Below are positions 1 through 43,355 of a stretch of DNA of 43,355 nucleotides, piece after piece. How positions within the stretch are numbered: position 1 is the first letter of the stretch; each line of letters begins with the position of its first letter. This stretch comes from an uncultured Helicobacter sp. GTDB lineage: Bacteria; Campylobacterota; Campylobacteria; Campylobacterales; Helicobacteraceae. The stretch is taken from positions 1-43,355 of the forward strand of contig CAMWUR010000013.1 of NCBI GenBank assembly GCA_947177485.1, given 5' to 3'. The notes under the pieces were generated by a model that saw only the letters and a program-made list of their open reading frames with translations, made no database searches and had not been told where the DNA came from. The position numbers and the translations under genes are program-made.

Positions 1-173
1 ACAAAGCATGAGATTTTGTTTTGAGATTCTCAATGTGGTTATTTTCTAAGGGGGACTTGCCAAAGCAAACAACAACATATCTGCGTTTCTTATGATAATT
101 ATCCCCTTATCCCTTAATCCCCCAAACCCCTGCACGCTCTTCATTTGTGCGCTACGCTGTATTATGTCATACT

Positions 174-225
174 CCACAGCGCTGCGTCTCTGTTAAGATT
201 AGAACATAGACGTTGCGCGCTGTGG
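174..225. repeat. Imperfect inverted repeat
   Basis: The left arm begins CCACAGCGC and the right arm ends GCGCTGTGG. They can pair over roughly 15 positions with small bulges around a loop of about 20 bases. It may be a REP-like element or a transcript hairpin downstream of the minus-strand gene cluster. Its role is unknown. Confidence 0.45.
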
Positions 226-264
226 TTGGGCTTATTAGAATTGGTGAGTAATGGCGAATCAAGA

Positions 265-354
265 TGTCATTGCGAGTATGCGCAACGAACGTGGCAATCT
301 ACAACGTTGAATAACACAAAACCGTGGATTGCTTCGCTTTGCTTGCAATGATGA
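265..354. repeat. Dispersed repeat, TGTCATTGCGAG family
   Basis: The element starts TGTCATTGCGAG and ends with the near-complement CTTGCAATGATGA. Inside it carries the pieces GTGGCAATC and GGATTGCTTCGC. This build, with imperfect terminal inverted repeats and an internal GGCAATC/GGATTGC pair, matches a short non-coding repeat type found in many bacterial genomes. It differs from the TGTCATTCTGA family found later in the window. Confidence 0.6.
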
Positions 355-382
355 TTGGAATCTTTCAAAAACATCAAACAAA

Positions 383-985
383 TCAAAACCGAAAGTTAAG
401 CCCAATGCCACCACTTATGGTAAAGGTTTTGTCAAGATTGAGCGTTACAGGCAAGGGCATGCCAAGTTCGATGCTGCCGCTGTCTTCACCAAGAATCATG
501 TGCTTGCCTTTCACAAAAAGTTCGATTTCAGCGCGGCGCGAAATGGGCAGCAGCGCGCCCACTTTTGCAAAATAGCTCGCCCCCTTGAACGACAAATCGC
601 CCGGATTCTGCCCGCTGATTGTTACATTCTCGCTTGCAAGCGTTGCGAATGAATAGCCCACGCCCGCGCCAAGAAGTGCGCGTAAATGGCGATTAATCGC
701 TGGCGTAAAATTATATTCAGCAAACGCGCCATAATATTTGAGCCCGCGCCTTTGGTGCGCAAGCTCAAGCCCGAGATAGAATCGGTTTTCTGGGTTTGCC
801 GACAACCCCGCGCGTATCTCGCCGCCCCAAATAGGGCTTTCTTCAAGCCGCTCTTTTTCGTCGAGCAAATCGGCAATCTTGAGACGACTCCATGAATAGG
901 CTTTTTGCACATCGCCAACGAGGCTCAAAACGAGAGGTTCGGCGCTCGCAAAACAAAGGCACAGCAACAAAACAACGGCACGCAC
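383..985 (-). CDS. Small outer-membrane beta-barrel-type protein
   Basis: The product has 200 residues. It starts at a GTG preceded by AGGA six bases upstream. Residues 1-15 form a Sec signal peptide ending in ASA. The mature part alternates polar and hydrophobic residues with many Gly, Tyr and Phe (for example GAGVGYSFA, GGIGLNF) and ends in Phe, as outer-membrane barrels do. Its length suits an eight-strand barrel. It begins 8 bases after the gdhA stop, so it is probably co-transcribed with gdhA. I do not recognise a specific family or ligand; the barrel call is inferred from the pattern only. Confidence 0.6.
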   Translation of the reverse strand: MRAVVLLLCLCFASAEPLVLSLVGDVQKAYSWSRLKIADLLDEKERLEESPIWGGEIRAGLSANPENRFYLGLELAHQRRGLKYYGAFAEYNFTPAINRHLRALLGAGVGYSFATLASENVTISGQNPGDLSFKGASYFAKVGALLPISRRAEIELFVKGKHMILGEDSGSIELGMPLPVTLNLDKTFTISGGIGLNFRF

Positions 986-993
986 GATATTTC

Positions 994-2346
994 CTAGACA
1001 ATGCCTTGGTCAATCATCGCATTTGCCACCTTGCGGAATCCTGCAATATTTGAACCCAAAACGAGGTCATTGGGATTGCCAAATTCTTTTGCCGTTTCTT
1101 TGGAGATTGCATAGATATGTTTCATAATATTGTGCAATTTCTTATCCACTTCTTCAAAACTCCATGACAACATGGACGCATTCTGACTCATCTCAAGCCC
1201 GCTTGTCGCCACGCCGCCCGCGTTTGCCGCCTTGCCCGGTCCGTAGCAGATTTTTGCATCAAGAAATGCGTTTGTCGCGTCAATGCTTGAGGGCATATTC
1301 GCGCCCTCGCTGACGCACTTGCAGCCGCCTTTGAGCAGATTCTTTGCGTCATTGAGGTTAATCTCATTTTGTGTCGCGCTCGGAAACGCCGCAAAACATG
1401 GAATCGCCCATAGCGGGTTGTGGTCTTTAGGGTAATCGCTCACGGGCGTGTATTTGGCACTCTTGCATTCTTTGGCATACGTTTCGAGACTCTCGCGGCG
1501 CACTTCTTTGATGTCTTTGAGCAAATCCACCTTGATTCCACTTTCGTCATAAATCATGCCCTTAGAATCACTCACGGTAACGGGCTTTGCGCCGACTTGC
1601 AAGAGTTTCTCAACGGTATAAATCGCCACATTCCCTGCGCCCGAGACCAAACACACCTTGCCTTCGAGGTTTTGCCCGATTTCATTCAACATTTCTTGTG
1701 CAAAATACACCGCGCCATATCCTGTCGCTTCGGGGCGCACGAGGCTACCGCCCCAACCAAGCGCCTTGCCTGTGAGCACGCCATCGAAGCGATTGGTGAG
1801 CTTTTTGTATTGCCCAAACAAATAACCAATCTCGCGCCCACCAACGCCAATATCGCCCGCTGGGACATCTGTTGTCGCGCCAATATGACGAAAAAGCTCG
1901 TTCATGAATGCTTGACAAAAGCGCATAATCTCGCCCTCGCTTTTGCCTTTTGGGTCAAAATTGCTTCCACCCTTGCCTCCGCCCATCGCAAGCCCTGTGA
2001 GCGAGTTTTTGAACACTTGCTCAAATCCTAAGAATTTAATAATCCCCTCGCTGACATTGGGGTGGAATCGCAAGCCGCCTTTGTAGGGACCAATCGCCGA
2101 GTTGAACTCAACACGATAGCCCTGATTGACTTGCACCTCGCCTTTGTCATCAACCCACGTAACACGAAAACTCACGTTGCGCTCGGGAATCACGATTCTT
2201 TCCAAAATGTTGTACTTTCGGTAGCGGTGTTCGCGCTCAAAAAGCGCGCTCAAACTTCCAAAAATCTCGGTAACGGCTTGCAAAAACTCGGGTTGATGAG
2301 AAAATTTGTGTTGCAATTTTCCCAAAACATCATTGACATACGACAT
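994..2346 (-). CDS. gdhA: NADP-type glutamate dehydrogenase
   Basis: The enzyme interconverts 2-oxoglutarate plus ammonia and glutamate in the cytoplasm, assimilating ammonia when it uses NADPH. The 450 residues match the usual length of the hexameric bacterial enzyme. Visible signatures include YKGGLRFHPNV, the catalytic-lysine region GGGKGGSNFDPKGK, DVPAGDIGVGGREIG and a Rossmann motif VSGAGNVA. The ATG at 2346 has AAGGAG upstream. The neighbouring small outer-membrane gene follows 8 bases downstream; the 484-residue gene lies just upstream on the same strand. NADP preference is inferred from family resemblance. Confidence 0.96.
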   Translation of the reverse strand: MSYVNDVLGKLQHKFSHQPEFLQAVTEIFGSLSALFEREHRYRKYNILERIVIPERNVSFRVTWVDDKGEVQVNQGYRVEFNSAIGPYKGGLRFHPNVSEGIIKFLGFEQVFKNSLTGLAMGGGKGGSNFDPKGKSEGEIMRFCQAFMNELFRHIGATTDVPAGDIGVGGREIGYLFGQYKKLTNRFDGVLTGKALGWGGSLVRPEATGYGAVYFAQEMLNEIGQNLEGKVCLVSGAGNVAIYTVEKLLQVGAKPVTVSDSKGMIYDESGIKVDLLKDIKEVRRESLETYAKECKSAKYTPVSDYPKDHNPLWAIPCFAAFPSATQNEINLNDAKNLLKGGCKCVSEGANMPSSIDATNAFLDAKICYGPGKAANAGGVATSGLEMSQNASMLSWSFEEVDKKLHNIMKHIYAISKETAKEFGNPNDLVLGSNIAGFRKVANAMIDQGIV

Positions 2347-2371
2347 AATCGCTCCTTTGTGTTAGGTTAAA

Positions 2372-3826
2372 TCATAGAATCTCGCGCATTGCATCGATAA
2401 ATTCTTCATCGGTACAGGTGGAGTTCAAGAAATGTGTTATCCCACAATTCTTTGCTTGCGCCATGAGGTTAGGCGAAATCTCACGTGTGAGCAGACAAAA
2501 AATCGTGGGCGCATTCGCATTATCGAGTTCTTTGCGGAAACGTTCGATAAACGGAAAGAATTGCATGCCAAAAACTTCAAATTCGGCAAGAACCAAATCG
2601 ATTTTAGGCTTTTTGTCTTTCTTGGCTTTTGATAAACGAAAAAGCTCCTCGCCATCGCGCACAATCTTAATCTTGAGTTCTTTATCGAATCGTTCAAGCA
2701 ATTCTTTATTGCTTGTCGCAATATCAAATGTGCGGCGAATCAAAACAACATTTTTTGTGCTAATCGATTCGATATATTCAAGCAGGCTAAAGAGTTTGAG
2801 TGTTTCTTCTTTTGCCTTTTCTTTGTCGATACTGCGTAAATAATATTTGAGTAATGTTTTGGAACTATATGTACCATTAATTCCTGCTTTGATAAAAAAA
2901 TTACGCACAAGTCGGCTTTGTTTTGCTTGTGTCCATAATTTATGGTCAAACTCTGCAGCTTTGATATTGAGAATAAATAAGAGTTTATGGTGAAAATCTT
3001 TGACAAGTGGCTCGTATTCGACACGAAATGTGGCAAAATAACGTTCGATAAAAATGACGCGTATACGCAAAAGCTTCTCGAGGTCGCCACGTTTTTTGCC
3101 GATGAAATAAACCAAATCGGCATAACGTTTGCGCATGGCTTTGAGGTTTTTTTCAAACAAGCGGTATGCCTTGCCGCTCGTGTCGGTGTATTTTGCAAGC
3201 TCTTTTTCGCGCGATTGAATCTGCAGCGCAAGCGGCTTTTCTTGCAATGCGGCACGTGTGATGAGATGTTGCGTGCGCGTAATCGTGTCGTTTAGTTGAT
3301 TGTATTTTGCCTGCTGCGTGAGAAAGATTTTTTCATACGCATAGCGCACCGTATAACCGCTTTGCTGTCGAAACTCGGAATAATAGCGAGCGAGTTTATC
3401 GAGTTCAGATTTAAGGGAGCTCAAATCTTTATCAATAATGTGCATATCAATATCACGAATATCATTATAGGCTGTCATTAAGAATCGGCGCATGCGCAAA
3501 AAATTCTCTTGGGGCATATCCTCTGCCACATTGCGATAATTGGCAAGCAGATGTTCAAAGGGGCTAAAATAATCTGAAACGCACGTGCGGACATCTTTGG
3601 TGATTTCAAGAAACTTGAGATATTCAGGACGTTCTTGCTTGCTATTGAGCGAGAATGAAGTCACCACATTCTCTTTATTTGCCTCAAAACTAAGCTCGAG
3701 TCCCTCGAATAAATTGTCAATCTCACCCTGCCCCAAAAGCTCATAATGCAACAAATAAATCTTCCCATTTGCCTTGATTTCGGCATTCCTCTGGGCTTCG
3801 TTCATCGTCTTAATCACACCACGCAT
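2372..3826 (-). CDS. Coiled-coil protein with degenerate C-terminal receiver domain
   Basis: The product has 484 residues and no signal peptide. Residues about 100-330 are rich in charged helices. The last 110 residues have the rhythm of a CheY-like receiver (DLVLAEFEVFG, then IFCLLT, then HFLNS). The phosphate-accepting Asp appears to be replaced in VLAEFE, and the usual late Lys is Asn. The start at 3826 lies 2 bases after the kdsB stop and has AGAGGG upstream, so the two genes form an operon. I do not recognise a named family. A phosphorylation-independent signalling or scaffold role is only a guess. Confidence 0.6.
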   Translation of the reverse strand: MRGVIKTMNEAQRNAEIKANGKIYLLHYELLGQGEIDNLFEGLELSFEANKENVVTSFSLNSKQERPEYLKFLEITKDVRTCVSDYFSPFEHLLANYRNVAEDMPQENFLRMRRFLMTAYNDIRDIDMHIIDKDLSSLKSELDKLARYYSEFRQQSGYTVRYAYEKIFLTQQAKYNQLNDTITRTQHLITRAALQEKPLALQIQSREKELAKYTDTSGKAYRLFEKNLKAMRKRYADLVYFIGKKRGDLEKLLRIRVIFIERYFATFRVEYEPLVKDFHHKLLFILNIKAAEFDHKLWTQAKQSRLVRNFFIKAGINGTYSSKTLLKYYLRSIDKEKAKEETLKLFSLLEYIESISTKNVVLIRRTFDIATSNKELLERFDKELKIKIVRDGEELFRLSKAKKDKKPKIDLVLAEFEVFGMQFFPFIERFRKELDNANAPTIFCLLTREISPNLMAQAKNCGITHFLNSTCTDEEFIDAMREIL

Positions 3827-3828
3827 TA

Positions 3829-4533
3829 CTAACCCTCTTTTTGCTGCAATTGCAAGGCACGTTGCAAATCTTCTTCAGTATCGATTCCAAACGAATTGCT
3901 TTGCACCTTCACCATTGCAATCTTTGCACCATAATAGAGTGCACGCAATTGCTCGAGTCGCTCGATTTTTTCAAGAGGCGCGGGTGCAAGTGTGCAAAAA
4001 TGGCGCAAAAACGAAACACGATAGGCATAGATTCCAAGATGTCCATAATATGTCTCTGCACCATGTGGAATAGGCGAACGTGAAAAATATAATGCAAATC
4101 CATCTTTATCCACAACAACCTTAACAAAATTAGAATCTTGCGCTTGTGTCGAATCGATGGTGCGGAATGCACTCGCAATGCTTGCTGAAGGTGTTTGTGC
4201 TAAAAGATTGCGCACAGCATGGATAATCTCTGGTTCGATAAACGGCTCATCACCTTGCACATTGACGACAATTTCATTATCACCAAGTCCCAAAATCTCT
4301 GTGGCTTCTGCAAGTCTATCTGTGCCGCTTAGGTGTGTCTTTTTGGTAAGAATCGCACGAATGTTGTGCGCCTCACATGCCTGCACAATGCGTTCATCAT
4401 CAGCCGCAACAACCACATCATCAACCTGCAACGCTTGCCGCGCAACCAACACAACCATAGGGATACCCATTATAGGATAAAGAACCTTTTGGGCAAAACG
4501 TGTTGAAGACAAACGTGCAGGTATGATGACCAT
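3829..4533 (-). CDS. kdsB: 3-deoxy-manno-octulosonate cytidylyltransferase (CMP-Kdo synthetase)
   Basis: The enzyme activates Kdo with CTP to give CMP-Kdo for lipopolysaccharide inner-core synthesis in the cytoplasm. It begins with MVIIPARLSSTRF, the nucleotide-binding signature. Also seen are SGTDRLAEA, NVQGDEPFIEPE and YFSRSPIPHG, all family motifs. I chose the ATG at 4533 (234 residues) rather than the in-frame ATG at 4548: AAAGGG lies six bases before 4533, and a TATAAT at 4560-4565 would put transcription start near 4553, too close for the earlier codon. The 484-residue gene follows 2 bases after its stop. Confidence 0.95.
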   Translation of the reverse strand: MVIIPARLSSTRFAQKVLYPIMGIPMVVLVARQALQVDDVVVAADDERIVQACEAHNIRAILTKKTHLSGTDRLAEATEILGLGDNEIVVNVQGDEPFIEPEIIHAVRNLLAQTPSASIASAFRTIDSTQAQDSNFVKVVVDKDGFALYFSRSPIPHGAETYYGHLGIYAYRVSFLRHFCTLAPAPLEKIERLEQLRALYYGAKIAMVKVQSNSFGIDTEEDLQRALQLQQKEG

Positions 4534-4559
4534 ATAGCGCCCTTTCATCGATTTTGTCT

Positions 4560-4565
4560 ATTATA
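4560..4565 (-). promoter_or_regulatory. -10 element for kdsB
   Basis: The minus strand reads TATAAT here. It lies 27 bases upstream of the chosen kdsB start and supports that start over the one at 4548. No clear -35 was assigned, which is common for epsilonproteobacterial promoters. Confidence 0.55.
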
Positions 4566-4676
4566 CCTAAAGAAGCTTGTAAGAAGCTTTGTAGCACAAA
4601 ATCATCACGAGATTAACTCTTTGTTCAACCCCAAAGTGCATAATTTTAGTACCAAATGACTTCTAAGGATACGCAC

Positions 4677-6086
4677 ATGAAATCAATCACTGCATTTTTC
4701 AGTCTCTGTTTTATCGTGTTTCATTTTGCTTTTGCAATCGAACTAAGCAACGCGCCCTCTGTGAGCGAAAGAATCACCCCAGCGCCCCAAACAAGCACCA
4801 TTCAGTCTTACCACAGCGCAATCAAAGAGGCGGCTAAAGGTGTTGTCAATATCTCAACGCAAAAACAAGTCAAAGGCGGCAGCCTGCCCAACCACCCGAT
4901 TCTAAATGACCCATTCTTTCGTCAATTCTTTGGCGATATGCTGCGCGGTGTGCCCAAAGACCGCATTGAACGTTCACTCGGTAGCGGCGTGATTATCAGC
5001 AGCGATGGCTATATCATCACAAACAACCATGTTATAGACGGCGCTGACAAAATCCTTGTTGCATTGCCCAACAACAGCCGCGAATATCAAGCAAAAGTCA
5101 TCGGCAAAGACCCCAAAAGCGACATCGCCGTGATTAAGATTGACGCAAAGAATCTGCCCTTTTTGCATTTTGCAAACAGCAATGATGTCCTTGTTGGCGA
5201 TGTTGTGTTTGCCATTGGTAACCCTTTTGGGCTCGGTGAAACGGTCACACAAGGCATTGTTTCGGCGCTCAACAAGAGCGGAATCGGAATCAACGATTAC
5301 GAAAACTTTATCCAAACAGACGCTTCGATTAATCAAGGCAACTCTGGAGGCGCGCTGGTTGATAGTCGCGGCGCGCTGGTTGGAATCAACACAGCGATTC
5401 TCTCGCGCAGCGGCGATAATACAGGCATTGGCTTTGCGATTCCATCAGATATGGCAAAACGTGTCGCGCTCGCGCTGATTGACAAGGGCGTTGTCGAACG
5501 TGGATTCCTCGGCGTCGCCATCGAAGATGTCAAAAGCGAAATCAGCAGCGCCTATAACGGAGCAAAAGGTGCTGTGGTGATTTCTGTCGAACCAGATAGT
5601 CCTGCTGCAAAAGCAGGGCTCAAGGTTTGGGACCTCATCACCCAAGTCGACAACCAAGCGATTAAGGGCGCGAATGATTTGCGTAATACGATTGGTACAT
5701 ATCCGCCCGATGAAGACATCAAGATTACCTATATGCGCGACAAAAAAACCATGACAACCACAATCCGCCTTGCAAATGCCAACACCGCAAGCAATGCTCA
5801 TGGCAAACATGAAATCGATGGCGCGACTGTCAGCAATTTAGACGAAAAAACGCGCAATAGCTACCGCATTCCTGCAAACGTGAACGGTGTCATGGTTCTA
5901 AATGTTCGCGCAAACAGCAAAAGCGATGATGCGGGCTTGCAAGAAGGCGATGTGATTATCCAAATCGAGAATCATCTTTTACGCAATGTTTCAGATTTTA
6001 GCAAAACGATGGCACAGCTCAAAGGCAAGCCAAAACGGCTGATTGTCTATCGACAAGGGCAGATTGGTAGCCTTGTTATGCAATAG
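4677..6086 (+). CDS. htrA: Periplasmic serine protease of the DegP/HtrA family
   Basis: HtrA degrades or refolds damaged envelope proteins; in Helicobacter it can also be secreted. The start at 4677 is preferred over 4656 because AAGGAT sits six bases before it and the protein then begins with a Sec signal peptide ([10 protein letters not shown], cleavage near residue 20). The 469 residues carry the catalytic triad His118 (NNHVI), Asp149 (SDIAVIKI) and Ser223 (GNSGGA). Two PDZ domains follow, at about 270-360 and 385-469. The gene is divergent from kdsB and is followed by gatB with its own -10 element. Confidence 0.96.
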
Positions 6087-6102
6087 ATTCAGCAAAGCGA
6101 TG

Positions 6103-6108
6103 TATAAT
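6103..6108 (+). promoter_or_regulatory. -10 element for gatB
   Basis: TATAAT lies 31 bases before the gatB ATG and just after the htrA stop. This suggests that gatB and the genes behind it have a separate promoter. Confidence 0.5.
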
Positions 6109-6139
6109 AGCAAGGATTAAACCAACACAAGGAGCAGCA

Positions 6140-7558
6140 ATGCCGGCGTTTGAGACTATTATCGGGCTTGAAGTCCATGTTCAGCTCAATACAAAAACCA
6201 AAATTTTCTGCTCCTGCCCCACAAGCTTCGGCGATGCGCCCAACCGCCATGTCTGCCCCACATGCCTCGGGCTACCCGGCGCGCTGCCTGTGCTCAACCG
6301 CGAGGCGGTGCGCAAAGCCGTGAGCTTTGCGAAGGCAATCCATGCGCCTGTCAATCAAGATTCGATTTTTGCGCGCAAAAACTATTTCTACCCCGACTTG
6401 CCCAAAGCCTATCAGATTAGCCAATTTGAGATTCCGATTGTCAGCAAAGGCTGGCTTGAAATTGCCATTGGCGATTCCACACGACAAATCGGAATCACGC
6501 GTGCGCACCTCGAAGAAGACGCAGGCAAGAATATCCATGATGGCGATATGTCCAAGATTGACCTCAACCGCGCCTGCACACCGTTGCTTGAGATTGTCAG
6601 CGAACCCGATATGCGCAGCAGCGATGAAGCAATAGCCTATCTCAAAAAGCTGCATTCGATTGTGCGCTTTCTTGAGATTAGCGATGCAAACATGCAAGAG
6701 GGCAGCTTTCGTTGTGATGCAAATGTGTCGATTCGCCCAAAAGGCGATTCCAAACTCTACACACGCGTTGAAATCAAGAATCTTAATAGCTTTCGGTTTA
6801 TCCAAAAAGCGATTGAATACGAAGTAGAACGGCAAATCGAGGCATGGGAAAATGGGCGCTATGCTGATGAAGTCTATCAAGAAACGCGCCTCTTTGACAC
6901 CCAAAAAGGTGAGACAAAGTCGATGCGCGGCAAAGAAGAATCGGCAGACTATCGCTACTTCCCCGACCCCGACTTGCTGCCCTTGCATATCCCACAAGAA
7001 TTGCTCGATGTGCACATTCCCGAGCTGCCAGACGAAAAACGTGAACGTTATATCCGCGACTATGGGCTCAAAGCTTATGATGCGAATGTCGTTACAAGCA
7101 GTCTTGAGCTCGTGCGCTATTTTGAAGACATGCTCACGCACAATGTCTCGCCCCAAAACGCTGTGAAATGGCTCACAAGCGAGCTTTTGGGCAAGCTCAA
7201 GGGCGAGATGACGATTGAAAGCTCGCCCGTTAGCAGCGCACAACTTGCAAAGATTGTTGAACGTATCGAAGACGGCACGATTAGCGGCAAAAGCGGCAAA
7301 GAAATCCTCGAGATTCTCTTCACCAAAGGCGGCGAAGTCGATGCGCTCATTCAGTCTCTCGGGCTCAAACAAGTCAGCGATGAGGGCGCAATCCTCGCTG
7401 TTATCGATTCTGTGCTTGCCACAAATGCCGATAAAGTCGAGGAATATAAAAATGGCAAAGAGAAATTGTTTGGATTCTTTGTCGGGCAGGTGATGAAAAA
7501 CGCCAAAGGCGTCAATCCCGCGTCTGTCAATGCGCTACTCAAACAGCGGCTTCAATGA
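6140..7558 (+). CDS. gatB: Asp-tRNA(Asn)/Glu-tRNA(Gln) amidotransferase subunit B
   Basis: GatB is the kinase/tRNA-binding subunit of GatCAB, which converts misacylated Glu-tRNA(Gln) or Asp-tRNA(Asn) to the amidated forms. The 472 residues match the family. The opening [20 protein letters not shown] is the family signature, and the Cys pairs in FCSC and CPTC form the zinc site. HLEEDAGKN and RCDANVS are further catalytic-cradle motifs. The C-terminal 150 residues are the helical YqeY-like tRNA-binding tail. AAGGAG precedes the ATG. The stop overlaps the start of gpsA by four bases. Confidence 0.97.
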
Positions 7559-8493
7559 AACCACCGCAAACTCCTTCTATCTATCTGCTTGGCGGGGGCG
7601 CGTGGGGCTGTGCGCTCTATGCCGCCTTGAGTGTCAAGGCACAAACCTACATTTACAGCCGCCGCACTCTGCCTGCCCACAATCAAGTGAGCTGGAATCA
7701 AATCATGCAAGCGCCCAACGCACTCTTTGTGATTTCGATTACATCATCGCATTTGCGCGACTTTTTGCGCGCACACCCGCTGCCACGAGATTCGAAAATC
7801 TTGCTCGCCACAAAGGGAATCGAAGAAAACAGCGGAGCGCTCATGAGCGACATCATGGATTCGTTTTTTGCAAGCGATTGCGTGGGCTATTTGGGCGGTC
7901 CTTCGTTTGCGAAAGAAGTCGTAGCAGGGCTGCCATGCGCTGTGGTCATTCATGCACACAACCCAAATCTTGCAGCCACTTTTGCAGCATGTTTTCCACC
8001 CTTTATGCGCGTTTATGTCAGCGATGATGTCGTTGGTGGCGAGATTGCAGGAGCGTATAAAAACGTCATCGCCATTGCAAGCGGAATCTGTGAGGGGCTT
8101 GGGCTTGGGCAAAATGCACGCGCTTCATTGCTTGCGCGTGGACTTGTCGAAATGGAACGATTTGGGCATTTTTTTGGTGCAAAAATGGAAACATTTTTGG
8201 GGCTCTCTGGCGCAGGAGATTTGTTCCTGACGTCAACCTCGACACTCTCGCGCAATTTTCGCGTTGGGCTCGCCCTCGCACAAGGGCAAGCAATCGATTC
8301 CATTATCGCAAATCTTGGCGAAGTCGCCGAAGGAATCAAAACATCACGTGCAATCCTCGCGCTGGGGCAAAAACACAACATCTACACGCCCATTGCACTC
8401 GAGGTTGCCCGCGTGATTGATGGCAAAAACGCCAAAGACGCGCTATATACCCTACTGCATTCAGGAAAAGACGCGGGAGAAAACAATGGTTAA
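7555..8493 (+). CDS. gpsA: NAD(P)-dependent glycerol-3-phosphate dehydrogenase
   Basis: The enzyme reduces dihydroxyacetone phosphate to sn-glycerol 3-phosphate, the backbone for phospholipids. The 312 residues begin with the nucleotide-binding [25 protein letters not shown], the catalytic Lys in GAYKNVIA and [11 protein letters not shown] are family signatures. The ATG overlaps the gatB stop (ATGA), so translation is coupled. Its 3' end overlaps the next gene by 8 bases. Confidence 0.96.
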
Positions 8494-8980
8494 AATTATC
8501 CTTTTTTTATTGATTCTCATCGGAATCGGCATTTCGATTAGCCTCTTTAGCACGACACAAACGAGCATCGTTACACAAAAAACAGTAGATTTTCTCCCGA
8601 TTGACATGCAAGTTGGCGTTTTTGAAGACAGCCATTGTGGAGCCGTCATACACGACCTTACAGATGCAGCACAAGTCATCTTCCCCGACCAAGCCGTCTT
8701 TTTCTTCCATGACCACGGCGGAATGGCAGAATGGCTACACAAACAACAAAACAAACACCAAGCGCTTGTTTGGGTGCGCACACGTGATACATTGCAACTC
8801 ATCAAGGCGCAAGACGCCTTCTTTAGCACCGATGATTCGACAATTATGGGCACAGGATATGGCGCGTATGAACACAACGCACCCGGGCGCATTCGCTTTG
8901 ACGAGCTGCTCGAAAGGATTGCGACCAAGCCCGCAACACAGAATATGCCACACCATCATCACCCAAAGGAGACGCAATGA
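8486..8980 (+). CDS. NosL-like membrane-anchored protein, possible copper-site accessory
   Basis: The ATG at 8486 lies inside the end of gpsA with GGGAGA just upstream. The earlier in-frame ATG at 8417 is buried in gpsA and has no ribosome site. The 164-residue product starts with an N-terminal hydrophobic segment (about residues 3-20). The body resembles the NosL/YcnI-adjacent fold: HCGAVIHDLTDAAQVIF, FFHDHGGMAEW and a late IMGTGYGAYEHN. The tail has HHHH. The next gene encodes a TauE/SafE-type protein of the kind linked to copper delivery, so a role in cuprous ion handling for a heme-copper oxidase is plausible. This is inference. Confidence 0.55.
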   Translation: MVKIILFLLILIGIGISISLFSTTQTSIVTQKTVDFLPIDMQVGVFEDSHCGAVIHDLTDAAQVIFPDQAVFFFHDHGGMAEWLHKQQNKHQALVWVRTRDTLQLIKAQDAFFSTDDSTIMGTGYGAYEHNAPGRIRFDELLERIATKPATQNMPHHHHPKETQ

Positions 8981-9645
8981 CAATCGATTGGGTTGCATTT
9001 ATTGTCTTTGCCTTTCTCGGGAGCTTTGGGCATTGTGTCGGCATGTGCGGCGGTATTGTTGCAAGCTATGCAGGCTCTTTTGGGATTTTGGGACATCTCT
9101 ATTATGGCTTTGGCAAAACAAGCGCCTACATCATACTCGGCGCAATCGCAGGCGCACTCGGTGGTATTTTTCGATTTCACCCAACGACATTCGCCATTCT
9201 CTTTATCCTGCTTGGAATCGCCATGATTTTTTTTGGCGCGCATATCGCGCTTCAATCGCAGCTTCTAGGCAAGCTCGAGCAAAAGCTCGCGGGTTTTGTC
9301 CCCATAGCAGCCATGTTTCGCTTTGCGCGCACGCTCGGCACAAAGGGCATTTTTATTTTGGGCTTTGCCAATGGGCTTTTGCCATGTGGACTTGTCTATA
9401 TGGCGCTTCTAACCGCTGCTGGGAGCGCTTCAGCACTCATTGGCGGAGCGCTTATGGGCATTTTTGGAATCTGCACACTCGTGCCCTTGTATGCCTTTGG
9501 TGCGCTTGCGCAATGGCTAGGTTCACGTTATCGCGGCTTTGTGTTGCGCGCACTCGGGCTGTTTGCCATTGGCTTTGGCATTTGGTTCATCATCACAGGT
9601 GTTGGCATGTTCACCGACCCAACCGCAACAATGCACAAACATTAA
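8977..9645 (+). CDS. Sulfite exporter TauE/SafE-family (heavy-metal transport type) membrane protein
   Basis: The 222 residues form about six hydrophobic helices. The first helix contains GHCVGMCGGIV, a Cys/His signature seen in the copper-associated branch of this family often found near cytochrome oxidase maturation genes. NGLLPCGLVYMAL is a second Cys-containing signature in the middle. The ATG overlaps the stop of the NosL-like gene by four bases and has AAAGGAG upstream. Together with that neighbour it likely handles a metal or thiol at the inner membrane; the substrate cannot be told from sequence. Confidence 0.75.
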   Translation: MTIDWVAFIVFAFLGSFGHCVGMCGGIVASYAGSFGILGHLYYGFGKTSAYIILGAIAGALGGIFRFHPTTFAILFILLGIAMIFFGAHIALQSQLLGKLEQKLAGFVPIAAMFRFARTLGTKGIFILGFANGLLPCGLVYMALLTAAGSASALIGGALMGIFGICTLVPLYAFGALAQWLGSRYRGFVLRALGLFAIGFGIWFIITGVGMFTDPTATMHKH

Positions 9646-9714
9646 TCCATCAAAAATATTTCTTTAAGGCATTATGGCACATAATATAGATTCTAAACTA
9701 GAAAAGGATTGAAA

Positions 9715-10221
9715 ATGCCCAATGTAACATTCAAAGGAAATGCTGTGCGTCTCGATGGCACAAGCGTGAATGTCGGCGATAGAGCGCCTGAAGTCGAGCT
9801 TGTCTCTGGAGATTTGAGCACTTTTAAACTCGGAGGCTCGCTTGGCAAATATCAAATCATCAATGTCGTTCCCTCGCTCGACACGGGCGTTTGTGCCACA
9901 CAAGCGCGCAAATTCAACGAAAAAGCCGCCACACTCGACAATGCTGCTGTCTTTGTTGTCTCGTTTGATTTGCCTTTCGCGCAGGGGCGATTCTGTAGCA
10001 CAGAAGGAATCCAAAATCTCAAAACATTGAGCGATTTTCGTGGTGGGAAATTCTCAAAGAGTTATGGCGTGCTCATCGGCGATGGGCTTCTCTCTGGGCT
10101 TTCTGCACGTGCCATTTTTGTCATCGACCCTAATGGCAAAATTGTTCATAAAGAAATCGTTTCTGAAATCACCAACGAGCCAAACTACGAAGCCGCTATT
10201 GCCGCTGTGAAACAAGGTTAA
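9715..10221 (+). CDS. tpx: Thiol peroxidase, atypical 2-Cys peroxiredoxin
   Basis: Tpx reduces lipid and hydrogen peroxides using thioredoxin. The start at ATG 9715 (168 residues) is chosen because AAAAGG lies seven bases upstream; the TTG at 9709 is too close to that site. Peroxidatic Cys60 sits in PSLDTGVCATQ and resolving Cys94 in GRFCSTEG, the spacing seen in E. coli Tpx. SFDLPFAQ is another family motif. The gene stands alone with a weak AT-rich -10 region near 9682. Confidence 0.95.
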   Translation: MPNVTFKGNAVRLDGTSVNVGDRAPEVELVSGDLSTFKLGGSLGKYQIINVVPSLDTGVCATQARKFNEKAATLDNAAVFVVSFDLPFAQGRFCSTEGIQNLKTLSDFRGGKFSKSYGVLIGDGLLSGLSARAIFVIDPNGKIVHKEIVSEITNEPNYEAAIAAVKQG

Positions 10222-10243
10222 CGATTCGTTAGTCAAGGCACGT

Positions 10244-10249
10244 TATAAT
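10244..10249 (+). promoter_or_regulatory. -10 element for the BI-1 gene
   Basis: TATAAT lies 30 bases before the start codon at 10279, with AGGAGGT between them. It gives the Bax-inhibitor-like gene its own transcription start. Confidence 0.5.
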
Positions 10250-10278
10250 ACTTATGCATTTTTTTATAGGAGGTATTA

Positions 10279-10980
10279 ATGTCGCTCTATAACCGACAAA
10301 ATCAAAACATTGCCCGCGGGCAAACCTATCAAGAAGAACGTATTAGCACAGCGCTTTCAACATTTGTTTCACAAACCTATCAATTGTTCGCAGCATCTCT
10401 GCTCGCGGCAACCGTTGGAGCATTCATTGGACTCGAGATGGTCGAGGCGATTCGCTCATGGTATTGGGGCTTGGTGATTCTTGAAATCGTTGCTCTCGTT
10501 GGGCTTATGTTCCTCAAAGACAAGCCGGGAATCAATCTCGCCTTGTTGTTTGCATTCACTTTTCTCACAGGGCTCACGCTTACGCCGCTTCTAAGTGGTG
10601 TTTTGGGCATGCCAAATGGTGCAAGTGCCGTTGTGAGCGCATTTTTGATGACAACCATTATCTTTGGCGCAATGTCAGTCTATGCGATGAAAACAAGCAA
10701 AGATCTTGCAAGCTGGGGTAAAATCCTATTCATCTCTGTGATTGTGATTCTGATTGGCTCAATCGTGAACATCTTCCTTGGCAGCCCAATGCTCCAAGTC
10801 GGAATCGCCGCTGTTGCAACTTTGGTCTTTAGCCTTTATATCGCGTTTGACACACAGATGCTCTTGCGCGGCGCGTTTAGCTCACCTGTCGAAGCAGCCA
10901 TTGCGCTCTATCTCGATGTGCTCAACATCTTCATCTCTCTGCTCCAGCTCTTCGGAATCTTGGGCAGCTCGAATGAATAG
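10279..10980 (+). CDS. Bax inhibitor-1/YccA-family membrane protein
   Basis: The 233 residues include about seven transmembrane helices after a soluble N-terminus of some 35 residues. Family features are the TYQLFAASLLAATVGAF opening helix and the C-terminal ALYLDVLNIFISLLQLF. Members act as pH-gated ion leak channels or modulate membrane proteases such as FtsH; the role here is not shown by sequence. A near-perfect AGGAGGT precedes the ATG. A thioredoxin-like gene follows 14 bases later. Confidence 0.9.
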   Translation: MSLYNRQNQNIARGQTYQEERISTALSTFVSQTYQLFAASLLAATVGAFIGLEMVEAIRSWYWGLVILEIVALVGLMFLKDKPGINLALLFAFTFLTGLTLTPLLSGVLGMPNGASAVVSAFLMTTIIFGAMSVYAMKTSKDLASWGKILFISVIVILIGSIVNIFLGSPMLQVGIAAVATLVFSLYIAFDTQMLLRGAFSSPVEAAIALYLDVLNIFISLLQLFGILGSSNE

Positions 10981-10994
10981 AAACGAGTCATAGA

Positions 10995-11315
10995 ATGGTT
11001 ACGACAATCTCACACGAAGAATTTGAAAAAACAAGCAAAGAGGGCAAGAACCTCTTTGTGTTTGGAGCAGATTGGTGTCCTGATTGTGTGCGAATCAACC
11101 CCTTTTTAGAATCGCTTTGCAATGACTTTGCAGGGCGAGTGGGGATTTTTAAGGTTTCGGTCGACGCCGCCGCAAGCCTCAAAGAATCGCTTGGAATCCG
11201 CAAGATTCCAACATTGCTCTTTTATCATAATGGCACAGAAAGTGGCGAGCGGCTTATCGAACCCAACAACCGCGACACAATCGCCAAAGCACTCGAAGAC
11301 CTCGCAAAACAATAA
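10995..11315 (+). CDS. Thioredoxin-family protein with CPDC active site
   Basis: This is a 106-residue single-domain thioredoxin fold without a signal peptide. The redox motif is DWCPDC (Cys28, Cys31) in place of the classical WCGPC. The cis-proline segment is RKIPTLLFY. The CPDC pair suggests a thioredoxin-like reductant rather than the main TrxA. It follows the BI-1 gene by 14 bases, but only a weak ribosome site is seen, so co-transcription is likely. Confidence 0.85.
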   Translation: MVTTISHEEFEKTSKEGKNLFVFGADWCPDCVRINPFLESLCNDFAGRVGIFKVSVDAAASLKESLGIRKIPTLLFYHNGTESGERLIEPNNRDTIAKALEDLAKQ

Positions 11316-11360
11316 CGTCTTTAGAGTTCTACTCGTCCCCCCCCCTACAATCTCGGGATT

Positions 11361-11374
11361 GCACAATATTGTGC
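11361..11374. promoter_or_regulatory. Palindrome upstream of the alcohol dehydrogenase promoter
   Basis: GCACAATATTGTGC is a perfect 14-base palindrome, extended with one offset to GGGATT and AAATCCC on its sides. It sits 8 bases before a -35 element. No T-run follows, so an operator is more likely than a terminator. The binding protein is unknown. Confidence 0.5.
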
Positions 11375-11382
11375 AAATCCCC

Positions 11383-11413
11383 TTGACTGATACTTGCTCT
11401 CATCATTTATAAT
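11383..11413 (+). promoter_or_regulatory. Promoter with 19-bp spacer before the alcohol dehydrogenase gene
   Basis: The -35 is TTGACT (11383-11388) and the -10 is TATAAT (11408-11413), 19 bases apart. A spacer of 19 is too long for normal sigma-70 use and is the hallmark of MerR-activated promoters. The spacer holds a short dyad, TGAT and ATCA, ten bases apart. Two other promoters in this window share the same spacing. Confidence 0.6.
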
Positions 11414-11441
11414 GATGTCCATATTCTCAAAAGGAGCAACC

Positions 11442-12734
11442 ATGAACAAACCGACCAATACAAATGATGCCAACGTAGCGACTGATTCAAGCCGCCGCGA
11501 TTTTCTCAAAAAGGGCATTCTCGCGAGCGGAATCGTGGGCGGCGGCATGCTCACAAGCGGGATTCTCTCACCGCTTGCTGCGGCAGATTCCAAACAAGTC
11601 CGCGATTTGCCATTGCCAAAAGAATCCCCAAAACCGAGCGTGGAACAGAATCTCGCCGAGTTCCAAAACGCCCAACCCATCACCGCAAAGGGCTATGCGG
11701 CGTTTGACAAGGAGTGGCGATTCCACCCCTACAACTTCACACGCCATGCGGTGGGCGAGCGCGACATCTTGCTCCAGATTCTCTACGCGGGAATCTGCCA
11801 CAGCGACCTGCACTCTGTAAGCGGCGACCACCACACGCCAACCTACCCGATTGTCCCCGGGCACGAAATCTTAGGCAAAGTCATCGCGGTGGGCAGCAAG
11901 GTGAGCAAGTTCAAGGTCGGCGATTATGCCGGCGTGGGGTGTATGGTGAATAGCTGCGGGGAATGCGAGGCATGCAAGGCAAGCAAGGAGCAATATTGCC
12001 AAAACGGCAAGACTGTGTTCACCTACAACAGCAAAGACGTCTTCCACAACAACGACATCACCAAAGGCGGCTATGCGAACAACATTGTCTTGAGCGAGAA
12101 ATTCGCCATCTCTGTGCCAAGCGATGCGAAACTTGAGAGAATCGCGCCGCTGCTTTGCGCGGGGATTACGACATATTCACCGATTATGTTTTCGGGTGTC
12201 AAAAAAGGGCAAAAGGTCGCCGTTGCTGGGCTCGGCGGGCTCGGGCACATGGCGGCAAAATATATGATTGCGCTAGGCGCAGAGGTGAGCGCATTTGACA
12301 TTGTCGACAAGGCAAAAGAGGCAAAGGCGCTTGGAATCAAGCGGTTTGTGCATGTCAAAAGCAAAGCATTCACGCAAATTGCAAATGAATTTGACTTTAT
12401 CATTAGCACGATTCCCTATCATTATAATGTGAATGATTACCATAAAATGCTTAAGTTCGGCGGCGAAATGGCGATTGTCGGTTTGCCCGCGCCAAAAGAC
12501 AAGCCAAAGCTAGATTTTGATGCGTTTGTGTGGCAGTTTCAGAATAAAAAAATCTACCCAAGCGTAATTGGTGGAATCAAAGAAACGCAGGAAATGCTGG
12601 ATTATTCTGTGAAAAACAACATCTACCCCGATGTGGAGATAATCCCAATTCAAAAACTTGACGAAGCCTATCAAGTTGTCGCGGCAGGCAAGGCAAAGTT
12701 TCGTTATGTGATTGACATGAGCAGCTTAAGTTAA
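11442..12734 (+). CDS. Zinc-dependent alcohol dehydrogenase with Tat leader
   Basis: This is a medium-chain dehydrogenase of the cinnamyl-alcohol/YahK type, oxidising alcohols or reducing aldehydes with NAD(P). The start at 11442 has AAGGAG upstream and gives 430 residues. SRRDFLKKG (residues 17-25) followed by a hydrophobic stretch ending LAAADS is a textbook Tat signal. Catalytic zinc ligands are Cys119 and His141 (PGHE); structural-zinc Cys are 172, 175, 178 and 186. GLGGLGHMA is the nucleotide-binding turn. The Tat leader is odd for an NAD(P)-linked enzyme, since free nicotinamide cofactor is not expected in the periplasm. It lies 10 bases before the hydrolase gene. Confidence 0.9.
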   Translation: MNKPTNTNDANVATDSSRRDFLKKGILASGIVGGGMLTSGILSPLAAADSKQVRDLPLPKESPKPSVEQNLAEFQNAQPITAKGYAAFDKEWRFHPYNFTRHAVGERDILLQILYAGICHSDLHSVSGDHHTPTYPIVPGHEILGKVIAVGSKVSKFKVGDYAGVGCMVNSCGECEACKASKEQYCQNGKTVFTYNSKDVFHNNDITKGGYANNIVLSEKFAISVPSDAKLERIAPLLCAGITTYSPIMFSGVKKGQKVAVAGLGGLGHMAAKYMIALGAEVSAFDIVDKAKEAKALGIKRFVHVKSKAFTQIANEFDFIISTIPYHYNVNDYHKMLKFGGEMAIVGLPAPKDKPKLDFDAFVWQFQNKKIYPSVIGGIKETQEMLDYSVKNNIYPDVEIIPIQKLDEAYQVVAAGKAKFRYVIDMSSLS

Positions 12735-12744
12735 GGAGGTTAAA

Positions 12745-13767
12745 ATGGCACGAGGAATCAGCAAAATATTTGGCATTTTATTGCTATTATTTCTAGGAGG
12801 AACAAGCATGGCAGCAGATAAAAGTTGGGATAAAGTTTTCGCAAAAAGCGAACAGGTTGAGGTGCAGAAAGTGAAGTTTAAAAACCGCTATGGAATCGAG
12901 CTCGTTGGGGATTTGTATCTTCCAAAAAACGCAGGCAAGAATCTCCCCGCAATTGCAGTTGCGGGACCTTTTGGTGCAGTCAAGGAACAGGCGAGCGGAT
13001 TCTATGCCCAAACGCTCGCACAAAAGGGATTCATCACTTTAGCCTTTGACCCGTCCTACACAGGCGAGAGTGGCGGCGAACCCCGCAATGTCGCCTCACC
13101 GGACATCAACACGGAGGACTTTAGCGCAGCAGTGGATTTTTTGAGCAATTATGCAAATGTGGATTCTAAGAGAATTGGAATCTTAGGCATTTGCGGCTTT
13201 GGCGGTTTTGCGCTCAACGCCGCGGCGATGGACACGCGCATTAAGGCTGTCGTAACCTCAACAATGTATGATATGACGCGCGTAAGTGCGAAAGGATACA
13301 ACGACACGATGGACGCAAAGGCGCGTTATCAACTCAAAGAATCCCTAAACAATCAGCGCACAGAGGATTTTAAAAAGAGCACATTTGCAAAAGCGGCAGG
13401 CTTGCCCGAAAAACTTAGCGGCGATGAGCCATTGTTTATCAAGGAATATTTTGATTATTACAAAACACCGCGCGGATTCCACGCGCGCGCGATTAATTCC
13501 AATGGTGCATGGAATCTCACTTCGTCTTTGTCGCTCATAAATATGCCCATTTTGGCATATAGCGATGAAATCCAAAGCGCGGTTTTAGTGATTCACGGCG
13601 ATAAGGCGCATAGTCGCTATTTTAGCGAAGACGCATTCAAGAAGCTCAAAGGCAAGAACAAGGAATTGCTGATTATCAAAGACGCAAACCATGTGGATTT
13701 GTATGATAATGCGCAGAAGATTCCGTTTGAAAAGCTCGCGCAGTTTTTTGGTGAGAATCTGAAATAA
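12745..13767 (+). CDS. Exported alpha/beta hydrolase of the dienelactone-hydrolase type
   Basis: The 340-residue product starts at an ATG with TAAGGAGG upstream. Residues 1-24 are a Sec signal peptide (hydrophobic ILLLLFLGG, cleavage near SMAA). The nucleophile turn GICGFGG has Cys150, as in dienelactone hydrolases, and the late NHVDLYD supplies the likely catalytic His. The substrate is unknown; related YcjY/DLH-like proteins hydrolyse esters. A second in-frame start at 12808 could make a leaderless form. Residues 40-110 resemble the N-terminal half of the chimeric gene at 37251. It is in an operon with the alcohol dehydrogenase. Confidence 0.82.
   Translation: MARGISKIFGILLLLFLGGTSMAADKSWDKVFAKSEQVEVQKVKFKNRYGIELVGDLYLPKNAGKNLPAIAVAGPFGAVKEQASGFYAQTLAQKGFITLAFDPSYTGESGGEPRNVASPDINTEDFSAAVDFLSNYANVDSKRIGILGICGFGGFALNAAAMDTRIKAVVTSTMYDMTRVSAKGYNDTMDAKARYQLKESLNNQRTEDFKKSTFAKAAGLPEKLSGDEPLFIKEYFDYYKTPRGFHARAINSNGAWNLTSSLSLINMPILAYSDEIQSAVLVIHGDKAHSRYFSEDAFKKLKGKNKELLIIKDANHVDLYDNAQKIPFEKLAQFFGENLK
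12794..12810 (+). promoter_or_regulatory. Internal ribosome site and ATG at the signal-peptide boundary (hydrolase)
   Basis: TAGGAGG followed by seven bases and ATG (12808) lies in frame at codon 22, right at the expected signal-peptidase site. Translation from here would give a cytosolic enzyme. Confidence 0.6.
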
Positions 13768-13772
13768 AACAG

Positions 13773-13816
13773 CTAAGGCTTTATTTATGCTTATTTTTGC
13801 TATAATAAAGCCTTAG
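13773..13816. promoter_or_regulatory. 13-bp perfect inverted repeat overlapping an extended -10 element
   Basis: CTAAGGCTTTATT (13773-13785) and its exact complement (13804-13816) flank an 18-base loop. The right arm overlaps TGCTATAAT (13798-13806), an extended -10 promoter pointing at the restriction gene. The structure may act as an operator for the restriction-modification set, as a terminator for the upstream hydrolase operon, or as both. It also marks the edge where base composition becomes AT-rich. Confidence 0.6.
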
Positions 13817-13833
13817 TTAAAAAAGGATAAAGT

Positions 13834-15279
13834 TTGAATCTATGGATATTGACGGAAGAACGACCCAAAAATGAGGTTCTAGAATTTATTATCAAACGAT
13901 TCGTATGCGATTCTCAAATATGCGTTTTTATAGATAATTTAAGAATATTACCTATTGTAGAAAATGGTATTTTTAGTTTTTGTTATGAAATTATTGGTAT
14001 TAGAAGCAATCAAATTGCAAAAATATATCTTGAAATTATTAGTGGAGAAAGTAGTTTTGTAGATTATATGGTATTCTTTCAGAACCACAAACCTACGCCC
14101 CATGATATTCCTCGTTATCTCATTGAAGAAACTAAGACAGATGATAGCGAAAGTCGAAACACGGGTGTGTATCAAAGAATTACAAAATTTGTTTATGCAG
14201 ATTATTTTTATCCAAAATCCCAAAAAATTATGCTTTACAACCTCAAGGTAGCTCAAAAAATAAAGCCCACGCAAACGTCAATATTTGGAACAAGGATTCT
14301 AAGAACTCTGGGTGTTGAAGTTGCAGGTAAAGAGTTTCAAAGAGACGATGAGATTTTAAAGCCTTTTAGTGATATTGATGAGTTAATTGCATTTAAGTCT
14401 CAAATGCGGAAAGCACCTGCAGGAAATGTACCTATTAAAATTGAAATATGCGACAGCAAATTAGAAGTTGATAAACTTCCAGATGATTTATCAGTCTATA
14501 CTCCACCAAATAAAATTCTCATTTCAGCACGACTTGAAAAAAACAACAGACTTGCACATGACCCAAATATTGGAGCAGTTAGTGGAATCGCCGCCACATT
14601 AAGAAAACTTGGCTTTAATGGACAAATAGAGATTATTTCACATGGACTAAAGCAGCAACAAATAGGCAATAAAAATAAATTTTTACAAATTGCTAATCTG
14701 CTTGACATTTCCCTACAGGGACTTCAGATTCCAAAAGTCGAGCTACCAGATGAATATTGGCACTACGAAAAAGAAAGCGAAAAACTTGCAACCATATTCG
14801 TTCATCTATTAATTAAAAACTTTTCATGTGGTAAATCAATTTTTGAAAATCATGCAGGATGTGAAAAGGGGTATTTTATCACTAGCAATAATGAATATAT
14901 TCCATTGCAAAAATATGAAAATAGAGAAAGCTATAAAAATGGAAATAGAAACGCAATTGTATTTATTCCAGATTTAATTTTACTTGACCCTAAAAACTTA
15001 GAAATTATCAATATTGAGGGCAAGACTTATGATAATAGACATAAGGGGATTGAGGAGTTAAAAAATTATAATTTCATAGAAAATTTGTATATCAAAAAAT
15101 ATTATCCATCTTATAAAATCATACGTTCTGTTGTTCTATATGGTGGACATGAAAACAAAATTATAGAGATTGAAGTCGGCTTTTTACTTAATGCTGACGG
15201 TGACATGATTTTGGGCATAAAAGCACCAAAAATCTTTATAGATTCTCTTACAAATCTACTTGATTTTTGGAGAAAATAA
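13834..15279 (+). CDS. Putative type II restriction endonuclease
   Basis: The 481-residue protein has no family I can name with certainty. It starts at TTG with AAAGG seven bases upstream. A PD-(D/E)xK nuclease motif is visible: P379-D380, then E395-G-K397 (PDLILLDP and NIEGK). It is followed without a gap by two adenine methylase genes, the classic context of a type II enzyme with an asymmetric site. The stop overlaps the start of the first methylase by one base. Codon use is AT-rich compared with the core genes to the left, which suggests acquisition by transfer. The recognition sequence cannot be told. Confidence 0.72.
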   Translation: MNLWILTEERPKNEVLEFIIKRFVCDSQICVFIDNLRILPIVENGIFSFCYEIIGIRSNQIAKIYLEIISGESSFVDYMVFFQNHKPTPHDIPRYLIEETKTDDSESRNTGVYQRITKFVYADYFYPKSQKIMLYNLKVAQKIKPTQTSIFGTRILRTLGVEVAGKEFQRDDEILKPFSDIDELIAFKSQMRKAPAGNVPIKIEICDSKLEVDKLPDDLSVYTPPNKILISARLEKNNRLAHDPNIGAVSGIAATLRKLGFNGQIEIISHGLKQQQIGNKNKFLQIANLLDISLQGLQIPKVELPDEYWHYEKESEKLATIFVHLLIKNFSCGKSIFENHAGCEKGYFITSNNEYIPLQKYENRESYKNGNRNAIVFIPDLILLDPKNLEIINIEGKTYDNRHKGIEELKNYNFIENLYIKKYYPSYKIIRSVVLYGGHENKIIEIEVGFLLNADGDMILGIKAPKIFIDSLTNLLDFWRK

Positions 15280-16226
15280 TGACTCAATTATTAATGCAAA
15301 AAACAACTTTTCTTAAATCACCACTCAACTACATCGGCGGGAAATATAAAATACTCTCTCAAATATTGCCACTATTCCCAAAACAAAATGATATTTTTGT
15401 GGATTTATTCTGTGGGGGCTGCAATGTAGGAATGAATATTGGACAAGATTCCATTATCCAAGCAAGTCATATTATTTGCAATGATAATCTTATTTATCTC
15501 ATTGAGTTATACAGATTTTTGCAGGAGAATCAAGCAGATACAATATTAAATGAAATCCGAAATATTATTCTCAAGTATGATTTGAATCTACAAAATACAC
15601 AAGGCTACAACAATTTACGCAACGCATACAATATCAAAAAGTCCCCCATGTTGCTCTTTGTTCTTATTGCCTTCTCATTTAATCATCAGATTCGCTTTAA
15701 TAATCGCCATTGCTTCAATAACCCTTTTGGAAAAAATCGTTCAAGCTTTAATTCTGCAATGCGAGAAAATCTCTTGCAATTTCTCGATGCAATTCAGAAT
15801 AAACCCATACAATTTTTAAGCCTAGATTTCAAAGAAGCATTGGATTCTGCCTCGCTGACAAAGCAAAGCTTTGTCTATGCTGACCCGCCTTATCTTATCA
15901 CACAAGGAACATACAATGATGGCAAAAGAGGTTTTAGTGGATGGAATGAAAAACTAGAAAAAACACTTTTGGAATCGTTGAAATTTTTAGATTCTCAAGG
16001 CATAAAATTTGCGCTTTCTAATGTTCTCACGCATAAAGGTATCCATAATGAAATTTTAGATAAATGGATAAGAGCCAACGGATATATTGTCCATACAATC
16101 CATACTCACTATACAAATTCAAATTATCAAGCAAAATATAGAGACAAATCTCAAACTGTGGAAGTTCTTGTTACTAATTATCAACCCTTAATTACTAGGG
16201 AGGACACAAATGCGTTTTATTGGTAA
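15279..16226 (+). CDS. D12-class (Dam-type) N6-adenine DNA methyltransferase 1
   Basis: The enzyme transfers a methyl group from S-adenosylmethionine to adenine in DNA. The ATG at 15279 has GGAG six bases upstream; the earlier in-frame TTG at 15267 is less likely. The 315 residues carry the D12 signatures SPLNYIGGKYK near residue 14, FVDLFCGG (SAM binding, about 40-47) and ADPPYL near residue 202. It sits between the restriction gene and a second D12 methylase that overlaps its end by 17 bases. Two methylases of one class beside one nuclease suggest that each modifies one strand of a non-palindromic site. Confidence 0.9.
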   Translation: MTQLLMQKTTFLKSPLNYIGGKYKILSQILPLFPKQNDIFVDLFCGGCNVGMNIGQDSIIQASHIICNDNLIYLIELYRFLQENQADTILNEIRNIILKYDLNLQNTQGYNNLRNAYNIKKSPMLLFVLIAFSFNHQIRFNNRHCFNNPFGKNRSSFNSAMRENLLQFLDAIQNKPIQFLSLDFKEALDSASLTKQSFVYADPPYLITQGTYNDGKRGFSGWNEKLEKTLLESLKFLDSQGIKFALSNVLTHKGIHNEILDKWIRANGYIVHTIHTHYTNSNYQAKYRDKSQTVEVLVTNYQPLITREDTNAFYW

Positions 16227-17319
16227 CAAAGAATCCTTAGCACCCAAGATTTATCAAATAATCAAACAATACTGCATTGTAGATTCTCCAAACATTCGAA
16301 GTGTTTGTGATATGTTTTCTGGAAGTGTAAGCGTGGGAAAATTCTTTAAAAATCAAGGCTTTAGCATTTATAGCTGCGATATGCTTTATTTTTCCTATTG
16401 TTTGCAAAAAGCATATATAGAAAACAATCAAGTGCCTCTATTCAATAATCTAAAAAATACTTTGGGCATACAACAGATTAATAAAATAAATTCTCTTTTT
16501 GAAAATGAACAAAATCCTTACCAAATAGTGCTACATTTTCTCAATTCCTTAAGTGGCATTAAGGGTTTCATCTACCAAAACTATGCTCCGAATGGGAGCA
16601 AAGATTTAGCACAGCCTAGAATGTATTTTAGTGATGAGAACGCACAAAAAATTGATGCCATTAGAATGCAGATTGAAATATGGAAGGAACAGGGGCTCAT
16701 AAATGACAATGAATATTTTATTCTCCTTGCTACGCTTATAGAATCTGTTTCATTTTTTGCAAATGTTGCTGGCGTGTATGCAGCATTTTGCAAACATTGG
16801 GACAAACGGGCATTGAAACCTTTTATGCTTAAAAAAATAGAATTGATATGCAGCGATAAAACACATTTTTGCTTTTATGGAAATAGTACAGAAATTTTTA
16901 GTAATACAAATAAACATTTTGATATTCTATATCTCGACCCACCCTACAATCACAGACAATATGCTCCTAATTATCATTTGATTGAAACGATTGCTAGATA
17001 TGATAATCCACAAATCAAAGGTGTAGCTGGTTTGCGAGAATGGAAAAATCAAAAAAGTGCCTTTTGTAACGCAAAAAGTGCGCTTATGGAGCTAGAAAGC
17101 ATTGCAAAATATCAGAATTATCGCAATCTTGTTTTGAGCTACAATAGCGAAGGAATTATGAAAAAAGTAGAAATAGATGAAGTTTTAAGACCATTAGGTC
17201 AAGTTTATTTTGAAAAAATCCCATATCCTCGTTTTAAAAGCAATAGAAATGAGAGCAAGAAACATATAGAAGAATATGTGTGGATTCTAGAAAACAAAAA
17301 CACGAAGGAGTCAAAATGA
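16210..17319 (+). CDS. D12-class N6-adenine DNA methyltransferase 2
   Basis: The 369-residue protein starts at an ATG with AGGGAGG upstream. It has RFIGNKESLAPKI at the N-terminus, a SAM-binding DMFSGSVSVG near residue 36 and the catalytic LDPPYNHRQY near residue 242. It overlaps methylase 1 by 17 bases, and its own stop overlaps the start of the exported flavodoxin-fold gene by four bases, so the whole run is translationally linked. It likely protects the second strand of an asymmetric recognition site. Confidence 0.9.
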   Translation: MRFIGNKESLAPKIYQIIKQYCIVDSPNIRSVCDMFSGSVSVGKFFKNQGFSIYSCDMLYFSYCLQKAYIENNQVPLFNNLKNTLGIQQINKINSLFENEQNPYQIVLHFLNSLSGIKGFIYQNYAPNGSKDLAQPRMYFSDENAQKIDAIRMQIEIWKEQGLINDNEYFILLATLIESVSFFANVAGVYAAFCKHWDKRALKPFMLKKIELICSDKTHFCFYGNSTEIFSNTNKHFDILYLDPPYNHRQYAPNYHLIETIARYDNPQIKGVAGLREWKNQKSAFCNAKSALMELESIAKYQNYRNLVLSYNSEGIMKKVEIDEVLRPLGQVYFEKIPYPRFKSNRNESKKHIEEYVWILENKNTKESK

Positions 17320-17879
17320 AAAAATTGCTGCTACTTAGCCTAATCTTGCTTGCAAGTGCTTTTGCCGATGAAACAAAAATCAAAACACTTGTGATTGTTT
17401 CGCACCCCTATCCCGAGCATTCTACATTTATCAAGGGCTTAGAGCAAGCTGCTAGGAGCGTCAAAGGCGTAGAAGTGCGGAATCTCGAGCAAATTTATGG
17501 CTATGACACACGCGCCATCGATGGCGACAGAGAGCGTCAAATCACGCGCGAACATCAAAGAATCGTCTTTTTGTTTCCCACGCATTGGTTTAATATCACG
17601 CCGATGATAAAAGCCTATCTGAACGAGACTTGGGGCAGCGTGGGACCGGGACTTTGGCAAGGCAAACAAATGCTTGTCGTCTCCACAGCAGGCGGTGGGC
17701 GCAGCACGTATGGCAAAAATGGTAGAGTGGGTGTGGAGCTTAAAGATGTCTTTTTACCGATGAAAGCAAGTGCCTTGCATTGCGGTATGGAATACCTAGA
17801 ACCTTTGGTGTTTGAGGGTGTTAATTCTAGCCAGCTAGAAAGTTACAAACAAAACTTAATCCAACGATTGAAAAATTAA
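17316..17879 (+). CDS. Exported NAD(P)H-dependent oxidoreductase, flavodoxin-like fold
   Basis: This KefF/YheR/MdaB-type protein binds FMN or FAD and typically reduces quinones by two electrons. The ATG at 17316 has AAGGAG upstream and gives 187 residues. MKKLLLLSLILLASAFADE is a Sec signal peptide. Fold motifs are VSHPYPEHS (phosphate loop position), LFPTHWFNITPMIKAYLNE and STAGGGRSTYGKNGR. Export is unusual for this family. It follows the AT-rich methylase directly and heads a run of redox genes. No promoter was seen in front of it, so it depends on read-through or on a promoter inside the methylase gene. Confidence 0.85.
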   Translation: MKKLLLLSLILLASAFADETKIKTLVIVSHPYPEHSTFIKGLEQAARSVKGVEVRNLEQIYGYDTRAIDGDRERQITREHQRIVFLFPTHWFNITPMIKAYLNETWGSVGPGLWQGKQMLVVSTAGGGRSTYGKNGRVGVELKDVFLPMKASALHCGMEYLEPLVFEGVNSSQLESYKQNLIQRLKN

Positions 17880-17893
17880 AATAAGGAGAATAC

Positions 17894-18376
17894 TTGAAAA
17901 CATTAGTTGCCTTTTTTAGCGCAAGCGGAATCACAAAAGAAATCGCGCAAACCATTGCGAATGTTGCCAACGCGGAACTTTATGAGATTGTGCCCCAAGA
18001 GCCATATAGCAAAGCAGATTTGGATTGGACAAATGAGCAAAGTCGCAGCACTTTGGAATGCAAAGACAAAGCCTCGCGCCCACAAATCGCCCATAGTATT
18101 GACATAAGCGATTATACGACAATATTTGTCGGGTTTCCAATTTGGTGGTACACCGCACCACATATCATCAACACATTCCTAGAATCGCATGATTTTAGTG
18201 GCAAAATCATTATCCCGTTTTGCACAAGTGGCGGCAGCGATTTGAGCAATGCTCCACGCGATATGGCAAAGTCTGCACCGAATGCAATTTTTAAAACAGG
18301 GCGCAGATTCAACTTTGGAGAGAGTAAGGGAAGTGTTAGAAAATGGCTAGGAACTCTCGAGATAGAGTTAGATTAA
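17894..18376 (+). CDS. Flavodoxin
   Basis: The 160-residue cytosolic protein starts at TTG with AAGGAG seven bases upstream. The FMN phosphate loop is SASGITKEIA in place of the classic STGNT. GFPIWWYTAPHIINTF and FCTSGGSDL complete the flavin site, as in the flavodoxin_4 family. It probably carries electrons for the neighbouring reductases. Its gene lies 14 bases after the exported flavodoxin-fold gene and before a MerR regulator. Confidence 0.85.
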   Translation: MKTLVAFFSASGITKEIAQTIANVANAELYEIVPQEPYSKADLDWTNEQSRSTLECKDKASRPQIAHSIDISDYTTIFVGFPIWWYTAPHIINTFLESHDFSGKIIIPFCTSGGSDLSNAPRDMAKSAPNAIFKTGRRFNFGESKGSVRKWLGTLEIELD

Positions 18377-18401
18377 TGAAAATTGATAAAAGGAATAAAT
18401 G

Positions 18402-18823
18402 ATGGCTTGGACAATTATAGAAGTCTCGAAACAAACAGGAATTTCGCCACACACCCTAAGATTTTGGGCGAAAAAGGGAGTGTTTGAAACTGTGATAGAT
18501 AGAGATGAAAATGGCGTAAAATACTTTAATAAAAAAGCAGTCGAATGGGTGATGTGGGTCAATTATCTAAGAAATACGGGAATGAGTCTCAAAGACATCA
18601 AAAGATATGCGATTCTATTCACACAAGGAATGAAAACGGCACATGAGCGACGGGAAATGCTTGCAAAACAAGCGCAGTCTCTTAAAAATCAACTTGCAAT
18701 AATCCATGAAACTATACAGATACTAGAAAAGAAAATTAGCATCTATGATGAAATGATAGCAACAGGTGTTGATTTATTTCATTCTTGCGATATGAAGAAT
18801 TGCACAAACACAAAGGAGAAAAA

Positions 18824-18827
<4 letters not shown>
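18402..18827 (+). CDS. MerR-family transcriptional regulator
   Basis: The 141-residue protein has the MerR winged helix-turn-helix at residues 2-70 (WTIIEVSKQTGISPHTLRFW) and a dimerisation coiled coil at about 75-125. The short tail holds two Cys (HSCDMKNC), which may sense a metal or an electrophile. AAAGGA lies seven bases before the ATG at 18402; an ATG immediately before it is also possible. The stop overlaps the start of the first aldo/keto reductase by four bases. It likely controls this redox operon and perhaps the 19-bp-spacer promoter at 11383. Confidence 0.9.
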
Positions 18828-19963
<1,136 letters not shown>

Positions 19964-19983
19964 ATTAGATTCAAGGAGAAACA

Positions 19984-21105
19984 ATGAAAAATCACACCAC
20001 CAATCGCCGCGAGTTTTTGAAAGTTGCGGCAATACTAGGGGCAAGTTTGAGTTTAGGTGCTTCGCCACTTTTGGCAGCAGATTCTAAAAAGCAAATCATG
20101 CCAATGCGCACTTTGGGTAAAGGCGACTATGCCTTTGAGGTTTCTGCTCTTGCATTTGGACTGATGGGCTTGAATTATCACCGCAGCAAGGTGTTGAGCG
20201 AAAAAGAAGCAGCAGAGATTGTTGCAAAATGTGTGGATTATGGAATCATACTTTTTGACACAGCACAAGTTTATGGACCAGATAGTAATGAAATCTTGAC
20301 AGGCAAGATTCTAAAGCCCTATAAAGACAAGGTTTTTGTAACAACAAAATTTGGGTTTGGGGCAAATGCTGATATTTTGGATTCCTCACCAAAACGTATC
20401 CGAGAAGTTTGCGAACAGAGCCTAAAAAGGCTCAATATCGAGCAGATTCCGCTTTTTTATCAACATCGTTTCGACCCCCAAACACCGATTGAAGAAGTTG
20501 CGGGAACGGTCAAAGATTTGATAAAAGAAGGCAAAGTCGCTCGGTTTGGTGTATGCGAATTAAGCGCAGCAACGATAGAAAAGGCGCACAAAATCTGCCC
20601 GATTACAGCTGTGCAGAGTGAGTATCATTTGATGTGGCGCAATGTTGAAATAGAACTTTTCCCAACATTAGAAAAGCTTGGAATCGGCTTTGTGGCATAT
20701 TCACCTTTGGCACGAGGATATTTAAGTGGAAAGTTACGAAAAAATAGCGATTTTGACCCAAAAAATGATAATCGCGCAACCTTTCCACGTTACCAAGATG
20801 ACACAATGGCAGCAAATTATAAGATTGTCGAACTTCTAAGAGAATTTGGTAAAGGCAAAAATCCTTCCGCTCAAAATGGCAATGCAACCCCTGCTCAAAT
20901 GGCAATTTCCTATCTTTTAGCGAAAAAGCCCTATGTCGTGCCACTTTTTGGCACGACAAATCTAACACATTTAAGTGAAAACATTGAATCATTGCAGGTT
21001 CAATGGCACAAAAAAGAGCTGAAAAATTTTGAAGCAGAGCTTGCAAAAATACAGATTCTTGGCGACCGCTACCCACCAGAGCAGGCAAAGCGCGTGGGGC
21101 GATAG
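19984..21105 (+). CDS. Aldo/keto reductase with Tat leader (second)
   Basis: The 373-residue protein begins with NRREFLKVA and a hydrophobic stretch ending LLAADS, a clear Tat signal. The catalytic residues are in LFDTAQVYGP, TTKFGF and YQHRFD. It is a diverged paralogue of the preceding gene (shared layout from leader to C-terminus). Unlike that gene, no ribosome site lies between leader and barrel, so only the exported form is expected. CAAGGAGAAACA precedes the ATG. It is the last gene of the redox run before the type I restriction locus. Confidence 0.9.
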   Translation: MKNHTTNRREFLKVAAILGASLSLGASPLLAADSKKQIMPMRTLGKGDYAFEVSALAFGLMGLNYHRSKVLSEKEAAEIVAKCVDYGIILFDTAQVYGPDSNEILTGKILKPYKDKVFVTTKFGFGANADILDSSPKRIREVCEQSLKRLNIEQIPLFYQHRFDPQTPIEEVAGTVKDLIKEGKVARFGVCELSAATIEKAHKICPITAVQSEYHLMWRNVEIELFPTLEKLGIGFVAYSPLARGYLSGKLRKNSDFDPKNDNRATFPRYQDDTMAANYKIVELLREFGKGKNPSAQNGNATPAQMAISYLLAKKPYVVPLFGTTNLTHLSENIESLQVQWHKKELKNFEAELAKIQILGDRYPPEQAKRVGR

Positions 21106-21200
21106 CCAGATTTACAAACTTGAACTTGCTTTTGTGGCAAAAATATGCTATCATAATAACGCAATCTATGGGAAATGCCCAAACGCATGATGATGAGTTT

Positions 21201-21219
21201 CCAAGCCCCTATGGCTTGG
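21201..21219. other. Hairpin upstream of hsdM
   Basis: CCAAGCC and GGCTTGG pair around a five-base loop in the 176-base gap between the reductase and hsdM. No T-run follows, so it is not a standard terminator. It may sit in the hsdM leader. Confidence 0.35.
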
Positions 21220-21281
21220 ACACTCTCTGTCATTATGTGGCATAAAGGCTTAGTATCATAAAATAGACATAAGGGCAAGAT

Positions 21282-22919
21282 GTGGCAACACAGCCAAAAC
21301 TCGAATCGACTCTGTTTGTCGCCGCCGACAAACTCCGCAAAAACATTGACGCCGCCGAGTATAAGCATATCGTTTTGGGCTTAGTTTTCTTAAAATACAT
21401 CTCCGATAGCTTCCAAGCTATTTTTGAAAGAGTACAAAATGATGGCGGAGACACAGAGGACAAAGACGAATACCTCGCACACAATGCGTTTTTTGTGCCC
21501 CCAAAGGCGCGGTGGGGTTACATTATGGAAAACGCCAAACAAAGCAATATCGGTAGCCTTTTAGATGTTGCAATGCAAACCATAGAACAGGAAAATCCAA
21601 GCCTAAAGGGCGTTTTACCCAAAGTCTATGCCAAAGAAAATTTAGATTCCATTTGCTTAGGCGGGTTGATTGACTTACTCTCTAATCTCTCTTTAAGCGG
21701 AGAAGGAGGAGGCAAGACAGCCCAAAGCAGTGATATTTTAGGGCATATTTTTGAATATTTCTTAGGCGAGTTTGCGCTAAGCGAGGGCAAAAAAGGTGGG
21801 CAGTTTTACACCCCAAAAAGTGTTGTAGAGCTTTTAATCACAATGCTAGAGCCTTACAAGGGGCGCGTGTTTGACCCTTGTTGTGGCAGCGGGGGAATGT
21901 TTGTGCAAAGCGAAGCTTTTGTGCAAAGTCATCAAGGCAAGATTGACGACATCTCAATTTATGGACAAGAGAGCAACCAAACGACTTGGCGACTTGCAAA
22001 GATGAATCTAGCGATTCGACAAATCGATTCTTCGCAAGTCAAATGGAATAGCGAGGGGAGTTTTTTAAATGACGCGCATAAAGATTTAAAGGCGGACTTT
22101 GTGATTGCCAACCCGCCTTTTAACGATTCTGATTATAGCGGCGAGCAACTCGCAAACGATGGACGTTGGAAGTTTGGAATCCCGCCAACGACAAACGCAA
22201 ACTATGCGTGGATTCAGCATTTCCTCTATCATCTCGCGCCAAAGGGCGTTGCCGGGTTCGTGCTTGCCAAAGGCTCGCTAACGAGCAACACGGGCGGTGA
22301 GGGCGCAATCCGCAAAAACTTGATAGAATCCAATCTAATCGATTGCATTATCAATCTCCCCGCCAAACTTTTCTTAAATACGCAAATCCCCGCTTGCCTG
22401 TGGTTTATTCGCCGTTCTAAGACAAACCAAGAAATCCTTTTCATAGACGCGCGCAATTGTGGCGAGCTGATTAATCGTAAAAATCGTATCTTAACTCATG
22501 AGGATATACAAAAGATAAGCCAAACTTACCACGCGTGGAGAAAAGCGCAGAATCCACAAGATGGAGATTCTAAAAATCCAGTTTCCCATACTGACTCTCC
22601 CCTTTGTCATTCTGAGGCTTTAGCCGAAGAATCCCAACCTATAAAATCCAAGCAAGATTCTAAAAGTTTAGAATCTCTCCCACCTTATGCCGACATCAAG
22701 GGCTTTTGCAAATCCGCTTCCCTGCAAGAAGTCGCCGCGCTTGGCTATACGCTGACACCGGGCAGGTTTGTGGGCCTAGAAGAAAACGAGCAAAACTTCG
22801 ACTTTGAGAGTGAATTTACGCGTCTAAGAGCAGAGCTAGAAACTCAAATCAAAGAGGAACAAGAGCTCAACCAAAGGATTTTGGCAAATCTTGCACTAAT
22901 AGGTGGAGAAAAACAATAA
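21282..22919 (+). CDS. hsdM: Type I restriction-modification methylase subunit
   Basis: HsdM pairs with HsdS to methylate adenine in the split recognition site and with HsdR to form the nuclease. It starts at GTG with AAGG upstream (545 residues). The N-terminal helical domain holds TLFVAADKLR and VFLKYISD. The methylase core has FDPCCGSGGMF (SAM binding) and the catalytic NPPF. A repeat-derived peptide (CHSEALAEES, 22605-22634) sits at about residue 442, between the catalytic core and the C-terminal HsdS-binding region. HsdS and HsdR follow only after several inserted genes. Confidence 0.95.
   Translation: MATQPKLESTLFVAADKLRKNIDAAEYKHIVLGLVFLKYISDSFQAIFERVQNDGGDTEDKDEYLAHNAFFVPPKARWGYIMENAKQSNIGSLLDVAMQTIEQENPSLKGVLPKVYAKENLDSICLGGLIDLLSNLSLSGEGGGKTAQSSDILGHIFEYFLGEFALSEGKKGGQFYTPKSVVELLITMLEPYKGRVFDPCCGSGGMFVQSEAFVQSHQGKIDDISIYGQESNQTTWRLAKMNLAIRQIDSSQVKWNSEGSFLNDAHKDLKADFVIANPPFNDSDYSGEQLANDGRWKFGIPPTTNANYAWIQHFLYHLAPKGVAGFVLAKGSLTSNTGGEGAIRKNLIESNLIDCIINLPAKLFLNTQIPACLWFIRRSKTNQEILFIDARNCGELINRKNRILTHEDIQKISQTYHAWRKAQNPQDGDSKNPVSHTDSPLCHSEALAEESQPIKSKQDSKSLESLPPYADIKGFCKSASLQEVAALGYTLTPGRFVGLEENEQNFDFESEFTRLRAELETQIKEEQELNQRILANLALIGGEKQ
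22605..22634 (+). repeat. TGTCATTCTGA-family repeat inside hsdM
   Basis: This is a left-half copy: TGTCATTCTGA, the hairpin GGCTTTAGCC and then GAAGAATC. It is read in frame as CHSEALAEES within HsdM. Confidence 0.75.
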
Positions 22920-22929
22920 AGGAGACACA

Positions 22930-23208
22930 ATGACATCAAATATCAAATTCAAAATGGACAGCAATGACAAAGAAGTGCTCGAGGCAATGCTTAAGGATAT
23001 GGGACTAGATTTAGGCACAGCGTTTAGAATGTTTGCATACAAGGTGCTTAAAACAGGCGAGATTCCCTTTAGTATAAGCAGCAGCATTGAGCCAGACACG
23101 ATAGAGACGCCAGAAAATTATAAGGCATGGAAAAAGGCACGCAAAGAGCTCGAGAGGGGCGAGACCATAAGCCTAGAAGAGCTAAAAAGGAAATATGCTG
23201 ATGTATAA
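22930..23208 (+). CDS. DinJ/RelB-type antitoxin
   Basis: The 92-residue protein starts at an ATG with AAAGGAGA upstream. The N-terminus (NIKFKMDSNDKEVLEAML) has the strand-helix pattern of ribbon-helix-helix DinJ antitoxins, and GLDLGTAFRMFAYKVL is their typical second helix. It should neutralise the toxin encoded by the next, overlapping gene and repress the pair. It sits 10 bases after hsdM, as part of the material inserted into the type I locus. Confidence 0.82.
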   Translation: MTSNIKFKMDSNDKEVLEAMLKDMGLDLGTAFRMFAYKVLKTGEIPFSISSSIEPDTIETPENYKAWKKARKELERGETISLEELKRKYADV

Positions 23209-23458
23209 GATTCAAACGAGCAAAATTGTGGATAACTTTCTTGCGAAACATAGCGATATAAGGCAAAGGGTGCTTGATAAATTGGAAATTCTAGCACAAA
23301 ATCCCTATAAAAATACCCTTGATATTCAAAAACTTCAAGGTAGGGATAACCGTTATCGCCTGCGAGTAGGCAAGTATAGAATCCTGTATGAAATCATAGA
23401 GAATCAAATCCTTATCTATGCTTATGATGCGGATTCTCGTGGAGGCATCTACAAATGA
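23195..23458 (+). CDS. RelE/ParE-superfamily toxin
   Basis: The 87-residue protein overlaps the antitoxin gene by 14 bases. YKIQTSKIVDNFL, LQGRDNRYRLRVGKYRILYEI and a C-terminal YAYDADSRG match RelE-like mRNA interferases; the Arg-rich GKYRILYE strand is typical. A second ATG at 23201 is equally possible, since the AAAAAGG site lies 4 and 10 bases from the two. Cleavage of mRNA on the ribosome is known for the family and inferred here. Confidence 0.82.
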   Translation: MLMYKIQTSKIVDNFLAKHSDIRQRVLDKLEILAQNPYKNTLDIQKLQGRDNRYRLRVGKYRILYEIIENQILIYAYDADSRGGIYK

Positions 23459-23474
23459 CAAACAAGGAGACAAA

Positions 23475-23714
23475 ATGACTTTAATACTTGAGAATGTAAA
23501 AGAGGAGTTTGTGCCGACCATTAAGGCACTTAGCAAAGCTATCAATGCCAAATGCAAAATCGAAAAACCAAAAGCAACAAAACTTGAAAAAGAGCTTTTG
23601 TTACAATTGCAAGAAATAGAAGAGAAGCGCAAAAAAGGCACACTAAAAACCTACACAAGCGCAAAAGAAATGCATGCGGAACTATTCAATACATATAGTG
23701 AGTTACGCAGATGA
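23475..23714 (+). CDS. Small antitoxin-like protein (first of two)
   Basis: The 79-residue protein starts at an ATG with AAGGAGA upstream. MTLILENVKEEFVPTIKALSKAINAKCKI has the same pattern as the start of the protein at 28343, so the two are paralogues. Size, charge and the position between a RelE-type toxin and a HEPN/MNT-type pair suggest a RelB-like antitoxin. No matching toxin follows directly. The stop overlaps the next gene start by four bases. Confidence 0.5.
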   Translation: MTLILENVKEEFVPTIKALSKAINAKCKIEKPKATKLEKELLLQLQEIEEKRKKGTLKTYTSAKEMHAELFNTYSELRR

Positions 23715-24099
23715 CAAACACACGATTGAAGCAAAGATTTGCATTTTTTCAAAGAGCCTTTTTGAATCTCAATGAAGTCAAGGAGCAAGAAAATCGAGCT
23801 TTTTCAAACCTCGAAAAAGAGGGCATTATCCAAAGATTTAAGGTGCTCATAGAACTTTGTTGGAAAATGCTCAAAGATTTCCTAGAAAACGAGGGCTTTA
23901 TGGTTAAAAGCCCAAAAGAAAGCGTCCGCAAGGCTTTTGAATATGGACTCTTAAAAAATTGCTAGAGGCACTAGACATGCGAAATATCACAAGCCATACC
24001 TACACACAAAGCGCGCTTGATGAGAATGTGCGCTATATTTTAGAGGATTTTTATCCGCTCGTGCGGGATTTATACGATACCCTTAAGGCTCGCCTATGA
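23711..24099 (+). pseudogene. HEPN-type nucleotidyltransferase partner (HI0074 family), frameshifted
   Basis: The first frame gives 84 residues (ending YGLLKNC) and stops at 23965. The other frame continues with the missing family C-terminus: LLEALDMRNITSHTY and then DFYPLVRDLYDTLKARL, ending at 24099. RNxTSHTY is the conserved HEPN Rx4-6H-type motif. Adding one A to the six-A tract near 23947 would restore a full protein of about 129 residues. The downstream nucleotidyltransferase start overlaps the restored stop, as in intact pairs. The break may be a true mutation, a phase switch or a sequencing slip. Confidence 0.75.
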
Positions 24100-25241
24100 A
24101 TTGCGGACTTTCAAAAAGGCATTTGATGACAATCCAAGAGATTCTAACGCCACATCAGGCAATCACGCATGCCATTTTGTTTGGCTCACGCGCAAGAGGG
24201 ACATTCAAACCAACGAGCGATGTGGATATTACCCTAAAAGGCGACATTGACATTAGGCTCATTGCCAAAATCAAAGCAGAATTTGAGGATTCTAACCTCC
24301 CTTTTTTCGTGGATATTGTGGATTATGCTAAGGCAGATAATGCACTTAAAAGCGAGATTGATGCGCAGGGTGTTTTGCTTTATGTAAAAGATATTTCGCA
24401 TTTTTCAAATACCCGTGCAATCCGCAAGGATTTCACCCTCATTAGCAAAGATGACAAAAGTTCTCCTTGTCATTCTGAGCGAAGCGAAGAATCTAATAGA
24501 GATATTTCGCTTGTTTCACAAGCTCAATATGACAAAGCTAGCTTAACTTGTCATTCTGACCTTGAGTGCAACGAAAGGGAAGAATCTCAATACATTCCTA
24601 TCGCCTTGACCCAAAATCAAATCGCATTTTCGAAATATCCAGCCTTTATTTATATGGTGAGCAACAAAAACAACACAACCCTTTATATCGGCGTTACAAG
24701 CAATTTACAAAAACGCATTTATGAACATAAAAATCATTTAACAAAAGGCTTTAGTGATAAATATAATTGTGAAAAACTTGTATATTTTGAAAGCTTTGAT
24801 AACATTAATCAAGCCATTGAGAGAGAAAAATATCTTAAGGGCAAAAAGCGAGAATTTAAGGAGAATCTTATTCACTCAATTAATCCAAAATGGCTTGACT
24901 TATATGATTATTTGTTTAGAGATACTTCAGCTTTGCTTCAGTATGACAATACCCCTTGTCATTCTGAACCTGCTTTAGCAGGTGAAGAATCTAATCCCTC
25001 TTGTGATACTAAGCCTTTAGGCGAAGTATCTTACAAATCCAACAGAGATATTTCGCATTTTTCAAATGCTCAATATGACAAAATGACCTCAACTCGTCAT
25101 TCTGAGGCTTTAGCCGAAGAATCTCAAAAATCCGATTGTCATTCTAAAACCCCATCTTGTCATTCTGAGCGAAGCGAAGAATCTAATAGAGATATTTCGC
25201 TTGTTTCACAAGCTCAATATGACAACAAAGGCAGAAAATGA
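24096..25241 (+). CDS. MNT nucleotidyltransferase domain fused to a GIY-YIG nuclease domain through repeat-encoded linkers
   Basis: The 381-residue frame has four parts. Residues 15-98 are a minimal nucleotidyltransferase with FGSRARG, the DVD metal pair and a third acidic strand (FFVDIVDY); such proteins pair with HEPN partners as toxin-antitoxin systems, and some AMPylate the partner. Residues 99-170 are repeat-derived (CHSERSEESNRDIS). Residues 184-270 are a GIY-YIG nuclease (FIYMVSN, LYIGVTSNLQKRIYEH, IEREKYLKG). Residues 285-381 are again repeats. Normal MNT proteins end near residue 98, so a repeat seems to have removed the stop and joined two genes. An ATG at 24126 is an alternative start. 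Confidence 0.75.
   Translation: MNCGLSKRHLMTIQEILTPHQAITHAILFGSRARGTFKPTSDVDITLKGDIDIRLIAKIKAEFEDSNLPFFVDIVDYAKADNALKSEIDAQGVLLYVKDISHFSNTRAIRKDFTLISKDDKSSPCHSERSEESNRDISLVSQAQYDKASLTCHSDLECNEREESQYIPIALTQNQIAFSKYPAFIYMVSNKNNTTLYIGVTSNLQKRIYEHKNHLTKGFSDKYNCEKLVYFESFDNINQAIEREKYLKGKKREFKENLIHSINPKWLDLYDYLFRDTSALLQYDNTPCHSEPALAGEESNPSCDTKPLGEVSYKSNRDISHFSNAQYDKMTSTRHSEALAEESQKSDCHSKTPSCHSERSEESNRDISLVSQAQYDNKGRK
24468..24534 (+). repeat. Full copy of the 67-bp TGTCATTCTGA repeat (copy A)
   Basis: The element runs from TGTCATTCTGAG to CTCAATATGACA. Its ends are imperfect inverted repeats, and it contains GAAGAATC, GATATTTCGC and an inner TTGTTTCACAAG hairpin. It is identical over all 67 bases to copy B at 25158-25224. 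Confidence 0.85.
24549..24590 (+). repeat. Left half of a TGTCATTCTGA repeat
   Basis: TGTCATTCTGACCTTGAGT and then GAAGAATCTC. It has a different inner hairpin from copies A and B and is read in frame as CHSDLECNEREES. Confidence 0.6.
24919..25080 (+). repeat. Composite of TGTCATTCTGA-family repeat parts
   Basis: A right-half piece ending CAGTATGACAA is followed at 24957 by a left half with the hairpin CCTGCTTTAGCAGG. A TGTGATACT/GAAGTATC variant comes next, and then a right half ending CTCAATATGACA. The reading frame stays open throughout. Confidence 0.65.
25097..25224 (+). repeat. TGTCATTCTGA repeats including full copy B
   Basis: A left half with hairpin GGCTTTAGCC is followed by a short TGTCATTCTAAA piece and then the full 67-bp copy B (25158-25224). 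Copy B is identical to copy A some 690 bases upstream, which suggests recent duplication or gene conversion. Confidence 0.75.
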
Positions 25242-25270
25242 ATAAAAACATTATAGCCAAAGGGGCGACA

Positions 25271-26701
25271 ATGGGCATAACAACGCACAGCCACAAAGAA
25301 CACGCGACTGCAATTGTGCCATTTCATTCTCATTTCTTTGAATCGCTTCATAAAGAGCAATGGCAAGAGGTCAGGTTGGGGGAAGTGGCGGAGATAAAAA
25401 CAGATATTTGGAAAGTAGGAGGAGAACAACAGAAACAATATATAGGGCTTGAACACATTGCAGCAGATTCTTTAAGATTGTGCGGCATCGGAAATTCTAA
25501 TGAAATTAGCAGTAACAAATATATTTTTAAAGAAAATGATATTCTTTTTGGGAAATTGAGACCTTATTTTAGAAAAATTATTAAAGCTAAATTTAAAGGT
25601 ATTTGTTCCACTGATATTTGGGTTATTAGAGCAAAACAAAATATAGACCAAACATTTTTATTTTATTTTTTTGCGAATAAAACTTTGATAAATTTGTCAT
25701 ATTCTAGTTCTAAGGGAACAAGAATGCCCCGAGCAGATTGGAATTTTCTATCACAAACAACTTGGTTACTCCCGCCCCTCGAGACACAGCGTAAAATCGC
25801 GGAGATTCTAAGTAGTTTGGACGATAAGATAGATTTGCTTCATCGCCAAAACAAAACCCTAGAATCCCTCGCCCTCACTCTCTTTCGCCATACCTTTATA
25901 GACAATCCCAAAAATCCCAATGCCCCTTGTCATGCTGGGCAAGCTTGCAATTGTCATTCTGAACCTGCTTTAGCAGGTGAAGAATCTATTGATATAAAAT
26001 CGCATAGAGATATTTCGGCTTTGCCTCAATATGACAAAGAAAAGTTTCTAGTTGTAGAAAAAAACACACCTCCAAATAATGAGCAACATAACCGAGGCGC
26101 GACTTCAGTCGCACATAATGAACATTGGGAAATAGGAAAATTGGGGGATTATGGAAAAATAATTTGTGGTAAAACCCCAACAAAAATTCAAAAAGAATAT
26201 TTTAATGGCAAAATACCATTTATTAAAATTCCTGATATGCACAATAAAACTTTCGTTTTTAAAACAGCTGATACTCTTACACAGAAAGGTTTTTCGTCTC
26301 AACACACAAAAACATTGCCACCTTTAAGTATTTGCGTAAGCTGCATTGCTACCGTTGGCGTAGTTTCTATGAATGCTTTAGAATCTCAAACAAATCAACA
26401 AATAAATTCTATTGTTCCACACAAAGAATATTTTAGATATTTTTTATACTGCTTTATGAAAGAATCTTTTGATGAATTGCAAGCTATGGCAAGTGGCGGA
26501 ACAGCAACAGCTAATCTGAATACAACAGATTTCTCAAATATGGCAATTCTAAAACCTACTGATAAAGAATTGCAAGATTTTCATTCTTGCGTAAAGATTT
26601 ATTTTGATAAAATCTACAATAATGCTAAGCAGATTCAGAATCTGCAATCAATGCGGGATATGCTCTTAGCAAAAATTCTAAATGAAAAAATGGAGGTGTG
26701 A
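25271..26701 (+). CDS. hsdS: Type I restriction-modification specificity subunit
   Basis: HsdS sets the DNA target of the type I complex. I chose ATG 25271 (476 residues), since AAAGGGG lies just upstream; ATG 25238 is possible. The first target-recognition domain spans about residues 28-175, followed by LPPLETQRKIAEILSSLDDKI, the conserved helical spacer. The second recognition domain covers about 290-440, with the end helix LLAKILNEKMEV. The linker (residues 220-283) is made of two different dispersed repeats, giving CHSEPALAGEES and then NRGATSVAHNE. The second domain is AT-rich. The stop precedes the reverse transcriptase start by five bases. Confidence 0.92.
   Translation: MGITTHSHKEHATAIVPFHSHFFESLHKEQWQEVRLGEVAEIKTDIWKVGGEQQKQYIGLEHIAADSLRLCGIGNSNEISSNKYIFKENDILFGKLRPYFRKIIKAKFKGICSTDIWVIRAKQNIDQTFLFYFFANKTLINLSYSSSKGTRMPRADWNFLSQTTWLLPPLETQRKIAEILSSLDDKIDLLHRQNKTLESLALTLFRHTFIDNPKNPNAPCHAGQACNCHSEPALAGEESIDIKSHRDISALPQYDKEKFLVVEKNTPPNNEQHNRGATSVAHNEHWEIGKLGDYGKIICGKTPTKIQKEYFNGKIPFIKIPDMHNKTFVFKTADTLTQKGFSSQHTKTLPPLSICVSCIATVGVVSMNALESQTNQQINSIVPHKEYFRYFLYCFMKESFDELQAMASGGTATANLNTTDFSNMAILKPTDKELQDFHSCVKIYFDKIYNNAKQIQNLQSMRDMLLAKILNEKMEV
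25928..26036 (+). repeat. TGTCATTCTGA-family repeats in the hsdS linker
   Basis: A short TGTCATGCTGG variant is followed at 25952 by a full-length copy with hairpin CCTGCTTTAGCAGG and right end CTCAATATGACA. They are read in frame between the two recognition domains of HsdS. Confidence 0.75.
26093..26114 (+). repeat. REP palindrome in the hsdS linker
   Basis: CGAG followed by GCGCGACT and AGTCGCAC. It differs at three positions from the GGAG-headed REP copies near the RAYT gene. A half copy (CACCTCC) lies about 20 bases upstream in opposite orientation. It is read in frame as RGATSVAH. Confidence 0.65.
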
Positions 26702-26706
26702 AAATT

Positions 26707-28329
26707 ATGCAAAAAAGCATCTTAAAACTTGATGCGAAAAAAGCTAGAGAATTTTTTCTGGAAGAAGAAAGTTATTGTAATTTTGACTTACCACCTTACA
26801 TAAAATTTAGTGCTTTACTCAATGCAATAAATAATAAGATTGAAGCTGGACATCATGAAATTAATAAGATTTACTCAAGCTCAAAGAAGCCTCAAGATTG
26901 CGAAAATGTAAATTATAAGCTATTTAATAACAAGAATGCTAAGTATGATTGGCGTCCTTTTGAATTGATACACCCTGTATTATATGTTTATCTCGTTAGA
27001 GAAATTACAGAAGAGAAAAATTGGGAATATATTCAAAAAAAATTTAGGACACTTAGAGAGGGCGATTATGTGAAATGTTTTAGTATTCCTGTTGTATCAG
27101 AAACAAATCAATCAAACAAAGCAGAACAAGTTTTGCAATGGTGGAATCGTATTGAACAAGATTCGATAAAATATAGTTTGGAATTTGATTATTTATTCCA
27201 TACAGATATAACAAATTTTTATCCGTCTATCTATACGCATTCTATTGCTTGGGCTTTACATACTAAAAAAATGGCTAAAGAAAATAAAAACGACAAGCTC
27301 TTATTGCTGGGCAATACAATTGATAAATATGTCATGCAAATGTCCTATGGGCAAACAAATGGAATCCCTCAAGGTTCAGTTTTAATGGATTTTATAGCAG
27401 AGATTATTTTAGCTTATGTTGATAAGCAATTAACAGAAAAAATAAGAAAGCAAAAAATTGAATCTAAAAATTTTAAGATTATAAGATATAGAGATGATTA
27501 TAGAATTTTTGTCAATAACCCACAAAATGCAGAAATTATCTTAAAGAATTTATCAGAAATTCTTGCAGAGACAGGTTTAAAGCTCAACCCAAGCAAAACG
27601 ATTGCTTCACAAAATGTTATTCAAAGCTCTATTAAAAAAGATAAATTAAGGTGGCTTTTTATAGAGCCAATTTTAAAGGAACAAAGCACCTTACAAAAAC
27701 AACTTTTGATTTTGCACCAATTCTCTTTAGAATATGAAAATAGTGGAACACTTACTAAAGCTTTAGACAAATTATTAAAGGATTTAAATTATAAAATATC
27801 AAATGTTCAAGATAACAATAAAAAATATCAATCTTTATTTAAAATGAATTTAAGCAAAGAAAATAAAGAAGTTTTGGTTGCTATTTTAATAAATATAGTT
27901 TCATTAAACCCAAGAGTTTATCCGCATATAATGGCTATTTTAGGGATTTTATTTAGTAAGATAAATAAAAAAACATCTATCAACAAATCAATACAGAAAC
28001 TTGAAGGGATTTATAATAATTCGTATATGCAAATTTGGTTACAGAGGGCTATTATTAAACAAAAAATTGATTATAAAAATTTTACCGAACCTATTTGTCA
28101 AAAAGTTGCTAGTATTTTTGCGGGAGAAAAATGTGAAACATCATTATGGAATAATGAATGGTTATCTTGTAGTGATATTAAAAATATCTTTAAAAAATAT
28201 CCTATAATATTGAAAAAAGAAATAGATAAGCTAGCACCAAATACACAAAGTCAAGAAATTACTTTATTTGATTATGACAATCCTTTCAAAGACGAATCGA
28301 GTTCTATAATTAGACAAGTTAAATCATAG
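26707..28329 (+). CDS. Reverse transcriptase of the Abi/unknown-group (defence) type
   Basis: The 540-residue protein starts at ATG 26707, ten bases after GGAGG. Polymerase motifs are clear: motif A HTDITNFYPSIYTHSI (Asp167), motif B GQTNGIPQGS (about 215-224) and motif C RYRDDYRIF with Asp263-Asp264. There is no maturase domain, no CRISPR Cas1 link and no sign of a retron RNA, so it is not an obvious group II intron, diversity-generating or retron enzyme. The C-terminal 210 residues are helical, as in Abi and DRT phage-defence enzymes. It lies directly behind hsdS inside a type I locus. The exact DRT/UG group cannot be assigned by eye. Confidence 0.85.
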   Translation: MQKSILKLDAKKAREFFLEEESYCNFDLPPYIKFSALLNAINNKIEAGHHEINKIYSSSKKPQDCENVNYKLFNNKNAKYDWRPFELIHPVLYVYLVREITEEKNWEYIQKKFRTLREGDYVKCFSIPVVSETNQSNKAEQVLQWWNRIEQDSIKYSLEFDYLFHTDITNFYPSIYTHSIAWALHTKKMAKENKNDKLLLLGNTIDKYVMQMSYGQTNGIPQGSVLMDFIAEIILAYVDKQLTEKIRKQKIESKNFKIIRYRDDYRIFVNNPQNAEIILKNLSEILAETGLKLNPSKTIASQNVIQSSIKKDKLRWLFIEPILKEQSTLQKQLLILHQFSLEYENSGTLTKALDKLLKDLNYKISNVQDNNKKYQSLFKMNLSKENKEVLVAILINIVSLNPRVYPHIMAILGILFSKINKKTSINKSIQKLEGIYNNSYMQIWLQRAIIKQKIDYKNFTEPICQKVASIFAGEKCETSLWNNEWLSCSDIKNIFKKYPIILKKEIDKLAPNTQSQEITLFDYDNPFKDESSSIIRQVKS

Positions 28330-28342
28330 CAAGAAGCAAACA

Positions 28343-28555
28343 ATGACACTTATTATCAAAAATGCTAATAAAGACTTTGCAGAGGCGGTCAGGAGTATGG
28401 CAAAAGCTTGTGATTCTATGATAAAAATCACGGAGCAAAAAGAGCCCAGCGATGAGCTTTTGGAAGCCATTAGAGAAGTGCGAAATGGAGAAGTAGAGCG
28501 ATATGAAAACTTTGAGGATTTCAAAAAGGCGATGCTAGATGAAGTATTGCATTAG
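28343..28555 (+). CDS. Small antitoxin-like protein (second of two)
   Basis: The 70-residue protein starts MTLIIKNANKDFAEAVRSMA and resembles the 79-residue protein at 23475 over its first 30 residues. It ends in an acidic helix (YENFEDFKKAMLDEVL), typical of RelB-like antitoxins. No toxin gene follows. It begins 13 bases after the reverse transcriptase stop with only a weak ribosome site. It could be an orphan left by loss of its toxin. Confidence 0.5.
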   Translation: MTLIIKNANKDFAEAVRSMAKACDSMIKITEQKEPSDELLEAIREVRNGEVERYENFEDFKKAMLDEVLH

Positions 28556-28579
28556 CTTTTGGGACAGAACATGGGCTTT

Positions 28580-28664
28580 GTGCGAATCAATTCGCACCTC
28601 CGATGTTGGGGAATTGTGTATTTTCTATATTCCCTAGCTTTTGGAGGTGCGACTTTAGTCGCAC
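28580..28664. repeat. REPIN: two inverted REP palindromes
   Basis: The left REP (28580-28601) reads on the minus strand as GGAG plus GTGCGAAT and ATTCGCAC. The right REP (28643-28664) reads on the plus strand as GGAG plus GTGCGACT and AGTCGCAC. The facing CACCTCC and GGAGGTG can pair to form one long hairpin. The rest of the 28556-28847 gap holds no gene that I can support. Confidence 0.75.
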
Positions 28665-28812
28665 TCAAACGAGATGGCAATAACGAAAGGAAAAGGGAAC
28701 TATTGAAAAATCCTTTGCAGGACAAATATAAAAATAATCGATATAATCGAGTAAAGATATAAAAAAACATGGTGCAAGAAATATTGAAAACGATTAATGA
28801 GGTAAATCATAA

Positions 28813-28834
28813 GTGCGACTAAAGTCGCACCTCC
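28813..28834 (-). repeat. REP palindrome upstream of the RAYT gene
   Basis: On the minus strand this is GGAG plus GTGCGACT, two T and AGTCGCAC. It is identical over 22 bases to the copy at 28643. It lies 14 bases before the transposase start. Confidence 0.8.
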
Positions 28835-28847
28835 AAAAAGGTAGGCA

Positions 28848-29375
28848 ATGGAATTGGTGATTCAAAAATATACTAACCTCCCGCATATTGACCACGTGGG
28901 ATATTGGCAGTTTGTTACTATACGCACGCAAGATTCTATTGATGAAGCATTTCTCTCTATCGCTGATGAGGATATTTCAAAGGAGCAATTCAAAAAAGAT
29001 GAATATGCGGATTTATCGCTTAAGGGAAATTATTTGAACGGAGAGATTCTCCAATATCTTTATGAGTTTTTGCTATCGCTCGATTCTATTTTATATGAGC
29101 TCGCTTGTTTTTGCATTATGCCTAATCATTTGCATATTCTCTTTAGACAAAAAGAATCCCTTGCCTTGATTATCAAAAAACTTAAGGGCATTAGCGCAAA
29201 AGCTATCAATAAGCAATTAGGTTTTAAAGGGAAATTTTGGGAGAAAGGATATTATGATAAAGCCATACGCAACCAAAAACATTTTGAACTAACTTATCGT
29301 TATATTGCCCATAATGCTTTAAAAGTTGGGCTAAAAAGTGAAGAGAGATTTTATGGGAAATATGATTTATTGTAA
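28848..29375 (+). CDS. REP-associated tyrosine transposase (RAYT)
   Basis: The 175-residue protein belongs to the Y1/HUH transposase group related to IS200/IS605. The HUH motif is MPNHLHILF (His-Leu-His). The catalytic Tyr lies in the C-terminal FWEKGYYDKAIRN region, followed by YRYIAHNALKVGL. RAYTs are domesticated enzymes that mobilise REP/REPIN elements. Here REP palindromes flank the gene at 28813-28834 and 29390-29415 and also occur in the gap upstream and in hsdS. AAGG precedes the ATG. Confidence 0.9.
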   Translation: MELVIQKYTNLPHIDHVGYWQFVTIRTQDSIDEAFLSIADEDISKEQFKKDEYADLSLKGNYLNGEILQYLYEFLLSLDSILYELACFCIMPNHLHILFRQKESLALIIKKLKGISAKAINKQLGFKGKFWEKGYYDKAIRNQKHFELTYRYIAHNALKVGLKSEERFYGKYDLL

Positions 29376-29389
29376 TCATCGACTATATC

Positions 29390-29415
29390 GGAAGTGCGAC
29401 TAAAGTCACACTTCC
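29390..29415 (+). repeat. REP palindrome downstream of the RAYT gene
   Basis: GGAAGTGCGACT, two A and AGTCACACTTCC form a nearly perfect 26-base palindrome. It ends 29 bases before the hsdR start. With the copy at 28813 it brackets the transposase. Confidence 0.75.
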
Positions 29416-29444
29416 AGAATCACCACGCAACGAAAGGACGCAAC

Positions 29445-32400
29445 ATGCAAACCGATAGCCTCAACGAAAAAGCCATAGAATCCCTGCTCCTCGAGCATTT
29501 GGCAAATGCGGGATACACTTGCAAAAGTGGCAAGGAAATCGAGCGTAAAAGCGGGGAGTGGATACTCGAGAATGAATTTAGAGAATCGGTGTGGCAGATT
29601 AACTTTGGGGCAGATTCTAGGCATTCGTGCAATCTTGCCCTAAGCATAGAATCTCAAGAGCGGCTTATTAGCGAGGCATTGCAAAAGCTCAAAGCCCTTG
29701 AAAACGAGGAGCTTATGGAGGCAAATGCCAAATGTCATGCTTATCTCACGCATGGAATCCCGCTTGAAGTGTTTTTCGAGGGCGAGACGCGCGGCGTTCT
29801 CTTGCGCCTCGTGGATTTTGAAAATCCCTCTAACAACTCCTTGCTTGCGTGCAATCAGCTCCATTTTGCCGCGCCGATGCCCAAACGTCCCGATGTCGTG
29901 CTGTTTCTCAATGGCTTGCCTGTGGTCGTGTGTGAGCTCAAAAATCCGCTCGATGTCAATGCGACTTTGGAAAGTGCGTTTCAACAGATTCAAACTTACA
30001 AGGCGCAGATTCCCTTTTTGTTTATCCCTAATGTGCTTTGTATGCTAAGTGATGGGCTAAATCACAAAATTGGGAGCTTAAGTGCGGACATTGCGCGGTT
30101 TATGGTCTGGAGAAACGAGAAGCAAGCCCTACCCTTAGGAATGTCTGCTGCGTTAGAGCCGCGCACACTCTTAGAGATTCTACGTTTTTTTATCGTGTTT
30201 GAGAAGCAAACTTTTAACGACAAATCGGGCTTATCTAGCACGCGGATTATTAAGAAACTCGCCGCCTATCATCAATATTATGCTGTGCAAAAGGCAATAG
30301 AATCTGTGAAAGTCGCGATGTGTGGGGACAAAAGAGGCGGGGTGATGTGGCACACGCAAGGAAGTGGCAAAAGTCTCACGATGGTGTTTTTTAGCGCAAA
30401 GGCGATTGCGACTTTTGGAAACCCTACTTTGCTTGTTATTACCGATAGAAACGACCTTGATGAGCAATTGTTTGAGACTTTCGCAAAGGCAAAGGAACTT
30501 TTGCGCACAGAACCAACTCTCGCAACAAGCACACAGGATTTAAAAACCAAACTCAAAAGGGCAAGTGGGGGCATTATTTTTAGCACGATTCAGAAGTTTA
30601 GGAGTGAAAATGAAAGCTTCGAGCTTTTAAGTCAAAGAGAAAATATCCTCGTTTTATGCGATGAGGCACATCGAAGTCAATATGGATTCGAGGCGAGGCT
30701 TGATGAGCAGGCGCAGCTGCGCTATGGCTATGCAAAATATTTGCGAGACGCGCTGCCAAATGCGACTTATCTTGGTTTTAGTGGCACGCCGATTGAAAAA
30801 GCAGACGCCGACACGCGGCGCGTGTTTGGAGAATATATTGATATTTATGATATTGCTAGGGCGGTCGAGGATAAAGCCACGGTAGGAATCTATTATGAAA
30901 GTCGGTTGGTCAAAATTGGGCTTAGTGAGGAGGGACAAGAGATTTTAAAAGAACTCGATTCTAAGCTTGTTGCGAGCGAGGAACAAGACAGAATCAATGC
31001 TAAAGCTACGAGGCTATGCGAGATTGTCGGGGCGAAAAATCGGCTTGAAGTCGTGGCAAAAGACATTGTGGAACATTTTAGCAAAAGGCAAGAGGCGTTA
31101 AAGGGCAAGGCGATGATTGTTTGTATGAGCCGAGAAATTGCCGTTTCTTTGTATGATATAATCGTAAATCTTATGCCCTCGTGGCATAGTGAAGACTATC
31201 AAAAAGGCGCGTTAAAGGTGATTATGACGGCAAATAGTAGCGATGGTGCGCATTTAGCCAAACACCATACGAGCAAGACACAAAGAAGCGAAATCGCCAA
31301 AAGACTTAAAAGCGTTGATGATGAACTGCAAATGGTTATCGTGTGCGATATGTGGCTTACCGGCTTTGATGTGCCGCCTCTGCATACGCTTTATATGGAT
31401 AAATTCTTAAGTGGGCATAATCTTATGCAAGCTATTGCGAGGGTAAATCGTGTGTATAAAGATAAGCCTGCGGGGCTAGTCGTGGATTATCTAGGAATTG
31501 CCAATGAGTTAAAAAACGCACTAGAATTTTATACCCAAAGCGGAGGCAAGGGAGCGTTTATACAAGAAAAGACAAAAATCATAGAAAAAATGCAAGAAAA
31601 CTATGAAATTACCGCCCAAATGCTGCAAGGGATTAATTATTTGGAATATTTTACGCTACAAGCGCGAGAGAAGCTTCAGCTTATCGCCCAAGTTTTAGAA
31701 TGTATCCTAGCCCAAGAAAATGGCAAAAAGCGGTTTTTGGATAATGCAACGAGGCTTTTAAAATCCTATGTAATGGCTCTACCTTGCGAGGAAGCGGAGA
31801 AAATCGCAAAAGATGTAGCGTTTTTTGACCTCATCAAAAGAACTTTGAAAAAATACGAAAGAGAGGAGGAGGGAAAATCTCTTGTGCCGCAAAGTGCGAT
31901 TAAACAAATCATTAATGATGCGATTGTGAGCGAGGGAGTGGTGAATATTTTGGATAGCACAGGGATTGTAAAGCCCAATCTCTCTATCCTTTCAGAGGAG
32001 TTTTTAAGCGAGCTTGCCTCCCATAAGCACAAAAACCTTGCCTTGCAGACTTTACAAAAGCTTTTAAACGATGAATTAAGTGCGCGTCTTAGCTCCACAC
32101 TCTCTGCAAAAAGCTTGATAGAACGACTGCAAAAGACAATGCAAAAATATCAAAATAACCTTATTAGCGTGGTTGAAGCCATAGAGGAGCTCATCGCCCT
32201 AAGCAAAGAACTCATTGCGAGTGATACGCAAAGAAAGGAAATGGGATTAAAAGATTACGAGTTTGCCTTTTATGAGGCGATTGCTCAAAACAAAAGTGCA
32301 AAAGAAGTGATGAGTAAGAGTGAGCTAAAGGCACTTGCCATAGCGATTTTTCAAACTCTAAGGCAAAATGTCAGCTTAGATTGGCAGCACAAAGAATCTG

Positions 32401-32534
32401 TGAGAGCGAAGCTAAGAGTAGCGGTTAAAAGAGTGCTTAAAGAATATGGCTATCCGCCAGATATGCAAAAAATCGCGGTGGATAGAGTCATAGAACAAGC
32501 CGAGCTTGTGGCAAAAGATTTGACAGCCTTATAA
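29445..32534 (+). CDS. hsdR: Type I restriction endonuclease subunit (translocase/nuclease)
   Basis: HsdR cleaves unmodified DNA after ATP-driven translocation. ATG 29445 has AAAGGA upstream and gives 1029 residues; the longer frame from 29394 would start inside a REP. The N-terminal nuclease has PDVVLFLNG and CELKNP. The motor has Walker A TQGSGKS, the DEAH box LCDEAHRSQYG, SGTPIEKAD and the late MQAIARVNRVYKDK. The C-terminal region is helical. All parts look intact. It is separated from hsdS by about 2.7 kb of reverse transcriptase, antitoxin and RAYT genes. Confidence 0.96.
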   Translation: MQTDSLNEKAIESLLLEHLANAGYTCKSGKEIERKSGEWILENEFRESVWQINFGADSRHSCNLALSIESQERLISEALQKLKALENEELMEANAKCHAYLTHGIPLEVFFEGETRGVLLRLVDFENPSNNSLLACNQLHFAAPMPKRPDVVLFLNGLPVVVCELKNPLDVNATLESAFQQIQTYKAQIPFLFIPNVLCMLSDGLNHKIGSLSADIARFMVWRNEKQALPLGMSAALEPRTLLEILRFFIVFEKQTFNDKSGLSSTRIIKKLAAYHQYYAVQKAIESVKVAMCGDKRGGVMWHTQGSGKSLTMVFFSAKAIATFGNPTLLVITDRNDLDEQLFETFAKAKELLRTEPTLATSTQDLKTKLKRASGGIIFSTIQKFRSENESFELLSQRENILVLCDEAHRSQYGFEARLDEQAQLRYGYAKYLRDALPNATYLGFSGTPIEKADADTRRVFGEYIDIYDIARAVEDKATVGIYYESRLVKIGLSEEGQEILKELDSKLVASEEQDRINAKATRLCEIVGAKNRLEVVAKDIVEHFSKRQEALKGKAMIVCMSREIAVSLYDIIVNLMPSWHSEDYQKGALKVIMTANSSDGAHLAKHHTSKTQRSEIAKRLKSVDDELQMVIVCDMWLTGFDVPPLHTLYMDKFLSGHNLMQAIARVNRVYKDKPAGLVVDYLGIANELKNALEFYTQSGGKGAFIQEKTKIIEKMQENYEITAQMLQGINYLEYFTLQAREKLQLIAQVLECILAQENGKKRFLDNATRLLKSYVMALPCEEAEKIAKDVAFFDLIKRTLKKYEREEEGKSLVPQSAIKQIINDAIVSEGVVNILDSTGIVKPNLSILSEEFLSELASHKHKNLALQTLQKLLNDELSARLSSTLSAKSLIERLQKTMQKYQNNLISVVEAIEELIALSKELIASDTQRKEMGLKDYEFAFYEAIAQNKSAKEVMSKSELKALAIAIFQTLRQNVSLDWQHKESVRAKLRVAVKRVLKEYGYPPDMQKIAVDRVIEQAELVAKDLTAL

Positions 32535-32556
32535 TTGAACACACAAGGAGACAAAT

Positions 32557-33204
32557 ATGAAACATGGAATGACGCCCAATCCAAATAATCCCTTTCCAAT
32601 TAAGGGCGTGGATTATGTCTGCTATGTCAAGCCCATCATAAAGAATCCAAATGTTATCGTGGGGGACTTTACATACATTAGCGATAGTGATTTTGAGCGG
32701 CATATCAGCCACCATTACGCATTTAATGGAGACAAACTTATTATCGGCAAATTTTGTCAAATCGCTGCGGGTGTGGAGTTTATTATGAATGGCGCAAATC
32801 ATCAGATGAATGCCGTAAGTACCTTTCCTTTTTATATCTTTGAGGGTTGGGATATGGAAGCGCCCTCGCCTAGCGATTTGCCCTTAAGAGGCGATACAAT
32901 CATTGGTAATGATGTTTGGATTGGTCAAAATGCAACGATACTTCCGGGCGTTCAAATCGGCGATGGCGCGATTATTGGTGCAAATAGTGTCGTGGGTGGC
33001 AATGTTGCGCCTTATGCAATTGTGGTTGGAAATCCTGCGAGAATGATTAAAAAGAGATTTGATGATGAGCTGATTTCGCTATTGCTGCGGCTTAAGTGGT
33101 GGGACAAAAGTATTGACACAATCAATTCTTTGATTCCGATTCTCACAAATAGCAATCTCGATTTTGTCAGAGAAGAGATTCGCAAACTCGTGGAAAAATC
33201 GTAA
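32557..33204 (+). CDS. Xenobiotic O-acetyltransferase, Vat/CatB type
   Basis: The 215-residue protein has the left-handed beta-helix hexapeptide repeats ([32 protein letters not shown] is the pattern region). ITRA-like NGANHQMN contains the candidate catalytic His, and the C-terminal helix starts after [12 protein letters not shown]. The family acetylates streptogramin A or chloramphenicol with acetyl-CoA; the real substrate is not shown. AAGGAGA precedes the ATG. It lies 22 bases after hsdR and faces the aminoglycoside nucleotidyltransferase gene. Confidence 0.82.
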
Positions 33205-33212
33205 TCTTTAAC

Positions 33213-34097
33213 TTATGCATTGCCATTTTGTAAGCGTTTTAGAATCTTGGCGTACGTTTTTGCCCCTGCGCGGTAGGGCAAGCTTGAAAAATCTTGCTTG
33301 AAACGAGAGCGCATTATTTTTTGCGCGATTTTGGCAAAAAACCTTTCAAGATACTTGCGCGTTTTCTTCGCCTGTTTCTTGCCCCCAAGCCGATAGCAGG
33401 CATAGAGTTTTTGTATCTCTTTTGGCGCAAGGAATCGGGGCAAGAATTTATGTTCTTTGCCAAGCGAAAAAGAAAAATTATTTTGTTTTATTGCCACATA
33501 CCACGAAAGCAGAATCAAGAGCCCCTCTCTCATCATCGCAAGATGTGCATTGGCAAGCAAAACTTCGGAACGCAAAATATCCTTTAGGGTACAAACATAC
33601 AACCAATAAAATTCATTGCAACAATCTAAAAAACTCTGTTTGCTTAAGGGCTTGATATAAAAAGCGCAATCGCTTGCGGGAAGTACGCTATCAAACCGAT
33701 GGTCTTTATCAAGTAAAACGTGCATGAGACGTTCATTATTTTTATAAAACTCTGCGTCTTCAAGCGGAATGAGCGTTAAATCTATCCGCACGCCATCATC
33801 AAAAAGCATGAGATAACTAAACCAACCCTCTTTTAAATCTGGTGGGTAGAGCTCCATTGATTCTGGTTTTTGAATCATCAATAGATTGCCAAAGACTTTT
33901 AGCCATTCATCGTTTGTATCATCTTTAAAATTCTGCAAACTTTGCTTGTCTAAGAAAAACGAAATATCATAATCGCAAAATATATCTTTTTTGATATTCG
34001 GATTTGCCCTTGAGCCTTCAAGTGTTACAAGACGAATCGATTCATTATTCTTCGCAAAATCTAGGATTAGACTAAAAACTTCTTGTTCTGTGCGCAT
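33213..34097 (-). CDS. Aminoglycoside 6-adenylyltransferase-like protein
   Basis: The 294-residue protein has the streptomycin adenylyltransferase layout. The nucleotidyltransferase core is LEGSRAN followed by CDYDISFF (the Asp pair) and VRIDLTLIP. The length matches AadE/ANT(6) proteins (about 285-300). Family members inactivate streptomycin with ATP. Activity in this organism is inferred, not shown. GGGGA precedes the ATG. It is encoded convergently with the acetyltransferase. Confidence 0.85.
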   Translation of the reverse strand: MRTEQEVFSLILDFAKNNESIRLVTLEGSRANPNIKKDIFCDYDISFFLDKQSLQNFKDDTNDEWLKVFGNLLMIQKPESMELYPPDLKEGWFSYLMLFDDGVRIDLTLIPLEDAEFYKNNERLMHVLLDKDHRFDSVLPASDCAFYIKPLSKQSFLDCCNEFYWLYVCTLKDILRSEVLLANAHLAMMREGLLILLSWYVAIKQNNFSFSLGKEHKFLPRFLAPKEIQKLYACYRLGGKKQAKKTRKYLERFFAKIAQKIMRSRFKQDFSSLPYRAGAKTYAKILKRLQNGNA

Positions 34098-34151
34098 GCA
34101 TTCTTCCCCTTTGTTTGACCAATATTTTGCATTGACTTCTCCTCACATAAT

Positions 34152-34736
34152 TTAAGCATTAAAATATTTTGCCTTAGCACTGATGTGTTCAAGTTTGATA
34201 GCATAAACATTTAAATGCTTGCGCGACATATCCACCGACATTTGCACAAAATCCAATTTATCGGGCATATATTTTTGACAAAGCAACATCATCGCCCTAT
34301 CTTGAGATTCTTTATCACGCAATGCAAAGATTCGCCCATACGCAATCGCGCTTTCATACCCTGTCGTAAAAACATGGCTGCCAAGTTTTTTGGGCTCGGT
34401 TTGTGCAAGTTGCTCTAACTCTTCGCGATTATAAAGCTCGGGTACTTGCACGTGCCCGACAAAGACTAAGCAGACGAGCGAGCCATCATTTAAAAAGCTC
34501 ATCTTACGTCCTGCCTTTGCTGTGTGGATAAAAATTTGATGATTATCATAGACAAATGACACAGGAATGCTAAAGATTTGATAGTCTTCGGCTAAATGAC
34601 CATTTTCTTTGTATGCCTTTTTGTCTGGCTCAAAACCACAAACACTTGAGGGTGAAACGCTCAAAACGCAATAGGCAGCATTTTGCATGATTTCTATCGC
34701 CTTATGCGAATCTTGCATTTTATCTTTGCGGCGCAT
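34152..34736 (-). CDS. Pyridoxamine-5'-phosphate-oxidase-like flavin protein (Nim-type)
   Basis: The 194-residue protein starts at ATG 34736, chosen because AAGGAG lies just upstream; the TTG at 34742 lies inside that region. AAYCVLSVS, IFIHTAKAGRK and NDGSLVCLVFVG are typical of the split-barrel flavin family that includes 5-nitroimidazole reductases (Nim). HVFTTGYESAIAYGR is a family motif. Nitro reduction is possible but unproven. The upstream region has a 16-bp tandem duplication. Confidence 0.78.
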   Translation of the reverse strand: MRRKDKMQDSHKAIEIMQNAAYCVLSVSPSSVCGFEPDKKAYKENGHLAEDYQIFSIPVSFVYDNHQIFIHTAKAGRKMSFLNDGSLVCLVFVGHVQVPELYNREELEQLAQTEPKKLGSHVFTTGYESAIAYGRIFALRDKESQDRAMMLLCQKYMPDKLDFVQMSVDMSRKHLNVYAIKLEHISAKAKYFNA

Positions 34737-34747
34737 ACCCAACTCCT

Positions 34748-34779
34748 TAAAAAGAATATAGCCTAAAAAGAATATAGCC
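34748..34779. repeat. 16-bp tandem duplication upstream of the Nim-like gene
   Basis: TAAAAAGAATATAGCC occurs twice in a row with no mismatch. On the minus strand each copy has GCTATATTC, a -10-like hexamer, right before the ribosome site. Copy-number change could alter expression. Confidence 0.65.
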
Positions 34780-34846
34780 TAAATAGACTTAAAAATCTAT
34801 AAATTTTTACATATTCTAGCCCTAACCACAAAATTGCACCAACCCC

Positions 34847-34877
34847 TTGACAAACACCAAGTGTCAGGGCTTATAAT
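34847..34877 (+). promoter_or_regulatory. MerR-type promoter, 19-bp spacer, before the second merR gene
   Basis: TTGACA (34847-34852) and TATAAT (34872-34877) are 19 bases apart. The spacer has the dyad ACAC-CAA-GTGT. The same block TTGACAAACAC with a mirror GTGT is found at 36122. This supports autoregulation by the MerR protein encoded 80 bases downstream. Confidence 0.75.
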
Positions 34878-34956
34878 ATGCCCTGTGGTTTGTCAGCGCC
34901 CAAAAATTCGTGGGGGCGGCGATAAAACTGCGCATACACAACACAAAGGTGGCACG

Positions 34957-35421
34957 ATGACATACACGATTATCGAGGTGGAACGCAAAAGTGGCATTCC
35001 CTCGCGCAAAATACGTTTTTGGCTCGACAAGGGGCTGTTCCCGCATATCTACAAAGACAAAAATGGCGTGCGGCTTTTTAGCGCGCAAGATGTCGATTGG
35101 CTCTGTTGGATTGAACTCTATCGCCAGCTTGGAATGAGCATCAAAGACATTGCACATTACAGAAACCTCGCCGACAAGGGCGATTCAACGCTGCAAGAAC
35201 GGCTTGGGATTATCCAAAGCCAAAAGGCGCAGAATCTCGCCGAGATTGCGAAGCTACAAGAGGCAATTGCGATGCTTGAATATAAAGAAAATCTTTATAT
35301 TGAGCTCATCACAAACGGGAGTGCGAACTACAAACCGCGCAGTTTTGGCGAATGCAAGAAGATTCTGCAACAGCAATGCCAAACCAAAAGGAAGCAAAAA
35401 GGAGACAACAATGCAAAATGA
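34957..35421 (+). CDS. MerR-family transcriptional regulator (second)
   Basis: The 154-residue protein starts at ATG 34957 with AAAGGTGG upstream. The winged helix (YTIIEVERKSGIPSRKIRFW, then NGVRLFSAQDVDWLCWI) and a coiled coil at about 85-125 are clear. It is a paralogue of the regulator at 18402. Its last 11 bases overlap the next gene. The 19-bp-spacer promoters at 34847 and 36122 are its likely targets. Confidence 0.9.
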   Translation: MTYTIIEVERKSGIPSRKIRFWLDKGLFPHIYKDKNGVRLFSAQDVDWLCWIELYRQLGMSIKDIAHYRNLADKGDSTLQERLGIIQSQKAQNLAEIAKLQEAIAMLEYKENLYIELITNGSANYKPRSFGECKKILQQQCQTKRKQKGDNNAK

Positions 35422-35929
35422 AGCCTGCGACAACAAGAGACGCGAGGTGTTGCGCGAAGCGCTCGCGCTCGCTTTGGGCTCTAGCGCGTTTGGCACGCTG
35501 GACGCGCACGAGCAAAAACAAATATCAAATAAAGGAGAGACAATGACACGATTTGACAGAGGGCTTGCACAGCTTCAAGCGATTGACGGCGAAGCGGGGC
35601 AAAAGGTCATCGACAGCCTCGCGAATATCGCGCCCGATTTGGGCAGGTTCATCATCGAGTTTGCGTTTGGCGACATCTACACGCGCGGCGAGCTGAACCT
35701 CCAAGAGCGTGAGCTCATCACGCTTTCGAGCCTGCTCACTGCGGGCGGTTGCGAACCGCAGCTCGAGGTGCATATCAATGCGGCACTCAATGTCGGAATC
35801 GCGCCCGAGAAGGTCATCGAAACCTTTGTGCAGTGCATTCCCTACATCGGATTCCCGCGAGTGCTCAACGCGGTTTTTGTTGCCAAAAAAGTTTTTGGAG
35901 AGAAAAATTTAGGCATTAACAAAGCTTAA
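35411..35929 (+). CDS. Carboxymuconolactone-decarboxylase-family protein with Tat-like leader
   Basis: The 172-residue protein starts at ATG 35411 with AAAGGAGA upstream. KRREVLREALALALGSSAFG is a weak Tat-type leader. The CMD/AhpD-like domain has LQERELITLSSLLTAGG and LEVHINAALNVGIAPEKVIE, but no CxxC pair, so it is closer to the gamma-carboxymuconolactone decarboxylase branch than to peroxidase AhpD. A second in-frame ATG at 35543 with its own ribosome site marks the natural domain start. It is in one transcript with the upstream MerR gene. Confidence 0.82.
   Translation: MQNEACDNKRREVLREALALALGSSAFGTLDAHEQKQISNKGETMTRFDRGLAQLQAIDGEAGQKVIDSLANIAPDLGRFIIEFAFGDIYTRGELNLQERELITLSSLLTAGGCEPQLEVHINAALNVGIAPEKVIETFVQCIPYIGFPRVLNAVFVAKKVFGEKNLGINKA
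35531..35545 (+). promoter_or_regulatory. Internal ribosome site and ATG after the leader (CMD-like gene)
   Basis: AAAGGAGA, five bases after GGAG, then ATG in frame at codon 45. The product from here starts MTRFDRGLAQLQ, as cytosolic CMD-like proteins do. Confidence 0.65.
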
Positions 35930-35955
35930 GTTTGTCATTTAAAGGAATTTTATGA

Positions 35956-36135
35956 ACAAATGACTCAATCTATCACGTAGTCCCTTTTTCGCCTTTTGGG
36001 CAAGGGCTTTTGGCAGGGAAATTTGATAAAATGACTTTTGCGAGCGATGATTTTCGCGGCACGGTGCCGCGATTCCAAAAGGGAAATTTGCAGGCAAACA
36101 TGGTTTGCTCGAGTTTTCCCCTTGACAAACACTAG
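35956..36135 (+). pseudogene. Remnant of a third aldo/keto reductase
   Basis: A 59-codon frame without a start codon reads VPFSPFGQGLLAGKFDK, then FASDDFRGTVPRF and NLQANM. This matches the conserved AKR segment (VPYSPLxxGxLxGK ... RxxxPRF) seen also in the two intact paralogues near 20700 and 19560. No other part of that gene remains. It ends inside the next promoter. A small palindrome (CGCGGCAC/GTGCCGCG, around 36055-36071) lies within it. Confidence 0.7.
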
Positions 36136-36152
36136 GTGTTATGCTTTATCAT
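36122..36152 (+). promoter_or_regulatory. MerR-type promoter, 19-bp spacer, before aldo/keto reductase 3
   Basis: TTGACA (36122-36127) and TATCAT (36147-36152) are 19 bases apart, with the perfect dyad AACAC-TAG-GTGTT in the spacer. It shares TTGACAAACAC with the promoter at 34847, so one MerR protein probably controls both. Confidence 0.75.
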
Positions 36153-36179
36153 GCTCATATCTTGAATCAAAGGAGAACA

Positions 36180-37241
36180 ATGGACAAACAAAGACGCAAA
36201 CTCTTGCAAAGCAGCGCAGTATTAGGCATTGCAAGTAGCATGATGGGTTTATCGGGGGCTTTGGGATTGCAAGGTTGCGATTCGAACCAAAGCAAAAATG
36301 CCGCCCAAAATTGGGGCACACAGGGCGCAGCAGCGGGCACTAGCGGCGCAGATTCAACACAACACACAAAAGGAGACACAATGGAATTTATCACTTTAAA
36401 CAATGGCGTAAAAATGCCTATCTTAGGCTATGGAGTATTTCAAGTAGAACCCAAAGAAACGCAAAGATGCGTAGAGGACGCAATCAGCGTGGGATACCGC
36501 AGCATCGACACAGCGCAGGCGTATTTCAACGAAGAGGGGGTGGGCGCGGCGGTTAAAACTGCCCTCAATGGCGGGCTAAAGCGCGAGGAGTTTTTCATTA
36601 CAACAAAGCTGTGGATTAACAATTATCCCGAAGAAAAGGCACTCAAGGCGTGTGAGGAATCTTTGCGCAAACTAGGCTTAGATTATGTGGATTTAATGCT
36701 GCTTCATCAGCCCTTTAATGACACTTATGGTGCGTGGAGAGCGTTAAGCAGATTCTATAAAGAGGGGAGATTCAAAGCCATTGGTGTGAGTAATTTTTAC
36801 CCCGATAGAATCGCGGATTTTTGTTTGAATAACGAAGTCAAGCCCGCGCTCAATCAAATAGAATGCAACCCGCTCCACGCGCAATTTGAAGCGCAAAAAG
36901 TCTTGCAAGAATATGGTGTGGCTATGGAATCGTGGGCACCTTTTGGCGAGGGCAAGAACAATATGTTTAGCAATCCCACATTAAGCGAGATTGGCAAAAA
37001 ATATAATAAAAGTGTGGCACAAGTCATTTTGCGTTGGCAGATTCAAAGAGGGATTATCGCGATTCCAAAGACGACAAATAAAGAGCGAATGATTGAAAAT
37101 ATCAGCGTGTTTGACTTTAACTTAAGTGAGCAAGATATGCAAACCATTGCGGGGCTTGATAATAAACAAAGCTTGTTTTTGAATCATCAAGACCCCCAAA
37201 CCGCAAAATTTTTGATTGAGATTCATAAAGAGAAATTTTAA
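36180..37241 (+). CDS. Aldo/keto reductase, AKR5-like, with Tat lipoprotein leader
   Basis: ATG 36180 has AAAGGAGA upstream and gives 353 residues. QRRKLLQSS plus a hydrophobic stretch ending LQGC is a Tat leader with a lipobox, so the exported form may be lipid-anchored at the periplasmic side. A Ser/Ala/Gly-rich spacer precedes the barrel. The barrel has SIDTAQAYFNE (Asp, Tyr), TTKLWI (Lys) and LLHQPF (His), as in 2,5-diketogluconate reductase-like AKR5 enzymes. A second ribosome site and ATG at 36381 (codon 68) starts the barrel exactly. The chimeric gene follows 9 bases later. Confidence 0.9.
   Translation: MDKQRRKLLQSSAVLGIASSMMGLSGALGLQGCDSNQSKNAAQNWGTQGAAAGTSGADSTQHTKGDTMEFITLNNGVKMPILGYGVFQVEPKETQRCVEDAISVGYRSIDTAQAYFNEEGVGAAVKTALNGGLKREEFFITTKLWINNYPEEKALKACEESLRKLGLDYVDLMLLHQPFNDTYGAWRALSRFYKEGRFKAIGVSNFYPDRIADFCLNNEVKPALNQIECNPLHAQFEAQKVLQEYGVAMESWAPFGEGKNNMFSNPTLSEIGKKYNKSVAQVILRWQIQRGIIAIPKTTNKERMIENISVFDFNLSEQDMQTIAGLDNKQSLFLNHQDPQTAKFLIEIHKEKF
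36368..36383 (+). promoter_or_regulatory. Internal ribosome site and ATG after the Tat lipoprotein leader (aldo/keto reductase 3)
   Basis: AAAAGGAGA, then ATG in frame at codon 68. Translation from here gives MEFITLNNGVKMPILG, the usual start of a cytosolic AKR5 protein. Confidence 0.7.
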
Positions 37242-37250
37242 GGAGCATAA

Positions 37251-38039
37251 ATGCAAAAAAGTATTGTATGTGGCATTGTTTTGGCACTAAGCCTACAAAC
37301 ATTCACATTCGCACAAGGAGGAGTCATGCAAGCAAATATCACAAATCCTAGCAAAGAGGCAAAGACAAATGCGCTCAAGAATCCTTTTGGTTTGGTCTAT
37401 GAGAGCGCAATTGCTAAAAACGAAAAAGGTAAAGTCAATATCAAAAGCATAACTTACACAAGCAGAGGGCTAAAAATCGCCGCAAATCTCTACTTGCCAA
37501 GTGATTTTGACCTTAAGGCAAAGATTGCAGCTATCATCGTAGCCCACCCCAATGGAGGTGTAAAAGAGCAAGTCGCGGGGCTATACGCGCAAAAGTTAGC
37601 AGAATCTGGCTACATCACCCTAGCCTTTGACGCGGCGTATCAAGGCGCAAGTGAGGGATTGCTCCTTGATGTAAGTGAATATGGAATCCATACGATTAAT
37701 GTAATGCCAGCAGGATTCCGCACGGAGTTTTTGGGCACAAGTATGGTTAAAAGTGCAATGCAAGTCTCTACCTATGACGCAAGGCGCAAAGCATTTTTGG
37801 ATAGAAGCGCAAATTATAGCGGCAAACAAGCGGGCAATCCGCAGAAGTTTGCGGAGATTCTCCATGAAGTCTCACGCAATCCAAAGCCACCCTTTAGTCT
37901 TTTTATGGGCGAAGCGGCATTTACAAGCGCAAACAATAAGATAAAATGGGTAAGTGAGGACATCAAAGCCACAGAATCTTATGCAGGGAAAGCAGCAGAC
38001 TTTAGCGATTCTGCAGGAAGCGCGTTTGATAAGAGATAG
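37251..38039 (+). CDS. Chimera of an exported hydrolase N-terminus and a short-chain dehydrogenase C-terminus
   Basis: AAGGAG precedes the ATG; the frame has 262 residues. Residues 1-22 are a Sec signal peptide. Residues 63-130 match the first half of the hydrolase at 12745 (GVKEQVAGLYAQKLAESGYITLAFD against AVKEQASGFYAQTLAQKGFITLAFD). From about residue 135 on the text changes to an SDR C-terminus: EYGIHTINVMPAGFRTEF and then NPQKFAEILHEV and the PPFSLFMGEAAF stretch. The hydrolase nucleophile and the SDR Rossmann half are both missing, so neither activity is expected. A deletion between two former neighbours is the simplest origin. An internal ATG at 37326 has its own ribosome site. Confidence 0.75.
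   Translation: MQKSIVCGIVLALSLQTFTFAQGGVMQANITNPSKEAKTNALKNPFGLVYESAIAKNEKGKVNIKSITYTSRGLKIAANLYLPSDFDLKAKIAAIIVAHPNGGVKEQVAGLYAQKLAESGYITLAFDAAYQGASEGLLLDVSEYGIHTINVMPAGFRTEFLGTSMVKSAMQVSTYDARRKAFLDRSANYSGKQAGNPQKFAEILHEVSRNPKPPFSLFMGEAAFTSANNKIKWVSEDIKATESYAGKAADFSDSAGSAFDKR
37315..37328 (+). promoter_or_regulatory. Internal ribosome site and ATG after the signal peptide (chimeric gene)
   Basis: AAGGAGGAGTC then ATG (37326), in frame at codon 26, just after the expected signal-peptidase site. Confidence 0.6.
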
Positions 38040-38385
38040 CGCGTCAAAAGATGTCGGGCTAGAATCCGTCTGGCTGACATCGCGGATTCTGGGGCATTAA
38101 ACAAAAATGCAGAGTTTGCACAAAATGATGCTATAATGCCACAAACAACAAAGGAGATTTGATGCTTTCGTTTCGTTGGTTGCGCCATTGTCGCTATGGC
38201 TCTTGCGCTCATCGCGCAATCCCAATGCCTCGCCACCACTCTCATATCCGCACCTCAAACACAAATGTCTTGTTCCGCTCGTATTCCTATCTCGTTCTGC
38301 TCTGATTCTCACCCCATTTTTTCGTAAATCTCATTGTTTCACAAAGGCATTGCCTTATCCAAATTTTGTTTCTAAAGGATTCATA
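38040..38385 (+). other. Leader region of the SMR genes with a possible small or decayed ORF
   Basis: An extended -10, TGCTATAAT, lies at 38129-38137. AAAGGAG and an ATG at 38162 open a 47-codon frame ending at 38305, rich in Arg and His and unlike a normal protein. A shifted frame in the same stretch (VGCAIVAMALALIAQSQCLA) looks like a signal peptide, so this may be a frameshifted remnant of an exported protein. It may also be a leader peptide. I do not recognise a guanidine riboswitch here. Confidence 0.35.
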
Positions 38386-38853
38386 ATGAAAATTTCCACA
38401 AACCTTGCTTGGTGGCTTATTGTCGCTGGCGGAATAGTCGAATGTTTTTGGGCAAGTGGGCTCAAATATGCGGACAATTTCTTACTCTATACACTCACAG
38501 GAATCGGGATTTTGTTCTCGTTTGTTGCTATGGCTTTGGCGGTTAAAAGCAAAATAGAAATCGGTGTCGCATATAGCGTGTTTGTCGGTATCGGCACAGT
38601 GGGGCTCGCACTTGCCGAAATCCTCGTCTTTGGCGAGCCTTTTTCGCTGCTCAAAATCGGGCTCATCTTATTGCTGCTCATCGGAGTTATCGGGCTAAAA
38701 CTCTCATCAAATGAAAAAGAAGAAGCACAAGAACAAGCTTTAGTAGACGAGCTGACACAAGATATGGGGCTGGATAAAATCAGTCAAGAAATGGGTTTTG
38801 AACACAATGCCACATCGCAACAGAATATTCAAAACACAAAGGAACATCAATGA
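38386..38853 (+). CDS. SMR-family efflux subunit with extended C-terminal tail
   Basis: ATG 38386 has TAAAGGA upstream and gives 155 residues. Four transmembrane helices span residues about 8-105; the key membrane Glu is in GGIVECFWASGLK. Family members (EmrE, Gdx/SugE, YkkC) export quaternary cations or guanidinium with proton exchange. The last 45 residues form an acidic hydrophilic tail, absent in typical 105-110 residue members. The stop overlaps the next gene start by four bases; two adjacent SMR genes suggest a hetero-dimer. Confidence 0.88.
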   Translation: MKISTNLAWWLIVAGGIVECFWASGLKYADNFLLYTLTGIGILFSFVAMALAVKSKIEIGVAYSVFVGIGTVGLALAEILVFGEPFSLLKIGLILLLLIGVIGLKLSSNEKEEAQEQALVDELTQDMGLDKISQEMGFEHNATSQQNIQNTKEHQ

Positions 38854-39164
38854 GTTGGGTTTATTTACTTTTAGCGGGTTGTTTAGAAATCGTGGGTGTG
38901 ATAACACTCAAAAAATACAGCCTAAGTGGGGCAAAGATTTTTTTGCTTGGAATGTTTATTCAATTTGCTCTTAGTTTTAGCTTTCTTTCGCTTGCCATGC
39001 AAGAAATCGCGATGGCAACAGCCTATGCGATATGGACAGGAATCGGCGCAGCGGGGGGCGTGGCGGTCAGCACTCTCTTTTTTGGTGAAAGCAAGAGTTT
39101 TAAGAAGCTCTTTTTTATTGCGCTCATCATCTTTGCCGTTGTGGGGCTGAAGCTTGTGGAATAG
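38850..39164 (+). CDS. SMR-family efflux subunit, second of the pair
   Basis: The 104-residue protein has four transmembrane helices, with the conserved Glu in AGCLEIVGVITLKK and AYAIWTGIGAAGG as the third-helix motif. The standard length contrasts with its longer partner. AAAGGA precedes the ATG, which overlaps the partner's stop. A paired YkkC/YkkD-like or EbrA/EbrB-like transporter is likely. Confidence 0.9.
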   Translation: MSWVYLLLAGCLEIVGVITLKKYSLSGAKIFLLGMFIQFALSFSFLSLAMQEIAMATAYAIWTGIGAAGGVAVSTLFFGESKSFKKLFFIALIIFAVVGLKLVE

Positions 39165-39282
39165 CGTCAAAGAGTGTCGCTTTTATTGGAGGAATAGACG
39201 CAAGCAGCAACATGCGCAACGCTATGTTTAAGCGCCCTTAAAGCGTGTGTGTGATAGAATGCGGCAAAAAGCGGGAGGAACC

Positions 39283-42200
39283 ATGCGCTATTGCCATATT
39301 GCATTGCAAGATTTTGTGCAAAGCTTCAGCCCGCTTTCTCCCCCGCAAGGCGAGCTCAAGGAGTTTGGGCAGAGGCTAGAATCATATATGGCAAGCATTG
39401 CGGATTCTAAGAGTGAATCAGAGGAGCACCAAAAGAATCGTTTGCGCGATTTTTTGAGCCAAACTTTTGGTTATGATTGCAATACGAGAGATAGAATCGA
39501 CTTAGCAATCTATGACGATTCGAAGCCCAAAGTGCTTTTTGAAGTCAAAAAGAGCAGCAATGTGCACGAGTTTGTGAAGCCCGATGCGCAAAACCTCGAA
39601 TCTAAAGCATTTTATGAATCCATTCTCTACTTTTTGCGCGAAACTCTTACAAATGGCAACAATAACGTGACGCATATTGTTTTGACAAACACAGAGGATT
39701 TCTATCTGATAGACGCAAAAGTTTATGCGCCTTTTGCTAAAGACAAGGCGATTCTCAAGGCTTTTAAAAATTGCGAGCACAAAGAAGGCAATGACGCAAG
39801 CACGCAAAGATTCTATGAGGAGCTTAAGTATCTCTTGCCCAATCTTGATATGGAGTTAAAATACACGCATTTTCGGCTTAAGGATTCTATGCTTGCAAAC
39901 CTTGCAAATTATCATTCTGAATCGCTTTGTCATTCTGAACCTGCGTTAGCAGGTGAAGAATCCCAATCATGCACAATCCAAAAAAGAGATGTTTCGGCTT
40001 TGCCTCAACATAACAGGATAAAACCACCCAGCAAAAGAGACGTTTCACTTTCTACAAACGCTCAATATGATAACCTAGCTTGTCATTCTAAAGCTTCAGC
40101 TGAAGAATCTCATCATATCCTCCCGCTCCTCTACCAAGTCTTAAGCCCCCAAGTGCTACTCAAGCGCAAGACCTATCTTGACGCCAACACTCTAAACCAA
40201 GATTTCTATAATGAATTGCTCTATATTTTGGGGCTCAAAGAAAGCTCACAGAATGGCAAAGTGCTCATTCTGCCGAGCCAAACGCAAAATACATTCCTTG
40301 ATTCTATATGCTCCACATTTGGGCTCGAGAGAGACAAAGACTTTGAGACTCTCTTTTCTTTGCTGACCACGTGGAACAACCGCCTATTATTCTTGCGTCT
40401 CTTAGAATCGATGCTACTAAGTTTCAAGCATATCGAAAAACCATTCCTAGATTTAGAATGCTTAAAAGACTTCCAAACCCTCAATACCCTATTCTTTGAT
40501 ATTTTGGCAAAGATAGAGGAGAATCGGGACGCAAATCTTCCCAAAGTTTTAGCACAGATTCCCTATCTCAACTCGAGCCTTTTTGAAAAAACAGCACTTG
40601 AGATTGAGGGCAAAGAAATCAAGCTACTTGAATCCAAGCCCCTAACACTCTATCACGATTCCATTCTCTACAAAGACAAAAACTTTTGCAATTCTCTCAA
40701 TCTCAATGCCCAAACCAAAGATTCCACCTTGCCGCTTTTAGAATATCTCTTTGCATTTTTACATGCCTATGACTTCACAACCACAGCACAAGATATTCAA
40801 AACCATACAAAAATCAATTTTGACAAACTCATTAACTCCGCCGTGCTAGGGCTCGTCTTTGAAAAGCTCAATGGCTATAAAGAGGGCAGCTTCTATACGC
40901 CAAGCTTTATCACGCGCTATATGTGTAAGCAGAGCCTAGAAAGAGTCGTGTTGCAAAAGTTTAACGAACATCAAAATTGGGATTGCCAAAACCTTGAGGA
41001 ACTCAAAAACAGAATCGACAAGCTCACAGATTCTAAAGAGGGCTATAAACAAGCAAATGCAATCTTTGATTCTATCCATATCTGCGACCCAGCTGTGGGC
41101 AGTGGGCATTTCCTTGTCTCTGCACTCAATGAGCTGATTTTACTCAAGTTCAAGCTCGGGATTCTCTGTGATGAAAACAACAACAGAATCAAAGACATCA
41201 CGCTAGAAATCTTACGTGATGAAATCGTGATACGAGATTCCCAAAATGCGCTTTTTACCTACACCCTGCCCGCACATGATAATATCGAATCCCATAAGAT
41301 TCAAAGGGCATTATTCTTTGCCAAGCGCAAACTCATCGAATCCTGCCTCTTTGGTGTAGATATTAACCCCAACTCATGCGAGATTACAAAGCTTCGCCTT
41401 TGGATTGAGCTGCTCAAATATAGCTATTATAAAGACATTCCAAACAAAAGGCTAGAGACACTGCCCAATATTGATATTAATATCAAGTGTGGGAATAGCC
41501 TCATCTCTCGCTTTAATCTTAGCGATTCACTGCGCACGATTCCAAATATCAATTTCCAAATTGAGCAATACAAAAAACTTGTTTTTGAATACAAAAATGC
41601 CGACCAAAACTTGATGACAATCTCCAAGAAAGACATTGAAAAACAGATTGAGACAATTCAAGCAACCTTTACTCTAACCCTCAAAGACCCAAAGACAAAA
41701 AGAGAGCTAGAAAAGGCGATAGAATCCCATATCAAACAATTCAACAATTATTTGCTTGATGATGCAAGCTTGCTAGAGGGCTTAAGCTCCTTGCAATTCA
41801 ATCTTTTTGGCACTCCAACTTTGAGCGAGGAAGAGCAAGAGAGGGCATTAGAATCCTATGGCAAAATCCAAGCTTTGCGCAAAAAGCTAACCCTTGCCCT
41901 AAGCGGTGCAGAATACAAAAATGCCTTTGAATGGCGATTTGCATTCCCTGAAGTGCTCGATAGCAATGGAGACTTTCTAGGCTTTGATTTGGTGATAGGC
42001 AATCCGCCATATATTAGAATACAAGGTTTGAATAAACAAATTTCAGAACAATACAAAAAATCCTACCAAGCAGCAACAAAAAATTATGATATTTATGTGT
42101 TATTTGTCGAAATGGGATTAAAAATTGCAAAATCCAATGCGCCCATTAATTTTATTATGCCACATAAATGGCTCAATGCAGATTTTGGAGAAGGGCTAAG

Positions 42201-43355
42201 AAATCTTGTCAAAAATAAAGCCGCGAAAATCATTCACTTTGGAGATTTTCAAGTTTTTAAAGCAAGTACCTATACAGCCTTGCATTGGTTTAATCATCAA
42301 GCGAAAGATGTACAATTTATTAAATCTCCAGATTCGATTCAAACAGAGCAAGAAATGACAGAATTTCTAGATTCTATAACCCAAGAGGATTTTAGGATAT
42401 TCCCACACAAAGATTTAGATTCCAGAGTTTGGAATCTAGTTGGTGATAAAACGCAAAATATTTTAATGAAAATTGCACAATTTACCCCAGCTAAGGATAT
42501 ATTTCATAAAATGTTTCAAGGGATTGCTACGAGCAAAGATAGCGTATATTTCTTAGAACAATGCAAAGAATCTTCCAAAGGATTAATAAAAGGCTACTCT
42601 AAAGAGCTTGATTTGATTGTAGAGATTGAATCAGATTTTGCAAAGCCTTTGTTAATGGGTAGTAGCTTTCATCGCTATGAAAAGTTAGAATCTGATTTAA
42701 GAGTGATTTTCCCCTATTTTAAAGAAGCAGATTCTAAGGGCAAAGAAAAAATGAACTTGTATAGCGAGCTAGATTTGCAAACACATTTCCCTAAAGGTTA
42801 TGTCTATCTAAAACAATGCGAACAAGTTTTGCGAGCAAGAGAAAATGGGAGATTTGATACAGATAAATGGTATCAGTTTGGGAGAGCACAAGGGATTTCA
42901 GAAGGTGGAATTACAAAGCTGCTTATGCCTTATTTGAGTATAAAATCGCAACTTACTTATGATGAAAAAGGAGAATTTTATCATAATACAAAAGTATTTG
43001 GCTTAATTAGAAATGTGAGCTATTCATCTTTAGACTATAAATATTTGTTAGCTATCTTAAATTCTAATTTAATGTGGTGGTATATAACAAAAACTGCTTC
43101 TGTAATGAGGGGTGGCTACTATACTTATACACCAACATATATAGAAAATTTTTGTATTCCCAATCTTGCATCTAAAGAGCAAAAACCTTTTATCGCGTTA
43201 GTCGATGAGATTCTAGCAATCAAGACAAATTGTCATTCTGAAGGAGCTTTAGCGACTGAAGAATCTCATACAAAGCCCAAGAGAGATGTTTCGGCTTCGC
43301 CTCAACATGACAAAATTAACAATTGTCATTCTGAAGTCTTGCAAAGCAAGACTGA
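39283..43355 (+). CDS. Type IIG/ISP-like restriction-modification enzyme, cut by the window edge
   Basis: The open frame starts at ATG 39283 with GGGAGGA upstream and stays open to the last base (at least 1357 codons). The N-terminus has a PD-(D/E)xK nuclease: IDLAIYDD followed by FEVKKSS (Asp codon 39499, Glu 39541, Lys 39547). The methylase core has CDPAVGSGHF (41085-41114) and the catalytic GNPPYIRIQG near 42000. A target-recognition region follows (about 42400-43200, ending near TYTPTYIENFCIP). Repeat-derived linkers lie at residues 210-276 and from residue 1317 on. Nuclease and methylase in one chain fit the Eco57I-like class. The C-terminus is outside the window. Confidence 0.88.
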   Translation, partial: MRYCHIALQDFVQSFSPLSPPQGELKEFGQRLESYMASIADSKSESEEHQKNRLRDFLSQTFGYDCNTRDRIDLAIYDDSKPKVLFEVKKSSNVHEFVKPDAQNLESKAFYESILYFLRETLTNGNNNVTHIVLTNTEDFYLIDAKVYAPFAKDKAILKAFKNCEHKEGNDASTQRFYEELKYLLPNLDMELKYTHFRLKDSMLANLANYHSESLCHSEPALAGEESQSCTIQKRDVSALPQHNRIKPPSKRDVSLSTNAQYDNLACHSKASAEESHHILPLLYQVLSPQVLLKRKTYLDANTLNQDFYNELLYILGLKESSQNGKVLILPSQTQNTFLDSICSTFGLERDKDFETLFSLLTTWNNRLLFLRLLESMLLSFKHIEKPFLDLECLKDFQTLNTLFFDILAKIEENRDANLPKVLAQIPYLNSSLFEKTALEIEGKEIKLLESKPLTLYHDSILYKDKNFCNSLNLNAQTKDSTLPLLEYLFAFLHAYDFTTTAQDIQNHTKINFDKLINSAVLGLVFEKLNGYKEGSFYTPSFITRYMCKQSLERVVLQKFNEHQNWDCQNLEELKNRIDKLTDSKEGYKQANAIFDSIHICDPAVGSGHFLVSALNELILLKFKLGILCDENNNRIKDITLEILRDEIVIRDSQNALFTYTLPAHDNIESHKIQRALFFAKRKLIESCLFGVDINPNSCEITKLRLWIELLKYSYYKDIPNKRLETLPNIDINIKCGNSLISRFNLSDSLRTIPNINFQIEQYKKLVFEYKNADQNLMTISKKDIEKQIETIQATFTLTLKDPKTKRELEKAIESHIKQFNNYLLDDASLLEGLSSLQFNLFGTPTLSEEEQERALESYGKIQALRKKLTLALSGAEYKNAFEWRFAFPEVLDSNGDFLGFDLVIGNPPYIRIQGLNKQISEQYKKSYQAATKNYDIYVLFVEMGLKIAKSNAPINFIMPHKWLNADFGEGLRNLVKNKAAKIIHFGDFQVFKASTYTALHWFNHQAKDVQFIKSPDSIQTEQEMTEFLDSITQEDFRIFPHKDLDSRVWNLVGDKTQNILMKIAQFTPAKDIFHKMFQGIATSKDSVYFLEQCKESSKGLIKGYSKELDLIVEIESDFAKPLLMGSSFHRYEKLESDLRVIFPYFKEADSKGKEKMNLYSELDLQTHFPKGYVYLKQCEQVLRARENGRFDTDKWYQFGRAQGISEGGITKLLMPYLSIKSQLTYDEKGEFYHNTKVFGLIRNVSYSSLDYKYLLAILNSNLMWWYITKTASVMRGGYYTYTPTYIENFCIPNLASKEQKPFIALVDEILAIKTNCHSEGALATEESHTKPKRDVSASPQHDKINNCHSEVLQSKT
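39911..40110 (+). repeat. TGTCATTCTGA-family repeats in the type IIG gene
   Basis: Several part copies lie in a row: an ATCATTCTGA piece, a left half with hairpin CCTGCGTTAGCAGG, right halves ending CTCAACATAACA and CTCAATATGATA, and a further left half with GCTTCAGC. All stay in the frame that reads CHSEPALAGEES and RDVSALPQHN. Confidence 0.75.
43231..43355 (+). repeat. TGTCATTCTGA-family repeats at the right edge
   Basis: A full-length copy (43231-43312, right end CTCAACATGACA) is followed by the start of another at 43324, cut by the window edge. They are in frame in the type IIG gene as CHSEGALATEES, RDVSASPQHDK and CHSEV. Confidence 0.75.

Follow-up and report, generated by a model that had tools for sequence, protein, structure and literature searches.

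Genes with two in-frame starts

The window analysed here is a 43,355 nucleotide stretch of DNA from an uncultured Helicobacter sp. (assembly GCA_947177485.1, contig CAMWUR010000013.1, positions 1–43,355, forward strand). Five of its genes, which encode an alpha/beta hydrolase, two aldo/keto reductases (AKR1 and AKR3), a carboxymuconolactone-decarboxylase-like (CMD) protein and a chimeric protein, each have two in-frame ATGs, and in all five both ATGs are preceded by their own Shine-Dalgarno (SD) match (Table 1). A sequence-only reading had placed inner ATGs in these genes, and all five are where it put them, each behind an SD match of 6–7 bases. In four of the five genes the inner match equals or exceeds the outer one in length, the exception being the hydrolase (6 versus 8 bases), and the SD-to-ATG spacings, measured from the position that corresponds to the last base of AGGAGG, are 7, 7, 4, 4 and 4 bases in the order of the table. 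By hydrophobicity score and by eye, the export signal (an RR motif or a hydrophobic stretch) lies upstream of the inner Met, so that the short form is without it. The inner site had been described as lying at the leader/domain border; this does not hold for the hydrolase, whose inner ATG sits within the C-terminal part of the leader. As to a separate promoter within the leaders, a simple search for -10-like hexamers found none in the leaders of four of the five genes and one, at 12785, in that of the hydrolase. The position of the promoter/operator-like site ahead of AKR3 suggests that the outer start of that gene is the ATG at 36180 and not one at 36141.

Table 1. Starts, genes and control sites of the dual-start loci
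Feature	Position	Strand	Details
Hydrolase outer start	12732..12747	+	TAAGGAGG 12732-12739, ATG 12745
Alpha/beta hydrolase, Sec-type leader	12745..13767	+	Pfam: S15/PETase/DLH-like
Hydrolase inner start	12795..12810	+	AGGAGG 12795-12800, ATG 12808
MerR-family regulator 1	18399..18827	+	Pfam; stop overlaps AKR1 outer ATG
AKR1 outer start	18813..18826	+	AAGGAG 18813-18818, ATG 18824
Aldo/keto reductase 1, Tat-like leader (RREFLK)	18824..19963	+	Pfam, orthologues
AKR1 inner start	18921..18937	+	AAGGAGG 18921-18927, ATG 18935
Aldo/keto reductase 2, Tat-like leader	19984..21105	+	Met near border, without inner SD
MerR-type promoter/operator-like site	34847..34877	+	Precedes MerR2-CMD genes
MerR-family regulator 2	34957..35421	+	Pfam; end overlaps CMD outer start
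CMD outer start	35399..35413	+	AAGGAG 35399-35404, ATG 35411
CMD-like protein, Tat-like leader	35411..35929	+	Pfam
CMD inner start	35532..35545	+	AAGGAG 35532-35537, ATG 35543
MerR-type promoter/operator-like site	36122..36152	+	Precedes AKR3
AKR3 outer start	36170..36182	+	AAGGAG 36170-36175, ATG 36180
Aldo/keto reductase 3, Tat-like leader, lipobox-like LQGC (by eye)	36180..37241	+	Pfam
AKR3 inner start	36370..36383	+	AAGGAG 36370-36375, ATG 36381
Chimera outer start	37239..37253	+	TAAGGAG 37239-37245, ATG 37251
Chimera	37251..38039	+	Hydrolase leader and first part fused to SDR C-terminal part
Chimera inner start	37315..37328	+	AAGGAGG 37315-37321, ATG 37326

Frequency of inner sites

We counted as early ATGs all in-frame ATGs at codons 15–110, and as inner sites those with an SD match of at least 6 bases. 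Such sites accompany 5 of the 55 early ATGs of the window, 2 of 707 in twenty other stretches of the same genome (two of which, C32 and C41, were picked for containing homologues) and none of the 319 and 321 in stretches of two relatives, or 2 of 1,347 in the pooled comparison stretches (800 kb), so the claim that five sites exceed chance holds. One of the two background matches is itself in an exported aldo/keto reductase, in C32, and the other is found where an own-genome ORF ends that we take to be HypA-like. Counted per gene, five of eight exported window enzymes, the eight being chosen by eye, have an inner site, and among the 294 ORFs that a loose rule classes as having a hydrophobic N-terminus two do (Fisher p 5.7e-8; the same rule applied to the window gives 5/23); z and p values are descriptive, since the rows share descent. 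The start-caller can miss outer starts with a weak SD, and it did miss the double-CMD leader in C32. The three exported window enzymes without an inner site are an ADH (11442), a flavodoxin-fold protein (17316) and AKR2 (19984), so dual starts are not universal among such enzymes. AKR2 is a natural contrast to AKR1, its dual-start neighbour; none of four AKR2-like rows reaches an SD of even 5 bases.

Conservation of the inner sites

Twenty further stretches, chosen for homology, have the site at 46 of 619 early ATGs, which is not a genome rate since the cluster stretches were picked for that homology. By our reading all 46 lie at leader/enzyme borders, in several unrelated enzyme families and behind Tat, lipoprotein-like and Sec leaders. 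The loci examined contain 83 distinct dual-start ORFs (55 clusters at 90%), of which two are doubtful; rows L015 and L148 (doubtful) and L087 (not hydrophobic) were dropped.

Among 100 non-redundant leadered rows, 75 have a Met near the border, and 54 of these have an SD of at least 6 bases where synonymous shuffling, with peptides kept and the pooled codon usage of three genomes, expects 12.7; 13 of the 75 have an SD under 5. The other 25 rows lack the border Met, and only one of them has a 6-base SD, the gene in question having GTG after AAGGAGG, while three have a 5-base motif. Orthologues with a leader and no site, the case that would speak against the sequence-only reading, thus exist (the 25 without Met and the 13 with an SD under 5) and are a minority, in families that were seeded from genes having the inner site, which favours its presence. 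Four cupin-CMD fusions (by reading), whose "border" is deep inside the protein, were left in, L051 and L055 among the 75 and L057 and L059 among the 25, as were L078, L080 and L090, which have only a leader-internal Met; all seven are counted on the no-SD side. The linker residues differ (KGDT, QGVN, KGAT, KEVK, GGTS, GGGA) and the SD is retained, in the codon phase AAG GAG in six of the 54 rows and xAA GGA Gxx or equivalents in 47, with one unassigned. A pure protein-level motif is therefore out, as linker residues vary and the SD uses two codon phases.

Nucleotide conservation beyond the constraint on the protein is clear in AKR3 and the hydrolase and weaker in AKR1 and CMD. All 19 aligned AKR3 proteins share the inner Met, and 17 of 19 leadered rows have an SD of at least 5. 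Within the gene (12 genomes), none of nine all-Gly columns uses a single codon, and the linker Gly is GGA in all 11 rows that have one. The hydrolase, matched in 41 of 121 genomes of the host family, has an inner SD of at least 5 in 11 of 12 Sec-leader rows compared; there none of 15 all-Gly columns is single-codon and the linker Gly is GGA in 12/12. The 12 rows used for each of these two controls were hand-picked, avoiding near-copies. The inner start of AKR1 is retained in seven of nine leadered rows and that of CMD in five of five (window gene counted in each case), with weaker controls: one of 15 all-Gly columns is single-codon in AKR1, and that codon is GGA, and two of ten are in CMD, one of them GGA, among five rows of which three are near-identical. 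Across the wide sets of AKR3, AKR1 and the hydrolase, 4-fold degenerate sites agree at only 0.39–0.41, and the inner SD persists across genera. To judge from codon choice, the inner start is under selection and is no recent relic.

Origin of the leaders

Of 77 loci of AKR3 homologues outside the host family that have the motif, 74 have an ATG at about the inner-Met residue, and by reading none of the best 80 of at least 586 matches in a genome-contig search, among which there are no near relatives, has a leader. The proposal that leaders were recently added in front of cytosolic genes thus gains support for its direction in AKR3, because outside homologues begin at about the inner Met; its "recently" is unsupported, given an inner SD that persists across genera at the 4-fold agreement above. 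On the AKR3 tree the leader state changes at least seven times, three of them forced by well-supported branches. One leadered clade (support 99; nine rows of the tree) has the inner site throughout, and with L099, dropped from the tree because its motif is missing, the ten rows agree at 4-fold sites at a mean of 0.52 (range 0.21–0.93). The "leaderless" state of L102 on this tree is probably an artefact, as only 60 nt separate it from the end of its contig. A leaderless CMD relative, L036, likewise begins at the Met equivalent to the CMD inner start. From these leaderless relatives we conclude that leaders have been added before cytosolic starts.

In one genome the leader DNA of an AKR1 gene and that of a double-CMD gene are 98.2% identical over 168/168 nt, and identity is 0.40 just after the ATG. 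Leaders thus move between unrelated enzymes, and the join falls at the inner start or a little upstream of it. Double-CMD genes were matched in 27 of 248 genomes of the host order; 13 loci were examined, five of them outside the host family, and one outside gene (L286) is dual-start-like, although no SD could be made out before its outer ATG.

Two predicted products per gene

RNA folding gives mean energies of -3.1 kcal/mol for inner-start regions, -5.0 for real starts and -8.2 for other internal ATGs. The mRNA around the inner sites is open and start-like, which favours two forms. The alignments of the short AKR1 and AKR3 forms to their best-matching solved enzymes begin at residues 1–10, and both are predicted to be complete enzymes. 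We consider it quite probable that both starts work, and that every gene accordingly yields a long form, which is exported, and a short one, which remains cytosolic. Outer initiation would give the long form with its Tat, Tat-lipoprotein-like or Sec leader, and initiation at the inner SD and ATG an enzyme without a working leader that would stay in the cytoplasm. Leaders would originally have been placed ahead of cytosolic enzymes, partly as segments copied between enzyme genes and attached at, or a little upstream of, the inner start, and selection would since have maintained the arrangement. The sequence-only reading had offered two forms for two compartments as its other explanation, and codon constraint, the joint loss of Met and SD, the GTG replacement and the open mRNA all favour it; we infer that ribosomes use the inner start, that neither form is unstable and that each compartment benefits. 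Aldo/keto reductases need NAD(P)H, which is scarce in the periplasm, and this counts against the two-form reading, in that the long form then has no obvious use. Glucose-fructose oxidoreductase, like other Tat-exported oxidoreductases, resembles the present enzymes in binding a cofactor and being exported folded; it differs in that it is not known to have a second start.

If leaders had been added too recently for the old ribosome binding site and ATG to decay, the inner site would be a functionless relic. The leaderless outgroup AKR3 homologues that begin at the inner Met and the repeated changes of leader state would fit this, and some joins must be young, since leaders are copied between genes; the site throughout the supported AKR3 clade, the low 4-fold agreement of the wide sets and a codon choice far from the peptide-only expectation make it very unlikely. 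Chance or sequence composition might be invoked because the linkers are rich in A and AAGGAG can arise by chance in the coding of K-G-E type peptides, but its probability is next to nil, and we reject it on the background rate, the peptide-preserving shuffling and the per-gene comparison.

An SD-like element just after or within a leader could also slow the ribosome and so let export factors act. Such pause elements have been proposed, and SD-like pauses reported, early in E. coli membrane-protein genes (PMC4359368), and, to go by the accessible part of that paper, they share with the present motifs an early coding position and a tie to targeting and differ in needing no start codon, whereas the motif here comes with an ATG at start-like spacing. 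Since a pause needs no start codon, the keeping or loss of SD and Met together (54/75 versus 1/25) counts against it, and the motif was not found to be kept independently of the start codon. SD hexamers occur in 26 of 294 hydrophobic-N-terminus ORFs against 8 of 118 others, no clear excess, and PMC4359368 reports that pauses seem to be depleted among the N-terminal codons of proteins destined for the periplasm, so a pause signal is very unlikely. Finally, the short cytosolic form might be the main product and the leadered form conditional, for example through coupling to the upstream MerR gene; the overlaps of MerR1 and MerR2 with the outer starts of AKR1 and CMD and the generally longer or equal inner SDs are in its favour. 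Outer SDs are also strong, that of the hydrolase being the longer of its two, and AKR3 has its own promoter-like site directly before the outer start, and we regard this reading as very unlikely. 

Beyond the two-form reading itself, we lean slightly towards a dual-compartment gene set, maintained in a group of bacteria across many enzyme families, in which the twin starts of a gene put its enzyme into cytoplasm and envelope alike, with exchangeable leaders that recombine at or shortly upstream of the inner start and, at least partly, MerR-type control.

Related systems and significance

A second start behind a signal is already known from individual bacterial genes. Salmonella PagC, OmpX, YfhG and SseL form in-frame N-terminal proteoform pairs with signal loss (PMC11005335); according to the accessible part of that report they too have two in-frame starts and a shorter form without the secretion or lipoprotein signal that is predicted elsewhere, and are scattered single genes, including outer-membrane proteins, found by ribosome profiling. 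In contrast, the present genes encode unrelated soluble enzymes, are largely clustered, are conserved across genera and share leader segments; initiation was measured in Salmonella and is deduced from sequence here. In Campylobacter jejuni a putative internal LysC start would give the LysC beta subunit (PMC11955535), similarly a shorter product of an in-frame start, and, unlike for the present genes, the accessible part of that paper mentions no export leader. We found no description of the present arrangement in the open-access literature, searched by title.

If the two-form reading is true, bacteria would be able to encode dual localisation systematically, much in the way that eukaryotes serve both mitochondria and cytosol, and the conserved set would extend over several genera, Tat as well as Sec leaders and a number of unrelated enzyme families. 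Annotation would change to two proteins per gene, export leaders on NAD(P)H-type enzymes would be partly accounted for, and a route for the spread of leaders between genes would be revealed; since a join at or before the start site does not alter the cytosolic product, such spread would begin at little cost.

The chimeric gene

The five genes had been taken for exported enzymes. All five have the inner site, and one of them, the chimera, is a fusion of two partial genes and probably not a working enzyme. No Pfam family was found in it, and its short form does not amount to a complete enzyme, the hydrolase and SDR matches both being partial: residues 1–141 are 73% identical to the L257 hydrolase and residues 134–262 are 78% identical to an SDR.

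Inner starts in the window and their background rate

The sequence-only reading placed a second ribosome site and ATG behind the leaders of five exported enzymes, and all five inner ATGs (see table) are indeed in frame with the outer start that opens the leader, each behind a 6–7-base Shine-Dalgarno (SD) match. The outer starts have SD matches of 6–8 bases, and the outer match exceeds the inner one only in the hydrolase. The inner site is thus present in five of eight exported window enzymes (the eight being our own selection), and the Pfam families matched in the window are Aldo_ket_red, CMD (carboxymuconolactone decarboxylase), ADH, Flavodoxin_2 and MerR, with matches of the alpha/beta-hydrolase type. 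The chimera (37251–38039) has no Pfam match; its residues 1–141 resemble a 366-residue hydrolase of genome G023 (73%) and residues 134–262 the C-terminal portion of an SDR (78%), so that it joins the first part of one to the end of the other, and a longer relative of either part exists in another genome. Both starts are retained in it, but it is probably not functional as an enzyme.

Features of the window and of contig C41 of the same genome (G000)
Feature	Position	Remarks
Inner ATG, alpha/beta hydrolase	12808	
Inner ATG, aldo/keto reductase 1 (AKR1)	18935	
Inner ATG, CMD-like protein	35543	
Inner ATG, aldo/keto reductase 3 (AKR3)	36381	
Inner ATG, chimera	37326	
Alcohol dehydrogenase (ADH)	11442	exported, no inner site
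Flavodoxin-fold protein	17316	exported, no inner site
Aldo/keto reductase 2 (AKR2)	19984	exported, no inner site
MerR-type operator-like site	34847-34877	before MerR2-CMD; palindrome, 19-base spacer
MerR-type operator-like site	36122-36152	before AKR3-chimera; palindrome, 19-base spacer
MerR-type operator-like site	G000:C41:3700-3730	before C41 leader copy; 19-base spacer
Different promoter-like site	11383-11413	TTGACT-19-TATAAT, before exported ADH
Second AKR3 leader copy	G000:C41:3760-3987; L121:961-1224	with inner start, ahead of enzyme stub
CHSE-type repeats	24096-25241; 25238-26701; about 39930-40110; 43230-43355	

ORFs were called in the window and 20 other stretches of its own genome (443,130 bases, 407 ORFs), of which those on contigs C32 and C41 were picked for homologues and the other 18 were not. 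SD matches of at least 6 bases precede 7 of 628 in-frame ATGs at codons 12–90, namely the inner sites of the five enzymes, the real start of AKR3 (the script had opened this gene at 36141) and a site in an exported aldo/keto reductase on C32. At codons 15–110 the counts are 5/55 in the window, 2/707 in the own-genome stretches, and 0/319 and 0/321 in stretches of genomes G110 and G095. Among ORFs with a hydrophobic N-terminus, 2 of 294 in the comparison stretches have an inner site, versus 45 of 191 in the cluster stretches. The Tat signal family TIGR01409 has 13 matches in the genome, 11 of them above its cut-off; leaders that by eye look respiratory or transport-related (L147, L148, L149, L155) have no inner site.

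Contig C32 carries a second exported-enzyme cluster (L145, L158, L125, L126). Its aldo/keto reductase has an inner AAGGAG, as does a double-CMD gene with a Tat-like leader (AAGGAG-ATG at C32:22154, outside the counted stretch); an NmrA-like protein (L158) has a weaker AAGGA, and a Sec-leader protein an inner AGGAG (L126 501–950, reverse strand reading).

Conservation and codon-level constraint

In 20 stretches from 14 relatives, picked for homology, SD matches of at least 6 bases precede 46 of 619 early in-frame ATGs, all 46 of which lie, by our own reading, at the leader/enzyme border; additional Pfam families there are SDR, double CMD, cupin, flavodoxin-fold and NAD(P)-binding proteins. With the window counted, the site is kept in 7 of 9 leadered AKR1 rows (the exceptions, L003 and L007, lack both Met and SD) and in 5 of 5 leadered CMD rows, and the leaderless CMD L036 begins at that Met. 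AAGGAG precedes the Met in 13 of 19 leadered AKR3 rows and AAGGA in four, the exceptions being L106 (Met without SD) and L119 (Met lost); all 19 AKR3 proteins in the alignment, with or without a leader, have the inner Met. Most Sec-leader hydrolases retain GGAGG..ATG, and L075 has a different, Tat-like leader yet an identical inner start; the border Met is absent from L081 and L083–L085. L290 and L291, genes of another genus that we read as cupin-CMD fusions, have Sec-like leaders followed by a second SD (5 and 7 bases, respectively) and ATG, and L286, a gene from another bacterial family, has a weaker form.

Leadered homologues were also gathered by homology rather than by SD, which gave 192 ORFs: 60 leaderless or unclear, 107 that have a Met close to the border (75 non-redundant) and 25 that lack one (25 non-redundant). 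The expectation that leadered orthologues keep the inner site is borne out in part: of the 75 rows with Met, 54 have an SD match of at least 6 bases and 8 one of 5, while 13 (four of them AKR2-like) fall below 5, and the Met is absent in the 25 more. Among these 25, a near-border motif of 5 bases occurs in three, including the one with 6 bases, L257, which reads AAGGAGGCAAAAGTG and so has a usable start codon, GTG.

Synonymous codon draws for the same peptides give 12.7 expected SD matches of at least 6 bases among the 75, against 54 observed (z 13.5); since the families were seeded from site-bearing genes and the rows are related by descent, these figures show constraint, not independent events. 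GGA makes up about one fifth of Gly codons, and wherever a linker Gly is present its codon is GGA, both in AKR3 (11/11 rows) and in the hydrolase (12/12). Columns that are all Gly keep a single codon in 0/9 cases in AKR3 and 0/15 in the hydrolase; AKR1 (1/15) and CMD (2/10) are less informative because some of theirs do. Pairwise agreement at 4-fold sites is 0.41 in AKR3 (12 genomes), 0.40 in AKR1 (6 rows), 0.39 in the hydrolase (12 rows) and 0.58 in CMD (5 rows).

Start-like features of the inner sites

The inner SDs of at least 6 bases lie in register 4 (34 rows), 7 (13) or 5 (7). Real starts peak at 4–5 and have register 7 in only 5 of 168, so the register-7 inner sites, including those of the hydrolase and AKR1, are less typical. 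Mean folding of the 50 nt around the start is −3.1 kcal/mol for 53 inner starts, −5.0 for 412 real starts and −8.2 for 600 internal ATGs without SD, the weak inner folding being due in part to lower G+C (0.34 vs 0.43). Second codons common at inner starts (CAA, GCA, AAA, AAT) are also common after real starts. The SD-like element might instead act as a translational pause, a model treated in PMC4359368, but when SD hexamers are counted regardless of ATG, ordinary ORFs that begin with a hydrophobic stretch have no clear surplus of them (26/294 vs 8/118 others), which argues against a general pause role.

Origin and sharing of leaders

Among the best 80 loci, AKR3 homologues outside the family are leaderless, and 74 of the 77 that bear the motif have an ATG near the inner-Met position. 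On an AKR3 tree of 52 rows, the leader state must change 7 times, and well-supported branches force at least 3 of these changes; the leaderless state of L102 is probably a contig-end artefact. Leaders are common to unrelated enzymes. In genome G029 those of AKR1 and a double CMD share 98.2% identity across the full 168 nt to the inner ATG, and identity over the next 60 nt is 0.40; the AKR3 leader of G119 matches an SDR leader of G109 at 97.6% of 165 nt, with divergence beginning 24–30 nt upstream of the ATG. In the remaining shared leaders the match is limited to the first part. In the clearest cases the leader is thus joined at the inner start or slightly before it, and this would account for an intact cytosolic start behind it.

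Leader DNA of L008, L043 and L048 (AKR1 and double CMD; within G029, and G029 versus G113 and G112) is 98–99% identical as far as the inner ATG, which points to copying of leaders. The C41 leader copy adjoins a gene that we read as a HAD-like phosphatase.

Predicted products and regulatory setting

On the best reading, the outer start would give an exported long form and the inner start, on the same mRNA, a cytosolic short form. The anatomy of the sites, their rarity, conservation and constraint, and the sharing of leaders are shown by the sequences, from which we infer initiation at the inner start and the stability, localisation and benefit of the two forms. In single Salmonella genes the shorter form is described as lacking a signal for secretion or for a lipoprotein (PMC11005335), and for Campylobacter jejuni a putative start inside LysC is described (PMC11955535). 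Dual starts are therefore already known in single genes; the enzymes here differ from the Salmonella cases described there in scale, conservation and modular leaders, and these are what is new.

The operator-like sites follow the pattern TTGACAAACACYARGTGT..TTATNAT with a 19-base spacer, whose exact form has only 3 copies in the genome (0 for the reversed-pattern control). We take a palindromic promoter/operator with such a spacer to be of the MerR type. The regulator gene MerR1 overlaps the AKR1 outer start and MerR2 that of CMD, which suggests coupling of the outer start to translation of the regulator, with the inner one independent of it, so the ratio of the two forms could vary. The presence of MerR genes and the kinds of enzyme encoded point to a possible response to reactive carbonyls or compounds like them. 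The site before the ADH gene resembles sequences upstream of the AKR1 orthologues L008 and L009.

We note that the CHSE-type repeats, which encode peptides of the CHSE.ALAEES or CHSERSEESN type, sit within or between restriction-modification-like genes and appear to be a dispersed repeat that is read as part of several genes.

Follow-up and report, generated by a model that had tools for sequence, protein, structure and literature searches.

A reverse transcriptase assigned to AbiP2 between hsdS and hsdR of a type I restriction operon in an uncultured Helicobacter

Introduction

What is a reverse transcriptase (RT) gene doing inside a type I restriction-modification operon? Is it a part of the restriction system, an additional line of defence that happens to be expressed with it, or merely a traveller? 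The question is raised by a stretch of 43,355 nucleotides from an uncultured Helicobacter sp. (GCA_947177485.1, contig CAMWUR010000013.1), the whole of which is here called the window. That the space between hsdS and hsdR serves as a site for embedded defences is already published. DarTG2 lies there and the site has been termed a potential recombination hotspot (PMC12255303), RloF and TgvAB have a similar position in a type I operon (PMC11411939), and PrrC is embedded in EcoprrI, a type IC operon, with the T4 protein Stp releasing it (PMC3874165, PMC3874168). The family of the RT considered below, and the kind of arrangement in which it is found, are known, and the specialist interest lies in the recurrence of that one family directly behind hsdS.

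The operon

The RT gene is an uninterrupted open reading frame of 540 aa (26707-28329, forward strand). Its ATG at 26707 stands 5 nt from the hsdS stop, the spacing noted in an earlier reading of the sequence alone (the sequence-only reading), with GGAGG 10 nt 5' of it, and an alternative in-frame GTG at 26698 gives a 4-nt overlap with that stop. The gene order is hsdM, cargo comprising small antitoxin-type and nucleotidyltransferase-type genes (22903-23965 and 24096-25241), hsdS, RT, an ORF of 70 aa, a RAYT gene (REP-associated tyrosine transposase, also between RT and hsdR) and hsdR (Table 1). All three hsd genes appear full-length, and with the same strand, the close spacing from hsdS and hsdR downstream, the placement of an intact RT gene between hsdS and hsdR, and its membership of the hsd operon, stand as originally proposed. 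The hsdR frame opens at GTG 29394 and, from comparison with relatives, its true start is probably that in the table. A paralogous relationship of the 70-aa ORF to an upstream ORF of 98 aa was considered and dropped, there being no similarity between them.

Several neighbours deserve mention in their own right. The fusion of an MntA-like nucleotidyltransferase to GIY-YIG is unusual and overlaps hsdS by 4 nt. Directly 3' of hsdR is a Vat-like hexapeptide acetyltransferase gene (32557-33204; best model 278 bits, cut-off 300). A large methyltransferase/specificity-type ORF at 39247-43353, recognized by eye and by a local HsdS profile match, is probably a type IIG enzyme, which would give the window two restriction systems. 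Comparison of 20000-33500 with plasmids gave no match, and phage-borne copies of the RT are distant only (34-35% identity).

Table 1. Features of the operon and of the element inserted in it (window coordinates)
Feature	Position	Strand	Basis or remark
hsdM, type I methyltransferase subunit, 545 aa	21282..22919	+	PDB 3khk E=1e-120; EcoR124 M 6e-40; local HsdM family
Cargo: MntA-like nucleotidyltransferase-GIY-YIG fusion	24096..25241	+	Pfam Polbeta and GIY-YIG; NCBIfam MntA under cut-off
hsdS, type I specificity subunit, 487 aa	25238..26701	+	Methylase_S E=1e-39; PADLOC Specificity_I E=6e-68
AbiP2 RT/polymerase (by sequence and predicted fold), 540 aa, alternative GTG 26698	26707..28329	+	Y31 aligned with priming Tyr; D167/D263/D264 active site
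70-aa ORF, possibly antitoxin-like	28343..28555	+	No family above cut-off
REP palindrome, 2 mismatches	28580..28597	+
REP palindrome, exact	28647..28664	+
REP palindrome, exact	28813..28830	+	Inverted partner of 28647-28664
RAYT, 175 aa	28848..29375	+	Pfam Y1_Tnp E=4e-11; NCBIfam REP_Tyr_transpos E=3e-17, 63 bits, cut-off 80
REP palindrome, 1 mismatch	29394..29411	+	3' of RAYT gene, just before likely hsdR start
hsdR, type I restriction subunit (probable start)	29445..32534	+	PADLOC REase_I 1077 bits; TIGR00348; HSDR_N; T1RH-like_C

Family of the polymerase

AbiP2 is best known from P2 prophages of E. coli. The PADLOC profile of that family covers residues 2-524 of the window's RT with 617.8 bits (E=3e-186), well above the runners-up, UG14 with 192 bits and Drt6 with 182 bits. 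The nearest solved structure is that of E. coli Abi-P2 (PDB 7r08, E=2.9e-82, residues 2-521). An AlphaFold model (pLDDT 86, pTM 0.87) points the same way: in Foldseek the six 7r08 chains head the list (E as low as 5e-30; target-length TM 0.86-0.88), followed by DRT6, DRT4, UG15, AbiK and AbiA, with the ncRNA-bound DRT9 and DRT2 and the DGR, group II and retron enzymes far lower. Model and search agree on a bilobal fold with an all-helical C-terminal domain. The motifs DITNFYPSI, GIPQGS and YRDD of an RT palm with its active-site aspartates are where they had been read, the numbering of Asp263 and Asp264 included. Y31 aligns, in the 7r08 alignment, with Tyr61 of Abi-P2, which is required for priming (PMC9508834), and Y31, D167, D263 and D264 are invariant across the 83 rows of the alignment of relatives. 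NCBIfam, searched with the protein, lists no AbiP2 family; the matches that it gives to Drt4, group II and retron (including St85) models fall far under cut-off, and a retron or group II intron identity is rejected. As judged by sequence and modelled fold, then, the gene encodes an AbiP2 enzyme, a member of a known family and not an unplaced DRT, and the initial impression of a defence-type UG/Abi RT free of maturase, retron or DGR character was sound.

The gap behind the gene: a REP/RAYT unit

Some DRT enzymes, DRT2 and DRT9 among them, use a non-coding RNA as template or cofactor, and the 292-nt gap at 28556-28847, just 3' of the RT gene, had been picked out as the best candidate for such an RNA. 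It does fold strongly in comparison with shuffles (z = -5.5). The fold stems from the palindrome GTGCGACTNNAGTCGCAC, present at 28580, 28647 and 28813, with inverted 27-nt arms around the last two (28639-28665/28812-28838) that are 100% complementary. There are 136 sites for this palindrome in the 2.04-Mb genome and none for the reversed-pattern control, and in the gap it stands beside a RAYT gene. An Rfam search gave no match. Nor do relatives leave space for an RNA of this kind: in one (L019) hsdS and RT are 16 nt apart and RT and hsdR 29 nt, which is no room for an adjacent ncRNA, and in five others (L027, L045, L052, L089, L095) RT and hsdR are separated by under about 15 nt or overlap. 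Moreover, the literature describes the class 1 UG enzymes as working untemplated (PMC13174585, PMC12632851), and AbiP2, a protein-primed member of class 1, is reported to act without a nucleic-acid template (PMC9508834, PMC13174585). Because of the mobile unit, the genomic abundance of its palindrome and the cramped loci of relatives, the ncRNA proposal is rejected, and we would give it hardly any credence: what fills the gap is a mobile REP/RAYT unit rather than a cofactor of the RT.

As an insertion between RT and hsdR, the RAYT gene with REP palindromes on both its flanks occupies 28580-29411. A further REP-like palindrome, with 1 mismatch, lies within the hsdS coding sequence (26097-26114).

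Recurrence directly behind hsdS

AbiP2 is present in only 3 of 121 Helicobacteraceae genomes, and in 3 of the 3 it is between hsdS and hsdR. To go beyond the family, a scan of species genomes yielded 340 relatives, the best 80 of which were kept, a sample that is not random and is biased to the closest relatives; hsd genes at their loci were called with profiles grown from those of the window. Among these best 80 of 340, a same-strand hsdS is upstream of the RT gene in 25 of the 74 AbiP2 loci that could be assessed (L092 counted by way of an HsdM-HsdS fusion, and the hsdS of L043 and L079 being fragments), and in 22 of the 25 no ORF of at least 90 aa intervenes. About 12 loci in the same set have a 4-nt stop/start overlap of hsdS and RT, and the hsd-linked loci, again within the best 80 of 340, span 14 phyla, one of them archaeal. 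The linkage, whose absence from relatives had been named, together with the absence of any defence phenotype, as grounds for abandoning the first interpretation, extends to two other Helicobacteraceae and to 13 other phyla. The remaining 49 of the 74 are unlinked, with any hsd match nearby in only 3 of them. That hsd genes are adjacent or else absent, with just these exceptions, argues for a fixed position rather than for loose clustering in defence islands. A survey of UG14 RTs that had been meant as a control gave no match even in the control genomes and is uninformative. The N-terminus of hsd-linked RTs is longer, with a median of 34 versus 22 residues before Y23, but this difference hinges on which start codon is taken as first and on common descent, and it is given no weight.

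Other settings occur too. In one relative (L029:3953-11524) the AbiP2 gene follows genes for a ResIII-type helicase, a 684-aa protein and a HEPN_Apea-like protein, and there the RT is possibly embedded in a type III-like operon.

Changing partners

When mapped on a maximum-likelihood tree of 83 RTs, linkage to hsd takes 14 changes (13 without the uncertain rows), each of them a gain or a loss, and at least 6 are forced by well-supported branches; with shuffled labels the mean is 21.7. The three Helicobacteraceae RTs form one clade (support 100) nested in another (support 98) that otherwise holds only RTs without hsd linkage. This larger clade includes Neisseria and Pasteurellaceae RTs that lie between cas4-like and cas1-like genes, identified by eye, of CRISPR I-C-type loci. 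Distances between RTs follow those between their partners poorly (Mantel r=0.13, p=0.2 with HsdM; 0.29, p=0.04 with HsdR), and HsdM and HsdR keep step at 0.95, though the tests on the RT have little power with inter-locus RT distances near saturation (40-47% identity). The partner HsdRs fall in more than one PADLOC subfamily, L103 being clearly different and L088 and L095 weaker matches. Given the repeated changes of linkage, RTs that do not track HsdM or HsdR, and varied HsdR partners, the AbiP2 gene seems, on these sequence comparisons, to move between operons.

The content of the site varies. In Helicobacteraceae genomes sharing the same HsdR family, the slot between hsdS and hsdR holds, variously, a Drt4-family RT (L131:3377-4993, reverse strand, E=2.8e-201, AbiP2 8e-34), a PrrC/RloC-like AAA_13 protein (PADLOC PDC-S06; L141:3381-5570, forward strand), a Hachiman HamA-HamB pair overlapping hsdS by 4 nt (L125:3161-6279, reverse strand), OLD-like or AriA-like ATPases (L127, L129), an AriAB-like gene with a RhuM-like gene (L139), a Mrr-STAND protein (L126) and a DUF3644 protein (L132). 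Some of these slots hold reverse-strand genes, and two (L133, L138) are without an insert. The 4-nt overlap with hsdS is also shared by the unrelated cargo of L126 and L127.

Guard, passenger or second layer?

Could AbiP2 be held inactive by the type I complex, or sense its state, and be freed when a phage anti-restriction protein disables restriction, the polymerase then serving as a backup? There is a precedent in PrrC, which sits in a type IC operon and is freed by T4 Stp (PMC3874165, PMC3874168), and AbiP2 does land directly behind hsdS repeatedly, often with stop and start overlapping. Yet the invariable linkage to type IC hsd genes that is the hallmark of PrrC (PMC3874168) is not found for AbiP2, 49 of the 74 assessable loci among the best 80 of 340 relatives being unlinked; its HsdR partners come from several subfamilies, RT and Hsd proteins do not co-vary, and unrelated cargo (L125-L127) has the same overlap with hsdS. 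A further consideration is a decayed relative (L024, 6448-12167) in which hsdS is split, hsdM has lost its middle to an internal deletion and hsdR is cut short, and the RT has outlasted this decay intact. A guard of this sort is possible but is not the reading that we favour, and we regard it as unlikely. Much the same doubt attaches to its more explicit form, in which the RT would be coupled to hsdS translation, would reside in or under the type I complex, and would have its untemplated DNA synthesis switched on by loss or inhibition of restriction. If it were true, guarded AbiP2 would amount to the PrrC strategy carried out with an RT, arrived at several times independently.

At the other extreme the RT might be a neutral passenger that arrived together with hsdS through hot-spot recombination and gives no defence in this host. 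A slot that takes very different genes, and the rarity of AbiP2 in the family (the 3 of 121 genomes), are what one would expect of such a passenger; on the other side are the intact ORF, the retention of all key residues, and a dN/dS of 0.18 between the RTs of the window and L024, which indicates purifying selection on the RT. We think neutrality improbable.

The best explanation, to which we give a probability of about three in four, is that the RT is an AbiP2 effector of the usual kind, its gene being modular cargo of the hsd operon and expressed along with it, and that it most likely adds a second, independent defence layer. Judged by its homology to E. coli Abi-P2, whose structure is solved, the enzyme would form a trimer, or possibly a hexamer. 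It would join the first nucleotide to Tyr31, and the site formed by Asp167, Asp263 and Asp264 would then extend a DNA strand of non-templated sequence without an ncRNA. During phage infection this polymerase activity is expected to abort phage production, and a defence function for the embedded RT itself is suggested by the family to which it belongs. Its gene, probably co-transcribed and translationally coupled with hsdS, would have moved into a slot that serves many defence genes, and its product would act independently of restriction. Such independence is favoured because partners are swapped, because relatives unlinked to hsd exist, the orf570 product of E. coli defending against phage T5 (PMC9508834) among them, and because the RT is intact and under purifying selection in the decayed L024 locus. 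Against it may be set the exact and recurrent position behind hsdS, which could mean functional coupling, and the possibility that the hsd genes of L024 decayed only recently. The notion of layered defence that accompanied the sequence-only reading is thus plausible in the sense of co-expression, and in the stronger sense of functional coupling it is not supported by the comparative data.

Comparison with known systems

The window's RT resembles Abi-P2 (orf570 of prophage P2-EC30; 7r08) over residues 2-521, in its RT and helical fold, its priming tyrosine and its active-site aspartates, but the two are only about 31-36% identical and the present gene is in a chromosomal type I operon, not a P2 prophage. 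Like the window's RT, PrrC of EcoprrI is an additional anti-phage effector lodged within a type I operon; PrrC, however, is an ATPase/anticodon nuclease that is always tied to type IC and silenced by the R-M proteins (PMC3874168), whereas AbiP2 is a polymerase that is mostly unlinked to hsd. DarTG2 of the EPEC RRDM island and TgvAB of V. cholerae VPI-2 are likewise defence genes embedded in type I operons (PMC12255303, PMC11411939), though their effector chemistry is other and here an AbiP2 polymerase is directly beside hsdS.

An association of AbiP2-like RTs with CRISPR I-C loci has been reported (PMC8934634), as in Haemophilus haemolyticus. In our set the RT gene has a cas4-like gene ahead of it and a cas1-like gene behind it at three loci (L033, L040, L065), and on the tree these RTs count among the closest non-Campylobacterota relatives. 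The same RT family is thus found in another defence operon, the window's being a restriction operon. The Drt4 of L131, also a class 1-type RT, has the same slot and gene order, but it is of a different RT family, with 39% identity over only 137 aa.

Outlook

In the literature searched, outside of which were the 2024 preprint of Payne et al. on embedded defences and the work of Mestre et al. (2022) on UG/Abi RTs, we found no statement that AbiP2 recurs directly behind hsdS, and that recurrence may in part be known already. One false lead has been removed, the hairpin region being a REP/RAYT element. AbiP2 recurs as a passenger of type I operons across at least 14 phyla, time and again directly behind hsdS, and nature's own pairs of hsd-linked and unlinked AbiP2 offer a way of asking whether embedded defences are simply expressed along with restriction or are controlled by it.
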